NCBI RefSeq assembly: GCF_014075995.1
Contig: NZ_CP055153.1
Coordinates: 1,302,001 to 1,366,000, forward strand
Direction of reading: 5' to 3'
DNA: 64,000 bases
Origin: Adhaeribacter radiodurans
GTDB lineage: Bacteria; Bacteroidota; Bacteroidia; Cytophagales; Hymenobacteraceae
Positions within the stretch are counted from its first letter, which is position 1; each line of letters starts with the position of its first letter. The notes beneath the pieces are model-generated. The model searched no databases, was not told the DNA's origin, and saw only the letters and a program-made list of their open reading frames with translations. This document shows, piece by piece, positions 1-64,000 of the stretch. Position numbers and translations under genes: made by a program.

Positions 1-2964
1 ACCGTAGCGTTTGTCCCATTGGTAATCACCATTTTTATCTGTTTTTACCAGCCAGTAATCACTTCCGCCCTGACTATCTTGGGATTTATTACCGCTTTTA
101 TCTGAAAAGGAGTATCCGGCCAGCAAGTACCCGCCATCACTGGTCTGGATGCTGCCGCGGAGTTCGTCGTTTTTGCTACCCCCAAAGCGTTGGTCCCAAA
201 TTTTAGTACCGTTATTGGCTATTTTCAGAAACCAATAATCTTTACCTCCCTGGCTACCCTGACTTTTGTCGCCGTTGGCGGGAGAATTACTTTGGCCGGA
301 AAGATAAATATAGCTGTTGGTACGGCCCAAGGAATAAAGCTCATCCTGACCGCTACCGCCAAAACGCTTGTCCCATAGTTTAGTACCGTCCTTATCCACG
401 CGAACCAGCCAGAAATCAGTACCTCCCCGGCTCAACTCCGTTTTATCTCCGCTTCGGCCCGAAGCAGTTGTGCCCGCCAACAGAAAACCACCTTCCGGAG
501 TAGAAATAATGCCGTTTAGATCATCGTTTAAGTTGCCTCCGTAACGCTGGTCCCAAACCTTAGCGCCGGTACTGGATATTTTTACCAGCCAGAAATCCGT
601 ACCACCCTGACTTTCCTGAGTTTTATCGCCGCTGGCGGGTGAGTTGCTGGAGCCAGCCAGTAAATAATCACCGTTCGGAAGAAGCAGTACTTTCTTTAGT
701 TCGTCGTAGCCACTGCCGCCGTAGCGTTTATCCCATTGTTTGTTGCCTTGGGCATTTACTTTTACTACCCAATAATCCCGGTCGCCCCGGTTATCCTGGG
801 TTTTATCTCCGCTTATGCCCGAAAGAGAAGAGCCACCTAAAAGATAGCCGCCGTCCAGAGTTTGTAAAATCCGGTTCAGGTATTCATGGTCGGAGCCGCC
901 GAAACGCTTATCCCAGATTTTTTTACCTTTATCATCGGCTTTTACAATCCAATAATCATTTTTACCCCGGGCAGTTTGGGTTTTGTCGCCGCTAATTCCC
1001 GAAGGCGAGTATCCGCCGGTTAAATAGCCGCCATCGGTTGTTCGGATAAGGGTTAGAAGCCCTTCGTTACCGGAACCGCCGTAGCGCATATTCCATTGGG
1101 TAGTAGTTTCGGCTTTGGCAATGGTAATGGTATAATCTTCTGTTTCGCCGTATTCTGTATCCGCGCATGATTCCTCTTCGGTAAAGACACTATCATACTT
1201 TGTCCGGACCCGCAAACGGCGGTTACCTAAAGTACTACTAGCCGGAATAGTAATAGTTCCGGAGAAGGTGCCGTTGCCGGGTTCTGCTAAGGTATAAACC
1301 AGTTCCCCGTTATCCGAGAAATCACCGTCATTATTAAAATCAATCCAAATTCCGAAACCTTGCGGGTGGTCGGGACCAGACTGTAATTGAATAGGGTAAC
1401 TTTGGCCGGCGTGAACAGTGGTTGTCAGGTTGACAACCGGGTCGAAATTAACGTAGCCGTTTTCTTTTCCTTCGCAACCAGTAGTTCGGTTGTTTAAGGT
1501 ATGAAAAGTAAAATTAGCGATATAAAGGTCTACATCCTGGCAAGTGTAGGTAACAGTTGGCTGGCAGTAAGGTTTTTCGGGATTTTCGGTGTCTTTCATT
1601 TTTACTACCCAATAATCATAACCGCCGCGGGAAGCTTCGGTTTTATTTCCCGTTTTTCCGGATAAAGACCAACCGCCCATAATGTAACCGCCCTCTTGAG
1701 TAACTTGAATTGAATTTAAAAGATCATCTTCCTTGCCCCCCCAAGTTTTATCCCAAACTTTACTGCCATCACTCTTAATTTTTAATAACCAAAAATCTAA
1801 ATTCCCGACTCCTGCAACGGTTTTATCGCCACCTTTGCCATAAGTAGCAGACCCGCCCAGGATACAGCCGCCATCGTTTGATTGCTGAAGGGCAGCCAAG
1901 TAGTCGTCTCCTTCTCCGCCGTAGCTTTTATCCCAGATTTTAGAACCATCCGGTTTTAATTTTAACACCCAGTAATCAGAGCCGCCCCTAGATGCTTGGG
2001 TTTTATCGCCTCCTTCTCCCGAATCGGATTGGCCACCTAGTATATACCCACCATCGGTGGTTTGCTGAACAAACTGTAAATTTTCAAAATCATACCCGCC
2101 GTACGTCTTATCCCAATCAATAATACCTGCTTCATCCGTTTTAATTACCCAATAATCGGTATTACCGCGTGAAGGTTCGGATTTATTGCCTCGATTTTCG
2201 GAGTTAGAATAGCCGCCTATTACGTAGCCACCATCCTTGGTTTGTTGCAAAATGGTTAATTTATCATCGGCATTGCCCCCTATGGTTTTATCCCATTCCA
2301 GAGAGCTGTCGGCGTTTAACTTTATAATCCAATAATCATAATTGCCCCGGCTAATTTCCGATTTTTCACCATCAATGTTAGAGTTCGAGTAACCTCCCAC
2401 CATGTAACCACCATCCTGCGTTTGTATTAGATACTGGCAATAGTCGTCGCCTTTACCACCCAGCGTTTGGTCCCAGACTTTGGTTCCTTTCGCATTTAAT
2501 TTTACTATCCAGTAGTCCGCCCCACCTCTGGATTTCCCGGATTTATCGTTATTGTTTTCGGAGTAAGAAAAACCGCCCAGAATATAACCGCCGTCGCTGG
2601 TTGGCTGAAGCGAGGTTAGTAAATCATCGCCGGTGCCGCCAAAAGTTTTATCCCAAGCTTTGGATCCATCGGCCTTTAACTTTATGACCCAATAATCAAA
2701 ACCCCCGCGGGAACCATCCGATTTATCGTGGCCTTTTTCCGAATTCGACCAGCCGCCCAGAATATAGCCACCATCATTGGTTTGCCGGATATATGGCAGG
2801 TAATCATCGCCGGTGCCGCCAAAGGTTTTGTCCCACTCTTTGTCTTGTGCCAGGAGGTTAGGGATTATACCCGTGAAAGCTAATAAAAGCAGTAATGTTC
2901 TAAGCAGAATAGGATAGAACAAAGAAGAGTTATTTTGATTCCGGTAAGCAGTGGTTGCTCTCAT
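1..2964 (-). CDS. Large exported repeat protein with GEVED domain, 3' end outside window
   Basis: The reading frame is open from ATG at 2964 to the window edge (988 codons) and its stop lies outside. An N-terminal hydrophobic segment ends in NLLAQDKEWDK, which resembles a Sec signal peptide. Then come seven units with the pattern WDKTFGG..DD..L....T.DGGY.LGG.S.S...DKS...GG.DYW..KL..DG, spaced 180 bp (60 residues) apart. A different domain follows at about 1100-1610, containing WIDFNNDGDFSDNGEL and YGETEDYTITI, which I read as a GEVED domain. At least seven more repeats follow to the edge. Such repeats are common in Bacteroidota cell-surface proteins, probably forming beta-propeller blades, and these proteins often end in a type IX sorting domain. 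That end is not visible here. Substrate and role are unknown. Confidence 0.85.
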   Translation of the reverse strand, partial: MRATTAYRNQNNSSLFYPILLRTLLLLLAFTGIIPNLLAQDKEWDKTFGGTGDDYLPYIRQTNDGGYILGGWSNSEKGHDKSDGSRGGFDYWVIKLKADGSKAWDKTFGGTGDDLLTSLQPTSDGGYILGGFSYSENNNDKSGKSRGGADYWIVKLNAKGTKVWDQTLGGKGDDYCQYLIQTQDGGYMVGGYSNSNIDGEKSEISRGNYDYWIIKLNADSSLEWDKTIGGNADDKLTILQQTKDGGYVIGGYSNSENRGNKSEPSRGNTDYWVIKTDEAGIIDWDKTYGGYDFENLQFVQQTTDGGYILGGQSDSGEGGDKTQASRGGSDYWVLKLKPDGSKIWDKSYGGEGDDYLAALQQSNDGGCILGGSATYGKGGDKTVAGVGNLDFWLLKIKSDGSKVWDKTWGGKEDDLLNSIQVTQEGGYIMGGWSLSGKTGNKTEASRGGYDYWVVKMKDTENPEKPYCQPTVTYTCQDVDLYIANFTFHTLNNRTTGCEGKENGYVNFDPVVNLTTTVHAGQSYPIQLQSGPDHPQGFGIWIDFNNDGDFSDNGELVYTLAEPGNGTFSGTITIPASSTLGNRRLRVRTKYDSVFTEEESCADTEYGETEDYTITIAKAETTTQWNMRYGGSGNEGLLTLIRTTDGGYLTGGYSPSGISGDKTQTARGKNDYWIVKADDKGKKIWDKRFGGSDHEYLNRILQTLDGGYLLGGSSLSGISGDKTQDNRGDRDYWVVKVNAQGNKQWDKRYGGSGYDELKKVLLLPNGDYLLAGSSNSPASGDKTQESQGGTDFWLVKISSTGAKVWDQRYGGNLNDDLNGIISTPEGGFLLAGTTASGRSGDKTELSRGGTDFWLVRVDKDGTKLWDKRFGGSGQDELYSLGRTNSYIYLSGQSNSPANGDKSQGSQGGKDYWFLKIANNGTKIWDQRFGGSKNDELRGSIQTSDGGYLLAGYSFSDKSGNKSQDSQGGSDYWLVKTDKNGDYQWDKRYG

Positions 2965-3397
2965 AAGTTATTGACAACAAATTGAATGGCTGCTATAATA
3001 TAGCTACACAAATACTATTTTTATCGGAATTTATAAGTTATAGGTTTGCCTAAAATAGAAATATAATAAGCTTTAAAGAAAAATAAATTAGATGATGAAT
3101 TAGTAAAAAAAGGAAGATAGGTTATTTTTTTAAGATTGTAGCTGTTTTTAAAGTAGGCCCCTGCATTTGTTTTCTTCTCCTAATTTATTCAGGGAACCTC
3201 CGTGGCCCAAGTCAATTAAATTATCAATTATAAGATACTGTTATTACCTAAATCAACCTAATTTAAGTGCGCTGCACGTGTTCTCTCAGGCAGTTTAGTT
3301 AGAATCAAATAACTTGTTAAAAAGATTAGTTGCTGTTAGCAAGGAATGCCACAAGTAGAATGGTTTTTAAGATTTTCCTGGTCGGTGTAATTAATTC
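2965..3397. other. Gene-free stretch upstream of the repeat protein
   Basis: 433 bp of AT-rich DNA between two minus-strand genes. It should hold the promoter of the large repeat gene, but I find no good TTTG-N19-TAnnTTTG match and no convincing terminator or ORF. Confidence 0.5.
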
Positions 3398-3886
3398 TTA
3401 TTCATCTTCATCCGACGGAAATTCTAAAGTTTCTAAAGCCCGTAAGGTTTCTTTTACAATCTGGCCCATTTCCCGGCGGGAGTCGGCTTCCAGGGCACGG
3501 GCAAATAAATCCAGAATTAATTCACCTTCGGTGTTGGTGTATAAATTCTGGAAAAGCTTATCGAAAACTTTATTTTCTTTTTGAATAATACTATCAATTT
3601 GACCAATGCTGGTAGCTTTGGCGGCTTTTTTTAAGACAGATAAAACATTCGCGCTTACTTCCTCGCCGCCCAGGTCGGTAAATATTTGCATTAATGCAAT
3701 TGCTACGCCCAACCGAATTTTCTCAAAACTAAAGTGTAATTCAGTGTTTGCCGGCCCGCCTTGGCGAGAGCGGCTTTCAACCCGGTCAAAACTTTGAAAT
3801 ACCGTTGCTACGGGTTGATCAAACAAATTAGGTTGTGCTGTATGTAGCGCACGTTGTAGTAATAATTCAAATTCAGAACCCGACAT
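3398..3886 (-). CDS. Hypothetical protein, 162 aa
   Basis: I do not recognise the family. The 162-residue product is soluble and looks largely helical. It has no signal peptide or membrane segment and ends in an acidic tail (LEFPSDEDE). It starts at ATG 3886 (MSGSEFELLL) with no clear Shine-Dalgarno sequence, as is usual in Bacteroidota. The centre (about residues 50-130) has regularly spaced hydrophobic positions, as in a helical bundle. The overlapping plus-strand frame at 3330-3584 is less protein-like, so the minus strand was chosen. It stands alone between the large repeat gene and a repeat-rich intergenic region. Confidence 0.6.
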   Translation of the reverse strand: MSGSEFELLLQRALHTAQPNLFDQPVATVFQSFDRVESRSRQGGPANTELHFSFEKIRLGVAIALMQIFTDLGGEEVSANVLSVLKKAAKATSIGQIDSIIQKENKVFDKLFQNLYTNTEGELILDLFARALEADSRREMGQIVKETLRALETLEFPSDEDE

Positions 3887-4027
3887 AGTAAAGTAAAAAA
3901 TGTAAAAGGAAACAAAAATAGTAAATAAGAGGCAAATACGAATATTTTGGAAATAATACCCGATTGTTTAAACATTATTCCATAGAGAGCTAAGGTAAAG
4001 TATAGGCTTAAACTCTTTGAAATACCT

Positions 4028-4250
4028 AGTAGCGTTTACTTTTTTCTTTGGAGCCTGTTCCAGTCTCCAGAATCAGGTGCTGATGCGATTCAACGGCCTA
4101 AGTTTGCCTCATGGCCGGCGGGCTTCGTTTGGCTATGGAGCACTCGCTATCCTTCCTTTCCTTGACTCCGTCAGCGGAATACTGCTGCGCAGTACCGGAA
4201 GCTTAGCAGGTGCTCCATAGCTAAACTGGTGTCATTACGTGGTAGCTAAA
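4028..4250 (+). repeat. Structured interspersed repeat, copy A (plus orientation)
   Basis: Outer flank: TTTGGAGCCTGTTCCAGTCT at about 4047-4066. Conserved block: GCCTCATGGCCGGCGGGC at about 4106-4123. Inner flank: CTAAACTGGTGTC followed by TAGCTA. Between block and inner flank is an imperfect palindrome: GGCTATGGAGCAC at 4131-4143 pairs with GTGCTCCATAGC at 4210-4221, and a small inner palindrome (TACTGCTGCGCAGTA) lies near 4180-4194. It is paired with copy B in inverted orientation. The ORF lying across it is not credible as a gene. Confidence 0.85.
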
Positions 4251-4350
4251 GCCATTCTTGTTTTACTGGCTTTTTCTATTTACTATGTAGTGATTACTAA
4301 TTTTCTACAGTTGATGACTTAGATTAAGTTACAATTTTTTACCACCTCTG

Positions 4351-4371
4351 CCCCTCCTAAAATAGGAGGGG
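4351..4371. repeat. Short G/C-rich hairpin repeat (second family), copy 1
   Basis: CCCCTCCT at 4351-4358 and AGGAGGGG at 4364-4371 form an 8-bp perfect stem with an AAAAT loop. It lies in the spacer between structured repeat copies A and B. Related sequences occur at 23981-24002, 24498-24517 and 49684-49724. Confidence 0.7.
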
Positions 4372-4428
4372 AGCTTGCAATATTTTTAAAATAACTAAAG
4401 GAGTTAATAAGTAGTAGCAATATCCGGC

Positions 4429-4640
4429 GCTACACGCAAGAAATACCAGTTTGGCTGTTGAGGGCCTTTTAGCGTTCCGGTGCTGCGCAGCAGCATGGCG
4501 CAGTGCAACGAGCCAAGGTTCGCTAAACTGCCCGAAAGAGCCAAACGAGGCCCGCCGGCCATGAGGCAAACTCAGCCGGTTAAAACAAGATGGAACAGGA
4601 AAATGGAGACTTGAAAAGGCTCCACGGAAAAACCTTTTAT
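4429..4640 (-). repeat. Structured interspersed repeat, copy B (minus orientation)
   Basis: Reverse-complement orientation relative to copy A. The inner flank CCAGTTTGGCTG is at 4446-4457, the block GCCCGCCGGCCATGAGGC at 4550-4567, and the outer flank runs to GGCTCCACGGAAA near 4618-4630. The interior differs from copy A: TTGAGGGCCTTTTAGCGTTC on one side and CCAAGGTTCGCTAAACTGCC on the other, closely matching copies D and G. Confidence 0.85.
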
Positions 4641-5234
4641 TCAAATTTTATGGTATAGGGTTTATACTATAGTGGTATAAGTTACCTGCTTTCACTTAAG
4701 CTGAATTGCCTTGAATAAGATTTAAACACTTGAATTTATTAAATTGATTAATTAAAAGCGCATTTCTCCGAATGTCAAAAATTAGGATAGCTTTTCTGTT
4801 ACGGACGAGAAGCTGTAATTTAAAATGTGTGCATTGGAAATAGTTTACAATTACTTTTTAGGGCCATATAGGGCCACATAATCTAAGAGTACTTATCTAA
4901 ACAATTAAAATTCAGGATACCTCCCTTCAACTGTAAGAACAGCTTCTCCAGCTAATCTTATTACCTGTTTTAAAACTTATAAAAAAATTAAGCCCTTTCT
5001 TAAAATCATTATCCACGATCTTACCATAATAGACTAGTAAATAGTAGTGGCAGTGGCATTTTGTTGAAATTTTTAAATTTCAGACAAGTAGGTACCGGAC
5101 ACAACAGGATAGTGCGAGCTAACAATGCCTGTAATTTCAAGATTATTAACCTGCTCTAACAGAGAGTAAAGGATCCTTCTAATCGCTAATATTAAGGCTA
5201 TGGCTATCTGAATATAAATAGTAAAAAATTCCAC
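4641..5234. other. Upstream region of susC
   Basis: About 590 bp of AT-rich DNA without a credible gene. The only feature I can support is the 13-bp motif at 5103-5115 listed separately. No clear -7/-33 promoter was found by eye. Confidence 0.5.
5103..5115 (+). promoter_or_regulatory. Shared motif AACAGGATAGTGC upstream of susC
   Basis: AACAGGATAGTGC lies about 120 bp before the susC ATG. The identical 13-mer occurs at 10028-10040, about 95 bp before the dehydrogenase-cytochrome fusion. Similar placement before two genes of one locus suggests a regulator site or a conserved leader element. No regulator gene is present in the window. Confidence 0.45.
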
Positions 5235-8200
5235 ATGTTCCACCTAAAAACACTTACGTCTATGCAGTACCTAATACTTAGAAAGTTGAAACTTATTTTT
5301 ATTCTTCCCCTCTTTTTCTTCTCCATTACCAACCTTCTGGCCCAAACTGCTACTGTTACCGGAAAAGTTGCCGATGAAAAAGGAGAAGCTTTACCAGGAG
5401 TTACAATCCTGGTGAAAGGTACTACCAATGGTACCACTACCGATGCTGGTGGTAGTTTTTCTTTAAACGTGCCCAATGGGAATGGTACACTTAGTGCTTC
5501 TTTTGTGGGTTATTTAACGCAGGAGATTCCTATTAATAATAGAACTACCATTAACATAACCTTAGCGGCCGATACCAAAGCATTAGAAGAAGTAGTAGTA
5601 ATAGGCTATGGAACTCAAAAAAAATCGGACGTAACGGGTGCCGTTGCCTCGGTGAAAGCGGAAGCGCTGGAAGAACGACCTTCGGCTAATCTTACCCAGG
5701 CTTTAGCTGGTAGAGTGCCCGGAGCTAATGTGTCAATAAACTCCGGCCGGCCCGGTGGAGCCGCCAATATCCGGATCCGGGGAAATACTTCGGTGAGTGT
5801 TACCAATAACCCACTTTATGTGGTAGATGGCGTTATTCTGAACGTTACTAATTTAGGCAATGGTACGTCACCGATTGATTACATGAACCCCAACGATATT
5901 GCTTCTATTGAAGTATTAAAAGATGCTTCGGCTACGGCTATTTATGGAGCCCGGGGTGCTAACGGCGTTATTCTGGTAACCACTAAGCGGGGTAGCAAAG
6001 ACGGCGGACGGGTAAATTACGACACCTATTTCAGCGTAGGTACCCTTACCCGTAAGCTTGATTTATTAAATTCAGAAGAATTTTTACATGTAGAAGACGT
6101 AGCCTACCAGAACGCCGAAAAATATGACCCCGAAGGTTGGGCGGCCGGCAAATACGTTGACCCTAAAACGAAACGAACTAATCCTTTGCTGTTTGATGCC
6201 AATGGCCGGCCCTTGTACGATACCGATTGGCAAAAAGAAGCCTCTCAAAAAGCTACTACCCAAAACCATCAGTTATCATTTACCGGTGGCACCGATAAAT
6301 CCAGCTTTGGCGCTTACCTGGGCTACCGCAACGAAGATGGCGTAATGCGCGATTCGTGGCTGAAGCGTTATTCTGGCCGTTTTGTTTTCGATAGTCAGAT
6401 TAAAGATTGGTTAAAAGTAGGCGGCTCGTTGGGTTATAACGATCAGCAGGAAAAGCAACTGGATTTGCAAGGCGAAGGTGGTATCACTTTCATGCGTCAG
6501 GTTCTGGAAGCCCTTCCTATTATTCCAATCAAATATCCGAATGGAACCTGGGCCGGCAATGCCGATTATCCGGGTATGGAAGGGGGCGACAATCCTTTAC
6601 AAGTTGGAGCAGAACGGAGATATATTCTTAAAACCCAAAACACCTTAGGTAACTTATACACCAATATCCAAATAACCAAAGACTTGGAGCTAAGAACGGT
6701 ACTGGGAACCAATATAATCAACCAGGGCATTAATTACTACGGCGGCCGGGAACTGAACTATATTTCCCAAGACCAAGGCGGCGTGGCGTACGTACAAAAC
6801 CAGCGGCATAATTCGTGGCAGTTCGAAAATTATCTAACTTACAATAAAAAAATATCTACTAACCATTCCATTACTGGCTTATTAGGTTTGTCGTGGCAGC
6901 ACGTAGATGTGTTTACCGCCCGGGCACAGTCGCAGAATTTTCAGGATGATTATTTTGGGTATAATAACTTAGGAGCCGGCGCAACCGCCGTGGCACCTAC
7001 TTCCGGTACTACTGCGTATGGCCTTAATTCTTATTTCGGACGGGTAAATTACAGCTTAAAAGATAAGTATTTAGTAACGCTTACCGGTCGGGCCGATGGG
7101 TCTTCTAAATTTGGTTCAGAAAACCGGTATGCCTTTTTCCCTTCAGCTGCTTTAGCCTGGCGCGTATCGGAAGAAAACTTCCTGAAAGGCACGCCCGCTA
7201 TATCGGATTTAAAATTACGTACCAGCTACGGGGTAACGGGTAACTCCGAAATTAACGCTTACCAGGCCGAAGCCGGAATGGGCAACTACGAGGTTATTTT
7301 TAATGGTACCCGTACTATTGGGGTAGGCGTAAGCCGCTTAGCCAATCCAAATTTACAATGGGAAAAAACGTATCAGGTAGATGCCGGTTTGGAGTTAGGT
7401 TTGTTTAGCAACCGGATTGCGCTGGAAGTGGATGTGTACCGCAAGAAAACCACCAATATGCTGTTAAGCGCTCCTGTACCTTCAAGCAGCGGCTATACCA
7501 CCGTTACCCGCAATGTGGGCAGCATGGAGAACAGAGGAATTGAATTCGGGCTGAATACGGTAAATATTTCTACTGGTAGTTTTACCTGGAACACTAACTT
7601 TAATATTTCTATCAACAAAAATAAAGTATTGGCTCTAACTGGCGGCGATGATATTTTTTCCGGCCGCGGCATTATCCGGGAAGGTGAACCGGTAGGTTCG
7701 TTCTTTGGCTACGTACGTCAGGGAACCTGGAGCACCGCCGAAGCCGACCAGGCTGCCAAATATTTACGCTTACCCGGCGACGTAAAATACCAGGATGTAA
7801 ACAACGACGGACAAATTAACGACCGGGACCGGGTGATTATTGGTAAAGGTATTCCAGATGGCTTTGGTGCTTTAATCAACACCTTTAAGTATAAAAACTT
7901 TGATTTAACGCTCGATTTACAGTTTATGTACGGCAATGATGTTTCTCTGGCCAGCCAACACTCCTCCGAAGACCGCCAGGGTATTGCCAACAGTTTTGCC
8001 ACCGTATTAAACGCCTGGACCCCCGAAAACCAAAACACCGACATTGCGCAATGGCGCCCCATTCCAGCCGGTTACGATACCTTTGATGATAGCCACCGGG
8101 TACAAGATGCTGATTTTATCCGGGGCAGAAATTTACTATTTGGGTATAATTTTAACGCAGGGGTAACCGAAAAACTGCGCATCAGCCGGTTGCGGGTGTA

Positions 8201-8351
8201 TGCCTCGCTGCAGAATTTCTTCCTGATTACCAAGTACGAAGGATATGATCCGGAAGTAGCTACCTCGGGTGGTACCTTCGATCAGGGTTTGGCCTTATAT
8301 GATTATCCAAAACCTCGCGTGTTTATGGTTGGTCTTAATCTTGGTTTTTAA
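5235..8351 (+). CDS. SusC/RagA-family TonB-linked outer membrane transporter
   Basis: The protein has 1038 residues, within the usual SusC range. A signal peptide ends near NLLAQTATVTGK (about residue 36). A carboxypeptidase-regulatory-like domain follows (about 38-115, GEALPGVTILVKGTTNGT). Next come the TonB-box region with EEVVVIGYGTQKKSDVTGAV, a plug domain (about 125-235, including IRIRGNTSV and the conserved DASATAIYGARGANGVI), and a 22-strand-type barrel to the C-terminal aromatic residue (VGLNLGF). The family imports glycans or oligosaccharides with a SusD lipoprotein; that gene follows 24 bp downstream. ATG 5235 is used, but ATG 5262 (MQYLILRKLKL) gives a more typical signal peptide. 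The substrate cannot be read from sequence. Confidence 0.95.
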   Translation: MFHLKTLTSMQYLILRKLKLIFILPLFFFSITNLLAQTATVTGKVADEKGEALPGVTILVKGTTNGTTTDAGGSFSLNVPNGNGTLSASFVGYLTQEIPINNRTTINITLAADTKALEEVVVIGYGTQKKSDVTGAVASVKAEALEERPSANLTQALAGRVPGANVSINSGRPGGAANIRIRGNTSVSVTNNPLYVVDGVILNVTNLGNGTSPIDYMNPNDIASIEVLKDASATAIYGARGANGVILVTTKRGSKDGGRVNYDTYFSVGTLTRKLDLLNSEEFLHVEDVAYQNAEKYDPEGWAAGKYVDPKTKRTNPLLFDANGRPLYDTDWQKEASQKATTQNHQLSFTGGTDKSSFGAYLGYRNEDGVMRDSWLKRYSGRFVFDSQIKDWLKVGGSLGYNDQQEKQLDLQGEGGITFMRQVLEALPIIPIKYPNGTWAGNADYPGMEGGDNPLQVGAERRYILKTQNTLGNLYTNIQITKDLELRTVLGTNIINQGINYYGGRELNYISQDQGGVAYVQNQRHNSWQFENYLTYNKKISTNHSITGLLGLSWQHVDVFTARAQSQNFQDDYFGYNNLGAGATAVAPTSGTTAYGLNSYFGRVNYSLKDKYLVTLTGRADGSSKFGSENRYAFFPSAALAWRVSEENFLKGTPAISDLKLRTSYGVTGNSEINAYQAEAGMGNYEVIFNGTRTIGVGVSRLANPNLQWEKTYQVDAGLELGLFSNRIALEVDVYRKKTTNMLLSAPVPSSSGYTTVTRNVGSMENRGIEFGLNTVNISTGSFTWNTNFNISINKNKVLALTGGDDIFSGRGIIREGEPVGSFFGYVRQGTWSTAEADQAAKYLRLPGDVKYQDVNNDGQINDRDRVIIGKGIPDGFGALINTFKYKNFDLTLDLQFMYGNDVSLASQHSSEDRQGIANSFATVLNAWTPENQNTDIAQWRPIPAGYDTFDDSHRVQDADFIRGRNLLFGYNFNAGVTEKLRISRLRVYASLQNFFLITKYEGYDPEVATSGGTFDQGLALYDYPKPRVFMVGLNLGF

Positions 8352-8375
8352 TTTAATCCGTTTAAAACATCTGTT

Positions 8376-9887
8376 ATGAATAGCATCGTTAAAAAATATA
8401 TCAGTCATTCAGTTCTAGGCATTTCCTTACTACTTTTTAGTACCAGTTGTGATGATTTTCTGGAAGAAACCGACCAGTCTAATTTTACTCAGAATACTTA
8501 TTTTACTAAACCAAAACATGCCGAAAGTATCGTAAACGCTATATACGCCGATTTAAGGTCCACTACCGGTGGTGGTTTTAATGGCGCTCCCTGGATGATG
8601 CTGGAATTTGCTACCGGACTTGCCAACACCGATTTAGGGCAAGCCCAAAACAGTATTAACGTTCGTAACCTGGCTAACAATTCGGATAATTCGTACGGCG
8701 GAACTTACTGGACCAGCAGCTTCAGGGGTATTGCTAATGCCAACCTGGCAATTAAAAATATTCCCAACATAACCATGGACGAAGCCCAAAAAGCCAAGTT
8801 ACTTGGCGAAGCCAGGTTCTTACGGGCGTATTATTATTTTAACCTGGTACGGATATTTGGGGCAATTCCTTTAATTACCGAGCCGATTGATTTAAATTCA
8901 GAAGCATTATACCCGCCTAAAGCTACCGAAGAAGAAACCTATAAATTAATTGTAGATGATCTGGTTGCGGCCGAAGCGGCTGGTTTGCCCATTACCGATA
9001 AAACTGGAAAAGTAACTACCGGAGCCATTAAATCATTACTATCCAGCGTGTACCTGACTATGGCCGGGTATCCTTTACAGAAAGGGGCAGAATATTATAA
9101 AAAAGCAGCCGACAAAGCCCAGGAGGTTATCACCTCTAATGCCTACAGCCTGTTTACTTCTTATAACGACTTGCACAACGAAGCTACCGAAAATACCGGC
9201 GAACACATTTTTATGGTGCAATTTGCTCCCTTTATTATGGCTTCGGGCTGGCAAACCTCTATTATTCCGTACAACAAAGGTATTTCTGCCTACTCCGACG
9301 AAACCGGGGCTATCTATGCCAATACCGATTTTATTCAGACGTATGAACCCGGCGACAAACGTACCAGGGAAAAAGAATTTTACTTTAACGAATACAGCCT
9401 GAGCAGCGACCGGAATTCGAACATCAATTTAGGTGGTTACTTTATTTATAAGTTCTTCGATCCCAAAGCCCAATTGGAAACTACCAGCAGCGGCTTAAAC
9501 TGGATGTTAATGCGTTATGCCGAGGTTTTATTAATCTATGCCGAAGCAGCCAATGAAGCATCGGGCGGACCCACTGCAGAAGCCTACGAAGCTATTAACC
9601 AAATAAGAAGAAGAGCCGAGTTGCCGGAATTACAAGGCTTAAACCAGCAAGCGTTCCGGGAAGCTACCTGGCGCGAAAAATGGCATGAGCTGAGCTACGA
9701 GAATAAAACCTGGTTTGATATGGTACGTCTGCGCAAAGCCTTTAATGTAAAAACCGGGAATTTTGACGACTACGTAGGCCACCAGTTCTCGTACGGCCCG
9801 GTATTAAAAGATCGGGAACTTTTATTCCCGATTCCAACCGCCGAAATCCGGAACAATAAAAATCTAGTTCAGAACACAGGTTATTAA
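8376..9887 (+). CDS. SusD/RagB-family nutrient-binding outer membrane lipoprotein
   Basis: The 503-residue product begins with a lipoprotein signal ending LLFSTSC, with Cys at about residue 25 followed by DDFLEETDQS, a typical SusD start. The N-terminal half holds TPR-like helices (GEARFLRAYYYFNLVRIFGAIPL is the family hallmark). The C-terminal half has NQIRRRAELPEL, WREKWHELSYENKTWFDMVRL and LLFPIPTAEIRNNKNLVQNTGY, all classic SusD_RagB motifs. It caps the SusC barrel and binds glycan at the cell surface. It lies 24 bp after susC and is surely cotranscribed with it; a hairpin follows at 9917-9957. Confidence 0.95.
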   Translation: MNSIVKKYISHSVLGISLLLFSTSCDDFLEETDQSNFTQNTYFTKPKHAESIVNAIYADLRSTTGGGFNGAPWMMLEFATGLANTDLGQAQNSINVRNLANNSDNSYGGTYWTSSFRGIANANLAIKNIPNITMDEAQKAKLLGEARFLRAYYYFNLVRIFGAIPLITEPIDLNSEALYPPKATEEETYKLIVDDLVAAEAAGLPITDKTGKVTTGAIKSLLSSVYLTMAGYPLQKGAEYYKKAADKAQEVITSNAYSLFTSYNDLHNEATENTGEHIFMVQFAPFIMASGWQTSIIPYNKGISAYSDETGAIYANTDFIQTYEPGDKRTREKEFYFNEYSLSSDRNSNINLGGYFIYKFFDPKAQLETTSSGLNWMLMRYAEVLLIYAEAANEASGGPTAEAYEAINQIRRRAELPELQGLNQQAFREATWREKWHELSYENKTWFDMVRLRKAFNVKTGNFDDYVGHQFSYGPVLKDRELLFPIPTAEIRNNKNLVQNTGY

Positions 9888-9916
9888 AAAAGTAAATCAG
9901 AATTAGTTTTCAAGTC

Positions 9917-9957
9917 AATCCGGCAAGAACTGGTGCTCAACCCTTTCTTGCCGGATT
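9917..9957 (+). terminator. Hairpin after susD
   Basis: AATCCGGCAAGAA at 9917-9929 pairs perfectly with TTCTTGCCGGATT at 9945-9957 (13 bp, 15-nt loop). There is no real T-tract behind it, so it may be a weak terminator or an mRNA-stabilising hairpin separating susCD from the next gene. Confidence 0.6.
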
Positions 9958-10027
9958 CTCCTATAATACCACCGGTTGATAATTACTCTTATTGGTTTGC
10001 CTGATTATAAAAGGTAGTAAAAGGAAA

Positions 10028-10040
10028 AACAGGATAGTGC
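10028..10040 (+). promoter_or_regulatory. Shared motif AACAGGATAGTGC upstream of the dehydrogenase fusion
   Basis: Identical to the 13-mer at 5103-5115. Here AGGATAG is repeated directly 10 bp downstream (AGGATAGTGCAGGATAGG, 10031-10048), which would suit a dimeric or side-by-side regulator site. It lies about 95 bp before ATG 10135. Confidence 0.45.
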
Positions 10041-10134
10041 AGGATAGGTTAATGGGAGCATTTATCTACAATTAAAAGTAGAATGCTGCGGAATCCGGAA
10101 TAGAATTCATATTTTTAGATAAATAAAATAGTAA

Positions 10135-13100
10135 ATGAAAATTATTAGAAAAGGAAGTTTCAGGTTAGTGCTTACCAGTTTGGGGCTGGTAGTAATAGCG
10201 CTCTTAACGCTTCAGTTTACCCAATCTAATTCTACCCCGATAAAAGTTAACAAAGGATCCCATATTATTTTAGTTGGCAATAATCTGGGCTCCCGCATGA
10301 TGAACTTCGGCCATTTTGAGACCGAAATGCAATTACGGTACCCGGACAATCAGCTTTATATCCGTAATATGTGCGATGGGGGCAATACTCCCGGGTTCCG
10401 ACCCCATTCCGGGCGGGTATCGCCGTGGGCCTTTCCGGGAGCCGAAAAATTCCAGACCGAATTAGCGCATAACTCCGATAGTCAGGGTTTTTACGAAACC
10501 CCCGACGAGTGGATAACCCGGCATAAAGCTGATATTATTATTGCTTTTTTTGGCTACAACGAATCATTTGAAGGAAAGAAAGGCCTGGAAAATTACAAAG
10601 CCGAACTGGATGCCTTCGTGAAACATACTTTAAAACAAAAATACAACGGCAAAACAGCACCTCAACTCGCCCTGGTTTCGCCTATTGCCTTCGAAGATTT
10701 GTCCGGTAAATACGATCTGCCCAATGGCAAACAGGAAAACGTAAACCTGGCTTTGTACACCGAGGCCATGAAAGAAGTAGCCGCTAAAAACAAGGTGCTT
10801 TTCGTAAATGCTTTTACCCCCACTAAAGGCTGGTACGATAACACAGAGGAATTTTTAACCATTGATGGCTCCCAGTTGACCGATGGTGGTTATGCCCGCT
10901 TTGGTAAATTGCTCGCAGATCAGGTTTTTGGTAAAGTAGCAATTAAAAACGAAAAAAACCGGGCCCTGGTACACGCTGCCGTAATGGAGAAAAACTGGAT
11001 GTGGCACAACGATTTGAAGATTCCGAACGGAGTGCACGTATACGGCCGCCGCTACGATCCTTTCGGTCCGCAGAACTATCCGGCCGAATTAAAAAAGATC
11101 CGGGAAATGACCGTTATCCGCGATCAGGCAGTTTGGCAAGCGGTGAAAGGACAAAAAATGGATGTGGCCGCTGCCGACCAGAAGACTTCTGAATTGCCAC
11201 CGGTACCCACCAACTATAACCCCGAAAAAAACGGCAGCACGGAATACCTGTACGGACAAGATGCGGTAAACAAGCTAAAAGTAGCGCCGGGCTATAAAAT
11301 CGAAATGTTTGCTTCCGAAAAAGAGTTTACTGATTTAGCGAACCCCTGCCAGATTACTTTCGATAATAAAGGCCGTTTGTGGGTAGCCACCATGCCAACT
11401 TACCCCCATTACAAGCCCGGTGATAAAAAACCAAATGATAAAATTATCATCCTGGAAGATACCAATAACGACGGCAAAGCCGATAAACAAACTACTTTTG
11501 CCGATGGCTTGCATTTACCGGTTGGTTTTGAGTTGGCACCAGAGGGGGTTTATATTTCGCAGGGTACCAACATGATGCTTTTTAAAGACACCAACGGTGA
11601 CGATAAAGCCGACGTGCGGGAAATTCTTCTGAGTGGTTTCGATGACCACGATACGCACCACGCACATCACACGTATACTTTGGATCCATCCGGCGCTATT
11701 TACATGGGTGAGGGTGTTTTTCTGCATACCAACGTTGAAACGTCGTATGGTCCGGTACGAGCTACTAATGGTGGTTTTTACCGCTACAATCCGCAGCGCC
11801 GCCAGTTAGAGCGCACCGCTCAGCTTTCTATCCCAAACCCGTGGGGCATTGCTTTTGATGATTGGGGGCAAAACTTCTTCGCCGAGACTTCCAGCCCGGA
11901 TGTGCGCTGGATGATGCCCGGCAGCGTGAAATCACGTTACGGCGTGGCGACGCACAAATCCGAACAGTTGATCGAAGACAAGCACCGCGTACGGCCAACC
12001 TCTGGTCTGGAATTTATTTCGAGCCGGCATTTTCCGGATGATATGCAAGGGGATATGATTATTAACAATACCATTGGTTTTTTAGGTACTAAACAGCATT
12101 CCTTAAAAGACGATGGCACCGGTTACATTAGCAAGCACAAGCAAGACTTGGTAGTATCCGAAGACCGAAATTTCCGGCCCGTAGATATGGAATTTGCCCC
12201 GGATGGTTCTTTGTACGTAGCCGACTGGCATAATGTATTAATTGGGCACATGCAGCACAATGCCCGCGACCCGCTGCGCGACCACGTACACGGCCGTATT
12301 TACCGCATCACGTATCCTGGTCGGCCATTGGTGCAACCCGCTAAAGTAGCTGGTGCCACCATAGACGAGTTATTGGAAAACTTAAAATTACCGGAATACC
12401 GTACCCGTTACCGTACCCGTCGGGAACTACGGGGCCGGGATGTGGCGGAAGTTCTTTCGCATTTAAAAACCTGGACTGCTAAATTAGATAAAAACGATCC
12501 GAAGTACGAACACCACTTACTCGAAGGTTTATGGGTAAGCTGGGGCATGAACAAAGTAGATCAGGATTTATTAAAGCAGTTGCTGCAAGCCAAAGATTAC
12601 CATGCCCGGGCGGCGGCGGTTCGCGTAGTGCGTTATACCGGTCATCAGGTACCTAATCAAGCCGATTTATTAATGCAAGCTGCCCGCGACGAACACGGCC
12701 GGGTACGTTTAGAAGCCATTGTGGCTGCCTCGTGGCTCGATAAAGAAAAAGGTTTGCCTATTCTGGCCGAAGCCGCTAAAAAGCCATTGGATAACTGGAT
12801 GATTCACGCGCACGAAACTGCCGTAGCCCACCTGAATGGCCGCGAAGTAGAGAAGAAAAAAGAGGAAGTAGTGAAAACCGATTTAAAAGGCGCGGAGCGG
12901 GACTTGCTTATCAAAGGCAAAGAAATTTATGCCCGCGACGGATTCTGCGGTACCTGCCACCAACCCGATGGCAAAGGCTTGGCTTCTTCTGGTTTCCCCC
13001 CGCTGGCTGGCACCAACTGGGTACTGGGTAGTGAGGAACGTATGATTAAAATTGTTTTAAAAGGAATGCAAGGCCCCATAGAAGTACAAGGTAAAAAATT

Positions 13101-13317
13101 CCCCGGCCAGGTTCCCATGACTCCTTTTGGTGGTATGCTGAAAGACGAAGAAGTAGCCGCGGTAATAACCTACGTGCGTAATTCTTTTGGTAACAAAGCG
13201 TCGGCGGTAACCCCGGAAAAAGTAAAAATGGTACGGGCAAGCATTAAAGATAAAACTGGTTTTTTTTCTCCAGAGGAATTACTCAAGCAACATCCCCTGG
13301 AAAACGGAGTTCAGTAA
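10135..13317 (+). CDS. SGNH-like / PVC-type sugar dehydrogenase / HEAT / cytochrome c fusion
   Basis: A 1060-residue exported protein with a hydrophobic N-terminus (about residues 10-28). Residues about 40-270 look like an SGNH-hydrolase-like module (HIILVGNNLGSRM, IIAFFGYNESF, GGYARFGKLLADQVFG). Residues about 375-745 form a propeller of the putative membrane-bound dehydrogenase type (GYKIEMFASEKEFTDLANPC, DTNNDGKAD, FAPDGSLYVADWHNVLIGH). Helical HEAT-like repeats follow (about 760-900). The C-terminus is a class I cytochrome c with CGTCH near residue 938 and a probable axial Met in GQVPMTPFGG near 995. Similar multidomain proteins occur in Planctomycetes and Bacteroidota and are thought to oxidise sugars or alcohols in the periplasm, passing electrons to the fused haem. 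The substrate is unknown. It follows susCD and precedes thuA. Confidence 0.85.
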   Translation: MKIIRKGSFRLVLTSLGLVVIALLTLQFTQSNSTPIKVNKGSHIILVGNNLGSRMMNFGHFETEMQLRYPDNQLYIRNMCDGGNTPGFRPHSGRVSPWAFPGAEKFQTELAHNSDSQGFYETPDEWITRHKADIIIAFFGYNESFEGKKGLENYKAELDAFVKHTLKQKYNGKTAPQLALVSPIAFEDLSGKYDLPNGKQENVNLALYTEAMKEVAAKNKVLFVNAFTPTKGWYDNTEEFLTIDGSQLTDGGYARFGKLLADQVFGKVAIKNEKNRALVHAAVMEKNWMWHNDLKIPNGVHVYGRRYDPFGPQNYPAELKKIREMTVIRDQAVWQAVKGQKMDVAAADQKTSELPPVPTNYNPEKNGSTEYLYGQDAVNKLKVAPGYKIEMFASEKEFTDLANPCQITFDNKGRLWVATMPTYPHYKPGDKKPNDKIIILEDTNNDGKADKQTTFADGLHLPVGFELAPEGVYISQGTNMMLFKDTNGDDKADVREILLSGFDDHDTHHAHHTYTLDPSGAIYMGEGVFLHTNVETSYGPVRATNGGFYRYNPQRRQLERTAQLSIPNPWGIAFDDWGQNFFAETSSPDVRWMMPGSVKSRYGVATHKSEQLIEDKHRVRPTSGLEFISSRHFPDDMQGDMIINNTIGFLGTKQHSLKDDGTGYISKHKQDLVVSEDRNFRPVDMEFAPDGSLYVADWHNVLIGHMQHNARDPLRDHVHGRIYRITYPGRPLVQPAKVAGATIDELLENLKLPEYRTRYRTRRELRGRDVAEVLSHLKTWTAKLDKNDPKYEHHLLEGLWVSWGMNKVDQDLLKQLLQAKDYHARAAAVRVVRYTGHQVPNQADLLMQAARDEHGRVRLEAIVAASWLDKEKGLPILAEAAKKPLDNWMIHAHETAVAHLNGREVEKKKEEVVKTDLKGAERDLLIKGKEIYARDGFCGTCHQPDGKGLASSGFPPLAGTNWVLGSEERMIKIVLKGMQGPIEVQGKKFPGQVPMTPFGGMLKDEEVAAVITYVRNSFGNKASAVTPEKVKMVRASIKDKTGFFSPEELLKQHPLENGVQ

Positions 13318-13416
13318 TTATTTTTTTTGTTGGTTATTCATTACTCGTTGCACGGTAAAAATGACTTGGGTAATATATTAACTTAGTGGGAGATGAGTAA
13401 AAATTGTCCTTTATCT

Positions 13417-13449
13417 AGCGCCCGTGTTCAGTGAATCGGCACGGGTGCT
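13417..13449 (+). terminator. Possible terminator after the dehydrogenase fusion
   Basis: AGCGCCCGTG at 13417-13426 pairs with CACGGGTGCT at 13440-13449 (one G-T pair, 13-nt loop). Only TT follows, so it is a weak candidate. Confidence 0.4.
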
Positions 13450-13573
13450 TTAAAGACAAACAGAAGTCTTTGACTTTCGGAAGTTACAAACTCTATCTTA
13501 AGGGAGAGTACTCGTTATATTTCACTGAATGACACCGGCCAGCTCAGGAAACTTAATTTAAAAAATAAATGAA

Positions 13574-13613
13574 AACGCGAGTTGTATGAAGTATAATTTA
13601 TACAACTCGCGTT
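13574..13613. promoter_or_regulatory. 14-bp perfect hairpin upstream of the ThuA gene
   Basis: AACGCGAGTTGTAT at 13574-13587 pairs exactly with ATACAACTCGCGTT at 13600-13613 around a 12-nt loop. It sits 45 bp before ATG 13658, so it could be a leader structure or operator rather than a terminator. Confidence 0.5.
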
Positions 13614-13657
13614 AAATAACTTAGTACAAAATAGATTTAGCCTCTTATTTGCGGTTT

Positions 13658-14545
13658 ATGAAAAATTTGAAAAATATAAAATACCTGGTTCTTCTTTTCA
13701 GCTTATTGTTCCAGTTTACTTTTTACGCTTGTGCTCAAACTAAAGGTAAGGCTAAAAAGCCCTTAATTGTATTTGTTACCGGCGACCACGAGTATAGCGG
13801 TGAATTAACTATGCCCGCTATTGCCGCCGAACTCGAAAAAAATTACGGCTTCCGGACCAAAGTTTTAAAAGCATCGCCCGATCAAAATTCCGAAGAAAAT
13901 ATTCCTGGATTAGAGGCTTTAAAAGACGCCGATGTAGCGGTGTTTTTTTTACGTTGGCGACGGTTACCGGCTGACCAGGTGCAGCACATCGAAAATTATT
14001 TGAAATCCGGCAAACCGGTAATTGGCTTCCGGACTACAACCCATGCGTTTAACTACCCCAAAGGGCATGAACTCGAAAAATGGAATGCTTTCGGGGAAAT
14101 GGTTTTTAACGCGCCTCCGGGTTGGGGCGGAGCAGCCAAGCATACTCATTACGGGCACGAATCCAGTACGGATGTAAGTATTATTCCCAAAGAAGCTAAA
14201 AACCCTATTCTTACCGGTGTTCAGGGTAATTTTCATGCCCGTTCCTGGTTATACCGGGTATTACCCGATTACCCGAAAAAAGGCTCTACCTGGTTATTAA
14301 TGGGGCACGCCGTTAATCCGGATAAGGAAGACGTAGAGAATCCAGTAGCCTGGACCGGCACCAACTCCTTCGGTAGTAAATTTTTTATGACCACTCTGGG
14401 CCATCCGGAAGATTTCGATATAGAACCAGTGCAGCGATTGGTAATTAATAGCATTCACTGGGCAGCAGGCAAACCAATACCCAAAAAATGGGCGGGTAAA
14501 ATTACAATTAATGCCCCTTATCATGGTATACAAGCTAGTAAGTAA
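13658..14545 (+). CDS. ThuA-like domain lipoprotein
   Basis: About 295 residues. The ORF can be extended to a TTG at 13649, but ATG 13658 (MKNLKNIKYLVLL) starts a clean lipoprotein signal with Cys in FTFYACAQT. The mature part has the ThuA / class I amidotransferase-like fold: LIVFVTGDHEYSG at the start, then DADVAVFFLRWRRLPADQ, GKPVIGFRTTTHAF, and a C-terminal GHPEDFD..PVQRLVINSIHWAAGKP. ThuA-like proteins accompany sugar dehydrogenases and isomerases; in rhizobia ThuAB acts on trehalose-type sugars by 3-keto chemistry. A periplasmic role beside the dehydrogenase fusion is inferred. A terminator follows. Confidence 0.85.
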   Translation: MKNLKNIKYLVLLFSLLFQFTFYACAQTKGKAKKPLIVFVTGDHEYSGELTMPAIAAELEKNYGFRTKVLKASPDQNSEENIPGLEALKDADVAVFFLRWRRLPADQVQHIENYLKSGKPVIGFRTTTHAFNYPKGHELEKWNAFGEMVFNAPPGWGGAAKHTHYGHESSTDVSIIPKEAKNPILTGVQGNFHARSWLYRVLPDYPKKGSTWLLMGHAVNPDKEDVENPVAWTGTNSFGSKFFMTTLGHPEDFDIEPVQRLVINSIHWAAGKPIPKKWAGKITINAPYHGIQASK

Positions 14546-14576
14546 AAGTTTTTAATGCCGAAAGGCAACAAATAAG

Positions 14577-14610
14577 AATAAAGGGCCGGCATGATAGCTG
14601 GCCCTTTATT
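14577..14610 (+). terminator. Terminator after the ThuA gene
   Basis: AATAAAGGGCCGGC at 14577-14590 pairs with GCTGGCCCTTTATT at 14597-14610, with one G-T pair and a 6-nt loop, and runs into TTATTTTG. Confidence 0.7.
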
Positions 14611-14640
14611 TTGTGGGGTGAATTCCTGTTCACTTTTAGA

Positions 14641-14840
14641 ATCTTTTCTAGCCTCCAGGGGGCGGTGCTAATGCGATTTGACAAGTAACCAGTTCGCCTC
14701 CTGGCCGGCGGGCCTCGTTTGACTTCTTCGCGCGGTGTATCCTTTCTTTCCTCCTTCGTCGGAATGCCTCGTGCCTCGGCACCGAAAGTCTACAAGGCGC
14801 GAAGAAGTCAAACTGGTCTCGTTTGTTCTTAGTTACTGCT
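14641..14840 (+). repeat. Structured interspersed repeat, copy C (plus orientation)
   Basis: Conserved block CGCCTCCTGGCCGGCGGGCC near 14695-14714 and inner flank AACTGG followed by TTAGTTA. The interior arms are a third variant: GACTTCTTCGCGC at about 14721-14733 pairs perfectly with GCGCGAAGAAGTC near 14797-14809. The outer flank is degenerate (TAGCCTCCAGGGG). Pairs with copy D. Confidence 0.8.
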
Positions 14841-15290
14841 ATTCTTGCTACTCCCTTATTTTTTATACTGGTATCTTAAGTGTAATTCGTAGAGGTAGAG
14901 ATGTTCCGTTTTATTGTTAAATGCAGGTATTACTTTGAATAACGCGAGCGTCCTCGCTCGTGTTGCTCATTGTCCGGTCTCTGGCCGGTAGGGTTTTGAT
15001 TTGCATTCTCGTAACTAAAATCTATAGGTGTTCCCGGCCAAGGGCCAACCTTAAAGTAGATACGAGCGAAAACACTTGTGCCTGCATTGTTTTAAAAATT
15101 AACCGTAAGAACCTAAGTCAGTCTCCTGACTGACGTAAAATGGCCTGGTTTCCGCCAGTCGGGAGACTGGCTTATGTCTGTAAGCCACAAGTCCCGCTCC
15201 GCTAAGACTTGCGCTAGCAAGGTTAACAAAGACAGTAAATGAAGACAAGTTAATTAACCATCTTCATTTTCGGCCAAAGTAAGATTAACG
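14841..15290. repeat. Spacer module between copies C and D, homologous in reverse to 24328-24720
   Basis: About 450 bp without a credible gene. Reverse-complemented, large parts match the spacer between copies E and F. Examples are the TTAGCGGAGCGGGA segment (15190-15215 versus about 24412-24428), the AACAAAGAC...GAAGAC..GTTAATTAACC stretch (about 15221-15262 versus 24358-24400) and a CAGTCTCCTGACTG...CAGTCGGGAGACTG hairpin near 15119-15170. No protein-like frame spans it. Confidence 0.75.
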
Positions 15291-15505
15291 GTAGCTACTA
15301 GCAAAGACACCAGTTTGGCTGTTGAGGGCCTTTTAGCGTTCCGGTGCCGACGTAGGAGGCATGGCGCAACGGAGTGAGCCAAGGTTCGCTAAACCGCCCG
15401 AAAGAGCCAAACGAGACCCGCCGGCCATGAGGCAAAACTCAGCCGGTTCAAACTAGATAGCACCGCAGCCTGGAGACTGGAACAGCCTCCACAGAATACC
15501 AACAA
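15291..15505 (-). repeat. Structured interspersed repeat, copy D (minus orientation)
   Basis: Inner flank GTAGCTAC..CACCAGTTTGGCTG at about 15291-15321, interior arms of the TTGAGGGCCTTTTAGCG / CGAACC-TTGG type, block CCCGCCGGCCATGAGGC near 15417-15433, and outer flank GGAGACTGGAACAGCCTCCA near 15472-15491. The interior resembles copies B and G. Confidence 0.85.
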
Positions 15506-15517
15506 TTAAAACGTATT

Positions 15518-15853
15518 TTATAACTGAAATACCTTATTCATTAAAGCCCATTTCTCTCCGGACTTAGCACCGGGTACTGGTTTTTGAAACTGCCCCACAA
15601 ATTCTTCCCAATCCTGCACCAATTCGTTCGCCGCATCCATGGCCGCTTTGCGTTCAAAGCTGAAGGTTTCATTCGTATCCATAATCATAAAAAGGCGGGC
15701 ACCAATGCGGTAAATTTCCATGTTGGTAATACCTGCATCCCGAATACTTTGCTTTATGCCCGGTCGATCGTTGCCGGGTTTATGCCAATGCTCGTATTCG
15801 GCAATCATCTTGGGGTCATCGTGCAGGTCGAGGGCTAAGCAATATCTTTTCAA
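15518..15853 (-). CDS. L-rhamnose/L-fucose-type mutarotase (RhaM family)
   Basis: About 111 residues. The open frame extends to a TTG at 15880, but starting at the TTG at 15853 gives MKRYCLALDLHDDPKMIAEY, the standard beginning of the rhaM mutarotase family, so that start is preferred. Other family features are HWHKP, IRDAGITNMEIYRIGARLFMIMDT and a C-terminal WEEFVGQFQKP. The enzyme interconverts anomers of deoxyhexoses such as L-rhamnose or L-fucose in the cytoplasm. It lies downstream of a GH95 fucosidase on the same strand, so an L-fucose substrate is inferred. Confidence 0.85.
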   Translation of the reverse strand: MKRYCLALDLHDDPKMIAEYEHWHKPGNDRPGIKQSIRDAGITNMEIYRIGARLFMIMDTNETFSFERKAAMDAANELVQDWEEFVGQFQKPVPGAKSGEKWALMNKVFQL

Positions 15854-15896
15854 GGTTTTAAAGTTTAAATTAAGGGACAAAATTAATTTAATATAC

Positions 15897-16007
15897 CCAC
15901 TATGGCGCGGAAGTTACTTCCGTGACTTCCAATTATCTTATCAAAAAAAAGCATCTATTGTTAGAAAAAGGAAATAAGGCGCAGAAGTAACTTCCGCGCC
16001 ATAGTGG
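15897..16007. repeat. 24-bp inverted repeat between the mutarotase and GH95 genes
   Basis: 15897-15920 (begins CCACTATGGCGCGGAAG) is perfectly complementary to 15984-16007, with a 63-nt loop. It looks like a small mobile or processing element. It is too long-looped for a simple terminator, but it could still affect transcription between the two genes. Confidence 0.75.
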
Positions 16008-16050
16008 TACTTAAGAATATATAGGTATATAGGATTAAATAAAAGCTACT

Positions 16051-18474
16051 TTAACTTCCCAGGTTATTATTTAGCTTTTTAGATTGCCCTGGTTTCAGAT
16101 TTAAATCAATTACCTTTTCGCCGTATCGTACCTTGGTAGAAGTACCGTTAATGCTGCGGATGGTAGTGCTTACCAGTTTATTATTTTCCCATTCCATATC
16201 TACTTCAAAACCGCCCCGGGCGCGTAGGCCGGTTACTTTTCCCTCTTTCCAATTGTCCGGGATGGCGGGCAATAAGTGGATAAAGCCGGCATGGCTTTGC
16301 AGGAGCATTTCGCCCATTCCTGAAACTCCCCCGAAATTACCGTCGATTTGGAAGGGCGGATGAGCGCAAAATAAATTAGAATAAGAGCCGCCACCCTTCG
16401 CATATTCCGTTCCTTCAACCCCGGTAAGGCGCAGTAAATTACGGATTAGCTTATAAGCATGGTTGCCATCGTGTAAGCGCGCCCAAAAATTAATTTTCCA
16501 GGCAATGCTCCAGCCGGTGCCTTCGTCGCCGCGTGACTCTAAAGTTTTGCGGGCGGCTTCGGCAAATGTAGGCGTGGTAATCGGCGAAATCTGGCGGCCG
16601 GGGTGCAAGCCAAATAAATGCGATACGTGGCGGTGGTGCGGGTCTTCGTCTTCCCAGTCTTTGTACCATTCCTGTAAATTACCATTTTTACCAATCTGCA
16701 ACGGAAATAACTTAGCCCGTTTATCCGCAATTACCTTTCTGAAATCAGCATCAATACCTAATTTCTCCGAAGCTTCCATAACGTTGGTAAATAAGTCCCA
16801 GATTATTTCCATGTCCATGGTGGTAGCCACCGAGATGCTGCCTTTATGGCCGCTATCGTCAATAAAAATATTTTCGGGCGAAGAAGCTGGAGCAGTTACT
16901 AAATGCCCGTTTTTATCTTCCACGAGCCAATCCATGCAAAAAAGAGCGGCTTCTTTCATGAGCGGATAGGCCGTATTTTTTAAATAATTTTGGTCGTTGG
17001 TATAACTGTAATGCTCCCATAAATGCTGGCTGAGCCAAGGGCTACCCAAAGCCCAGTTCGCCCACGACGGACTACCTTTACCTAAATCCCCAACCGGGTT
17101 AGAGGTGGCCCAGATGTCGGAATTATGATGAACGGCCCAACCTTTGGCGTTATAAAAGTTTTTAGCGGTTTGCTTTCCCGTAATGGCCGTTTGCTTAATA
17201 AAATCTACTAAAGGCGTGTGTAATTCTGATAGATTCACCATTTCGGCGGGCCAGTAATTCATTTGCACGTTTATGTTGGTGGTAAAGTTACTGCTCCAGG
17301 GTGCCCGCAGGATGGGGTTCCAGATACCTTGCAGGTTAGCCGGAATACCACCGGGTCGTGAGCTGGAAATAAGTAAATACCGGCCGTATTGAAAATACAG
17401 GGCTTCCAGAGCCGGATCAGCGGCGCCATCGGTATACTGCATCAGCCGTTCCAAGGTGGGTGTATTTACCGGCGGGTTGTTGTTGAGCGATAGACTTACC
17501 CGGTTAAAATAATTCTGGTAATCTTTAATGTGTGCTTTACGAATGCTGTCGAAATCTTTAGAGTAAGCTTTATTCAGGTAGCCTTGGGCTAATGCCGCTT
17601 CATCTTTGCCGTCTTTATCCGGACATTTATCAAAACCGTTAAAGCTAGTAGCTGCCGAAATATATAATACTACTTCGGTGGCGTTGCTCACGTGGATTCC
17701 GGTTGCATCTGTGGTTACTTTACCATCTTTATTTTTAGCTTTTATCCGGAGTTCGTAGCGCATGCCTCGGCAATTGTCGGCGGCATCGTACACAACCGGT
17801 TCGGGATTGTAATTTACATAATTCGGGTCGGCGTGGCTGGGAGCTTCGCCTTTCATTACCAACTCGTTTTGGCTACTGGCGGCATTCCGAAATTGAATTA
17901 AGCTTTTGGTAGTGGCATCAAAATTAAGCTGGCCTTTTTTATCGGAACGCAGCCGAATAAGAATAATCTGGTCGGGGGCAGAAGCTAAGACTTCCTGAGT
18001 ATATTGGGTAGTATTTATTTTAAAGCGGGTAGTTGCAATGGCCTTCGAAATATCTAAATCGCGGTAGTAACCGGATGGTTCGGTGGTGAAATTATGTTTA
18101 ATAAGTAGGTCGCCTAAAGGCATATACGATTCCGTGTACAAGCCCTGCATTTTCTTGCAAAGTTCTTCGGCCGTTTTATAATCTTCCTTAAACAAGGCTT
18201 CTCGTATTTGCGGTAAATATTTAGGCGCTTCGGGGTTGGGGTTTAAATTAGCGGGCCCGCCCGACCACAAGGTTTCTTCGTTTAAATGAATTAGTTCTTC
18301 TGACACCCGCCCGTAAACCATTGCCCCTAAGCGGCCATTTCCCACCGGTAGCGCATCGGTCCAGATTTTAGCTGGTTGCTGGTACCATAATTTTAAATCT
18401 TGCTGGGCAAAGGCCTTGCCGGATGTTAGTAGAACTATTAATAAAAGTAACCTATACTTTTTGATAAACTCCAT
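16051..18474 (-). CDS. GH95-family alpha-L-fucosidase
   Basis: The 807-residue product has a signal peptide (ends GKAFAQQ). The GH95 N-terminal beta domain starts with [29 protein letters not shown] and [12 protein letters not shown]. The (alpha/alpha)6 catalytic core holds [13 protein letters not shown] near residue 399 (the Asn-x-Asn that helps activate water), SSPENIF with a Glu near 531 (candidate acid), and QIDGNFGG near 709. Family knowledge: inverting alpha-1,2-fucosidases, with some members acting on L-galactose. It is exported, probably periplasmic. A dehydrogenase gene lies 54 bp upstream on the same strand and the mutarotase follows, so the three genes look like a deoxyhexose release and uptake unit. 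Confidence 0.93.
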
Positions 18475-18528
18475 TAGTTACAATTAAACGGTGAATAATA
18501 GTTTAGCTATGTTCGGGAAGTTGTTGGC

Positions 18529-19545
18529 TTACTCCATTTCTATTACTGCTTTTACTACGCCCGTGGCTGGGTTGAGCCAGCTTTGGAATTCGTCTTTCAC
18601 CTGGTTAAATAAAACGCGATGGGTAATGTAGGTTGTAGGATTTACTAATCCGCTTTTTATGGCGGCTACCACGGTTTCAAAATCCTGGCGGGTAGCATTG
18701 CGGCTACTCATTAAAGTGGCTTCGCGCTTATGAAACTCCGGGTGGCTGAAACTGATGTCTCCTTTTTGTAAACCAATCAGCACGTAACGGGCACCGTGGG
18801 CCATGTATTGAAAAGCATTATTAATAGCTTTAAGATTACCCGTAGCATCTATTACTACCGTGGGCATGTCGTGGTTGGTTATTTGAGCGAGTTGTTCGGG
18901 TACGTTGGCCTGCAGTGCGTTTATAGTATAAGGTATTTGTAACTTCTCCCGACAAAATTGCAGGCGTTCCTCGTTTATATCCAAGGCAATTACTTTTCCG
19001 CCGGCAATCCGGGCAAATTCCATCGTTCCTAAACCAATCGGGCCAGCCCCGATTATTAATACAAATTCACCAGGTTGTACGGCTGCACGTCTAACTCCGT
19101 GCGCTCCTATGGCCAGGGGTTCAATTAATGCCAGTTCATCAAAACTTAAGCCGTCACCGTGAATGAGAGTGGAGGAAGGTACCGATAAATACTCCACCAT
19201 GCCGCCGTGGGCATGCACCCCACACACTTTCAGGGAAGAACAACAATTGGGTTTGCCGTTGCGACAGGCAATACAGGTACCACAGTTAAAATACGGAATA
19301 AACGTGACGGCTTCGCCTATTTCAAAACCTGCAGCAGAATCTATTTCTACTAATTCGCCAGCTAACTCGTGCCCTAAAATCCGGGGATACTCAAAATAAG
19401 GCTGGGTGCCCTCAAAAGCATGCAAATCGGTACCGCAAACACCAATACGCTTTATTTTAATAATAGCATTCCCTGGGGTTAATTCGGGTTTATTTCCTTG
19501 ATTATATTCAAACTGACCGGGAGAGGTACATACGAGAGTCTTCAT
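18529..19545 (-). CDS. Zinc-dependent alcohol/sugar dehydrogenase (MDR family)
   Basis: The 338-residue product has the medium-chain dehydrogenase layout: GVCGTDLHAFEG (catalytic Zn Cys) near residue 36, GHELAGELVEI (His-Glu) near 59, a structural-zinc Cys4 lobe in CGTCIACRNGKPNCC near 88-103, and the Rossmann motif GAGPIGLGTMEFARIAGGKVIALD near 165-190. The family oxidises polyols or sugars with NAD(P). Beside a fucosidase and a mutarotase, an L-fucose or L-galactonate-type substrate is plausible, but sequence alone does not settle it. ATG 19545; GH95 follows 54 bp downstream. Confidence 0.85.
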   Translation of the reverse strand: MKTLVCTSPGQFEYNQGNKPELTPGNAIIKIKRIGVCGTDLHAFEGTQPYFEYPRILGHELAGELVEIDSAAGFEIGEAVTFIPYFNCGTCIACRNGKPNCCSSLKVCGVHAHGGMVEYLSVPSSTLIHGDGLSFDELALIEPLAIGAHGVRRAAVQPGEFVLIIGAGPIGLGTMEFARIAGGKVIALDINEERLQFCREKLQIPYTINALQANVPEQLAQITNHDMPTVVIDATGNLKAINNAFQYMAHGARYVLIGLQKGDISFSHPEFHKREATLMSSRNATRQDFETVVAAIKSGLVNPTTYITHRVLFNQVKDEFQSWLNPATGVVKAVIEME

Positions 19546-19714
19546 TATAACGGAGAATAAAAATTTAATTTAAAGTGAATATCTTTAGTTTTCAATTACT
19601 AAGTAACCGAACAAAATTAATTTACAATATATGCTATCCAGATAGTGGTAAAAAGTATCCATATTCCGGAAACACACAAAAGTCTTACATCTTAATACTT
19701 GTGTCTATTAACTA

Positions 19715-20494
19715 TTAGGCTTTTATAAATTTTAATTTTTTACTTACCTGGGTTAGCCATTCGCGCGCCATTAATTCGTGACCGGCGGGCATGGGGTGAA
19801 TGCCATCCCAAATCCAGTACTCTGCCGGTGCCTTGGTTAAAGCTTGGTTAAAAGCATTCTGGAACTCTACCAAAACGGCCTGAAATTCGGTACTTAACTT
19901 TTTTACTATTTCCCGGCGTTTCAGTACTTCGCGGCTGTATTCGGCCCATTGTTCTTTTACTTTTCCCACCGGCAAAATAAATGGTTCGCCTAGCACCAGT
20001 TGCACGTTGGGCAATTGCTGTTTGGTTTGCTGCAATAAAGCGCGGTAGCCGCTTTCGTAATGTTTGGCCGTGAAATTCTGATTACCGCCCAGAAAAGCCG
20101 AAACATCGTTAATACCGATCAAAATACTTAAAACATCAGGTTTTAATTCGAGTGCATCGGTTTGCCAGCGGGAGGCTAAATCGGTAATTTTATTGCCGCT
20201 AATACCCCGGTTAAAAAAGTGAAAATTTTTGGCCGGATACTCATACCATAACTTACTGGCAATAATATAGGCATAGCCATGCCCCATCACGTGGTTCCAA
20301 TCGTTGTTGCGCGTGCGGTTACCATCGGTAATAGAATCGCCCTGAAACAAAAACGTAAAATTATCGCCCGCTTTACGTAAAGTAGTTTCTAATAAAGGCA
20401 TACCCTGCACGAAGCCGGGAGCGGCCGCCGCCAAAGCACCCAGCGTACTAATTTGTTTTAAGAAATGACGCCGGTTATTATAATTATCGTTCAT
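19715..20494 (-). CDS. Tat-exported SGNH/GDSL hydrolase
   Basis: The 259-residue product has a twin-arginine-like leader (NNRRHFLKQISTLGALAAAAPG). The mature part carries the SGNH blocks in order: FLFQGDSITDG (Ser), FFNRGISGNKI (Gly/Asn region), LSILIGINDV (Asn) and WDGIHPMPAGHELMA (Asp-x-x-His). These proteins are usually acetyl- or carbohydrate-esterases, and removing acetyl groups from a glycan would fit the neighbouring fucosidase. It is 169 bp upstream of the dehydrogenase on the same strand, so it may belong to the same unit. Confidence 0.9.
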   Translation of the reverse strand: MNDNYNNRRHFLKQISTLGALAAAAPGFVQGMPLLETTLRKAGDNFTFLFQGDSITDGNRTRNNDWNHVMGHGYAYIIASKLWYEYPAKNFHFFNRGISGNKITDLASRWQTDALELKPDVLSILIGINDVSAFLGGNQNFTAKHYESGYRALLQQTKQQLPNVQLVLGEPFILPVGKVKEQWAEYSREVLKRREIVKKLSTEFQAVLVEFQNAFNQALTKAPAEYWIWDGIHPMPAGHELMAREWLTQVSKKLKFIKA

Positions 20495-21225
20495 TTATGT
20501 TAGTGACGTAATTGCCAAGAGTAGTACAAGATTGACTTGCTGGTATCCGCTGGTTGAAGATAAAAGGGAATCCAACTATTCCCAAAGATTACGGCTTTAG
20601 ATGTAAAAATGGCAGCAATCAGAAAATTAAGTAAAAAGACCCCAATAGCAAGATAGTAGAAGTTGGCCTATTTTAATTACCAGTTTATTATCAATAACTT
20701 ATTACAGCAATTCCAACGTCCAGGATATTGAATTAGAAACTGTTTCGCATCTATAAAAAAAGTAAAAAATTTAGCCCAAGGTAGTGTCCTCACCACCTTA
20801 TAGGAGCTTGCAAGGAACAAATTGTGGCGGAAATTACCCGATAATGGATAAACTTCTAAAATGTGAAACTGCTATTTGATTTTGTTTAGTTACTTAATTG
20901 AATTTCGTTCTGGGGAAATTTTAGTAAATAACTAACCATTACCTGAGTCAAAAATTTTAATTCGAAGATGCTCCTGAAAGTAAACAGGTTGGAAACTTAA
21001 TCTACTTTTTAGAATTTTCATTCCTTTTTTGGGAGATGTAAACTATACTTTTCCATACAGAAAGCTATAAATTTAAACTTGTTTCCGGAAGGTCGTTTAT
21101 ATGTTCCTTGGTTTTAGATTTAACTGTAAAAGGTTGTTTTTCTTCCTGCTGCCGTAAAGCACGAAATAGTAAAATTTTTACGACCCACTTTTATTACCGA
21201 ACTTCGCTTAAAATCGTGTTTATCT
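20495..21225. other. Divergent intergenic region
   Basis: About 730 bp between divergent genes. It must hold promoters for the SGNH-led unit and the M14 peptidase. It is AT-rich. I find no repeat copy, no credible ORF and no clear -7 box. Confidence 0.5.
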
Positions 21226-23769
21226 ATGAGGCTACGCGTACTCCCATTATTTTTTTGGTTAGTTGTTTTAATGGGTTCGGCGCCGTTGCTGGCGCAAACT
21301 ATTCAAACACCCGCGCAATTTTTAGGGTATAATTTAGGAGAACGGTTTACGCCTCATTCCCAGATTGTTCGGTACCTGGAATACCTGGCGGGCCAAGCTC
21401 CGCAGCGCATGCAAGTGCAAACCTATGGCCACACCTACGAAGGCCGTCCGCTTTTATTAGCTACGCTTTCTTCGGAAGAAAATTTTAGCAACCGGGAAGT
21501 TATCCGGACAAATAATTTAAAGCGCATTGGCTTATTACCGGGGCAAGCTACCGGTAAGCAACCGGTCATAGTGTGGTTAAGTTATAATGTGCACGGCAAC
21601 GAAGCCGTATCGTCGGAAGCGGTGATGCAGGTTTTGTACAACCTGGTAACGGGCTCAACCCCAGAAATTAAAAAATGGCTGCAAAATACTCTGGTGCTGA
21701 TAGACCCTTGCGTGAACCCCGACGGGCGCGACCGTTACACAAATTGGTACAACCAGGTGGCTAATCAATTACCCAACGTTTCGCCGCTGGCCCGCGAACA
21801 CCAGGAGCCCTGGCCCGGTGGCCGGACCAATCATTATTTATTTGATTTAAACCGCGACTGGGCTTGGCAAACCCAGCAGGAAACCCAGCAACGCATTGTG
21901 GTATATAACCAGTGGATGCCGCAGGTACACGCCGATTTCCACGAAATGGGTCCGGAAGCACCTTATTATTTTTCGCCGGCTGCCAAACCTTTTCACGAAG
22001 CCATAACTCCCTGGCAGCGGCAATTTCAGCAAATTATCGGCGAAAATAACCGCAAGTACTTCGATAAAAACAACTGGTTGTACTTTACCCGCGAAACCTA
22101 CGATTTACTTTATCCCAGTTACGGCGATACCTGGCCTACCTTTAACGGCGCCATTGCCATGACCTACGAGCAAGGCGGCGGTGGTCGGGCCGGCCGTGCC
22201 ATTACCAAAACGGACGGCGATACCTTAACCTTAAGCCAACGCATTGCGCACCATTACGCTGCCAGCCTGGCTACTATTGAAGCCGCCTCCGACCATCAGG
22301 AACAAGTGCTGCAAGAATACCAGAAGTATTACCAGCAGGCTCGTACCAATCCTACAGGTACCTACAAAACCTACGTGTTAAAAGCGCAGGGACAACCCGG
22401 TAAAATGCAGCAATTAACCGCTTACCTTAACCAGCAACAAATTAAGTACGGGTACGCTACTCAAAAAAGTTCGAATTTTGGTTTTAACTATTCTACCGGC
22501 AAATCCGAAAACTTAAAAATTGAACCCAATGATTTAGTAATTAGTTTGTACCAACCAAAATCGACTTTACTAAAGGTTTTGTTTGACCCGAATACGAAAC
22601 TGGAAGATTCTTTAACCTACGATATTACTTCCTGGGCCATTCCGTACGCCTACGGATTACCCGCCTATGGTTTAAAAAACCGGTTAAGTAAGGTAGCGGA
22701 GCAACCTTTAAATGTAGCCCTAAAACCTGCGACAACGACTACTGTCGCAGCACCTTACGCTTACCTGGCGCGATACAACAGCCTCAACGATTTACAATTT
22801 TTAACGGCTTTGTTAAATAAAAACGTAAAAGTACGCTTCTCCGAAAAAGCATTTGAAGCCGCCGGAGAACAATACGCACCGGGTACTTTAATTATTACCC
22901 GTACCGGTAACGCACGCTTAAATGCTACCTTTGATGTGCTGGTAAAAGCGCAGGCCGATTCCTTTGGGGTGAAACTAGTGTCTTCGCCGACCGGTTTTGT
23001 GAGCAGTGGGGTAGATTTTGGTTCGACGAGTGTGCGTTCCGTCCGCAAAGCGAAAATTGGCCTATTGGCCGGTGATGGTATTTCTTCCACCGCTTTCGGC
23101 GAAATCTGGTATTTCTTTGAGCAGCAGATTCATTACCCGGTTACCGTTCTCTCTACCGAAAACTTTAACCGTGTTCCCTGGCAGCAACTGGATGTGTTGA
23201 TATTACCCGATGGAAGTTACAGCGATTTATTCGATGAAAAAGGTTTGACGCAATTAAAAGCCTGGGTGCGCGCTGGCGGAAAAGTAATTGCCCTAGAAGG
23301 AGCCGCTGCCCACCTGGCCGGGAAACGCGATTTTTCCTTAAGTAAAAGAAAATTTACCGATAGTCTGGATTTTAAAAAAGACCCTTACCGTGCCCTGAAA
23401 CGCTACGGCGATGCCGAACGCAATGCCCTTTCGGAACTGGTGCAAGGCGGCATTTACCGGGTAACCCTGGATAATTCGCACCCATTGGCTTTTGGTTACG
23501 GACCTACCCATTTTGCTTTAATTCAGGAAGTAAACGATTACCCTTTTATGCAGCAGGGCTGGAACGTGGGTGTACTCAAAAAAGATAGTTACGCCAACGG
23601 CTTTACCGGCAGCAAAGTAAAAAAGCGTTTGCAAGACTCCCTTGTATTTGGTACCCAGGAAATGGGCCGCGGCCAAATTATTTACTTAGCCAACAACCCC
23701 TTGTTCCGGGCGTTCTGGCACAGCGGTAAATTAATGTTTGGCAATGCTATTTTTATGGTAGGGCAGTAG
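21226..23769 (+). CDS. Exported M14-family zinc carboxypeptidase with C-terminal amidotransferase-like domain
   Basis: The 847-residue product has a signal peptide (ends APLLAQT). The M14 domain has the HxxE zinc motif in NVHGNEAVSSE near residue 123, NPDGRDRYTNWYN, the third zinc ligand His in VHADFHEMG near 236, and the likely catalytic Glu in AMTYEQGGG near 314. The C-terminal third (from about residue 607, KIGLLAGDGISSTAFGEIWYFFEQQ, then VLILPDGSYSDLF and WVRAGGKVIALEG) looks like a class I amidotransferase-like fold of unknown role, a layout common in Bacteroidota M14 peptidases. It probably acts in the periplasm or outside the cell on peptides. It is monocistronic. Confidence 0.9.
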   Translation: MRLRVLPLFFWLVVLMGSAPLLAQTIQTPAQFLGYNLGERFTPHSQIVRYLEYLAGQAPQRMQVQTYGHTYEGRPLLLATLSSEENFSNREVIRTNNLKRIGLLPGQATGKQPVIVWLSYNVHGNEAVSSEAVMQVLYNLVTGSTPEIKKWLQNTLVLIDPCVNPDGRDRYTNWYNQVANQLPNVSPLAREHQEPWPGGRTNHYLFDLNRDWAWQTQQETQQRIVVYNQWMPQVHADFHEMGPEAPYYFSPAAKPFHEAITPWQRQFQQIIGENNRKYFDKNNWLYFTRETYDLLYPSYGDTWPTFNGAIAMTYEQGGGGRAGRAITKTDGDTLTLSQRIAHHYAASLATIEAASDHQEQVLQEYQKYYQQARTNPTGTYKTYVLKAQGQPGKMQQLTAYLNQQQIKYGYATQKSSNFGFNYSTGKSENLKIEPNDLVISLYQPKSTLLKVLFDPNTKLEDSLTYDITSWAIPYAYGLPAYGLKNRLSKVAEQPLNVALKPATTTTVAAPYAYLARYNSLNDLQFLTALLNKNVKVRFSEKAFEAAGEQYAPGTLIITRTGNARLNATFDVLVKAQADSFGVKLVSSPTGFVSSGVDFGSTSVRSVRKAKIGLLAGDGISSTAFGEIWYFFEQQIHYPVTVLSTENFNRVPWQQLDVLILPDGSYSDLFDEKGLTQLKAWVRAGGKVIALEGAAAHLAGKRDFSLSKRKFTDSLDFKKDPYRALKRYGDAERNALSELVQGGIYRVTLDNSHPLAFGYGPTHFALIQEVNDYPFMQQGWNVGVLKKDSYANGFTGSKVKKRLQDSLVFGTQEMGRGQIIYLANNPLFRAFWHSGKLMFGNAIFMVGQ

Positions 23770-24124
23770 AAGCGCATTTAAGGATTCTTGTTTCAAATAA
23801 TGAGATAGTAAAACTAATACGAACACCTAAGTTAAGTGAAAAGACAAATTAAGTACTTCAACGAAATTAGGTGAGACTATTATTTATAATAAGTGGTTGA
23901 GCATTAAAAATTTACTAAACTAACAACGAGCAACTAATAACGAATAACTACTTATATAGGATAAGTTGGAGGTAAAAGCTCCTCTCCTAAGTTCAGGAGG
24001 GGTAGGGGTGGTTGTTTTTTTAACTACCAGGGAAAATGAATATTTATTTTGTCTAGTAGCTTATCATTTAGTAATATCCATTATTCCAAAGGCAATAAAG
24101 TTTTTCTAAAAGAAACGATTATCA
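23770..24124. other. Intergenic stretch before repeat copy E
   Basis: About 350 bp of AT-rich DNA. It contains one short G/C-rich hairpin repeat (23981-24002) and no credible gene. Confidence 0.5.
23981..24002. repeat. Short G/C-rich hairpin repeat (second family), copy 2
   Basis: CCTCTCCT at 23981-23988 pairs with AGGAGGGG at 23995-24002 (one G-T pair), followed by TAGGGGTGG and a run of T at 24015-24021. It lies just upstream of structured repeat copy E. Confidence 0.65.
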
Positions 24125-24327
24125 TTGGAGTCTGTTCCAGCCTCCATGTTATGGTTCCATCTTGTTCAATAAGTAACCAGTTTGCCTCGTGGCCGGCGGG
24201 CCCCGTTAGGCTCTTCTGCACTCGCTAGCCTTCCTTTCCTCGACTCCGTCTGCGGAATACTGCTGCGCAGTACCGGAAGTCTAGCAGGTGCTCCACAGCC
24301 AAACTGATGTCTTTATTCTTAGCTACC
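24125..24327 (+). repeat. Structured interspersed repeat, copy E (plus orientation)
   Basis: Outer flank TTGGAGTCTGTTCCAGCCTC at about 24125-24144, block GCCTCGTGGCCGGCGGGCC near 24184-24202, interior of the copy A type (CTTCCTTTCCTCGACTCCGT ... TACTGCTGCGCAGTA), inner flank AGCCAAACTGATGTC and TTAGCTACC. Pairs with copy F. Confidence 0.85.
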
Positions 24328-24720
24328 GTTAATCTTACTTCATCCGAAAAGGACGAGGGTTAATTAACTGGTCTTCTTTTTACGGTCTTTGTTAACCTTG
24401 CAGGCGCAGATCTTAGCGGAGCGGGAATTGTGACTTACAGATAAAAGCCCGTCTCCCGACCAATGTTATAACGTTGAGCTAATTGAAAGAAAAAAGTCCC
24501 CCTTTGAAGGGGAAGGGTGATGATTTAAAGCATCTGATCAAAGGTTATGATACGTGTCAATCCTTAACTTAATAACATTGGTTTCCCGACTGTCGGAAAC
24601 CCAGCCTTTTTACGTCAGTCAGGAAACTAATTTAGGTTCTTACACCCAAGTGACGCTAGGCTTAACACTTGCACGAAGAGGCAGATTTACTAAATTCTTT
24701 ATCTCTGATAGCTAGAACCA
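24328..24720. repeat. Spacer module between copies E and F, homologous in reverse to 14841-15290
   Basis: About 390 bp with several blocks matching the reverse complement of the C-D spacer (see that entry). An extra segment at about 24461-24595, absent from the C-D spacer, includes a second-family hairpin repeat at 24498-24517 and looks like a later insertion. No credible gene. Confidence 0.75.
24498..24517. repeat. Short G/C-rich hairpin repeat (second family), copy 3
   Basis: CCCCCTTTGAAGGGGAAGGG forms a short hairpin and resembles the other G/C-rich copies. It lies inside the E-F spacer within a segment lacking in the C-D spacer. Confidence 0.55.
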
Positions 24721-24941
24721 GGTAGCTACTGGCAACAACACCAGTTTGGCTTTTGAGCGCCTTGTAGACTTCCGGTGCCGAGGCACGAGGCATTCCGACG
24801 CAGGAGGAAAGGAAGGATACACCGCGCGAAGAAGCCAAACGAGGCCCGCCGGCCAGGAGGCTAACTTAGGCTTAGCAAATAAGATGAACCAAGGCATGGA
24901 GACTGGCACAGGCTCCAAAGAAAACGCTTACTAGCAAGCAA
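24721..24941 (-). repeat. Structured interspersed repeat, copy F (minus orientation)
   Basis: Inner flank GTAGCTACTGG..CACCAGTTTGGC at 24723-24750. The interior is of the copy C type (CTTGTAGACTTCCGGTGCCG ... ACCGCGCGAAGAAGCC), but its outer arm is changed to TTTTGAGCGC, so here the two arms no longer match fully. Block GGCCCGCCGGCCAGGAGGC near 24843-24861; outer flank GGAGACTGGCACAGGCTCC, then AAGAAAACGCTTACTAGCAAGC near 24898-24939. Confidence 0.85.
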
Positions 24942-25551
24942 AGTCTATATTTCATAGAGAGCTAATGGCAACCCTCTGGAGTCAAGCTGCTGTCAGTTTT
25001 TCTTAGCTACCAATAAGCTGTTTCGCCTTTAAAGTTTCATTTACTATTTATCTACTCTAAAGTTTAGTAACATAAGTATACATTTTAGGAAAAGTACAAT
25101 GTTTATATTATATATAAATACTTTAAGTTCTTGATAGTAAATTCTTTCTTCTCTGTAATGTGCAATAGAGTTTCACTATCTATTTGCTAAAAAAGCTTTA
25201 TTAAGTGATGGTAGAAATGTATTTTTGCGTCCTAATTAAAGTGATAGTTCAATTTTGAAGCGTTGCTTTTGTAAGTTATATTTTTTAGAAGAATTTATTA
25301 AGTATAGGTAATTTTATATTTTATAACCATCCACCGAGAAAGTAGTATAAGTATTTAATTACTAATTCTGAAATCTTAGGCGTTTAGTTCTAAAAAAACA
25401 GCAAAATCGTTAAGGTGTTTTCTTATAAATAAGCTAATTGTGCTGGCAGGAAAAATACAGTAGATTATCATATAAAGATAAGGCTGTTCTTAAAAGATAT
25501 CACCCGAATTACAAAGACAGAAGCTTCTATTAGTTAGATTATTAAAGATAA
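24942..25551. other. Upstream region of the polysaccharide cluster
   Basis: About 610 bp of very AT-rich DNA. At 24946-25020 there may be a collapsed repeat remnant (CTCTGGAGTC ... TTCTTAGCTACC). A promoter candidate lies at 25197-25227. No credible gene. Confidence 0.5.
25197..25227 (+). promoter_or_regulatory. Candidate Bacteroidota-type promoter for the polysaccharide cluster
   Basis: TTTA at 25197-25200, 19 bp, then TATTTTTG at 25220-25227. This matches the Bacteroidota sigma consensus TTTG-N19-TAnnTTTG in 3/4 and 8/8 positions (allowing any nn). It would leave a leader of about 320 nt before wzm. Confidence 0.45.
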
Positions 25552-26451
25552 GTGGAGACAACTCAAGTATTAAAAACTTCAAATCAATTTAGTAATACAA
25601 TGCCAGCCGAAGAGCAGGAGTGGACTGAAATTATTGAGCCGCGTACCCGCTTACTGGACTTAGGTCTAAAAGATGTATGGCGTTATCGTGATTTGGTACT
25701 GTTGTTTGTACGCCGTGATTTTGTGGCAACTTATAAACAGACTATTCTGGGGCCCATCTGGTTTTTTGTACAGCCTCTTTTAACTACCCTTACTTTTATT
25801 TTAATTTTTGGCAGGGTAGCCAAGCTCTCCACCGATGGTCTGCCCATGATGGTATTTTACCTGGCAGGCGTAACCATATGGAATTACTTTGCCCAAACGC
25901 TAACCTCCACGTCCACTGTTTTTAAAGACAATGCCCAGATGTTTGGGAAAGTATATTTCCCGCGCCTGACGATGCCATTGTCTATTGTTATTTCTAATCT
26001 GGTGCGGTTTGGTATTCAGTTTTCTTTATTTTTTGTGGTTTGGTTGTATTACCTGGTGCAGGGCGATGCTATTCAGCCTAATTGGTTTATTCTCCTTACG
26101 CCCCTACTCATTTTAGTAATGGGAATTTTATCTTTAGGCTTTGGTATGATCTTCAGCGCGCTCACTACCAAATACCGCGATTTAGCCATGTTGCTGACTT
26201 TTGGCGTTCAATTGCTCATGTACGCTACCCCGGTTATTTATCCGCTTTCCAGTTTATCCGAAAAGTATATATGGTTAATTTTAGTTAACCCCATGAGTTC
26301 CATTGTCGAAACGTTTCGGTACGCCTTTCTGGGTTCCGGTACTTTTAACTGGAGTTACCTGGCGTATAGTTTAGCCGTTAGTTTAATTATTTTATTTGTG
26401 GGTATTATTAGCTTTAACAAAGTACAGAAAAGCTTTACCGATACAGTTTAG
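25552..26451 (+). CDS. wzm: ABC-2 type polysaccharide export permease (Wzm-like)
   Basis: The 299-residue product has a cytoplasmic N-terminus (EWTEIIEPRTRLLDLGLKDVWRYRDLVLLFVRRDFVATYKQTILGPIW, a family signature best read in parts) and about six membrane helices from residue 62 on. Wzm pairs with Wzt to flip finished O-antigen or teichoic-type polymers across the inner membrane. Wzt starts 73 bp downstream. The ORF begins at a GTG (25552); ATG 25600 (MPAEEQEW) is an equally good start. Base composition is still like the core genome, unlike the AT-rich genes from about 27200 on. Confidence 0.9.
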   Translation: METTQVLKTSNQFSNTMPAEEQEWTEIIEPRTRLLDLGLKDVWRYRDLVLLFVRRDFVATYKQTILGPIWFFVQPLLTTLTFILIFGRVAKLSTDGLPMMVFYLAGVTIWNYFAQTLTSTSTVFKDNAQMFGKVYFPRLTMPLSIVISNLVRFGIQFSLFFVVWLYYLVQGDAIQPNWFILLTPLLILVMGILSLGFGMIFSALTTKYRDLAMLLTFGVQLLMYATPVIYPLSSLSEKYIWLILVNPMSSIVETFRYAFLGSGTFNWSYLAYSLAVSLIILFVGIISFNKVQKSFTDTV

Positions 26452-26524
26452 TTAAATACAAAAATTAGTAGCCAATAAATGCCTTACTTCCTATCATATA
26501 AATTAGTAATATTTTAAGTATTAA

Positions 26525-27793
26525 ATGAGTGACATTGCCATTAAAGTAGAGAACCTCGGCAAATTGTACCGCCTCGGCGAAGTGGGTACCGGCACTTTAA
26601 GCCACGACCTGAATCGCTGGTGGGCCCGGATGCGCGGGAAGGAAGATCCATTTGCCAAAATTGGCGAAACCAACGACCGGACCAAAAAAGGCAGCAGCGA
26701 TTATGTTTGGTCGTTAAAAGACGTAAATTTTGAAGTAAAGCAAGGTGAGGTATTGGGTATAATTGGCCGCAACGGTGCCGGTAAATCTACTTTATTAAAA
26801 ATACTTTCGAAAGTAACTTCGCCTACAACCGGTCGCATAAAAGTAAAAGGGCGTATTGCTTCCTTGCTCGAAGTAGGTACGGGCTTTCACCCGGAGCTAA
26901 CCGGCCGCGAAAACATTTTCCTGAACGGCGCTATCCTGGGCATGACCAAAGCCGAAATCCGCAGCAAGTTCGACGAAATAGTGGATTTCTCAGGCGTAGA
27001 ACGCTACATCGATACCCCGGTAAAACGCTACAGCAGTGGTATGTACGTGCGCCTGGCTTTTGCCGTATCTGCTTTTTTGGAGCCTGAAATTTTAATTGTT
27101 GATGAGGTGTTGGCAGTAGGCGACGCGGAATTTCAGAAAAAGTGCCTGGGCCGGATGAAGGATGTTAGTGTGAATGACGGGAGAACGGTATTGTTTGTTA
27201 GTCATAATATGGCTGCAATTCAAAATCTATGTACAAATGGACTGTATATGAAGAACGGACAAGCAATTGCTTTCGGCGAAATAGATAAGGTTATTACAAC
27301 TTACCTATCTACTTTAAAGGAGACTTCTACTAAAAATATGAAAACACTCATCGATAGAAAGGGAAATGGTAGAATCAGAGTAATTAATATAGTTGGAGCA
27401 AATAATAGAAATGAAGAAACAGATATATTTTTAGTAGGAGAGAAATTAAAACTAAAAATTTCCTTTGATCATAAAGGGCAAACTGAAAGGATTAGAGCAA
27501 ATGTAGATATAGGTATCAATAATAATATTAATGATAGAGTTGCCTGGATGAGCACTTCAATATTTGATGAAAATTTGGATTTTTCTAAAAATTTAATGTT
27601 TGAAATTGAAAAAGTTGTGTTAACCCCTGGGATTTATAACATTAATGTCTTTTGTAATATTGAGAATGAAGTTGCGGATTGGATTGAAAATGTATATTCT
27701 TTCGAAGTTGTAGAATCAGATTACTATTTGACAGGAAGGACAGTTCCAAGAGGTCAAGGTTATTTAGTATTGGATTATAAAACAATAAATTAA
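26525..27793 (+). CDS. wzt: ABC transporter ATPase with C-terminal polysaccharide-recognition domain (Wzt-like)
   Basis: The 422-residue product has Walker A GRNGAGKST near residue 82, signature YSSGMYVRLAFAV, Walker B ILIVDEVLAVGD near 188, and the switch His in VLFVSHNMAAI. After about residue 240 comes a beta-rich Wzt C-terminal domain (IDRKGNGRIRVINIVG ... YLTGRTVPRGQGYLVLDY), which in E. coli O8/O9a Wzt recognises the polymer end. The DNA shifts from mixed codon use to strongly AT-rich near 27180-27240, at the edge of the ATPase domain. The specificity half therefore seems to belong compositionally with the downstream glycosyltransferase genes. Confidence 0.93.
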   Translation: MSDIAIKVENLGKLYRLGEVGTGTLSHDLNRWWARMRGKEDPFAKIGETNDRTKKGSSDYVWSLKDVNFEVKQGEVLGIIGRNGAGKSTLLKILSKVTSPTTGRIKVKGRIASLLEVGTGFHPELTGRENIFLNGAILGMTKAEIRSKFDEIVDFSGVERYIDTPVKRYSSGMYVRLAFAVSAFLEPEILIVDEVLAVGDAEFQKKCLGRMKDVSVNDGRTVLFVSHNMAAIQNLCTNGLYMKNGQAIAFGEIDKVITTYLSTLKETSTKNMKTLIDRKGNGRIRVINIVGANNRNEETDIFLVGEKLKLKISFDHKGQTERIRANVDIGINNNINDRVAWMSTSIFDENLDFSKNLMFEIEKVVLTPGIYNINVFCNIENEVADWIENVYSFEVVESDYYLTGRTVPRGQGYLVLDYKTIN

Positions 27794-27794
27794 A

Positions 27795-28535
27795 ATGATA
27801 AATAGAAAAATTAAGAACCTCATTGGAACCTCGTCGCTAGTTGAAGAAATATCTCAACTTAGAAAATTAACTCTAGAAAATTATTGGGCTAATGTATTTC
27901 GTTCAAGTACAAATGGGTGTTCCTGGGTTCAAAATGAATCATTTAATGTAGGGAGATGGGCAGCAAATTATTCCTTATTATACATTTTGTTTAGAGCTTT
28001 AAATGAAGCAAAGCCATTAAATACATTAGAGCTAGGGCTTGGTGAAACTACAAAAGTTTTTCAAGCATATAAGAAAGGCCATAATCAAAATGCTTTTTGT
28101 GCAACCGTAGAACATGATAAAAGTTGGATAGATCTGAAAAAACAGAATGGGATTTTACCTGAATATATTAATATAATAATTTCGGAGGTGATTGAACAAA
28201 AGATATTTAATAGTAAGTCTCTTGTATATAAAGATTTAGTGGAGAACCTAAAGGAATTAAATAAAAAGTTTAATTTAATCCTAATTGATGGACCATTTGG
28301 ATCAAGTAATTACTCTAGGTACAATATAATTGATCTAGTTAATGAAAACTTTTTAGATGATGATTTTATAATAATAATAGATGATTTCCAGAGAAAAGGT
28401 GAAAAAGATACTTTTGAAGAATTAAAGAGAGTCCTTATTAAGAATAATAATGATTGTTATTTTGGATTTTATGGTGGAGACAAAGAACAAGTAGTTGTTT
28501 GTAGTGAAAAGTATAAGTTTTTAACTACAGCTTAG
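27795..28535 (+). CDS. SAM-dependent methyltransferase-like protein
   Basis: The 246-residue product starts at ATG 27795, 1 bp after the wzt stop. A Rossmann-like core is visible: NTLELGLGETTKVFQ (about residues 75-90, glycine-rich loop), CATVEHDKSW (acidic residue after strand 2) and FNLILIDGPFG (strand 4). These fit a class I methyltransferase in the FkbM/class-24 neighbourhood, but the loop is atypical (GLGET). A role in methylating a sugar or capping the polymer is possible and would suit an ABC-type export system. No signal or membrane segment. Strongly AT-rich. Confidence 0.6.
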   Translation: MINRKIKNLIGTSSLVEEISQLRKLTLENYWANVFRSSTNGCSWVQNESFNVGRWAANYSLLYILFRALNEAKPLNTLELGLGETTKVFQAYKKGHNQNAFCATVEHDKSWIDLKKQNGILPEYINIIISEVIEQKIFNSKSLVYKDLVENLKELNKKFNLILIDGPFGSSNYSRYNIIDLVNENFLDDDFIIIIDDFQRKGEKDTFEELKRVLIKNNNDCYFGFYGGDKEQVVVCSEKYKFLTTA

Positions 28536-28537
28536 AT

Positions 28538-29467
28538 ATGAATAATTTACTTACACCAATAGTATTATTTGTATATAATAGACCAAAACATACTGAACAA
28601 ACCTTGGAAGCTTTGTTTAAAAACGATTTGGCTAATGAAAGTATCTTATATATATATGTAGATGGACCAAAGGAGATTTCAACTGAAGAAGATTTAAGAT
28701 ACATTACTGAAACAAGACAAATACTAAGAAAAAGACAATGGTGTAGAGAAGTTCATATTATTGAATCAGAAAAAAATAAAGGCTTAGCAAATTCCATTAT
28801 CTTCGGAGTAACAGAAATTGTTAATAAGCATGGAAGTGTCATTGTTTTGGAAGATGATATAGTTACTTCTAAAGGGTTTTTAACATACATGAACTCAGCT
28901 TTAAATACTTATAGAAATGATTCCAAAGTAATGCAAGTAACAGGTTTTATATATCCGATAGATAAAACTAATTTACCAGAAACGTTTTTTTATAATGCTA
29001 ATTCATGTTGGGGATGGGGAACTTGGAAAAGGGCTTGGGATTATTATATAGATGATATAAACATAATATATAAAAGATTAATTGAAAAACCTGTTAATTG
29101 GAAGAAGTTTAATGCCTTTCAAGGAAGAGCATTTCAAGATCAATTGATGGATAATTTAAATGGACGAATTAAGACTTGGGCTGTAAAATGGCATGCTTGT
29201 GTTTACTTGAATGATGGAATGATATTACATCCAAGAAGCTCATTAACAAAAAATATTGGTTTTGATGGAAGCGGAGTTCATTGTGGTTACGACAATAAAA
29301 TGTTGTCAATGGATATTATTGAAAACATCCAAGTTGTTAAACATAAAGAATTACATAGTAGAATTGCAATGAAATCTTTAAAAAAATATTTTGCTATATC
29401 AAATCAAAGTACAATAAATAAAATTATCAGAAAATTATATAGCCTTAAAAATCTATTAAGAGTTTAA
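28538..29467 (+). CDS. Glycosyltransferase, GT-A fold
   Basis: The 309-residue product starts TPIVLFVYNRPKHTEQTLEAL, typical of GT2-like transferases that begin with a VYNRP motif. Other signatures are ESEKNKGLANSIIFGV, a DxD-type motif in VIVLEDDIVTS (about residues 106-116) and the acceptor-side NSCWGWGTWKRAW. Such proteins use nucleotide sugars at the inner leaflet to extend a lipid-linked glycan. It begins 2 bp after the methyltransferase gene. AT-rich, as are its neighbours. Confidence 0.85.
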   Translation: MNNLLTPIVLFVYNRPKHTEQTLEALFKNDLANESILYIYVDGPKEISTEEDLRYITETRQILRKRQWCREVHIIESEKNKGLANSIIFGVTEIVNKHGSVIVLEDDIVTSKGFLTYMNSALNTYRNDSKVMQVTGFIYPIDKTNLPETFFYNANSCWGWGTWKRAWDYYIDDINIIYKRLIEKPVNWKKFNAFQGRAFQDQLMDNLNGRIKTWAVKWHACVYLNDGMILHPRSSLTKNIGFDGSGVHCGYDNKMLSMDIIENIQVVKHKELHSRIAMKSLKKYFAISNQSTINKIIRKLYSLKNLLRV

Positions 29468-29608
29468 ATTAAACCAATATTGTTTAGATATTTACTTGTA
29501 GAAACAACTAAAAATATAATTTTTTTTTATTAACATATTAAAGTAGATATATCTTGCATTTAGCATTAAAGAAATATTTTATTTCTGCAAAATTTATACT
29601 TTTAGATA

Positions 29609-30448
29609 ATGCCTAAAATTGCTGTAGTTATACCAGTTTATAAACAATATTCTGATCTAAACTTTGTTGAAAAGGTATCTTTGGAACAAACGTTTAAAGT
29701 TTTAGCTAATTACGATATTTTTTTTGTTACTCACAATGAGATAATCTCAAAATTATATTACAGTAATCAACCTTTAGAGTTAAATGTAAATACCTTATTT
29801 TTTGACAAATATTTCTTTGCCAATATTGAGGGATACAATAGGCTTCTTTTAGAGCAAAAATTTTATAAAGCATTTGAATCTTATTCACATATATTAATAT
29901 GTCAATTAGATGTATTTGTGTTTTCTGACCAGTTGGATTATTTTTCAAAATTGAATTACGATTATATTGGGGGCCCTTGGTTTGAAGGGTATAGTACTGC
30001 ATTAAGAACAAGCAAAATTATAGGTACTGGTAATGGAGGCTTCTCTCTTAGAAAGGTAAGTTCATTCCTTAGGATTTTGGATCTATTCAATTTATTTAGA
30101 TTTTTAAATTATAAAGGAATAAAGGAAGCTGCAGTGCAGCCAAATTCATTCTTGAGGATAGTAAAATATTGCTTGTTAAGTAAACAAAAACGATATTTAT
30201 CAATATTGCCATGGCAATTTCCTCATAACGAAGACCTATATTGGAGTACTTACATAAGGCAATTTTTTCCTTGGTTTAAAGTAGGTAATGTAGAAGACTC
30301 CATTGCTTTCTCTTTTGAAGTTAACCCTGATGTTTTGTTTAAATTAAATAATCAACGTTTGCCAATGGCTACCCATGCTTGGCAAAAGTATAATCCTGAA
30401 TTTTGGAAGTACTACATTGAAAAATTTGGTTACCATTTAGAGCTATAA
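29609..30448 (+). CDS. DUF5672-type putative glycosyltransferase
   Basis: The 279-residue product starts MPKIAVVIPVYKQYSDLN. SHILICQLDVFVFSDQL (about residues 94-110), YDYIGGPWFEGY and GTGNGGFSLRKVSSFL match the DUF5672 pattern. That family is found in polysaccharide loci and is thought to be GT-A-like, with the acidic pair in QLDVF taking the DxD place. Late HNEDLYWSTY resembles a second acidic motif. No membrane segment. Confidence 0.75.
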   Translation: MPKIAVVIPVYKQYSDLNFVEKVSLEQTFKVLANYDIFFVTHNEIISKLYYSNQPLELNVNTLFFDKYFFANIEGYNRLLLEQKFYKAFESYSHILICQLDVFVFSDQLDYFSKLNYDYIGGPWFEGYSTALRTSKIIGTGNGGFSLRKVSSFLRILDLFNLFRFLNYKGIKEAAVQPNSFLRIVKYCLLSKQKRYLSILPWQFPHNEDLYWSTYIRQFFPWFKVGNVEDSIAFSFEVNPDVLFKLNNQRLPMATHAWQKYNPEFWKYYIEKFGYHLEL

Positions 30449-30529
30449 AGTTTTAAATAGTTGGTATAATCAGTGGGATTGGTAAAAGGGTTTGCTTAGG
30501 TAATATGAATTTTTAATTTAATTACTTAA

Positions 30530-31327
30530 ATGATAAAAATATCTATTATAACTATTAATTACAACAATGTAATAGGCTTAGAAGAAACAATTAAAAGTGT
30601 TGTTGGACAAACCTATACTAATATTGAGTACATTATAATAGATGGAGGATCTTCTGATGGAAGTGTAAACATTATTAAAGAGAATAAGAATCATATTTAT
30701 TATTGGGTAAGTGAACCGGATAATGGTATTTACCATGCAATGAATAAAGGACTAGCTAAAGCTAATGGTGACTTTTTAATTTTTCTAAATAGTGGAGATT
30801 ATCTCTGTAGTAATAATATTATCCAGATATGTTATGAGTTTATTATTAAGTTCCCTGGAAATGATATTTACTATGGAGATATGATTGTTATTAATGATAT
30901 AAATTCGTCAGAATCAAGAATTCACAAACATCCAAATAAAATAACGCTAAAATTTTTAAAAGACAATAATATTAATCATCAAGCCTCATTAATAAGTTTG
31001 TCTTTATTTAAAGAATTTGGACCTTATTTAGAAAGATATAAGTTAGCCTCTGATTTTTGGTTTTTTTTAAAAGCTATATTAAAAAATAAAAATTTTAAAC
31101 ACATTGATTTTCCCATTGTAAATTATGACTTTTCTGGAATTAGTTCAAGTGACAACTTTGAAAAATATAAGCAAGAAAAGCTCTTAATCTGGCAGTCCTT
31201 AGTTCCGGATGTCGTAAATGAACTAATTAATGAGAATGATAAATATAAGAATTTAATAGAGTTTAAAATTATAAAAGCTGCAATCTTATTAAATGATAAA
31301 TATCAATATTTTAAAGGAAATACATAG
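30530..31327 (+). CDS. GT2-family glycosyltransferase (WcaE-like)
   Basis: The 265-residue product has the GT2 start ISIITINYNNVIGLEETIKSV, IEYIIIDGGSSDGSV, and SEPDNGIYHAMNKGLAKANGD, a combination characteristic of colanic-acid WcaE/PssL-type transferases. FLNSGDYL takes the place of the DxD motif (about residue 88). It would add one sugar to the lipid-linked repeat unit. An 80-bp gap separates it from the DUF5672 gene. Confidence 0.88.
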   Translation: MIKISIITINYNNVIGLEETIKSVVGQTYTNIEYIIIDGGSSDGSVNIIKENKNHIYYWVSEPDNGIYHAMNKGLAKANGDFLIFLNSGDYLCSNNIIQICYEFIIKFPGNDIYYGDMIVINDINSSESRIHKHPNKITLKFLKDNNINHQASLISLSLFKEFGPYLERYKLASDFWFFLKAILKNKNFKHIDFPIVNYDFSGISSSDNFEKYKQEKLLIWQSLVPDVVNELINENDKYKNLIEFKIIKAAILLNDKYQYFKGNT

Positions 31328-31431
31328 AAGCCTTTTTTACTTTGTTCATTTTATGGATGTTTTGCTTAGTTGATTATTATAGCTTTAAACTTCTTTTTAA
31401 CCTCAATTAGTGTAAAACATAAATATTCATA

Positions 31432-32403
31432 ATGAATTTACAGCCGAAATATAGAGCTAATATTCCTTTAGTAGAAGAAAGTGTAAGGCCATTTTGGTCT
31501 GTGATGATACCGGTTTATAATTGCTCTAAGTATTTAGCTAAAACATTAGAATCTGTTTTGATGCAAGCTCCTGGTGAAGAGCAAATGCAAATAGAAGTGG
31601 TTGATGATTTCTCTTCTGATAATCCAGAAAAGGTTGTTTGGGAAGTAGGTCATGGAAGAGTAAACTACTTTAGACAATCGCAAAATCTTGGTCATACAAA
31701 GAATTTTGAAACATGCTTAAAAAGGTCTAATGGTTTGTGGGTGCATCAATTACATGGGGATGATTATATTTTGCCAGGATTTTATGATGAGCTTCATGAA
31801 GTAATACAAAATAACCAAAAAATAGGAGCAGCATTTTGTCAAAACTTTTCAATAAATGAAAATGATCAATTTATTGGTTTAAGCAGTCTGATCCAAACGG
31901 AAGCTGGAGTTATACCTGATTTCTTAAGCACTATAGCATACCGTCAAAGAATATTTACCCCAAGTATTGTAGTTAAAAGAGCAGTTTATGAAGATTTAGG
32001 AGGGTTTGATGAACGCCTAAAATGGTGTGAAGATTGGGAAATGTGGGTCAGGATAAGTAAATATTATGAATTTGGCTATGTGCCTAAAGCACTAGCTTGT
32101 TACCGGGTTCATAATACTTCCAATACGGCAAGGTACGCCAAAAATGCTATTAAAATGCTTGATTTTGTAGAAGGTATAAAAATGGTGAATAACTATTTGC
32201 CTGAGGAAGCAAAATCCAGCCATCTTAAAGAAGTTTTGAATTACTATGGTGAAACCTGGGTGATGTACGAAATAGAAAATGCCTTAAATGCAGGTGATAA
32301 GAAGACTGCGTGGTTTAATTGGAAATTAGCAAACAGCATTACTTCCGCTATGTCGGTTAAAATAAGACTAGCTAAATTGGCGTATCGAATAGCAAAAACA
32401 TAA
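31432..32403 (+). CDS. GT2-family glycosyltransferase
   Basis: The 323-residue product begins with a short leader, then WSVMIPVYNCSKYLAKTLESVL (GT2 N-terminus), IEVVDDFSSDNPE, YFRQSQNLGHTKNFETCLKRS, and the metal-binding LHGDDYILPGF near residue 106. GGFDERLKWCEDWEMWVRISKYY is the typical ED acceptor-site motif, and the tail is helical. A soluble enzyme of the polysaccharide assembly line. Confidence 0.88.
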   Translation: MNLQPKYRANIPLVEESVRPFWSVMIPVYNCSKYLAKTLESVLMQAPGEEQMQIEVVDDFSSDNPEKVVWEVGHGRVNYFRQSQNLGHTKNFETCLKRSNGLWVHQLHGDDYILPGFYDELHEVIQNNQKIGAAFCQNFSINENDQFIGLSSLIQTEAGVIPDFLSTIAYRQRIFTPSIVVKRAVYEDLGGFDERLKWCEDWEMWVRISKYYEFGYVPKALACYRVHNTSNTARYAKNAIKMLDFVEGIKMVNNYLPEEAKSSHLKEVLNYYGETWVMYEIENALNAGDKKTAWFNWKLANSITSAMSVKIRLAKLAYRIAKT

Positions 32404-32414
32404 ACTTTTAGTTA

Positions 32415-33407
32415 ATGGTAAGTTTAGCTATCCAATCTTTTGGTAAGGAAAGTGAGTATAAAAGAGCAATATTAACTATTCTTAGTTTTTATGCGCATAT
32501 AAGCAGTTCATTACCGAGTACCCAAGTAATCTTGTTTACAGATAAACCCGATTATTTTAAATTATATCTGCAGGGGGTACCATTAACATACATTTTACTC
32601 ACCCCTGATAAAATTAGGGTAATGCGAGGTACTATAAATTTTCTGCATAGAATTAAAATTGCCTTAATTGAAGAAGCTTTTCAGCTCTCTGATGGTAATT
32701 TAATATATGCGGATTCAGACACTTTTTTTATCGCTGACCCTACTCCGCTTTTAGAAAGTTTAAGTCCTGATAAGAGCTTTATGCATGTTAGAGAGTATGA
32801 ATTCGAAGCATTAAGAAATCAGTCTTTGCCTTTTGGGCAGGCACCGCATGCTTTTATACAACTAATAGAATCTAAAAAATTCTTGTTAGCAGATGGAAGC
32901 GGAATAAGTATTGCTCCAAAGCTTCACTCCTGGAATGCGGGGGTAATGTTTTTGCATGCGACCCATGCAAGATTTATTCCGGATGTTTACTCTTTAACAG
33001 ATCAGTTTTATCCATTTACGCATAGTCACGCTAGCGAACAGTACGCCTTTTCCGTGATTCTACAGGAAAATGCAAGGCTAGAACCTTGTAATTCGGTGAT
33101 TTATCATTATTGGTACCGCATAAAAAAAGAAATAATTGACCTTTTTCTTGCCGAGCAAATAAATACCAATTGGGGTGAAAAGGCATTACCTGAGAAATTA
33201 GAACAAGTAAGAAAATGGTGCAAATTACTTCCCAGGCATTTTGAAGAACATGTTTTAAGGGTAAAGGATAATGCCATACAAGCCTTTAACGAACATAAAT
33301 ATGGGCAGGGGTTTAAGTATGCCCTAAAAGTTTTTAGCAAAACTCCTTTTGATTTTAAGTTCTTTAAAGATGTTTCCTACCATGCTAGAAAATGGATAAA
33401 AAGTTAG
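32415..33407 (+). CDS. Putative glycosyltransferase with DSD motif
   Basis: The 330-residue product starts MVSLAIQSFGKESEYKRAIL. VILFTDKPDYF and NLIYADSDTFFIADP (about residues 95-109) resemble the donor-site DxD of GT8-like enzymes, and LHSWNAGVMFLHATHARF resembles their NAGVM motif. I cannot place it in a named family with confidence. Its 3' end overlaps the next gene by 16 bp, so the two are translationally linked. Confidence 0.7.
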   Translation: MVSLAIQSFGKESEYKRAILTILSFYAHISSSLPSTQVILFTDKPDYFKLYLQGVPLTYILLTPDKIRVMRGTINFLHRIKIALIEEAFQLSDGNLIYADSDTFFIADPTPLLESLSPDKSFMHVREYEFEALRNQSLPFGQAPHAFIQLIESKKFLLADGSGISIAPKLHSWNAGVMFLHATHARFIPDVYSLTDQFYPFTHSHASEQYAFSVILQENARLEPCNSVIYHYWYRIKKEIIDLFLAEQINTNWGEKALPEKLEQVRKWCKLLPRHFEEHVLRVKDNAIQAFNEHKYGQGFKYALKVFSKTPFDFKFFKDVSYHARKWIKS

Positions 33408-34297
33408 AAAAGATTAAAGTAGGTTTTTGTGTTGCCTACGATTGGGAAATGCTCAAATATTCCATCCCCCCTGTTTATAAGGAAGCAGATGTTATTTGTT
33501 TATCCATAGATAGCAATCACCGAAGTTGGTCAGGAGAGCCATATGCCTGGGATGAAGATAGCTTCAGGAAGTTGATAGCAGAATTAGATCCGATGGGTAA
33601 GATTACAATTTATGAAGACCAGTTTTATTTACCGAACCTAACACCTATAGAAAATGATACCAGGCAAAGAAATAGAATGGCTGATTTTTTAGGGAAAGAA
33701 GATGGTTGGCATATACAAATTGACTCTGATGAATTTTTTATTGATTTCGAAGGTTTCGCTGCATTTTTAAAACAATTTAAGTCTGATAGAAAGGTAAATA
33801 TTCGTTGTCCATTAATTAATCTATATAAAATATTACCAGGTGGTGTTTTGTGGGTAAAGCCAAACTCCTTTGAAGAAATTGAATATGCTAATATTGCGAC
33901 GAAATATCCTTACTATGAAAGTGCGCGTATTAATGGATACTTTAATGTTATAGCTAATTTTCCAATTATACACCAATCATGGGCAAGAAGCAGTGAAGAA
34001 ATGTGGCGCAAATTAAACAGCTGGGGACATTCCAAAGACTTCGATGTAAGTAGGTATTATAATCTCTGGAAGAACGCCAATAGTAGAAACTATAAAACCT
34101 ATAAAAATATCCATTATCTCACGGGCGAAACTTGGCCATCGTTGGAGTTACAATCCAAAGTAAACAGTATCCAAGAAGCCATATTATTAAATAATAATGA
34201 TTTCCCTTTACCTATCACAGATTGGAACTTAAAAAAAGCTAATTCTATTTGGCTTTCCAGAATAAAATCTGCATTAAGAATACCTTCTGGTAGGTAA
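33392..34297 (+). CDS. Putative glycosyltransferase with DSDE motif
   Basis: The 301-residue product starts KIKVGFCVAYDWEMLKYSIPP. RQRNRMADFLGKEDGWHIQIDSDEFFIDF (about residues 89-117) looks like the donor and metal site of GT2/GT92-like enzymes that begin by tracking an address-like acidic site. The C-terminal half has WARSSEEMWRKLNSWGHSKDFD. The ATG at 33392 lies within the end of the previous gene. The donor is unknown. Confidence 0.65.
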   Translation: MDKKLEKIKVGFCVAYDWEMLKYSIPPVYKEADVICLSIDSNHRSWSGEPYAWDEDSFRKLIAELDPMGKITIYEDQFYLPNLTPIENDTRQRNRMADFLGKEDGWHIQIDSDEFFIDFEGFAAFLKQFKSDRKVNIRCPLINLYKILPGGVLWVKPNSFEEIEYANIATKYPYYESARINGYFNVIANFPIIHQSWARSSEEMWRKLNSWGHSKDFDVSRYYNLWKNANSRNYKTYKNIHYLTGETWPSLELQSKVNSIQEAILLNNNDFPLPITDWNLKKANSIWLSRIKSALRIPSGR

Positions 34298-34334
34298 TTG
34301 TTTAAGCCTCTTTATGGCAGATAGTTAATTAATA

Positions 34335-35273
34335 ATGACAACAATGAAAACTTCCATTATAATACCTACCTATAATGGCGCGAATAAAATTCTTAATGCT
34401 CTGAAAAGCTTGGAAAAGCTAACCCGTAAACCGGATGAAGTAATTGTAGTTGTGGATGGCTCCACTGATGGTACTGCAGAAATTATACGTAGTTCTGATT
34501 TAAGTTTACTTGGTTTCAGGATGATAGAGCAAGCAAATAGTGGACGAGCTACAGTTAGGAATCGGGGAGCGACAGAAGCAAAAGGAGATTTACTGGTTTT
34601 TATGGATGACGATATAATTGTACCTGAGAAATGGCTTTCCGCCCATTTGGAACATCATATTTCAAAAAAGAATAGCTTATTAGTGGGAAAGCTGGAGTCG
34701 CCAAAAACGGAGTTAGCGGGAGAGTTTATTTTATTTGAAAATTGGCAGAATAAAAAATGGAATAAAGATTTAACCCATACAAGTGAAGAAGAAGTTTTAC
34801 TTAAGACTCCTTATATATCGGCAAATAATTTCTCAATTTCTAAAGATTTATTTTTTAAGTTAGGTCAGTTTGATTATAGACTTAACGATGCCGAGGATTA
34901 TGATTTAGCAGTAAGAGCTTTTCAGGAAAATTATCCTATTTACATTAGTTCTAAAGCCTATGCATATCATTTTGATTTTGGATTAAAAAACTTTAAAAGT
35001 TATATCAAGCGTATTAGGCAATATAGAGAAGCTCAGGAGAAATTGATAAATTTTAAGCCAGAACTTTATGGTGATAAAGCTCAAAATGAACGTTTTCCCG
35101 TAAATCCTTCTGGCATTAAATCGAAAGTATTTAAATTATTTGCTAATAAATATTGGATTAAGGCTGCGGAACAGGGCTATTTGAAATGGTTGCCAAGAGA
35201 TATTAGATGTAGGATTTACGATATTGTTGTTACAGCTAATGGAAGGTTTTTTCCTGAAAAGGTAGCTTTATAA
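34335..35273 (+). CDS. GT2-family glycosyltransferase
   Basis: 312 residues from ATG 34335; ATG 34344 gives MKTSIIIPTYNGANKILNAL, the more usual beginning. Motifs: VIVVVDGSTDGTAEII, MIEQANSGRATVRNRGATEAKGD, LVFMDDDIIVP (DxD near residue 95) and FDYRLNDAEDYDLAVRAF. The C-terminal 80 residues are basic and helical. A classical inverting GT2 of a surface glycan. Confidence 0.9.
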   Translation: MTTMKTSIIIPTYNGANKILNALKSLEKLTRKPDEVIVVVDGSTDGTAEIIRSSDLSLLGFRMIEQANSGRATVRNRGATEAKGDLLVFMDDDIIVPEKWLSAHLEHHISKKNSLLVGKLESPKTELAGEFILFENWQNKKWNKDLTHTSEEEVLLKTPYISANNFSISKDLFFKLGQFDYRLNDAEDYDLAVRAFQENYPIYISSKAYAYHFDFGLKNFKSYIKRIRQYREAQEKLINFKPELYGDKAQNERFPVNPSGIKSKVFKLFANKYWIKAAEQGYLKWLPRDIRCRIYDIVVTANGRFFPEKVAL

Positions 35274-35283
35274 AATATTATTG

Positions 35284-35919
35284 ATGATAAAATTTTTTAA
35301 AAAAACTTTTGATTGGTTTAATGCTAAATGGATAGGGGGTAAAATTCATATTACTTCAAACGTTCAGCAAAGTGTTTTAGGGGCAAACGTGCGTATTAGT
35401 AAATACTCTTATTGTTATAATTCTCAAATTGGATCCTATACTTATTTTTCTGGTTATAACCTTATAGTAAATAGTAATATAGGTAAATTTTGTTCTATAG
35501 GTTTGTTTGTTTCCATCTGCCCTGGTAAACATCCAACTAGTACTTTTGTGTCAACAAGTCCTGTGTTTTATTCATTACATAAACCTACGTTTTCGTCATT
35601 TCAAGCTTTTAATGAATCTGGTGGCGTAGAGATTGGTCATGACGTTTGGATAGGTTCAAATTCTATAATATTAGATGATGTTAAAATTGGTCATGGTGCT
35701 ATTGTAGCTGCTGGATCAGTTGTAAATCGGGATGTTGAACCTTATGCAATTGTTGGTGGCGTTCCAGCGAAGCTGATTAAGAAAAGATTTTCTGATGAAA
35801 CTATAGATAAATTATTAAATAGTAAATGGTGGGAACAAAGTGATGATTGGTTAAGAGATAATTGTCAAAGTATGCAGAACATTGATAAGTTCTTAAGGCT
35901 GATTCAAAATAGTAACTAG
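35284..35919 (+). CDS. Left-handed beta-helix acyltransferase (CatB/XAT type)
   Basis: About 211 residues. ATG 35284 is preferred over the TTG at 35281. Hexapeptide repeats run from about residue 20 to 75 (VLGANVRISKYSY, IGSYTYFSG, IGKFCSIGLFVSICPG) and again after a loop (VEIGHDVWIGSNSIILDDVKIGHGAIVAAGSVV, VGGVPAKLIKKRF). The loop GKHPTSTFVSTSPVF carries the His used by xenobiotic-type acetyltransferases. It probably O- or N-acetylates a sugar of the exported polymer using acetyl-CoA. Confidence 0.9.
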   Translation: MIKFFKKTFDWFNAKWIGGKIHITSNVQQSVLGANVRISKYSYCYNSQIGSYTYFSGYNLIVNSNIGKFCSIGLFVSICPGKHPTSTFVSTSPVFYSLHKPTFSSFQAFNESGGVEIGHDVWIGSNSIILDDVKIGHGAIVAAGSVVNRDVEPYAIVGGVPAKLIKKRFSDETIDKLLNSKWWEQSDDWLRDNCQSMQNIDKFLRLIQNSN

Positions 35920-35928
35920 CTTTCAAAA

Positions 35929-36717
35929 ATGGACTTATCTATAATTATCGTTAATTTTCGAACTTTTAACCTAACTGTAAGCTGTATAAATTCTATTGTT
36001 GCTAATCTTACTAATTTATCGTATGAAATTATACTCATAGACAATGCACCAATAGAAGATTATAGTGGAGCATTTAAAAAAGTATTACAAAATCTAATTT
36101 ATATTAGATCTGTTGAAAATATTGGATTTGGAAGTGCTAATAACTTGGGAATAGCACGGGCTACAGGTAAGTACATTTTATTAATAAATTCTGATACTTT
36201 AGTCTTTGATGATAGTTTGCAAAAATGTTATTTGGCTATGGAAGCTGATGATGCCGAGGAAATTGGCTTGTTAGGTTGTAAGCTTTTAAATGAAGATAAC
36301 TCTTTTCAATCATCCTTCTATCCTTTTCGCAAAAATACAATATTCAATTATCTAATTACCAGTAATTGGTTGCTTAACAAAATATTTCGTGTGAACCGAT
36401 ATTTTAAGGAAACTAATACAATCTTAGAAGTTGGTGATGTTTCGGGAGCTTTTATGTTATTGCGTAAAAAGGTAATTGATAAAGTTGGTGGATTTGACCC
36501 TGATTTTTTCCTTTATTGTGAAGAGACGGAGTGGTGCCGTGAGAGGATAGCTAAATACTTTAAAATTATATATTTTCCTAAGGCTGCAATTATACATTTA
36601 GGAGGCAAAAGTGCCCCCAGAGAGCCCATGCAAATACAGGCCAAGCTGTCACGGGCTTTATTATGGTACAAGAAAGGTAATATAGATTATATATTGTACT
36701 TTTTTTTACCTATCTAA
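35929..36717 (+). CDS. GT2 rhamnosyltransferase-like protein, probably cut short by frameshift
   Basis: 262 residues: LSIIIVNFRTFNLTVSCINSI, ENIGFGSANNLGIARATGKYILLINSDTLVF (WbbL-type motif), DVSGAFMLLRKKVIDKVGGFDPDFFLYCEETEWCRE. The product ends abruptly at ILYFFLPI just after a run of eight T (36700-36707). Adding one T would join it in frame, without an intervening stop, to the 66-codon ORF at 36720-36920, whose hydrophobic then basic sequence looks like the usual C-terminal tail of this family. The full protein would have about 330 residues. Confidence 0.85.
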   Translation: MDLSIIIVNFRTFNLTVSCINSIVANLTNLSYEIILIDNAPIEDYSGAFKKVLQNLIYIRSVENIGFGSANNLGIARATGKYILLINSDTLVFDDSLQKCYLAMEADDAEEIGLLGCKLLNEDNSFQSSFYPFRKNTIFNYLITSNWLLNKIFRVNRYFKETNTILEVGDVSGAFMLLRKKVIDKVGGFDPDFFLYCEETEWCRERIAKYFKIIYFPKAAIIHLGGKSAPREPMQIQAKLSRALLWYKKGNIDYILYFFLPI

Positions 36718-36719
36718 AT

Positions 36720-36920
36720 ATGATAATGAATATTTTTTTGTTGTTATTTGTTAAAAAGCCCAGCAAGAAAATTATTTTAACCGATATAAAAACCTCCCTT
36801 AAGGTTCTTCCATATCTTTTTACGGATGTTACGAAATACAAAAGAGAATGGGGTAGTCGGAAAGAACCTCTAATTTATAATGGTGCGCGGCCTATTTTTT
36901 TTGATTATATAAGCAATTAA
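36720..36920 (+). pseudogene. Displaced C-terminal part of the upstream GT2
   Basis: 66 codons (MIMNIFLLLFVKKPSKKIIL ...) with a hydrophobic stretch, then a basic segment ending PIFFDYISN. It begins 3 bp after the upstream stop, in the +2 frame. A single extra T in the 8-T tract at 36700-36707 would fuse the two frames. It could be translated as a small separate protein, but the displaced-tail reading is simpler. Confidence 0.55.
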
Positions 36921-37068
36921 TATGTATATCAAACTTTGTAGGTTAATAGCAGGAATGCATTTTGTCTTTTAATTTTCTGAATAAGCTATTTAATGGTAAG
37001 TACCTCAAAATCAGTTTTAGAAAATGTTATAATAATGATTTTATTTTTATTTAACTAATGAGCATAAA

Positions 37069-38187
37069 TTGGATAAAATTAAAATAACCTACATTATTTC
37101 TAATATCGATAAAGCGTTAGCTTTTGAGTGGATAGCTAATTACTTTGATAAGAATAAATTTGAATTACAATTTATTCTTTTAAATTCAGGTTCTTCTGAA
37201 TTACAAAGATTTCTACAACAGAATAGAATAAAAATATACTTTATAAACTACAGAGGTAAAAAAGATATTCCAGCAACCTTCTTTATTATTTGGAGAATTT
37301 TAAAAAAGGAAAAACCTGCTATAATCCACACCCATTTATTTGATGCCAGTCTAATTGGTTTGTTAGCTGGTAAATTAGCCGGTATAACTAAACGAATTTT
37401 AACCCGGCATCATGGAAACCAGCATCATGTTTACTTCCCTAATGCTGTATATTATGATAAGTTCATAAATTCCATAGCTACTCATATTATAGCACCTTCT
37501 GAATCTGTTAAAAATATTCTAACAAACTTAGAAGGAGTAAAATCTGAAAAAGTTAAAGTTATAAACCACGGTTTTGATCTATCCTATTTTAGTCAGGTAG
37601 ATAGTAAATCAGTTGAATCTTTACAGCAAAAGTATAATCCAAATAATAAATGGCCGGTTATTGGAGTAATATCCAGGTACCTAGAATTAAAAGGTATCCA
37701 ATATATTATTCCTGCTTTTAAAAGAGCTCTGGAACTGTATCCAAATGCTTTGTTACTATTAGCTAATGCAAATGGTAGCTATAAGGCGCAAGTGCAGCAT
37801 CTTTTAGCACAATTGGACTCTGAAAGCTATATAGAAATCCCTTTCGAAGCAGAAGTATCTACATTATACAAATTATTTGATTTATTTATTCACGTACCTA
37901 TCGAACAAAGCTCAGAAGCTTTTGGGCAGATTTACATTGAGGCTTTGGCTTCAGGTATTCCATCTGTTTTTACTTTATCCGGAGTCGCTTCAGAATTCAT
38001 TGAACATAGGAAAAATGCTTATATTGTTTCGCATAAGAATTCAGAGGAAATATATGAGGCAATAATAGAGGTATTAGGAGATGCAAGTTTAAGAAGTAGT
38101 ATTATTCGCAAGGGGAAGGTAGATGTTTTTGCTAGATTTACTCTAAAGGAGATGATCAATAAATTAGAGAAAATATATGAAGTCTAA
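37069..38187 (+). CDS. GT4-family glycosyltransferase
   Basis: 372 residues from a TTG start at 37069; no in-frame ATG is near. GT-B fold: KITYIISNIDKALAFEWIAN at the N-terminus, PAIIHTHLFDASLIGLLAGKLAG, then ILTRHHGNQHHVY. The C-terminal domain has WPVIGVISRYLELKGIQYIIPAF and the E-x7-E motif in EQSSEAFGQIYIEALASGIPS (about residues 282-305). It transfers a nucleotide-activated sugar with retention. It overlaps the next gene by 11 bp. Confidence 0.9.
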   Translation: MDKIKITYIISNIDKALAFEWIANYFDKNKFELQFILLNSGSSELQRFLQQNRIKIYFINYRGKKDIPATFFIIWRILKKEKPAIIHTHLFDASLIGLLAGKLAGITKRILTRHHGNQHHVYFPNAVYYDKFINSIATHIIAPSESVKNILTNLEGVKSEKVKVINHGFDLSYFSQVDSKSVESLQQKYNPNNKWPVIGVISRYLELKGIQYIIPAFKRALELYPNALLLLANANGSYKAQVQHLLAQLDSESYIEIPFEAEVSTLYKLFDLFIHVPIEQSSEAFGQIYIEALASGIPSVFTLSGVASEFIEHRKNAYIVSHKNSEEIYEAIIEVLGDASLRSSIIRKGKVDVFARFTLKEMINKLEKIYEV

Positions 38188-39076
38188 GCCATTTTTTACT
38201 ATTGTAATACCAACCTATAATCGGGCTAGCTTCATTAAAAGAACTATTCAGTCAGTGCTGGACCAATCTTTTCAGGATTTTGAAATTATAGTTGTTGATG
38301 ATGGAAGCACTGATAATACCGAGGAGTTAGTGAATTCAATTAAAAGCGACAAAGTAACCTATTACAAAAAGGCAAATGAAGAAAGAGCTATAGCACGAAA
38401 TACCGGAGCACAATTGAGTAAAGGCGAATATGTTAATTTCTTTGATTCTGATGATTTATTGTATCCGAATCATTTAGAAGAAGCTAATAATGTTATTCAA
38501 AAATATAAATTTCCGGAGTTTCTTCATTTAGGATACGAAATTAAAGATACGGAAGGTAACGTTATTACCAATATTAATTCTTTATCTGGAGATATAAACC
38601 AGAAGTTAATTTTTGGAAATTTCTTAGGTTGTAACGGAGTTTTTCTAAGGCGTGATATTGCATTAAAACACCCTTTTAATGGTGATAGAGATTTATCCGC
38701 TTCGGAGGATTATGAATTGTGGTTAAGATTGGCCGCCCGATATCCTATACGTTATTCCAATATTGTTACCTCTACGTTGATTAATCATGATTCGAGGAGT
38801 GTGTTGATAACAAATAAAGATAAACTTATTAAAAGGAAAAATTCATTCGTGAAATACTTATGGGAAGATGAAGCAGTTAGAGAAAAGTATAGCAATTACA
38901 AAGATTTAGTTTTAGCAAATAGCTATACTTACATTGCCTTGCATTTAGCCTTAACAAAAAAGCATAGAATTAGCACTTTATTGTATTTATTTAAATCTAT
39001 AAAAGCCAGACCCGCAACTTTAGGAACCAGAAGATTTTGGGCAACACTAAAAAATCTTATTAAACTTGATTATTAA
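38177..39076 (+). CDS. GT2-family glycosyltransferase
   Basis: The 299-residue product starts FFTIVIPTYNRASFIKRTIQSV. FEIIVVDDGSTDNTEEL is followed by KKANEERAIARNTGAQLSKG and NFFDSDDLLYPNH (metal site near residue 93). LSASEDYELWLRLAARYP is the acceptor-side motif. ATG 38177 lies within the end of the GT4 gene, so translational coupling is likely. A 182-bp AT-rich gap separates it from the next gene. Confidence 0.9.
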   Translation: MKSKPFFTIVIPTYNRASFIKRTIQSVLDQSFQDFEIIVVDDGSTDNTEELVNSIKSDKVTYYKKANEERAIARNTGAQLSKGEYVNFFDSDDLLYPNHLEEANNVIQKYKFPEFLHLGYEIKDTEGNVITNINSLSGDINQKLIFGNFLGCNGVFLRRDIALKHPFNGDRDLSASEDYELWLRLAARYPIRYSNIVTSTLINHDSRSVLITNKDKLIKRKNSFVKYLWEDEAVREKYSNYKDLVLANSYTYIALHLALTKKHRISTLLYLFKSIKARPATLGTRRFWATLKNLIKLDY

Positions 39077-39258
39077 TAAATTTGAGGCTCCTTTCTATTA
39101 TATATCTTCTGAGTTCTTTAAAAAATATTAAACTGAAAGATAAATTTAGTGTAATTAAAAGCTTCCTTGTTCTATAAGTATTAGTTTCAAAGTGGTAAGA
39201 ATAATTGTTCAATAACTATTCAACTTTTGGTTTATTTAATTTAATAAAAGTGTTCTAA

Positions 39259-40521
39259 ATGCCCAACGATTCCGTTTTATTTATATCTTATGATGGAATG
39301 ACAGATCCATTAGGGCAGTCGCAAGTGTTACCGTACCTGGCTGGCTTAAGTGAATTAGGCTATAGCATCACTTTATTGTCCTGCGAAAAACCTGAGCGGT
39401 TCAAAAAAAATAAATTCTTAATTGATGAAATAACTCAAACAAATAATATTGATTGGCAGCCTATACCTTTTACTTCTAATCCGCCTGTTTTAGCTAAATA
39501 CTACGATTTGTACCAACTCCGGAAAGCAGCTGAGCAACTGCATCAAAAGAAAAAGTTTAATATGGTGCATTGCCGGAGTTACGTAAGTGCAGCAATCGGT
39601 TTACATCTAAAGAATAAGTTCGGCATAAAAATTTTATTCGATATGCGGGGCTTTTGGGTAGATGAACGGGTAGATGGAGGTTCCTGGAACTTAAATAATC
39701 CTATTTTTAAACAGGCTTACAAAAATTATAAAAGCAAAGAGGCCAAATACATAGCCCAAGCCGATGCCATTATTAGTTTAACGGAAGCAGGTAAACAGGA
39801 AATGCAAACCTGGAAAAGCTACCAAAAAGCTCCCATTCAGGTAATCCCCTGCAGTGCTGATTTTAATTTATTTAGCCTTACCTCGCCGGAGAAAAAACTT
39901 GCCTCTCGTAAACTTTTAAACATAATAGAAGATGCCTTAGTAATTAGTTATTTAGGATCAGTTGGGGCTTGGTACCTTTTAGACGAAATGTTGGCTGCTT
40001 TTTCTGCGATTAAAGAAAAAAATTCCAATGCAGTATTCCTTTTTATAACCACTGAACCGGCTACTATTATTTTAGAAGCCGCTAGCAAATTTAACTTAAA
40101 ACCAAAAGATTTCGTTATTAAGGCAGCCAGTCGAAAAGATGTGCCGGTTTTTACTGCGGCATCCGATATTAATTTATTTTTTATTAAACAGAGCTATTCT
40201 AAAATTGCCAGCTCTCCTACCAAATTAGGCGAAATTCTAGCTATGGGCATACCGGTTATTTGTAACTCTAAAGTAGGAGATGTAGAAAGTATTATTCGCT
40301 ATATGGATGCCGGGATAGCAATCCCTGATTTTTCTTCTGAAAGTTACGCAAAGATTGTAGCTCAGATACCGGCACTTTTAGCTAAAGATCCTGCGGATAT
40401 CCGGAACCGCGCTCTGGAATATTATACCTTGGATAATGCGATAAAAAAGTATGCGCAGGTTTATCGTTATTTGCTTCCAGAGTCTACTAGCGTGGTTAGT
40501 AACTTTCCGGAGCAAGTTTAA
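39259..40521 (+). CDS. GT4-family glycosyltransferase
   Basis: The 420-residue product has a GT-B fold. N-terminal LFISYDGMTDPLGQSQVLPYLAGL is typical of Bacteroidota GT4 proteins. Motifs: KFNMVHCRSYVSAAIGLHLK, ILFDMRGFWVDERVDGG, IQVIPCSADFNLF, and a donor site with SYSKIASSPTKLGEILAMGIPVI (about residues 313-335). Base composition is less AT-rich than at 28-32 kb, so this end of the cluster may be older or shared by strains. Confidence 0.9.
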   Translation: MPNDSVLFISYDGMTDPLGQSQVLPYLAGLSELGYSITLLSCEKPERFKKNKFLIDEITQTNNIDWQPIPFTSNPPVLAKYYDLYQLRKAAEQLHQKKKFNMVHCRSYVSAAIGLHLKNKFGIKILFDMRGFWVDERVDGGSWNLNNPIFKQAYKNYKSKEAKYIAQADAIISLTEAGKQEMQTWKSYQKAPIQVIPCSADFNLFSLTSPEKKLASRKLLNIIEDALVISYLGSVGAWYLLDEMLAAFSAIKEKNSNAVFLFITTEPATIILEAASKFNLKPKDFVIKAASRKDVPVFTAASDINLFFIKQSYSKIASSPTKLGEILAMGIPVICNSKVGDVESIIRYMDAGIAIPDFSSESYAKIVAQIPALLAKDPADIRNRALEYYTLDNAIKKYAQVYRYLLPESTSVVSNFPEQV

Positions 40522-40526
40522 AATTA

Positions 40527-41591
40527 ATGAAAATTTTATTTGTAGTACCTTATCCTTACGGTAAAGCACCTTCTCAACGGTTCCGGTTTGAACAGTATCT
40601 TGGTTTTTTAACGGAAAATAACTGGCAGTATACTTTTGCCCCTTTTTTAGATGATAGAACCTGGAACATCCTCTACAAACCGGGACATACTGGGCAAAAA
40701 GTTTGGGGAATACTCAAAGGTTTTTTTAAAAGATTTATATTGCTTTTTTCAGCATCAGGATTTGATTTTGTTTTTATTCACCGTGAAGCAACACCTATTG
40801 GGCCTCCTTGGTTTGAATGGATTATAGCTAAAATTTTAAGAAAAAAGATTATTTATGATTTTGATGACGCAATCTGGTTGCCTAATACTTCCGAAAACAA
40901 TAAAATAGTGGGCGGAATTAAATGGCACCACAAAGTAAAAGCCATTTGTCGGTGGGCATATATAGTTAGTTGTGGCAATTCTTTTTTGTGCGAGTTTGCC
41001 AAGCAGTATAATCCCAATGCCTTCATTAATCCAACCACCATCGATACCATTCACCTTCATAATCAGGTTAAAAATCAAAATACTAACCCGGTAGTTATTG
41101 GCTGGACGGGAACTCACTCTACCTTGAAATACCTGGACCAGATTGTACCTGTTTTACAGGAGTTGGAAAAAAAATTTAGTTTTAAGTTTTGTGTGATTTC
41201 CAATAAAGCACCCGCTTGGAATATTCAGTCGCTGGTATATAAACCATGGCAGAAAGAAACTGAAATTGAAGATTTACTAAGCTTTAATGTTGGAATTATG
41301 CCATTAGAAGATGATATCTGGGCCAAAGGAAAATGTGCCTTTAAAGCTCTACAATACATGGCTTTAGGTATTCCGGCGCTTGTTTCACCGGTAGGTATGA
41401 ATACCGAAGTAGTTGAGCATGGGGTAAATGGTTATATATGTAGCACTCCCCAACAATGGTATACCAGTTTGGCAGAAATAATTAGTAAACCAACCTTAAG
41501 GGAAGTACAAGGGAAAGCAGCCCGTCAAAAAATAGAGCAGGATTATGCAGTTTTAAGTAATCGCACTAATTTTTTAGGTCTTTTTGTGTAA
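40527..41591 (+). CDS. GT4-like glycosyltransferase
   Basis: The 354-residue product has a GT-B layout beginning KILFVVPYPYGKAPSQRFRFEQYL. Motifs: IHREATPIGPPWFEWI and IIYDFDDAIWLPNTSE, then IGWTGTHSTLKYLDQIVPVLQELE and GIMPLEDDIWAKGKCAFKALQYMALGIPALVSPVG, which serves the nucleotide-sugar site. It is 5 bp after the previous stop. Its 3' end overlaps the convergent membrane-protein gene by 49 bp. Confidence 0.9.
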   Translation: MKILFVVPYPYGKAPSQRFRFEQYLGFLTENNWQYTFAPFLDDRTWNILYKPGHTGQKVWGILKGFFKRFILLFSASGFDFVFIHREATPIGPPWFEWIIAKILRKKIIYDFDDAIWLPNTSENNKIVGGIKWHHKVKAICRWAYIVSCGNSFLCEFAKQYNPNAFINPTTIDTIHLHNQVKNQNTNPVVIGWTGTHSTLKYLDQIVPVLQELEKKFSFKFCVISNKAPAWNIQSLVYKPWQKETEIEDLLSFNVGIMPLEDDIWAKGKCAFKALQYMALGIPALVSPVGMNTEVVEHGVNGYICSTPQQWYTSLAEIISKPTLREVQGKAARQKIEQDYAVLSNRTNFLGLFV

Positions 41592-42883
41592 CTCTGCATA
41601 ATATATAAAGCAGAAAGATAGAAAGGCATTAAAGGAATCTTATACCGTACTAATGTTCCAAAATTACCACTGTTAGTTCCTACTCCAAAAGCAAATACGA
41701 TTGAGAAAAGAAAACAAAATGTAAGAATTGGTTTAGAGCTTATTAACTTTAAGGTTTTAAAAAAGCCGGTTTTAAAAAAGAAACGCAATGTAAGAAAGAT
41801 AAAAATAGAAGCTTCAATAGCAGATAACAGCATTACTGGATTTCGTACTTCCCACAAAAAAGGACGGTACAGAGCTACAATAACTGCCTGAGGTCCTACC
41901 TTTAGTAAGCTACTAATACTTCCATCAAAAATACCAATATTATAGGCTGATCCTGTTTTTACTTGTTCCGTAAGGTAAATAGTATTTATTTGTGAGGTTT
42001 GTGTGATTTTATCTAAATCGTATCGCCTGTCCCCTTCGGTTAATCTAGTTGCACCAATATAGGCTCCGGCAAGCCCAATTAGCAGAAAAACGGGTTTAGT
42101 TAAATTCCGGATGGCAACATTTTTTATCTTATTATTATTTTCAATAAACACCCAGAACAAGGCCGGAGGAAGAAAAGAAAGAAGAATGTATATTTTTACA
42201 GAATAAATAACATAAGCTGCGACAAATGTTAAAAGGCCTGAGAGTAGTAATTTTTTTTTCTGAATAAAAGTGGCATAGAAGCCGTAAAACAACCACCCTA
42301 ATGCACCAATTGTAATAGAGTCTTTTAAGAGACCAGAACCCCAGAAAAATACCGAAGGTAAGAAGAACACCGCAATGGCAAATTCTTTATAGAGGTGAGG
42401 GAAAAGTTTTAAAAAGGTGCGGTACATGGCCCACATACCCGAAAAACTTACTAAAGCAAAAAATAAGCCTATAACGGTATACGTTTGGAAGCATAAAAGC
42501 CCAAAGAAAGCAGCTAATTTAATGATGAAGTATTCGGTTGGAGAGTGATACCATGAAATTTTGCTTGCAAAATTATGCGTATCAATATCTAATTCTCCAT
42601 TAGCTAATAATAATTTTAAACCTGCTTTAAAAGAGTAATCGAAGGCTTCGTAAATTACTTTACTTTGGTTATAATAGTTGAAAGTATCCCCACTAGGTCT
42701 ACCTCCGCCATAATAATATTGATAAATAATCCCTAGACCAATAGCTCCAATAAATTTTACGGTTAATGCTGGAACAAAATATTTTTCAGTAAATCTGTTA
42801 GTGAAAAGTGGTCTTACCCAGTAGGCAATGGCATAAAACATTACCAGGTACATTGGAGTAAGAATTAAGTCTTTAGATTCCAC
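41543..42883 (-). CDS. Polytopic membrane protein, possible O-antigen polymerase (Wzy/EpsG-like)
   Basis: 446 residues with about ten to twelve hydrophobic helices and a loop GGRPSGDTFNYYNQSKVIYEAF near residue 60, a pattern seen in EpsG/Wzy-type proteins. The GTG at 42883 opens the ORF; ATG 42853 (MYLVMFYAIAYW) is an alternative. It faces the glycosyltransferase cluster and overlaps the last gene tail to tail. With an ABC exporter a Wzy polymerase is not strictly needed, so it may serve another polymer or be a different membrane enzyme. Confidence 0.6.
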   Translation of the reverse strand: MESKDLILTPMYLVMFYAIAYWVRPLFTNRFTEKYFVPALTVKFIGAIGLGIIYQYYYGGGRPSGDTFNYYNQSKVIYEAFDYSFKAGLKLLLANGELDIDTHNFASKISWYHSPTEYFIIKLAAFFGLLCFQTYTVIGLFFALVSFSGMWAMYRTFLKLFPHLYKEFAIAVFFLPSVFFWGSGLLKDSITIGALGWLFYGFYATFIQKKKLLLSGLLTFVAAYVIYSVKIYILLSFLPPALFWVFIENNNKIKNVAIRNLTKPVFLLIGLAGAYIGATRLTEGDRRYDLDKITQTSQINTIYLTEQVKTGSAYNIGIFDGSISSLLKVGPQAVIVALYRPFLWEVRNPVMLLSAIEASIFIFLTLRFFFKTGFFKTLKLISSKPILTFCFLFSIVFAFGVGTNSGNFGTLVRYKIPLMPFYLSALYIMQSYTKRPKKLVRLLKTA

Positions 42884-42972
42884 AGAAAGGTAAATTATAC
42901 GTAATTACTATTACGTTTAGAATTAAGTAAGGTGCTAAAAATCAACTTAAAACCTGCAACCTGCAACTACCC

Positions 42973-44247
42973 TCACACCTTACGGTTCTTACGCAGGAAG
43001 TCGCGGGCTTCGCGGAAGGCGTCGGTGCGGCGTTCGGCTTTGTCTTTAACTTCTTCGTAGTGTTCTTTCGCGCGCCCCAAATCTTTTTCCTGGACAAAAA
43101 TACGGGCCAGGTTTAAGTGCGACGACACGTAGTAGCCGGACTCTACTTCGCCGGTTTGGCGGGCAAAGCGGATACACTGTTCGTAGAGTTGTTTGGCTTT
43201 CGGAAAATCTTTGCGGTTCTGGCAAATATACGCCAGGTAATACGAGGCATAGCGGCCGCCAATAGCTTCGTAGCCGGGCATGTGTTTGTTATACTTTGTC
43301 AGAATTTCGTTAGATAGGCGTTCAGTTTCTCTAAAATTACCTTCCCGGAAATTCATCATGGCGTAGAAACGCTGAAAGTAAGCATTATCGGGGTAGGTGT
43401 TCGCCAGGTAACGGGCAATGGGCATAGCGGCGAAGTGGTCGTTTTCTTCGTTCGCCAGTATTTTCATTAAGAAAAATTTAGCCTCTGTGCCGGTGTAAAA
43501 GCCATTGCGGGCTACCATTTTAAGTTGCTGCAGACCCAATTCTTTATTTCCGCGTGGGAAAAATAAAATTACTGGCCGTAGCAAGGGATAATTTTGAGCA
43601 ATCCAGACGGCATAGTAGTTATAGAGCGCTTCACCGAATAAAAATTCCGGACTTAAGCCGTTAGCTACTCTACTCTTCTGCAGAAATTCCAGAGAGTGCC
43701 GACTGCAGATGGTAGCTTTGCGCCAATTGCTACGCTCAGAATGCAACCTTGCCTGAAAACCATAAGCGGCCGATAAGAAAAAAGCTGCTTCCAGGTTTTT
43801 CGAGTCTTTGTCGTATAACTGCTGCGCAAAAGTAATAGTGGAATCCATGTAGGCGAAGAAAGGTGCGTCGTATTGCTTCGCCTGCACGTTGGTAGGAACA
43901 ATTTTCCACCAGTAACTTAGCCCCATTAAGAAATACGGCATGGGATGTTGTTTATACCGCCGACGCAGCGATCGAAATTGTTTTTCAGCCCGGTCGAATT
44001 TAAAATTATACATGTTGTCGACGGCACCGCTCAATTCGTTTTTAATATCTTCGTTCATCAGCAACCAGCCATCGGTTTCAATAGCTTGCGGCGTAATGTA
44101 GATGGAATCAATATATAAATCCCGCATAATAAACGTATCGGGCGGAATAATAGTAGGTAAGGTGTCTTTTTCCGGGGCTTCCAGGTCTTGGGCCTGACTT
44201 AGAAAAGGGAGTAAGCCTATCCAAAAGAAAAAAAACAGTTTCTTCAT
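42973..44247 (-). CDS. Exported tetratricopeptide-repeat protein
   Basis: 424 residues. ATG 44247 (MKKLFFFFWIGLLPFLSQAQ) gives a clean signal peptide and is preferred over the TTG at 44253. Repeated helical pairs follow: FKFDRAEKQFRSLRRRY, AAFFLSAAYGFQARLHSERSN, YLANTYPDNAYFQRFYAMM, and FPKAKQLYEQCIRFARQ with LGRAKEHYEEVKDKAE near the C-terminus. It is probably a periplasmic protein-interaction scaffold of unknown role. It stands alone. Confidence 0.8.
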   Translation of the reverse strand: MKKLFFFFWIGLLPFLSQAQDLEAPEKDTLPTIIPPDTFIMRDLYIDSIYITPQAIETDGWLLMNEDIKNELSGAVDNMYNFKFDRAEKQFRSLRRRYKQHPMPYFLMGLSYWWKIVPTNVQAKQYDAPFFAYMDSTITFAQQLYDKDSKNLEAAFFLSAAYGFQARLHSERSNWRKATICSRHSLEFLQKSRVANGLSPEFLFGEALYNYYAVWIAQNYPLLRPVILFFPRGNKELGLQQLKMVARNGFYTGTEAKFFLMKILANEENDHFAAMPIARYLANTYPDNAYFQRFYAMMNFREGNFRETERLSNEILTKYNKHMPGYEAIGGRYASYYLAYICQNRKDFPKAKQLYEQCIRFARQTGEVESGYYVSSHLNLARIFVQEKDLGRAKEHYEEVKDKAERRTDAFREARDFLRKNRKV

Positions 44248-44847
44248 GCTCAAATAAAAGCTTTTTTACGTTAAAAGTAACTAATGTTTCCCGTATAAAG
44301 GTTCCGATAGCAAAATAATTGTTTAGTTATATAATTCCGGCTCATTAATGAACTTAGCCTAAATTAAATCCAAACGAGTAAAAGTAAAATTTTACCAAGA
44401 TTATGGCAAAAAATTTAAATAATCGACCAAGGTAATGCTTTCATACGCAAAATTCGCCTCCAGGAATTTCTTTATTTTAGCAAAGCTTCCCATAATGCAA
44501 CATCTCTGGTAAAATGTTTATATAATCTAAAAGCTTTTATCCGAAGCTTAATTTTGAAAAGTAAATTAGCCTTCGTGTTTTTGAAGAAAAACTAATTTAG
44601 TAAATCATGCTTACTTTTTATCTTGTTTTAATAAGGGTAAGAATAAGAATCTGGTTGAAGAAGAACCTGAATCTACGGAAGAATGGGATAGTATTCTTTC
44701 ATCCATAAAATCGTACTATCTTTAATTTTTTGTTGATCTATTTTTATAAAAATACTTTCTGCATAATTAAAATGAAGCACGTAGCTTTTGGTTGATAAAT
44801 TAATTTTATTACAAAACGAATAAGCCTTGCTTTTACATACACCCGTT
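44248..44847. other. Intergenic region with a possible lipoprotein remnant
   Basis: About 600 bp. From about 44600 to 44725 a plus-strand frame reads FLSCFNKGKNKNLVEEEP ... SSIKSYYL then stop. It looks like the LSC lipobox and acidic body of a small lipoprotein, but there is no start codon in frame and a stop lies upstream. It may be a decayed gene or chance. Nothing else recognised. Confidence 0.3.
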
Positions 44848-45762
44848 ATGGAATTATTAAAACAACTTTGTCAGATTCATGCTCCCTCGGGCAATGAGGT
44901 GAAACTCACTCAATTTTTATTGGAATACATTGAACAGAATAAAGCCAATTGGCGGATAACGCCACAAGTAATTGCCGGTGAAGGATTTCAGGATTGTATT
45001 ATTCTAGTGTTCGGGCAGCCCCGTACCGCCCTATTTGCGCACATCGACTCAATTGGCTTTACAGTTCGCTATAGCCGGGAGTTAATTACAATTGGCGGGC
45101 CGGATACCGAAACGGGTTACCGGCTGGTGGGAGAAGATAGTCAGGGACCCATTGCCTGTACCTTACACGTGTCTGAAGAAGATAATAGTTTGAGTTACGA
45201 GTTTGAACGGGAAATTGAACGCGGTACCGAACTGGTTTTTGCCTGCGATTTCCGGGAGACAGAAACTACGGTACAATCGTGCTACCTGGATAACCGTTTA
45301 GGCGTTTGGAATGCTTTAGAGGTGGCTAAAACTTTGGAAAACGGAGCTATTGTATTTTCGTGCTGGGAAGAACACCGGGGTGGTTCGGTAGCCTACCTGG
45401 CAAAGTATTTACACGAAAAATATGGGGTAAAACAAGCCTTGATTTCTGATATTACCTGGGTAACGGAAGGAGTTCATTCGGGTAAAGGTGTAGTTATTTC
45501 GCTGCGCGATTCTTTAATTCCGCGGCGCAGTTTTGTGAATAAATTAATTGCCCTGGCACAGCAAACAAATATTTCTTTTCAGTTAGAGGTGGAAGGAGCT
45601 GGCGGCAGCGATGCCAAAGAATTGCAACAAAGTAGTGTGCCCTGGGATTGGTGTTTCGTGGGAGCCCCCGAAGACAACGTACATTCTCCCGACGAAATCG
45701 TTTATAAAGCCGACATTCAAAGCATGGTAGCCTTGTACCAAGTACTCATGCGAAATCTGTGA
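44848..45762 (+). CDS. M42-like metallo-aminopeptidase
   Basis: 304 residues from ATG 44848 ([17 protein letters not shown]); the TTG at 44827 is less likely. The zinc-peptidase landmarks are all present: AHIDSIGF (His), [11 protein letters not shown] (bridging Asp), CWEEHRGG (catalytic Glu pair), LISDITWV (Asp), and [12 protein letters not shown] near the C-terminus (last His). Family M42/M20 enzymes trim N-terminal residues of peptides in the cytoplasm. It is shorter than typical M42 enzymes (about 340-360 aa). Confidence 0.85.
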
Positions 45763-45887
45763 AATCCGTTTAATCTGTGATTCTTTTTTATTTGCTTTGG
45801 TGGCTTGCAGATGTGGAATTAATAGGTTTAATTTACCAGATACGCATATAGTATAAAAAGCATTCTTATCAACTTAAACCCGTCTAC

Positions 45888-48101
45888 ATGGAGAACATTG
45901 TTTACTTAATTCCGGCTTTCGGAGTAATTGCCTTATTGTATACATTTGTGAAATCGGCTTGGGTCAGTCGCCAGGATGCCGGCGATGCGAAGATGACGAC
46001 CATTGCTAAATACATTGCGGAGGGAGCGATGGCTTTTCTGCAGGCCGAGTACAAAGTGTTAGCTTATTTTGTTGTTATTGCTAGTCTTTTTTTAGGGTAC
46101 CTGGGTACGGTAGGAGAGAATTCCTCGCCGGTAATTGTGGTCGCCTTTATTATTGGTGCTTTTTTCTCCGCCTTAGCGGGTTTTATCGGGATGCGGATTG
46201 CAACCAAAGCCAACGTTCGTACGGCGCAGGCAGCCCGTACCAGTTTATCTAAAGCCTTAGATGTATCGTTTACCGGTGGCGCCGTAATGGGTATGGGCGT
46301 AGCAGGTTTGGCGGTGTTGGGTTTAGGAGGCTTGTTTATTGTATTTAAGGCTATGTTTGTGGGCGATACCTACAACGCCGACGAAATGGAACGTGCCCTG
46401 GAAGTATTAACCGGATTTTCGCTAGGTGCCGAAAGTATTGCCTTGTTTGCCCGGGTAGGCGGGGGTATTTACACCAAAGCTGCCGACGTAGGAGCGGATT
46501 TAGTAGGTAAAGTAGAAGCAGGTATTCCCGAAGATGACCCTCGTAACCCCGCTACTATTGCCGATAATGTGGGCGATAACGTGGGTGACGTGGCCGGAAT
46601 GGGAGCCGATTTATTTGGTTCGTACGTGGCTACTATTTTAGCAACCATGGTGCTGGGTCGGGAAATCACCGTTACCGATAACTTTGGTGGCATTTCGCCG
46701 ATTTTATTACCTATGGTAATTGCGGGTTTAGGCATCATCTTCTCGATGATCGGCACCTTTTTCGTAAAAGTAAGCGAAGGCGGCGACGTGCAACGTGCTT
46801 TAAACCTGGGTAACTGGTCGTCGGTAATTTTAACGGCTATTGCCTCTTATTTTGTAATTAACTTTATTTTGCCCGAAGGTTCTTTAAACTTACGCGGATT
46901 TGAGTTTAGCAGGATGGATGTTTTTTACGCGGTACTCGTGGGTTTAGTAGTAGGTACCTTAATGAGTATTATTACGGAATACTATACCGCCATGGGCAAG
47001 CGGCCGGTTATGAGTATTGTGCGCCAAAGCAGTACCGGCCACGCAACTACCGTTATTGGTGGTTTAGCGGTGGGTATGGAATCTACGGTATTGCCTATTC
47101 TGGTTTTAGCAGGTGGTATTATTTTATCTTACGAAGCTGCGGGTTTATACGGGGTAGCCATTGCCGCAGCAGGCATGATGGCCACTACTGCCATGCAATT
47201 AGCCATTGATGCTTTCGGGCCGATTGCTGATAACGCTGGTGGTATTGCCGAAATGAGTGAGTTGCCCAAAGACGTGCGGGCCAAAACCGATATTCTGGAT
47301 GCTGTTGGGAACACTACAGCGGCTACCGGTAAGGGCTTCGCGATTGCCTCGGCGGCTTTAACTTCCCTTGCTTTATTTGCCGCTTTTATGGGAACTGCTA
47401 ATATTACCCGCATTGATATTTCGAACGCCCGGGTACTGGCCGGTTTATTCGTGGGCGGTATGATTCCTTTTATCTTCTCGGCACTGGCTATTTCGGCGGT
47501 AGGTAGAGCAGCGATGGCCATGGTAGAAGAAGTACGTCGGCAGTTCCGCGAAATTCCTGGTATTATGGAAGGAACCGGTAAACCGGAATACGATAAATGC
47601 GTGGCTATTTCTACGAAGGCGGCTATCCGGGAAATGATGTTGCCGGGCGCTATTGCTTTAATTGTTCCTATTATTATTGGTTTTACTTTTGGGCCGGAAG
47701 TTTTAGGTGGCTTGCTGGCAGGGGTTACGGTATCAGGTGTTTTAATGGCCATGTTTCAATCAAACGCTGGTGGTGCCTGGGATAATGCGAAAAAGTCTTT
47801 TGAAAAAGGCGTAGAAATTAATGGGAAAATGGAATACAAAGGTTCAGATGCGCACAAGGCTTCGGTAACCGGCGATACGGTAGGTGATCCATTTAAAGAT
47901 ACGTCTGGCCCGTCCATGAATATTTTGATTAAGCTGATGTCGATTGTATCGTTGGTAATTGCACCGCATATTGCTGTTCCGGATACCGAACCAACCGAAA
48001 CTCCGACAACGCATCTGCAAAAATCACCTGAACAAAAAGTTGCGCCAGCTACAACCAGTACTATTTCTGAGGCTAAAATACTTTTTATTGCCGGACGGTA
48101 A
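45888..48101 (+). CDS. hppA: Membrane-bound pyrophosphatase (ion-pumping)
   Basis: The 737-residue product has about 16 membrane helices. The hallmark [22 protein letters not shown] (in parts) and [21 protein letters not shown] bind PPi-Mg; a second acidic cluster [12 protein letters not shown], and [17 protein letters not shown] near the C-terminus. Cation type: [10 protein letters not shown] has Ala where K+-independent enzymes have Lys, so it belongs to the K+-dependent type, which can pump Na+ or H+. About 45 extra residues after VIAPHIAV (Thr/Pro-rich, to FIAGR) are unusual. A terminator follows. Confidence 0.95.
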
Positions 48102-48125
48102 TAGTAAGATATTGTACAATTATCT

Positions 48126-48158
48126 AAGCCCTTAAAGCAATTTAAGGGCTTGTTTTTT
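48126..48158 (+). terminator. Intrinsic terminator after hppA
   Basis: AAGCCCTTAAA at 48126-48136 pairs with TTTAAGGGCTT at 48141-48151 around GCAA, followed by GTTTTTT. Confidence 0.9.
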
Positions 48159-48561
48159 ATTAAGGTTATCTTTCGTGCGGATATTATACGAGGTAGTATT
48201 TACTAAATACCAGGAGAAATTGGGTATTAGTAAAAGGTTAGAATTAGGGTAAAGGAAGGAAAATTTATTTGTCGGGTTATTCAGGAGGAGACTATATTAA
48301 ATAGTTTACTGCTGAAGGGTTCGCACATTTTAGCTTATTTCTTTTACTTCTTTCAATCATACGCTCGGACAGCTTTTGATTATCTATCGAACTGAGCTAA
48401 TACTATTGGGTATTAAAACCATTATTATTCCCCAATTCGGAAGGGAAAATCTAATAGGCGGTAGATTTTAATTCGACCTAAATATTACTTAAATAAAAGA
48501 AGCGTCTAAATTATTTTCAACTCGTAAATTGCAATTGGCAACTAAAAACCTGCAACTAATT
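48159..48561. other. Intergenic stretch upstream of hpt
   Basis: About 400 bp with no credible gene, repeat copy or clear promoter. The stretch CAACTAAAAACCTGCAACT at about 48539-48557 resembles the CCTGCAACCTGCAACT string near 42953-42968, a common low-complexity intergenic repeat type. Confidence 0.4.
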
Positions 48562-49104
48562 ATGAGCGACTCAACGGTTCAACTGCACGACAAAGAATTT
48601 ACTATTTACTTACAGGAAAATGAAATCCGGCAAGCAATCGAACGTTTAGCTGTTCAAATTAATCAAGATTACAAAGAAAACACCCCGGTTTTCTTAGCTG
48701 TTCTGAATGGCTCTTTTATGTTTGCCTCTGATTTAATGAAAGAAATAAAAATTCCCTGCGAAATTTCTTTTATCAAATTAGCTTCCTACCAAAATACCCA
48801 AAGTACTGGTACCGTGAAAGAATTGGTAGGCTTAAACGAAGAAGTAAGAAGCCGGCATATCATTATTTTAGAAGATATCGTGGACACAGGGCATACCGTA
48901 AGTGTACTTTTAGAGAAATTACAGGCCTTTTCCCCTGCTTCTATCCAAATAGCAAGTTTGCTTTTAAAGCCAGCCAGTCTGCAGCATCCTTTGCAATTAA
49001 AGTACACCGCTCTTTCTATTCCCAACGATTTTGTGGTAGGGTACGGGCTAGATTATAACGGTTTAGGACGCAACCTTCGCCATCTTTACAAGGTCAAGAG
49101 CTAA
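48562..49104 (+). CDS. hpt: Hypoxanthine phosphoribosyltransferase
   Basis: About 180 residues from ATG 48562 (MSDSTVQLHDKEF); the ORF extends upstream to a TTG, but that part is not protein-like. The PRPP-binding motif IIILEDIVDTGHTVS lies near residue 95, FLAVLNGSFMFASDL near 43-57, and DFVVGYGLDYNGLGRNL near the end. It salvages hypoxanthine and guanine to IMP and GMP in the cytoplasm. Adenylate kinase lies about 900 bp downstream. Confidence 0.93.
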   Translation: MSDSTVQLHDKEFTIYLQENEIRQAIERLAVQINQDYKENTPVFLAVLNGSFMFASDLMKEIKIPCEISFIKLASYQNTQSTGTVKELVGLNEEVRSRHIIILEDIVDTGHTVSVLLEKLQAFSPASIQIASLLLKPASLQHPLQLKYTALSIPNDFVVGYGLDYNGLGRNLRHLYKVKS

Positions 49105-49123
49105 TCAGTAGGTTCTTAAGTAG

Positions 49124-49144
49124 TTGTTCGTTGTTCGTTGTTCG
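49124..49144. repeat. Three tandem 7-bp units TTGTTCG
   Basis: TTGTTCG occurs three times in a row directly after hpt. Short runs of this kind are common between Bacteroidota genes. Confidence 0.7.
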
Positions 49145-49202
49145 ATGATAGGTTGATTACATTTTGATAATTGTGCTATTGTATCAAAATGTTAACATAG
49201 GT

Positions 49203-49426
49203 TTTGCTTGCTAGTAAGCGTTTTCTTTGGAGCCGGTTCCAAGTCTCCAGACACAGGTGCTAACTTATTTGACAAGGCTGAGTTTGCCTCGTGGCCGGTG
49301 GGCCTCGTTCGGCTATTGAGGGCCTTTTAGCGAACCTTGGCTCACTGCGTTGCGCCATGCTCCTCTGCAGCACCGGAACGCTAAAAGGCCCTCAACAGCC
49401 AAACTGGTGTCTTTGTGCTTAGCTAA
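49203..49426 (+). repeat. Structured interspersed repeat, copy G (plus orientation)
   Basis: The best-preserved outer flank: TTGCTTGCTAGTAAGCG then TTTTCTTTGGAGCCGGTTCC at 49205-49240. Block GCCTCGTGGCCGGTGGGCC near 49286-49304. Interior arms: GGCTATTGAGGGCCTTTTAG(CG) at 49311-49332 and its complement at 49379-49400, 21 of 22 pairs. Inner flank AGCCAAACTGGTGTCTTTG, then TTAGCTA. Confidence 0.88.
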
Positions 49427-49583
49427 TGCATTTCTTCCACATCTTGTATAATGAAGGATAGGAAAATTTTTTAACCGTCTCCTAATAATTTTTAAAATTA
49501 AACTTCTTGGTTCTATTTCTCGCTCAGCACTTCCTGATAAAGTCAGTTTAATACAATCTAATAATTCTTAAAAAAGTAAAAAC

Positions 49584-49810
49584 AGTAGCTAAATGCAAAG
49601 GCACCGGTTGGGCTATGGAGCACCTGCTAGGCTTCTGGTACCGCAGGCATTCTGTAGGAGTAATTTAGAAAATAACGGCATCTCCTCCCCTGTTTTTAGG
49701 GGAGGTGCCTTTAGGCGGAGGGGTTTTCTAGGCCTACCAGCCTCGAGGCAAACTTAGGCTGTTCTATTGCATCAGCACTGCAGCCTGGAGACGGGAACCG
49801 GCTCCAAAGA
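49584..49810 (-). repeat. Structured interspersed repeat, copy H (minus orientation), interrupted
   Basis: Inner flank AGTAGCTAAATGC..GGCACCGGTTGGGC at about 49584-49613, then GCTATGGAGCACCTGCTAGG (copy A type arm), broken near 49660. From about 49661 to 49733 a second-family hairpin repeat and flanking bases replace the conserved block. The outer flank resumes as GCAGCCTGGAGACGGGAACC at about 49781-49800, then GGCTCC. Confidence 0.78.
49684..49724. repeat. Short G/C-rich hairpin repeat (second family), copy 4, nested in copy H
   Basis: CCTCCCCT at 49684-49691 pairs with AGGGGAGG at 49698-49705, then TGCCTTTAGGCGGAGGGG. It lies inside structured repeat copy H, showing that the second family can insert into the first. 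Confidence 0.7.
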
Positions 49811-49979
49811 TGGATTAATAAGAAGTCTTGTAACTTCAATTTTAAAAAATTTTAAAATTAAGAGAGATATACCTGTATTTTTACAAAAAGTTTTCTTTAT
49901 CAAGGTTCTATCAAGATAAATTTTTAAGAAATTCCGTGTAATCCTTTAATTTGTTTAATCAACGATTCAATATTATTTG

Positions 49980-49987
49980 TACTTTTG
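49980..49987 (+). promoter_or_regulatory. Candidate -7 box of the adk promoter
   Basis: TACTTTTG fits the Bacteroidota TAnnTTTG box and lies 22 bp before the adk ATG. No good -33 element is found at the right distance, so support is modest. Confidence 0.35.
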
Positions 49988-50009
49988 AATTTATTAACTT
50001 AAAAAAGGC

Positions 50010-50600
50010 ATGTTAAATATTGTTTTATTTGGCCCTCCGGGTGCGGGAAAAGGAACGCAAAGTCAGAAATTAATTGATACGTATAACTTAATTCACCTTT
50101 CTACCGGTGATTTGCTGCGCTCAGAAATTGCGGCTGGTACCGAATTGGGATTGCGGGCCAAAAAACTAATGGATCAAGGAACGCTGGTGCCCGACGAAGT
50201 AGTAATTGGAATGATTGATTCCAAGCTCAAAGAAAATAAGAACGCGGCTGGTTTTATATTTGATGGTTTTCCACGCACAGTACCTCAAGCTAAAAGCTTA
50301 GATGCTTTACTCGAACAAAACCATACGGCTATAAGTGGCATGATTGCCTTGGAAGTAAACGAAGAAGAGCTAACCAAACGCCTTTTAATCCGGGGGCAAA
50401 CTTCCGGCCGTCCAGACGATCAAAACGAAGGATTAGTGCGGAAGCGCGTACAGGAATACAATACCAAAACTGCTCCCGTAGCGGGTTATTATGCTAATCA
50501 GGGCAAATTCAACGCTATTAATGGTATTGGGGAAATTGAAGAAATCTTCACCGAAATTTGCGAAATTGTTGATGCCTTCGCTGTCCAGCCAAAAGCGTAA
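50010..50600 (+). CDS. adk: Adenylate kinase
   Basis: The 196-residue product has P-loop FGPPGAGKGTQ at 7-17, LSTGDLLRSEIAAGTELG, FDGFPRTVPQA near 85, and a short LID region RGQTSGRPDDQN without the zinc-finger cysteines of long-type enzymes, as is usual in this phylum. It equilibrates ATP + AMP with 2 ADP. A very strong hairpin lies between adk and obgE. Confidence 0.96.
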   Translation: MLNIVLFGPPGAGKGTQSQKLIDTYNLIHLSTGDLLRSEIAAGTELGLRAKKLMDQGTLVPDEVVIGMIDSKLKENKNAAGFIFDGFPRTVPQAKSLDALLEQNHTAISGMIALEVNEEELTKRLLIRGQTSGRPDDQNEGLVRKRVQEYNTKTAPVAGYYANQGKFNAINGIGEIEEIFTEICEIVDAFAVQPKA

Positions 50601-50960
50601 ACAGACGAAAACCCAAGGACAATAGACCAAGCCCATCTGGGACAGCAATATTAAAAAATCTGCTTAGAGAATGGAGTAGTGATCTTGGGTTTAAACTACT
50701 GGGAAAGATTTAATAGAAACTCATTTTTAAAATCTTTTGGCTGCGTGCATTTAAAGCCGCAGCTAATCAGATTTCATGGAATTTGTGTAAATTCTTTATA
50801 GCGGTTTTAAAATTAAGCACTATCTGAACCAGTTTTAGAACGAAGCAGTTACTTGTATTGGTTATAATCTAATACAAGTAACTGCTTCGTTCTAAAACTT
50901 TAAACTTACGAACTACTGCCGTGGTCTATCGACCGTGGACTGTAGACCAAAAACCAACTC
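50601..50960. other. Intergenic region between adk and obgE
   Basis: About 360 bp. It contains the 29-bp perfect hairpin at 50833-50901 and a GTGGTCTATCGACCGTGGAC segment near 50923-50942, which is similar to a common Bacteroidota intergenic string. No gene. Confidence 0.5.
50833..50901. repeat. 29-bp perfect inverted repeat between adk and obgE
   Basis: 50833-50861 is exactly complementary to 50873-50901 with an 11-nt loop (GGTTATAATCT). No T-tract follows, so it does not look like a standard intrinsic terminator. The perfect match over 29 bp suggests recent origin or active constraint. Confidence 0.85.
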
Positions 50961-51956
50961 GTGGCTACATCCAACTTTATTGATTACGTTAAAATATGCT
51001 GCCGTTCTGGTCACGGAGGTGCTGGATCGGCACATTTATTCCGGGATAAAAAAAACGCCAAAGGTGGTCCGGATGGCGGCGATGGCGGTCGTGGAGGGCA
51101 TATTATTTTAAGAGGTAATGCCCAACTCTGGACTTTGTTGCACTTACAATATCAAAAACACGTTATTGCCAAACACGGCGAAGGCGGTAGTAAAGATACG
51201 TCTACGGGTGCGAACGGGGAAGATGTAATTCTGGAGGTTCCCATTGGTACCATTGCCCGCGATGCCGAAACCGGCGAAGTGAAAACAGAAATAACAGAAG
51301 ATGGCCAAACGGTAATTCTAACCCCGGGTGGTCGGGGTGGTTTAGGAAATTCCCATTTTAAATCTCCTACCAACCAAACCCCGCGTTATGCGCAACCCGG
51401 CGAACCCGGCCTGGAAGAATGGGTAATACTGGAACTTAAATTATTAGCCGATGTAGGATTGGTTGGATTTCCTAATGCAGGAAAATCAACGTTGTTGTCG
51501 GTAGTGTCGGCGGCTAAACCTAAAATTGCTAATTATCCTTTTACTACCCTTGTGCCAAATTTAGGCGTGGTGCCTTACCGCGATTACAAGTCGTTTGTAA
51601 TGGCCGATATTCCCGGAATTATTGAAGGCGCTTCGGAAGGAAAAGGCTTGGGCCTACGTTTTCTGCGACACATCGAGCGCAACTCCATTCTCTTGTTTAT
51701 GGTGTCTGCCGAGAGTGCCGATATTGCTAATGAATATGCTGTTCTTTTAAACGAGTTGGGAACTTACAACCCGGAATTGCTGGCAAAAAAACGTTTGCTA
51801 GCGGTTACTAAGGCAGATTTACTCGACGAAGAATTGGAAAATGAAATCCGGAAGACTTTGCCGCCGCAGGTACCCGCTGTATTTATATCCAGCATCACCC
51901 AGAAAAATATTCAGGTTTTAAAAGATATGCTGTGGCAGGTTTTAACGAACGCGTAA
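50961..51956 (+). CDS. obgE: Obg-family GTPase
   Basis: The 331-residue product starts at GTG 50961; the sequence [21 protein letters not shown] matches the family start. The glycine-rich Obg fold is at 1-160 ([25 protein letters not shown]). The G domain has [11 protein letters not shown] (G1), [16 protein letters not shown] (G3) and TKADLLDE (G4). There is no C-terminal OCT domain, as in many bacteria outside Firmicutes. It binds the 50S ribosome and acts in its assembly and the stringent response. Confidence 0.96.
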
Positions 51957-52103
51957 TTTTTTTAAGCCTGCGGAATTAAAAAGTATAAATTTTCATTTAC
52001 CAGAAAAGAAACCCAGGCCTCAGATGTGTCAGATTGTCACTTTAAGGCTTTGGCAAATAAATTGATACGCACCTTACAAACCAATTGGAAGAATAAATAA
52101 GCT

Positions 52104-52682
52104 ATGTCAGCGGATAACAATACACAACCCGAAGCCGAAGATTTTGAAAATGTAACGGAGGCCAGTTTACCCGAAGATACTGGCTCCGAGCAGCCCGATT
52201 CACCTGCCGAAACCGAGCAATCAACCGGTAATGGCCAGGCATCTAAATCAGAAGCGGAATTGAACGAATTAAAAGATAAATATTTACGGTTATATTCAGA
52301 ATTCGACAACTACAAACGCCGCACTTCTAAGGAGCGTTTAGATTTGTTGAAATCTGCCAATCAGGAAATGATTGTTGCTTTGCTGCCGGTTCTGGATGAT
52401 TTCGACCGGGCTCGTCAGGCAATGGAAAATGCCCAGGAGGTAGAAGCGGTAAAAGCCGGCGTGGATTTAATCTATAATAAACTACAATCTATAATGCAGC
52501 AAAAAGGTTTGAAACCCATGGAAGCCGTAGGCCAACCATTTGACGCCGAGCTGCACGAAGCCATTACCCAGATTCCGGCCCCAGACGAAGCTCTGAAAGG
52601 GAAAGTAATAGACCAGGTAGAAAAAGGATATTACCTGAATGATAAAGTTGTTCGCTTCGCGAAAGTTATAATAGGAGCATAG
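52104..52682 (+). CDS. grpE: GrpE nucleotide-exchange factor
   Basis: The 192-residue product has an acidic disordered N-terminus (residues 1-50), a long coiled coil (ELKDKYLRLYSEFDNYKRRTSKERLDLL), then VALLPVLDDFDRARQAM and the beta head with GQPFDAELHEAI and GYYLNDKVVRFAKVIIG. It releases ADP from DnaK. dnaJ begins 4 bp after its stop, so they form an operon. No dnaK is seen in the window. Confidence 0.95.
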   Translation: MSADNNTQPEAEDFENVTEASLPEDTGSEQPDSPAETEQSTGNGQASKSEAELNELKDKYLRLYSEFDNYKRRTSKERLDLLKSANQEMIVALLPVLDDFDRARQAMENAQEVEAVKAGVDLIYNKLQSIMQQKGLKPMEAVGQPFDAELHEAITQIPAPDEALKGKVIDQVEKGYYLNDKVVRFAKVIIGA

Positions 52683-52685
52683 GCC

Positions 52686-53825
52686 ATGGCTAAGAGAGAT
52701 TACTACGAGGTATTGGGGGTGAGCAAAAGCGCCAGTGCTGACGAAATTAAAAAAGCATACCGTAAAATTGCCATTAAATACCATCCGGACAAAAATCCGG
52801 ATGATCCATCCGCCGAAGACAAATTTAAAGAAGCCGCCGAAGCGTACGAAGTTCTCAGCGACCAGGATAAACGCGGTCGTTATGACCAGTTTGGTCACCA
52901 GGGCGTAAATGGAGGCGGTTATGGCCATATGAACATGGATGATATCTTCTCTCAGTTTGGAGATATATTCGGTGGTGGCAGCCCGTTTGGTGACATTTTT
53001 GGCGGTGGCCGTTCCAGTAATGGACGCCGGGTACGAAAAGGTACCAACCTACGCATTAAATTAAAGCTCGACCTGGAAGAAATTGCCAATGGGGTGGAGA
53101 AAAAAATAAAAGTAAAACGGTACGTAGCTTGTAATACTTGCGGCGGAAACGGAGCTAAAAATGGTACGGCGCTGCAAACCTGTAGTGGCTGCCAGGGTAC
53201 CGGCCAGGTGAAAAAAGTAGTAAATACGATGTTGGGCCAAATGGTTTCCACGTCTACCTGTCCCGTGTGCGATGGCGAAGGTAAAAAAGTAAGCCAGAAC
53301 TGCGAAGTTTGCCAGGGCGAAGGCCGGGAATTAAAAGAAGAAGTAATTGCTATTAACGTTCCGGCTGGGGTAGGCGATGGCATGCAGCTTTCTATGAGTG
53401 GCAAAGGTAACGTGCCGCAACGCGGTGGTATTGCCGGCGATTTACTCATTCAGATTGAAGAAGAAGCGCATCCATTACTGAAGCGGGAAGGCAATAACAT
53501 TATATTTGAGCAGTACATCAGCTTCGTAGACGCCGTTTTAGGGGCTAATATTGAAGTGCCCACTATTGAAGGTAAAGTAAAAATTAAAATTGATCCGGGT
53601 ACCCAGGGAGGCAAAATTTTACGCTTACGTGGTAAAGGGATTAAAGATATAAACGGCTACGGTAAAGGCGATCAACTGATTCATATTAATGTTTGGACCC
53701 CGAAACACGTATCCAACGACGAACGCCAGGTGCTGGAGAAATTGCGTAACTCCGATAATTTTGTGCCCAACCCGGGCAAAAATGAAAAAGGCTTCTTCGA
53801 GAAAATGAAAGAATATTTCCAATAG
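52686..53825 (+). CDS. dnaJ: DnaJ co-chaperone
   Basis: The 379-residue product has the J domain at 1-70 with HPD ([16 protein letters not shown]), a Gly/Phe-rich linker at 75-115 ([17 protein letters not shown]), and four CxxCxGxG zinc motifs: [32 protein letters not shown]. The C-terminal substrate-binding domains include [15 protein letters not shown] and [12 protein letters not shown]. It delivers unfolded proteins to DnaK and stimulates its ATPase. Confidence 0.97.
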
Positions 53826-53889
53826 GGTCACGGATTTTCGCGGATTAACAGGATTACGCGGATTCCTTATCACAGATTTAACGTATTAT

Positions 53890-53922
53890 AAAATGCCTCT
53901 TCTGAATAAGGAGAGGCATTTT
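53890..53922 (+). terminator. Terminator after dnaJ
   Basis: AAAATGCCTCT at 53890-53900 pairs with AGAGGCATTTT at 53912-53922 (11-nt loop), then TGTTTTT. Confidence 0.8.
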
Positions 53923-54106
53923 TGTTTTTAAAAGGGTTATAATAGAATTAAAAGCGTAAAGCAGTAAACTAGAATAATAAACATAACAGAATGCCCTCCT
54001 TAAATTAAGGGAACAGGGGAAGTTAATTTTAGAGAAAAAGATAGCGCTAATTCTTAATGGTGCCTTCGAAATCATCTGATTCGATGAGAAAAAGTAAATT
54101 TTTATT

Positions 54107-54285
54107 CCATCTCTGGTTCAGGCCTTTGAGCTTTCGGGTGCAAAGCTTTCTGAGATACTAGGAAAGGAAAGATCAACAGGCTGAACCAGAGATGGGCAAG
54201 GCCCGCCGGGCACGAGGCAAACAGGGAACGGTTCAATCTTGATAGCACCGTAGTATTGAGACTGGAACAGGCTCAAAAGAATTCA
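54107..54285 (-). repeat. Structured interspersed repeat, copy I (minus orientation, degenerate, unpaired)
   Basis: Interior arms are a fourth sequence, still perfectly paired: CCATCTCTGGTTCAG at 54107-54121 and CTGAACCAGAGATGG at 54181-54195. Block GGCCCGCCGGGCACGAGGC near 54200-54218; outer flank GAGACTGGAACAGGCTC near 54258-54274. The inner flank is lost. No partner copy lies within about 4 kb. Confidence 0.75.
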
Positions 54286-54338
54286 GTTTACCTAATTCCT
54301 TACCAGACTGCTTGTGAATCTAAGCCGAAAGACTAAAT

Positions 54339-55271
54339 TTGAAAATAAAAGCAAGCACCTTGAGTATACTCAAAATTGTAGGAGTAAGTAAAAAATACGC
54401 CTCCCACCAAGCTCTCCAAGATATTACCTTCGATATTCCCACCGGACGCATCTTTGGTTTATTAGGTCCTAACGGAGCCGGTAAAACATCGCTTATCCGG
54501 ATTATTACTCAAATTACGGGTGCTGATACTGGCCAGATTTTTTTTAAAGATGAATTGCTGCATCCCAACCATATTCGATCGATGGGCTACTTGCCCGAAG
54601 AAAGGGGATTATACAAAAAAATGAAGGTAGGAGAGCAACTGCTTTATCTGGCCCAACTAAAAGGATTATCAAAAGCGGAAGCTACGGATAAGATAAAAAA
54701 ATGGGTAGATAAACTGGAAATTCGTTCGTGGTTAGGTAAACCCATAGAAGACTTATCGAAAGGTATGCAGCAAAAAGTGCAGTTTACTGCAACGGTTATG
54801 CACCAGCCTGAACTTATCATTCTCGACGAACCTTTCTCGGGATTTGACCCGATTAATGCCAATGTTATTAAAGATGAAATTTTAGCGCTCCGGGAGGCAG
54901 GTTCTACTATTATTTTCTCTACGCACCGCATGGAATCAGTAGAAGAACTGTGCGATGATATTGCCTTAATTAATCGGTCGCGCATGATTTTAAATGGCCC
55001 GGTGAAAGAAATTAAAAACACCTATAAAACCAATACTTATCTGGTAGAAGGAACCGGCCGATTGCTTATTTTATCCCCTGATTTTAAAGTAGTGGAGCAA
55101 CAACAAAACGGTAATTATTTCCGGGGAGTGATTCAGTTATTGCACGGTGTGTCACCCAACCACTTATTACGATATTTAATCGAGCGGGTAGAAGTACACG
55201 CTTTACGAGAGCAAATTCCAAGTATTAACGACATATTTATCAAACAGGTAAAAGAAAATCAGGATGCATAA
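54339..55271 (+). CDS. ABC transporter ATP-binding protein (NatA-like)
   Basis: 310 residues. The frame opens at a TTG (54339); a second TTG at 54360 gives SILKIVGVSKKYASHQALQD, the family's usual beginning. Walker A GPNGAGKTSLI, signature LSKGMQQKVQF, Walker B LIILDEPFSGFDP, switch His in IIFSTHRMESV, followed by a C-terminal DUF4162-type region (about residues 228-310). It pairs with the permease whose ATG overlaps its 3' end by 8 bp. Na+ or drug export is possible but not shown. Confidence 0.9.
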   Translation: MKIKASTLSILKIVGVSKKYASHQALQDITFDIPTGRIFGLLGPNGAGKTSLIRIITQITGADTGQIFFKDELLHPNHIRSMGYLPEERGLYKKMKVGEQLLYLAQLKGLSKAEATDKIKKWVDKLEIRSWLGKPIEDLSKGMQQKVQFTATVMHQPELIILDEPFSGFDPINANVIKDEILALREAGSTIIFSTHRMESVEELCDDIALINRSRMILNGPVKEIKNTYKTNTYLVEGTGRLLILSPDFKVVEQQQNGNYFRGVIQLLHGVSPNHLLRYLIERVEVHALREQIPSINDIFIKQVKENQDA

Positions 55272-56559
55272 AATCTGGCTTATTATTCAACGGGAGTACT
55301 TGGTGCGGGTGCGCAAGAAAAGCTTTATTATCATGACCTTACTTGGTCCCATTTTATTGGCCTCAATTATGGTGGTGCCTATTTGGTTGGCCAGTGTTTC
55401 GGATACTACCAATACCATTGAAGTGCTCGACGAGAGTGGCCTTTTCGTAAACGCTTTTAAAGATACCAACGAAACCAAATACATTCCGGTAAGTGGATCT
55501 TTGGAAACTCATAAAACAGCTTTTCTGCAAACCAATTATACCGCTCTGCTTTACATTCCGAAGTTAAATTTAGATAAACCCGAAGGTATTCGGTTATACT
55601 CCAAAACTAATTTGGGTATTAGCAAGCAATTGCAACTGGAGAATATTCTAAAAAAAGAGATTGAAACTCTAAAATTCAAACAATCTGGCATTGACCGGGA
55701 AGTGTTGGAAAAAATGAAAACGAATGTCAGCATTAATACTACTAACCTTACCGATAACGGCGAGCAAAATAATAATGCTATGGTTACTACTGCTGCTGGT
55801 TATGTGGGGGCATTTCTGATTTATATGTTTATTTTTATTTACGGAGTACAGATTATGCGGGGAGTAATTGAAGAGAAAACCAATCGCATTGTAGAAGTAA
55901 TTATCTCGTCGGTGAAGCCCTTTCAGTTGATGGCCGGTAAAATTATTGGGATTGCGGCTGTTGGGCTTACCCAATTTTTGCTTTGGATTATATTGTCGGC
56001 CGCTGTTACTACGGTGGTTTCTTCCCGGTTTGAGGTTGACCGGTTTTCGGATGCCCGCATTTCGGAAACTTTAAAAGAAAGCAAAGATCCGGCAAAAGCC
56101 AAAGAAATGAACAACATAGTAAGTGCCCTGGACAGCCTGAACGTGCCTTTGTTACTCGGTTGTTTTGTTTTTTACTTTTTAGGGGGATATTTACTTTATG
56201 GGGCCCTATTTGGAGCAGTAGGCTCGGCCGTAGATAACGAAACAGATACGCAACAGTTTATGTTGCCCATTACCATCCCACTGGTTTTATCCTTTATTGT
56301 GGCGCAAACGGTAATAATCAAAAACCCGGACGGGCCGGTTGCTTTCTGGATGTCTATGATTCCGTTTACTTCGCCTATTGCCATGATGCTTCGTTTGCCT
56401 TTTGGGGTACCTTATTGGCAAATTCTGTTGTCTATGTTTTTTTTAATACTGGGTTTTGTTTTTACGACGTGGATAGCCGCCCGTATTTACCGGGTCGGAA
56501 TTTTGTTGTACGGGAAAAAGCCTACCTACAAAGAATTATCGAAGTGGTTATTTTATTAA
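55264..56559 (+). CDS. ABC-2 type permease (NatB-like)
   Basis: The 431-residue product starts HKIWLIIQREYLVRVRKKSFI and has one N-terminal helix, a large extracytoplasmic loop (about residues 45-165), then five or six helices including FIYGVQIMRGVIEEKTNRIVEVIISSVKPFQLMAGKIIG, a NatB/ABC2_membrane_3 hallmark. It forms the exporter with the preceding ATPase. Confidence 0.9.
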   Translation: MHKIWLIIQREYLVRVRKKSFIIMTLLGPILLASIMVVPIWLASVSDTTNTIEVLDESGLFVNAFKDTNETKYIPVSGSLETHKTAFLQTNYTALLYIPKLNLDKPEGIRLYSKTNLGISKQLQLENILKKEIETLKFKQSGIDREVLEKMKTNVSINTTNLTDNGEQNNNAMVTTAAGYVGAFLIYMFIFIYGVQIMRGVIEEKTNRIVEVIISSVKPFQLMAGKIIGIAAVGLTQFLLWIILSAAVTTVVSSRFEVDRFSDARISETLKESKDPAKAKEMNNIVSALDSLNVPLLLGCFVFYFLGGYLLYGALFGAVGSAVDNETDTQQFMLPITIPLVLSFIVAQTVIIKNPDGPVAFWMSMIPFTSPIAMMLRLPFGVPYWQILLSMFFLILGFVFTTWIAARIYRVGILLYGKKPTYKELSKWLFY

Positions 56560-56625
56560 ATAATTTCCCAAAAATTTAAGCAAAATAATCCCTTCAAACG
56601 ACAGGGTAAAAGAAACATTTAGCTT

Positions 56626-57483
56626 GTGATTAATTACAACCCCAAAGACTGGTTTACCTTTATTTTCCGGATAACGCGGGCCGATACTTTCCGGAAGTTG
56701 CTGCCTTTAATGCTGGCAGTAAGTGTTTATTCAGCGGCCATTGCTTATTTTGAGTTAAATTATATTAACATCAACGATTCTCAGAATCTTCGGAATGTGG
56801 GAATGATGCATAATGTGCTGGGTTTTGTTATTTCGTTGTTATTGGTTTTCCGGACGAATACCGCTTACGACCGCTGGTGGGAAGGACGCAAGATTTGGGG
56901 AGGTTTAACAAACAGTTCGCGAAATTTAGCAATAAAAATTTCTTCTTTTTTGAAAGAAGAAGCAGATAAGCAGTTTTTCCGGAAAATGATTCCGAATTAT
57001 GCCTTTGCTTTAAAAAATTTACTGCGTGAAAACGAAGATTACCATGAGTTAGATCCGGTTTTAGATTTAAAGCTGGAGAAACACGTACCTAATCAAATTG
57101 CTGCCGCTATTTACCAACATGTAAATGCCCTGTATTCCCAAAACAAAATCTCTGATGCTCAATTATGGATTTTAAACGAAGAAGTAAAGTCCTTAACCGA
57201 GCATTGCGGAGCTTGTGAACGTATTAAGAATACGCCTATACCATTTACGTATAGTGTGTTTATCAAGAAATTCGTTTTTTTCTACGTCATGACTTTGCCC
57301 TTTGGTTGGGTGTTTAGCGTGGGTTATTACATAGTGCCGGTAGTGGTATTAATTTTATATGCTCTGGCTAGTTTAGAGTTAATTGCCGAAGAAATTGAAA
57401 ATCCGTTTGGCTCCGATGCCAATGATTTACCCATTGACCAAATTTGCTTAAACATCCGCAAACACGTTGGAGAATTAATATGA
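56626..57483 (+). CDS. Bestrophin-family anion channel
   Basis: The 285-residue product starts from a GTG at 56626 (INYNPKDWFTFIFRITRADTFRKLLPLM). NTAYDRWWEGRKIWGGLTNSSRN and PIPFTYSVFIKKFVFFYVMTLPFG are the bestrophin/UPF0187 signatures, followed by the LIAEEIENPFGSDANDLP motif with its acidic cluster. Four membrane helices are expected. Bacterial members form pentameric channels, with selectivity for anions or cations depending on the pore. Confidence 0.93.
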   Translation: MINYNPKDWFTFIFRITRADTFRKLLPLMLAVSVYSAAIAYFELNYININDSQNLRNVGMMHNVLGFVISLLLVFRTNTAYDRWWEGRKIWGGLTNSSRNLAIKISSFLKEEADKQFFRKMIPNYAFALKNLLRENEDYHELDPVLDLKLEKHVPNQIAAAIYQHVNALYSQNKISDAQLWILNEEVKSLTEHCGACERIKNTPIPFTYSVFIKKFVFFYVMTLPFGWVFSVGYYIVPVVVLILYALASLELIAEEIENPFGSDANDLPIDQICLNIRKHVGELI

Positions 57484-57498
57484 TATAAACAGTTAGTA

Positions 57499-57560
57499 AT
57501 AATTAGTCAGAAACAAGAAAAGCCACTTTATAGTGGCTTTTCTTGTTTCTGACTAATTAT
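57499..57560. terminator. Bidirectional terminator, 29-bp perfect hairpin
   Basis: 57499-57527 is exactly complementary to 57532-57560 with a TTAT loop. It lies between the convergent bestrophin and IscA-type genes. The core GAAAAGCCACT/AGTGGCTTTTC gives T-rich tracts on both strands. The length is far beyond what termination needs. Confidence 0.85.
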
Positions 57561-57578
57561 AAATTTAAAAATCTAGCT

Positions 57579-57932
57579 TTAAGAGGAGAATGAACTGCCG
57601 CAGCCACAGGTACTCGTTGCCTGCGGATTGTTAAAGGTAAAACCCCGGGCATTCAGGCCATCCTGAAAGTCAATTTCCATCCCTATAACGTACATACCGT
57701 GTTTCTTATCCATTATAACAAGTACGCCATCCACTTCGTAGGCTTCGTCGCTATCTTTCTTTTTATCAAAACCCAGCAAATAAGACATACCAGAACAACC
57801 ACCGCCTTGTACTCCTACGCGTAACCCATATTCGGCGGGTACGTTTTTATCCTGCATAATAATTTTAACTTCGGTTAAAGCCCGAGGAGTAATAGTAATG
57901 GGAGCTATTTTATTTAGAGTGGTAGTTACCAT
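57579..57932 (-). CDS. Iron-sulfur cluster assembly protein (IscA/ErpA/HesB family)
   Basis: The 117-residue product has the A-type scaffold cysteines: Cys in GGGCSGMSY and the C-terminal CGCGSSF pair. ITPRALTEVKIIMQDKN and YVIGMEIDFQDGLNARGFTFNNP are family motifs. It carries iron or a cluster to target apoproteins. The ATG at 57932 is followed by MVTTTLNKIAPITI. It is convergent with the bestrophin gene. Confidence 0.95.
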   Translation of the reverse strand: MVTTTLNKIAPITITPRALTEVKIIMQDKNVPAEYGLRVGVQGGGCSGMSYLLGFDKKKDSDEAYEVDGVLVIMDKKHGMYVIGMEIDFQDGLNARGFTFNNPQATSTCGCGSSFSS

Positions 57933-58075
57933 ATTAATAGAAAAATAAATTGTTCACAAAAATAACTAATATTCAGTATAATTGTTTTGCATAACTAATA
58001 TAAGCTAAAACAGGCCGATTACCTAAATGATTCCGATGCAGTATTGCGGTCATTATTTAAATCACAAATACAACT

Positions 58076-58600
58076 ATGCAAGATTACCTTATCGATTTGC
58101 TAAAAATTGTGTTGCCCGCTGGCCTGGTACTCGTAGGCATGTACCTGGTAATTAAATCTTATCTTGATAAAGAAACTCAGCGCCGGGTTTTAGAATTACG
58201 CATGAAAAACACCGAGGTAGTTTTACCTATCCGCCTACAAGCCTACGAACGAATTGGTTTGTTATTAGAGCGAATTGCTCCCAGTAATTTACTTATTCGG
58301 GTAAGCCCGGCCGGGCAGAATGCAACGGAGTTTCAATACACGCTTTTAGCCGAAATCCGGAGTGAGTTTAGTCATAACGCTTCGCAACAAATATACATGA
58401 GCGAAGTTGCCTGGCAGCACGTAAAACAAGCCAAAGAAGATGTGGTTACCATGGTAAATAAAGCCTTCCACGAGTTACCCGAAAATGCCAAAGGAACTGA
58501 TCTGGCTAAGCGGATTTTGGAATCGGTAATTGCAGATAATAACGAACCCACCGCTGTGGCACTAAGCTTTATTAAACAGGAAATAAATCAGGTGTTTTAA
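58076..58600 (+). CDS. Conserved Bacteroidota protein (DUF7935-like)
   Basis: The 174-residue product has one N-terminal membrane helix (LLKIVLPAGLVLVGMYLVIKSYL) and a cytoplasmic helical body (LPIRLQAYERIGLLLERIAPSNLLIRV, YTLLAEIRSEFSHNASQQIY, LAKRILESVIADNNEPTAVALSFIKQEINQ). I associate it with DUF7935 by its sequence pattern; the function is unknown. Terminators follow. Confidence 0.75.
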   Translation: MQDYLIDLLKIVLPAGLVLVGMYLVIKSYLDKETQRRVLELRMKNTEVVLPIRLQAYERIGLLLERIAPSNLLIRVSPAGQNATEFQYTLLAEIRSEFSHNASQQIYMSEVAWQHVKQAKEDVVTMVNKAFHELPENAKGTDLAKRILESVIADNNEPTAVALSFIKQEINQVF

Positions 58601-58684
58601 ATTTTTGAATTTTCGCAAAAATTAATTGTCAGTGAAGACAGTGCCAATGGCTGGGGTCACCGGCTTCTAGTGCCGCCTGGTGCC

Positions 58685-58715
58685 GCCGTTTGTGTCTTCA
58701 CAAACGGCTTTTTTT
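58685..58715 (+). terminator. Intrinsic terminator after the DUF7935 gene
   Basis: GCCGTTTGTG at 58685-58694 pairs with CACAAACGGC at 58699-58708 around TCTT, followed by T7. Confidence 0.92.
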
Positions 58716-58726
58716 AAACCTGTAAT

Positions 58727-58770
58727 AAAAAACAAACCCAATAAGCAATCGCTTACCGGGTTTGTTTTTA
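58727..58770 (-). terminator. Terminator for the serine operon, minus strand
   Basis: AAAAACAAACCC at 58728-58739 pairs with GGGTTTGTTTTT at 58758-58769, with an inner TAAGC/GCTTA stem. Read on the minus strand it ends in T-rich sequence just after the aminotransferase gene. Confidence 0.75.
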
Positions 58771-58789
58771 TATAATAGAATCTTTTAAA

Positions 58790-59878
58790 TTAATTAAATA
58801 ACTCTTGTAATTTATAAACTAAAGCTTGCACTTGCGCCAGGGAATGCGCTGGAAAATTAGCAATCCGGATTTGGGTATCTTTATAGTTACCGTAACCACT
58901 GCCAATTACCATATCAAAAGGAGCTAATTTTTTTATTACTTCCGCCGACGATACTTTGGTGTTGGCAATAATAGTAGTTTGCGACCGGTGTGTTGGTTCA
59001 GCTACAGCAATATCAAAGTTCTGACTGGTGGCCAGATAATCGTAAATTAATTTAGCTTTAGTTTCCGTTTCTTGCCTTATGGTAGCTGCCCCATGATGAT
59101 TCATTTCTTCTAAAACTTTACCGAGCAAGTAAATGGCCAGAACGTTTGGTGTTTCCGGATTTTGATAGGTGCGCGCTTTGCTGAGTAAGCTCGGAATACT
59201 GTGAAACGAACCGATAGACAAACCTTTACTTTTTAATGCTACTGCCTTAGCCACGCAACGATCATTTACTAGCCAAATACCTAAGCCGGCCGGTAAACCA
59301 AAACCTTTCTGCACCGAAAAATAAGTAGAATCAATCAGGTTAAAATCAAACTCCGGGTAAGGAGCCGACGAAACCGCATCTACGTAAATTAAAGCTTCTG
59401 AATTTACTTTAGCCCGTAACAAATTAATATCAGCCACTGGGGTACTTGCACCCGAACTGGTTTCGTTTTGTACTACCGCTATTAATTCAGTTGATTTGGG
59501 AACATCCAGGTCAGCAATACTAAAACCTTGGCCAAAAGGAGCTTCGTGCTTGGTTGCTTTCCGGCCTAGTTCGAGCGAGATTTCGTAAAAACGTTTAGAG
59601 AAAGACCCGTTTACCAAATGAAAACTTTCTTTTTCCACATTATTCTGGATAGCCCGTTCCCAAACTTCATTCGCCGAAGAAACAAACAAAATATCCCAGT
59701 TAGCAGGTAGTTGCAGCAATTGGCGTAAACCGGTTACGGCGTGCGCGTAAATATCTTTAAACTGCTGGCTCCGGTGCGAAATAGAACCAATTTTGTTTGC
59801 CATAGCCGTAGCCATGTGAGCGGATATAGTTGGGTATAACTCAGAAGGCCCTGGCGTAAAGTAAATTTTGTTAGTCAT
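58790..59878 (-). CDS. SerC-like class V aminotransferase
   Basis: The 362-residue product starts MTNKIYFTPGPSELYPTI. The class V fold is shown by SSANEVWERAI, AVVQNETSSGASTP and YVDAVSSAPY, with the PLP lysine in STYFSVQKGFGLPAGLG near residue 189. The late motif HRSQTTIIANTK and the C-terminal IRIANFPAHSLAQV follow the phosphoserine-aminotransferase pattern. Its position next to the SerB-SerA fusion makes phosphoserine transamination the best guess. Confidence 0.88.
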   Translation of the reverse strand: MTNKIYFTPGPSELYPTISAHMATAMANKIGSISHRSQQFKDIYAHAVTGLRQLLQLPANWDILFVSSANEVWERAIQNNVEKESFHLVNGSFSKRFYEISLELGRKATKHEAPFGQGFSIADLDVPKSTELIAVVQNETSSGASTPVADINLLRAKVNSEALIYVDAVSSAPYPEFDFNLIDSTYFSVQKGFGLPAGLGIWLVNDRCVAKAVALKSKGLSIGSFHSIPSLLSKARTYQNPETPNVLAIYLLGKVLEEMNHHGAATIRQETETKAKLIYDYLATSQNFDIAVAEPTHRSQTTIIANTKVSSAEVIKKLAPFDMVIGSGYGNYKDTQIRIANFPAHSLAQVQALVYKLQELFN

Positions 59879-60010
59879 TTGGTTGAAAAGTTACAAAGTT
59901 GTAAGGTTGGAAAGTTTCCAAGTTTAGGTTTGGAAAGTTAAATCAGTTATAAATATATTTTAAGTTTTTAAATAACTTTTTAACTTTTCAACCTTCTAAC
60001 CTTTCAACTA
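59879..60010. repeat. Imperfect inverted repeat between the two serine genes
   Basis: GGTTGAAAAGTTACAAAGTTG near 59880-59901 and CTTTTTAACTTTTCAACC near 59973-59991 are inverted versions of one A/T-rich string with ACCTTCTAACCTTTCAAC after. Such strings recur between Bacteroidota genes; a terminator role is not clear. Confidence 0.45.
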
Positions 60011-61903
60011 TTAATAAAGCACTCGGAATTTGATCGTATTCTGAATATTCCGCAGGTCGCCGATCAGGTTTTTGTCGTAAGCTTTATCGATATCGGTGAT
60101 TACGTAGCCAATATTTTCGTTTGTTTTTAAGTACTGGCCTAAAATATTAACGTGGTGGTTTGCCAGCACATTATTAATATTAGCTAATACCCCCGGAACG
60201 TTATCGTGTACGTGAATTAAACGATGCGCATTTTTTAACTCCGGCAATTGAATATTCGGGAAATTAACGCTTTGATAGGTATTACCGGTGTTAATGTACT
60301 CCATAATGCGGTTCGGAACGAAGTTCGCAATATTAGCCTGGGCTTCGGAAGTGCTGCCGCCAATGTGGGGCGTTAAAATTACATTGGCTAAACCGCGCAG
60401 TTCGCTCACAAATTCCTCAGCGTTGTTCGCCGGCTCATGCGGGAATACATCCACAGCAGCCCCGATAATTTTACCGGATTTAATATTTTTTACCAAGCTT
60501 GCAATATCTACCAAATGGCCACGGCTTAAGTTCAGGAAAATAACGCCGTCTTTCATGGCTTCAAACTCGGCCGGTCCAAAGAAATCTTTGTTGCTGGCCC
60601 GACCATCTACGTGCAGGGTTATAATATCGGCTATGCTAAGGAGTTGCTTTAACGAAGTGCATTTTTTAGCATTACCCAGTTGTAGTTTTTCAACGATGTC
60701 GTAGTAATACACTTCCATGCCCATAGCTTCGGCCAGAACAGATAATTGCGAGCCAATATTGCCGTAACCCACAATACCTAACTTTTTACCCCGTACTTCA
60801 AAGCTATTATGCGCCGATTTATCCCATTTGCCCTGGTGCATTTTTTCGCTTTTGGTAGGTATATTCCGGGAGAGCATGATTATTTCGCCAATGGCTAGTT
60901 CTACCACACTTCGGGTGTTGCTATACGGGGCATTAAAGGCCGCAATACCCGCTTTGGCGCAGGCTTTCAGGTCGATTTGGTTGGTACCAATACAAAAAGC
61001 TCCTACCGCCATTAATTTATTCGCACTCTCAATTACTTTTTGCGTAACGTGGGTTTTTGACCGGATACCTAAGATGGATACATTTTTTACTTTTTCACAA
61101 AGTTGTTCTTCGTTTAAAGCGGTATTCATAATTTCCACCTGATAGCCTTCCTGCTTAAACAAACGAACTGCTTCCGGGTGAATATTCTCCAAAAGTAACA
61201 CGCTAATCCGGTTTTTAGGATACGAAATGGCCATTGGTAATTTATTTTGATACAAGAATTCGTCGAAGCTAGGGGCAATGTGTTCCGCTTTAGCCACTAC
61301 CGCATCACGAACTACGTTTTCGGTGAAAGCGTAAAATTTATTAGCTAAACCAGCTTCTTTAATTTCGTAATCGGTGTATCCATCTCCCAGCACGTACACG
61401 TCGCCTTGTAGGGCCAGATTTTCCAGCAGCTTAATTTTACCTTTGTCGTGGCACAGCACGTTCTCCTGGTCGAAGCCTATGATATTACCATTCTCGTCGT
61501 AACGGAAAGTATTGGCATAAATATTTTCTTCTTTAATGCCGTACTCGGTAACAATAGGAGTTATAAATTCTTTAAAACCGCTTGATACAATCAGAATCTG
61601 ATCGGCAAAGGCAGTAAAAAAATCTTTATTGCGGCGAATAGAGTCTGATACTTTCGTTTTTAGCGTGGCAATGAGCGGGTTTAAGTGCTTTTTGTTCGCT
61701 TTTAGTAAAATCAAACGTTGGGTTAGTCCTTCGGTAAAAGAACTGCGACCATCCATAGCACTATTGGTCAGGTTTTTAATTTCTGCCAGAATCTGCTCTT
61801 TATTTTCATCGTCTTTCAGCGAAATTTCTCCTAACTCATCTAGGGCTTCAACCTGAGTAAATGTACTATCGAAATCTATTATGAAGAATTTGTCTTTGAT
61901 CAT
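60011..61903 (-). CDS. SerB-SerA fusion: phosphoserine phosphatase plus phosphoglycerate dehydrogenase
   Basis: The 630-residue product has two enzymes. Residues 1-220 are a HAD phosphatase with DFDSTFTQVEALDE at the phosphoaspartate site (Asp10, Asp12), LIVSSGFKEFI and GDGYTDYEIKEAG. Residues about 230-545 are a D-3-phosphoglycerate dehydrogenase with GIVGYGNIGSQL (NAD site), LNLSRGHLVD (catalytic Arg), and the His in LTPHIGGSTSEAQ. An ACT-like domain ends the protein (HVHDNVPGVLANINNVL). Phosphoserine phosphatase and phosphoglycerate dehydrogenase act at the last and first steps of the serine pathway, and the SerC-like gene downstream could supply the middle one. Confidence 0.93.
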   Translation of the reverse strand: MIKDKFFIIDFDSTFTQVEALDELGEISLKDDENKEQILAEIKNLTNSAMDGRSSFTEGLTQRLILLKANKKHLNPLIATLKTKVSDSIRRNKDFFTAFADQILIVSSGFKEFITPIVTEYGIKEENIYANTFRYDENGNIIGFDQENVLCHDKGKIKLLENLALQGDVYVLGDGYTDYEIKEAGLANKFYAFTENVVRDAVVAKAEHIAPSFDEFLYQNKLPMAISYPKNRISVLLLENIHPEAVRLFKQEGYQVEIMNTALNEEQLCEKVKNVSILGIRSKTHVTQKVIESANKLMAVGAFCIGTNQIDLKACAKAGIAAFNAPYSNTRSVVELAIGEIIMLSRNIPTKSEKMHQGKWDKSAHNSFEVRGKKLGIVGYGNIGSQLSVLAEAMGMEVYYYDIVEKLQLGNAKKCTSLKQLLSIADIITLHVDGRASNKDFFGPAEFEAMKDGVIFLNLSRGHLVDIASLVKNIKSGKIIGAAVDVFPHEPANNAEEFVSELRGLANVILTPHIGGSTSEAQANIANFVPNRIMEYINTGNTYQSVNFPNIQLPELKNAHRLIHVHDNVPGVLANINNVLANHHVNILGQYLKTNENIGYVITDIDKAYDKNLIGDLRNIQNTIKFRVLY

Positions 61904-62597
61904 GGCAATAAAACTTGAAAACTAGAAACCAAAGTTGAAAATTTTTTACTGTTTATCGAAGCGATTAATTATTTTATTCTAAAAATTAGAAAGAGTCCGG
62001 AATTTAAAGTTAATAATCTTTCCTAATTTGAAATTTTATAATAATGTGCAGTAAAAAAGAGTAATTTTCTAATGTAAGATTTACTATGAATGCCGAACAG
62101 TAAAATTAAGTATAAAATTTTAAGAGTAATTAATAATTTATTTCATTCAGTTTAAGTAGCATTCTATAAAAATTCTAGTTTAACAACCTAGGTTATAAAT
62201 TTTACTTTTTTATTATTTTACAATTTTTAATAAAATTCTCTGAAAAATTTTATTAAAAATTAAAGCTATATAACTAAATTTACTTAATACCGTACGCTTA
62301 TAAATACCACAACTTTTCTTTTCTCATTTTCTATTGAATAACATATTCTTTTCAGAATGAAGAGAATTTAATGTTAAATAATTTTTCCTTAAAGAACATA
62401 TAGTATATTCTGCCTGTAAAGCTTGTTTTTTAGGCTTTTTTACCAGTAAGGAGTATCTTCTGCCAGTCAAGCCTAAGCATCTTTAAGGCTTTTTCATTTA
62501 TCCCGAGTTGAACCCATCAGTTTAGCCTTATTTCGAAGGCTTGGTCGAGTACATTCCTTACATATTACCTTTCGAATATCAATTTATTTCAGACATC
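61904..62597. other. AT-rich divergent intergenic region
   Basis: About 690 bp, very AT-rich, between the serine operon and the repeat-protein gene. It has no credible ORF. Near 62475-62505 AAGCCTAAGCATCTTTAAGG is followed by CTTTTTC and could form a weak hairpin. Promoters are expected but not identified. Confidence 0.5.
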
Positions 62598-64000
62598 ATG
62601 AAATCTAAAATTTTATGTACAGGCTTTTTTTGTGGGCTAATTAGTATTTGGTTACAGGTTGAGGTTAAAGCACAAACCGGAAATTATTTTGCCGGTTCTA
62701 GGGCAGGTTTTGCTAATACAACTGGCAGTTATGATACATTTGTAGGATACCAGGCTGGACGATTCAACACTGTAGGTAATTATAATTCTTTCTTTGGTTA
62801 TAGGGCAGGGTATGTTAATACTTCAGGAAGCAGCAATTCTTTTGTAGGCTATAGTGCAGGTAGAGGCAATACTACCGGTCGTAATAATTCCTTTTTTGGA
62901 AGAAGTGCCGGAATTACGAATTCAACTGGAAATAATAATTCTTTTTTTGGCTACTATGCCGGTTATGCAAACAGTACTGGTAGTTTTAATTCATTTATTG
63001 GTTATCAAGCTGGATATTCAAATACTACCGGTGAAGCCAACTCTTTTGTAGGATATAGTGCCGGTAGTGGCAATACTATTGGTAATTCTAATTCCTTCGT
63101 AGGTTACAGCGCGGGTAGAGTCAACACCACTGGTAGTGAAAATGCTTTCTTTGGCAGGAGTGCAGGTAGAGCCAATACAACTGGTAGTTCTAATTCATTT
63201 ATTGGCTTCGAATCAGGGTTTAGAAATACTTCTGGTAATCTAAATGCTTTTTTAGGCTGGCGAGCTGGTTACAAAAATACTACTGGGTCTGGTAATTCTT
63301 TCGTAGGAGGTAATGCTGGTGCAAGTAACACCACAGGTTTTTATAACTCTTTCTTTGGTTATACTGCAGGTTTAACTAATACTACGGGTGCTGGCGATAC
63401 TTTTGTAGGATTTGCGGCAGGCCGCTTGAATACTACTGGTGGTTTTAATACTTTCCTAGGCTACCGAGCTGGTGACGCCAATAATGTTGGTGAACATAAT
63501 TCTTTCATAGGAGCTGCTGCTGGTCATGGCAATACAACTGGTAGTTCTAATTCACTTATAGGTTATCAATCGGGATATTCAAATACCACCGGTGGTCTAA
63601 ATGCTTTTTTAGGCTGGCGATCTGGTTATGCAAATACCGTAGGTCAAAGTAATTCTTTTATTGGATACAGAGCTGGTAGAGATAATACTTCTGGTGATTA
63701 TAATTCCTTTGTTGGAAGAGATGCGGGTATTTCTAATACTACTGGCTCTGGTAACAGCAGTTTAGGCTATTTAGCTGGTCCAAGTGTTGGAACTCTTTCC
63801 AATGCTACAGCCATTGGTATCAGGGCTCAGGTATCACAAGATAATTCACTTGTGCTTGGAGCCATTTTTGGGGTTAACAATGCTACAGCTAACACGAATG
63901 TAGGTATTCGTACCACCGCTCCTCAGCATACGCTTCACGTTAACTCTAGGGATGCGGCAAAAATTGGGGGTGGACCTTGGATAGCTGCTTCGGATAACCG
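62598..64000 (+). CDS. Exported protein with twenty-one 17-residue repeats, 3' end outside window
   Basis: From ATG 62598 the frame stays open to the edge. A signal peptide ends near VEVKAQT. Then come repeats of NSFFGYRAGYVNTSGSS type: exactly 51 bp each from 62733 to about 63803, without an indel, consensus N-S-F-x-G-Y-x-A-G-x-x-N-T-T-G-x-x. After the repeats, ATAIGIRAQVSQDNSLVLG and NTNVGIRTTAPQHTLHVNS lead to WIAASDNR at the edge. This order, with SDNR typical of the start of an intramolecular chaperone S74 domain, suggests a tail-fibre-like trimeric beta-helix protein. S74 itself is not visible. Confidence 0.82.
   Translation, partial: MKSKILCTGFFCGLISIWLQVEVKAQTGNYFAGSRAGFANTTGSYDTFVGYQAGRFNTVGNYNSFFGYRAGYVNTSGSSNSFVGYSAGRGNTTGRNNSFFGRSAGITNSTGNNNSFFGYYAGYANSTGSFNSFIGYQAGYSNTTGEANSFVGYSAGSGNTIGNSNSFVGYSAGRVNTTGSENAFFGRSAGRANTTGSSNSFIGFESGFRNTSGNLNAFLGWRAGYKNTTGSGNSFVGGNAGASNTTGFYNSFFGYTAGLTNTTGAGDTFVGFAAGRLNTTGGFNTFLGYRAGDANNVGEHNSFIGAAAGHGNTTGSSNSLIGYQSGYSNTTGGLNAFLGWRSGYANTVGQSNSFIGYRAGRDNTSGDYNSFVGRDAGISNTTGSGNSSLGYLAGPSVGTLSNATAIGIRAQVSQDNSLVLGAIFGVNNATANTNVGIRTTAPQHTLHVNSRDAAKIGGGPWIAASDN

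Follow-up and report, generated by a model that had tools for sequence, protein, structure and literature searches.

A genus-wide family of structured inverted repeats in Adhaeribacter with MITE-like ends and apparent hairpin self-copying

Introduction

Nine folded repeats of about 200 bp are scattered over one 64,000-nt stretch of the Adhaeribacter radiodurans genome (NZ_CP055153.1, positions 1,302,001 to 1,366,000; hereafter the window). What kind of element are they, and how do their interiors come to differ in sequence while remaining paired? An initial annotation of the window described the copies (A to I) as sharing flanks and a central block around interiors of at least four unrelated, exchangeable sequences, and suggested selection for a hairpin. 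Covariation is usually read as strong evidence for a selected structure. Here, more than 100 paralogous hairpins occur in one genome and their canonical, one-arm-copied and inverted states can be counted; the share of covariation made by mutation therefore becomes measurable. No earlier account of such a high-copy structured repeat for this genus was found among titles and abstract openings of the open-licence literature, and the present analysis adds one to it. The repeats are best explained as an old non-coding family of the genus Adhaeribacter.

Results

All nine copies are real, each being recovered by a profile search whose profile was built from the window copies. Most of them are arms of inverted pairs (A/B, C/D, E/F and G/H, with I solo; Table 1), an arrangement that the initial annotation overlooked, together with the MITE-like ends and TWA duplications of about half of such pairs. 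A central 25-mer, allowed up to three mismatches, has 155 matches (77 + 78) in the 6.9-Mb genome and its reversed control has 0, so the nine copies are not a product of chance. In 84 stretches of this genome plus the window, 162 arm matches were counted after removal of overlapping antisense self-matches, comprising 53 inverted pairs and 56 others; genome-wide totals are at least these figures, and a site at 4502012 is additional to the stretches covered. At least two of the 56 non-paired matches (326218 and 5550336) are pieces of arms already counted and several are short remnants; the 51 that score at least 60 constitute the gene-context set.

Table 1. Repeat arms, cores and composite in the window (positions in nt)
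Feature	Position	Strand	Remarks
Arm A	4044..4249	+	type 1 interior; 5' stem arm appears rewritten from own 3' arm
H1 hairpin of arm A	4047..4069	+	TTTGGAGCCTGTTCCAGTCTCCA
Core of A/B pair	4250..4427	.	core type ii; nested CCCCTCC...GGAGGGG repeat
Arm B	4428..4629	-	type 2 interior; mismatched internal loop
A/B composite, TACC to GGTA	3957..4677	.	MITE-like ends; TAA each side (3954-3956, 4678-4680); by reading
Arm C	14635..14838	+	type 4 interior; stem perfectly paired; 3' arm matches copy of 5' arm
Core of C/D pair	14839..15289	.	core type iii; other palindromic repeats inside
Arm D	15290..15496	-	type 2
Arm E	24122..24327	+	type 1
Core of E/F pair	24328..24721	.	core type iii
Arm F	24722..24922	-	type 4
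Arm G	49223..49427	+	type 2; stem 21/22 paired; 5' arm of the copied kind, one base off own 3' arm
Core of G/H pair	49428..49582	.	resembles core type i
Arm H	49583..49810	-	type 1 remnant, interrupted by another repeat
Arm I	54105..54281	-	solo; profile match at 54120-54281; unusual interior, perfect 15-bp stem; G003 ortholog retains mismatched loop

The family extends across the genus. A covariance model of the arm has matches in all eight Adhaeribacter genomes, with at least 150 in A. radiodurans, 146 in G005, 132 in G003 and 96 in G006, and smaller sets of 60 in G002, 47 in G001 (Adhaeribacter aerolatus NBRC 106133), 4 in G004 (A. aquaticus DSM 16391) and 1 in G007. A plain DNA query matches six of the seven congeners (G001, G002, G003, G005, G006 and G007, with none in G004) and 0 of 90 genomes that belong to the same family or order but to other genera, the covariance model having covered the genus genomes. 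The consensus of the A. radiodurans group has 0 exact matches in the genome_contigs and viral_contigs collections, and the A. aerolatus and A. aquaticus arms present in the genome collection diverge from it. Among A. radiodurans, G003, G005 and G006, mean arm identity is 0.70-0.77 within and 0.69-0.74 between genomes, and species-specific concerted evolution was rejected on these values. The arms of G001 and G002 stand apart as a homogeneous set of their own, with identities of 0.79-0.86 among themselves and 0.61-0.63 to the others.

The repeat unit, an arm of about 205 nt, folds into a first hairpin (H1), which a linker, mostly with GTGCTA, joins to a short GC-rich hairpin; a long, branched hairpin completes the arm. 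H1 is preceded by the consensus TTTCTTTGGAG and has a loop of three bases, TNC in most copies; its stem is mostly GGAG...CTCC in the A. radiodurans group and TTGAAAGAT...ATCTTTCAA in G001, G002 and G007. H1 is forward in 86 copies and reversed in 2, with 66 fitting neither strict pattern. In the inverted pairs, H1 faces outward and the core between the arms spans 0-451 nt (140-210 nt in 37 of 53); the cores fall into at least three types. A further hairpin of H1 geometry at the 3' end was rejected, its column pairing being no better than shuffled, and a looser count of H1-like hairpins there gives 5.5% of arms against 0.5% of shuffles. Both arms are of the same type in 6 of 45 typed pairs, where 18.6 are expected; avoidance of like arms was rejected as a reading of this deficit, which shared descent of pairs explains equally well.

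Within the window, the interior types sort by reading as first described, with A, E and H of type 1, B, D and G of type 2, C and F of type 4, and I of an odd type. The perfect 15-bp stem of I and the 21 of 22 paired positions of G were likewise found again, and the stem of C is perfectly paired as stated, over 17 bp instead of the 13 given. Copy H is broken up by a nested CCCCTCC repeat (all by reading). Good pairing of both arms is, on the other hand, not the rule that it had seemed from these copies: across the family, 161 of 189 parsed arms carry a mismatched internal loop, which is the usual state, and A, C, G and I stand out by their fully paired stems.

Pairing nevertheless persists while sequence changes, as the initial annotation held. 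In 73 A. radiodurans arms, hand-picked for diversity from 124 full-length arms, 281 double-change cells were counted against 82 in shuffled alignments. Over 36 pairs in these arms, taken from an RNAalifold structure of the same alignment with H1 added by eye, the covariation score is 0.306 against 0.118 shuffled and at most 0.072 in slid controls, and 94.5% of cells are paired against 83.3% shuffled. Covariation also exceeds phylogeny: among 199 genus arms, 3 of 20,706 pairs reach E < 0.05, all of them helix pairs, relative to 60 alignments simulated on a tree that was built from the same recombining arms; additionally, the interiors of the other genomic copies are not near-identical. The six top-scoring pairs all lie in helices. 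Much of the co-variation is nonetheless subtype structure, given that just 20 of the 60 best-scoring pairs are paired in more than 80% of arms, where the background is 16%. In a restricted test, 15 of 40 listed helix pairs pass; because this list, which includes the alternatives H2a and H2b, was made after the scores had been seen, only the three all-pairs results are clean. Watson-Crick pairing in the 199 arms is 0.922 versus 0.711 under independent divergence, and the 46 solo arms pair less well than 90 paired arms (0.880 versus 0.938, P = 7e-5). Significant covariation does not by itself separate RNA from DNA or from template switching.

Beyond the arms, outer flanks of about 45-90 nt start with TACC(A/C)(A/G)AT.GTA. 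A scan for ATACC[AC][AG]AT[ACT]GTA with up to three substitutions found this terminus next to 66 of the 106 paired arms and 3 of the 52 solo arms, compared with 3.2% of shuffled flanks. Two recognisable termini occur in 26 of 53 pairs, and 27 miss one or both; the A/B composite stands outside the 26 because the scan caught its left end only. Identical 3-bp flanks, all TTA or TAA, border 16 of the 26 two-ended pairs (9.4 expected by shuffling, P = 5.5e-4), and 4-bp identity is seen in only one of them. A minimal element of about 125 bp retains both flanks and a single H1. The cores of the 53 pairs are too short for a transposase; the listing of ORFs covered three wider-spaced loci. The paired forms are thus best filed with MITE-like elements, the ends being recognisable in a subset of them.

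For about half of the inverted pairs, those with MITE ends, mobilisation in trans would most likely have been the work of a DDE transposase leaving 3-bp TWA duplications; going by the duplication, we take this enzyme to be IS5/IS1031- or PIF-like. Relics probably make up many of the solo arms. The parent was sought by matching ends in the PF01609 family of A. radiodurans, and none of its 19 transposase places has an arm or an end pair within one mismatch; six of the 19 genes are flanked by weak two-mismatch end combinations, with equal 3-bp flanks in none. Movement of the family, its transposase and any RNA function are putative.

Presence and absence at an orthologous place come from one site, between hpt and adk, where A. 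radiodurans carries the G/H composite and G005 a partial arm; the other six genomes have no arm match there, and their hpt and adk matches lie 95-111 nt apart. Downstream of dnaJ, the arms of A. radiodurans and G003 share one unusual interior, G005 has an apparent short H1 remnant (by reading), no arm is found in G001, G002, G006 or G007, and G004 gives only an insignificant match (E = 9.2). More broadly, an arm lies near the ortholog of a gene with an arm nearby in A. radiodurans in 11 of 44 relatives' loci, a raw count in which arm-gene distances agree in some cases and differ in others. Some arms at shared places are mutual best or near-best matches (L106/L039, 0.95), and others rank low.

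In A. radiodurans and G005 alike, inverted arms enclose a DinB-family gene (Pfam PF05163; L086 1134-2529, L123 1001-2280), which adjoins the same 168-aa gene in each. At the 20162 site of A. radiodurans (L009), an inverted repeat, AAAAAGTCTCTGGCAGT...ACTGCCAGAGACTTTTT, that resembles a split terminator surrounds the element. A constant terminator beside solo arms was not seen by reading, and one-orientation insertion next to terminators was rejected.

Mismatches in the helices bear on the strand that folds. On the H1-first strand, A-C mismatches exceed G-T in helix cells (203 versus 139) and likewise in parsimony events (159 versus 106, p = 0.0014, for events that are not independent and with mutation bias outside the model). 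Because A-C exceeds G-T, as expected if the opposite strand folds, this asymmetry hints at a folding constraint on the strand opposite to H1-first. In line with it, RNA energy relative to simple shuffles is -72.1 versus -57.3 on the opposite strand and -70.8 versus -60.0 on the H1-first strand, the opposite strand being lower relative to shuffles in 77 of 138 arms. With genes taken as ORFs of at least 100 aa by a simple rule, the 3'-side gene points at the solo arm (stop facing) in 41 of the 50 arms with a gene called there, and the H1 side has 25 stop-facing and 24 start-facing genes. As raw counts, the pairs lie in 26 convergent, 24 tandem and 2 divergent contexts, with one unassigned.

These hints leave room for an RNA role. 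The arm could be a functional structured RNA (a 3' UTR element or small RNA) of the opposite strand that is maintained by selection, most of its transcription coming from the gene with a stop codon towards the arm's 3' side, and the inverted pairs would serve as vehicles; the 11 of 44 relatives' loci with an arm near the corresponding gene would agree with this. We consider such an account unlikely. At dnaJ, the arm comes after a terminator-like hairpin and before a promoter-like sequence (by reading), and so need not be transcribed; moreover, five of seven other genomes lack it and a sixth has the apparent remnant only. The strand statistics come from the non-independent events noted above, and no Rfam family scores above its threshold: the window gives 0 matches, and a permissive search of three loci gives 11, all below the gathering threshold, the best of which (E = 9.3e-6, 42.9 of 65 bits) places a plant microRNA precursor family on the long hairpin in each of the two L142 arms. 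Membership in a known Rfam family was accordingly rejected.

The diversity of the interiors is better described by a few old subtypes, with apparent rewriting of one stem arm from the other, than by the unrelated, freely exchangeable modules first proposed. The 162 A. radiodurans arms comprise 60 of type 1, 60 of type 2, 18 of type 3, 5 of type 4, 3 of type 5 and 16 untyped. Types 1-3 and 5 recur in relatives, where 62 of 64 arms were typed by fuzzy motifs that are loose for deep relatives. Apart from the canonical arms, the 189 parsed of 226 arms (37 unparsed) include 13 whose 5' stem arm resembles a copy of the 3' arm, 7 with the reverse (two of which, L032 and L107, are borderline by eye), 2 with an inverted loop and 6 unclear; two L142 arms grouped with the relatives in this parsing are A. 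radiodurans arms. The variable triplet is exact to the copy's own other arm in 10 of the 13 5'-copied arms (2.7 expected, 0 of 20,000 draws) and in 6 of the 7 3'-copied arms (1.4 expected, P = 5e-5), relative to random draws that match frequencies only, not relatedness. Double changes concentrate in adjacent pairs (22 versus 4.3). Copy I has one 5' substitution, and its 3' arm complements its 5' arm exactly for 15 nt where the G003 ortholog keeps the mismatch; the two together fit a one-arm rewrite.

We infer that this rewriting arose by template switching rather than by exchange with a copy carrying a matching arm. Interior diversity would then have two sources, namely a few subtypes older than the species of the A. 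radiodurans group, and hairpin-templated copying during DNA synthesis, in which one stem arm is rewritten from the other or the loop is inverted; such copying would yield compensatory changes in blocks. The pairing probably also owes something to a constraint that acts on the single strand in its folded form, either for mobility or as RNA. The earlier suggestion of selection for a hairpin thus stands as to pairing being kept; selection is not derivable from the covariation alone, because part of the pairing was probably made by mutation.

Exchange or recombination between copies could also rewrite an arm, matching whenever the donor subtype fits. The triplet match in 10 of 13 arms is compatible with inter-copy exchange and with selection for pairing, and adjacent-pair clustering is also expected from block exchange between subtypes. 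Cores and outer flanks are indeed mosaic: by reading, 4 of 20 type-i pairs have their flanks in swapped positions with respect to the core. The same subtypes are also found in relatives, and several arms from orthologous places take a low rank among the arms of A. radiodurans. That recombination or gene conversion among diverged copies is the sole source of covariation and interior diversity, with no hairpin templating, is nonetheless quite improbable: the rewritten arms match the second arm of the same copy (exact triplet in 16 of 20) far above random arms, and the two fully inverted loops are not producible by conversion between same-orientation copies.

It is very unlikely that a Y1 (RAYT-type) transposase acting on single-stranded hairpins moves the arms as REP-like units. 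Y1_Tnp genes do occur in 8 of 8 genomes, and the high copy number, intergenic position, inverted arrangement, palindromic form and complementary hairpin changes recall REP/BIME elements as depicted in PMC2817692. RAYT genes are described there, however, as always flanked by two inverted REPs, and linkage was rejected here: of 27 listed Y1_Tnp places, 20 loci were examined to about 1.5 kb on either side, and none has an arm. The unit of about 205 nt is also several times longer than the 20-40 bp given for REP palindromes in PMC3733652, the consensus before H1 departs from a GTAG-type head, and G005 has 146 model matches but one Y1_Tnp gene.

Discussion

Taken together, these findings define a family that is real, structured, mobile-looking and genus-wide. 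We propose, as an account that is somewhat probable as a whole, an old family of the genus with MITE-type mobility, whose interiors derive from subtypes and hairpin self-copying. Like MITEs, as portrayed in PMC10969869, the elements are non-coding, dispersed and intergenic, with terminal inverted repeats, short target duplications and predicted stem-loop transcripts. Distinct from MITEs as described there, the Adhaeribacter element contains a pair of structured 205-nt arms in inverted orientation, each having covarying helices of its own, the arms occur outside the MITE too, and the parent transposase is only putative. Covarying arms of this length that are also found alone, together with visible hairpin self-copying, are unusual features for a MITE-like element. 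The pneumococcal BOX, RUP and SPRITE repeats, as described in PMC3049150, are similarly lineage-restricted, structured, slowly moving and probably parasitic; compared by description, the Adhaeribacter element differs in its two inverted structured arms and exchangeable cores.

The patterns of arm rewriting would be marks of template switching at inverted repeats, for which PMC8794818 and PMC8604942 describe arm homogenisation, spacer inversion and compensatory changes as one event. That process was described for RNA genes and yeast genes; here it is inferred for a single bacterial repeat, across its numerous paralogous copies and with a template test specific to each copy. A more speculative extension, which we regard as doubtful, is that the arm, folded as a single strand and read on the strand opposite to H1-first, is a genus-specific unit which an Adhaeribacter factor recognises, and that hairpin template switching both diversifies and repairs its fold in hundreds of copies. 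If so, the family would offer a natural laboratory for watching mutation generate structural covariation that selection then filters.

Other repeats accompany the family in the window. A short CCCCTCC...GGAGGGG inverted repeat (about 4350-4375 and 49690-49730) is nested in cores and in arm H, and a dispersed inverted repeat of the CAGTCTCCCGACTG kind (about 15120-15190 and 24560-24640) occurs within cores and elsewhere. Another dispersed palindromic repeat, of the CTATGGCGCGGAAGTTACTTCCGTG kind, lies at 15897-16007 and in loci such as L010, L017, L043, L045 and L074. Two tandem-repeat regions, with periods of 180 bp and 51 bp, occupy 44-2726 and 62766-63715, respectively.
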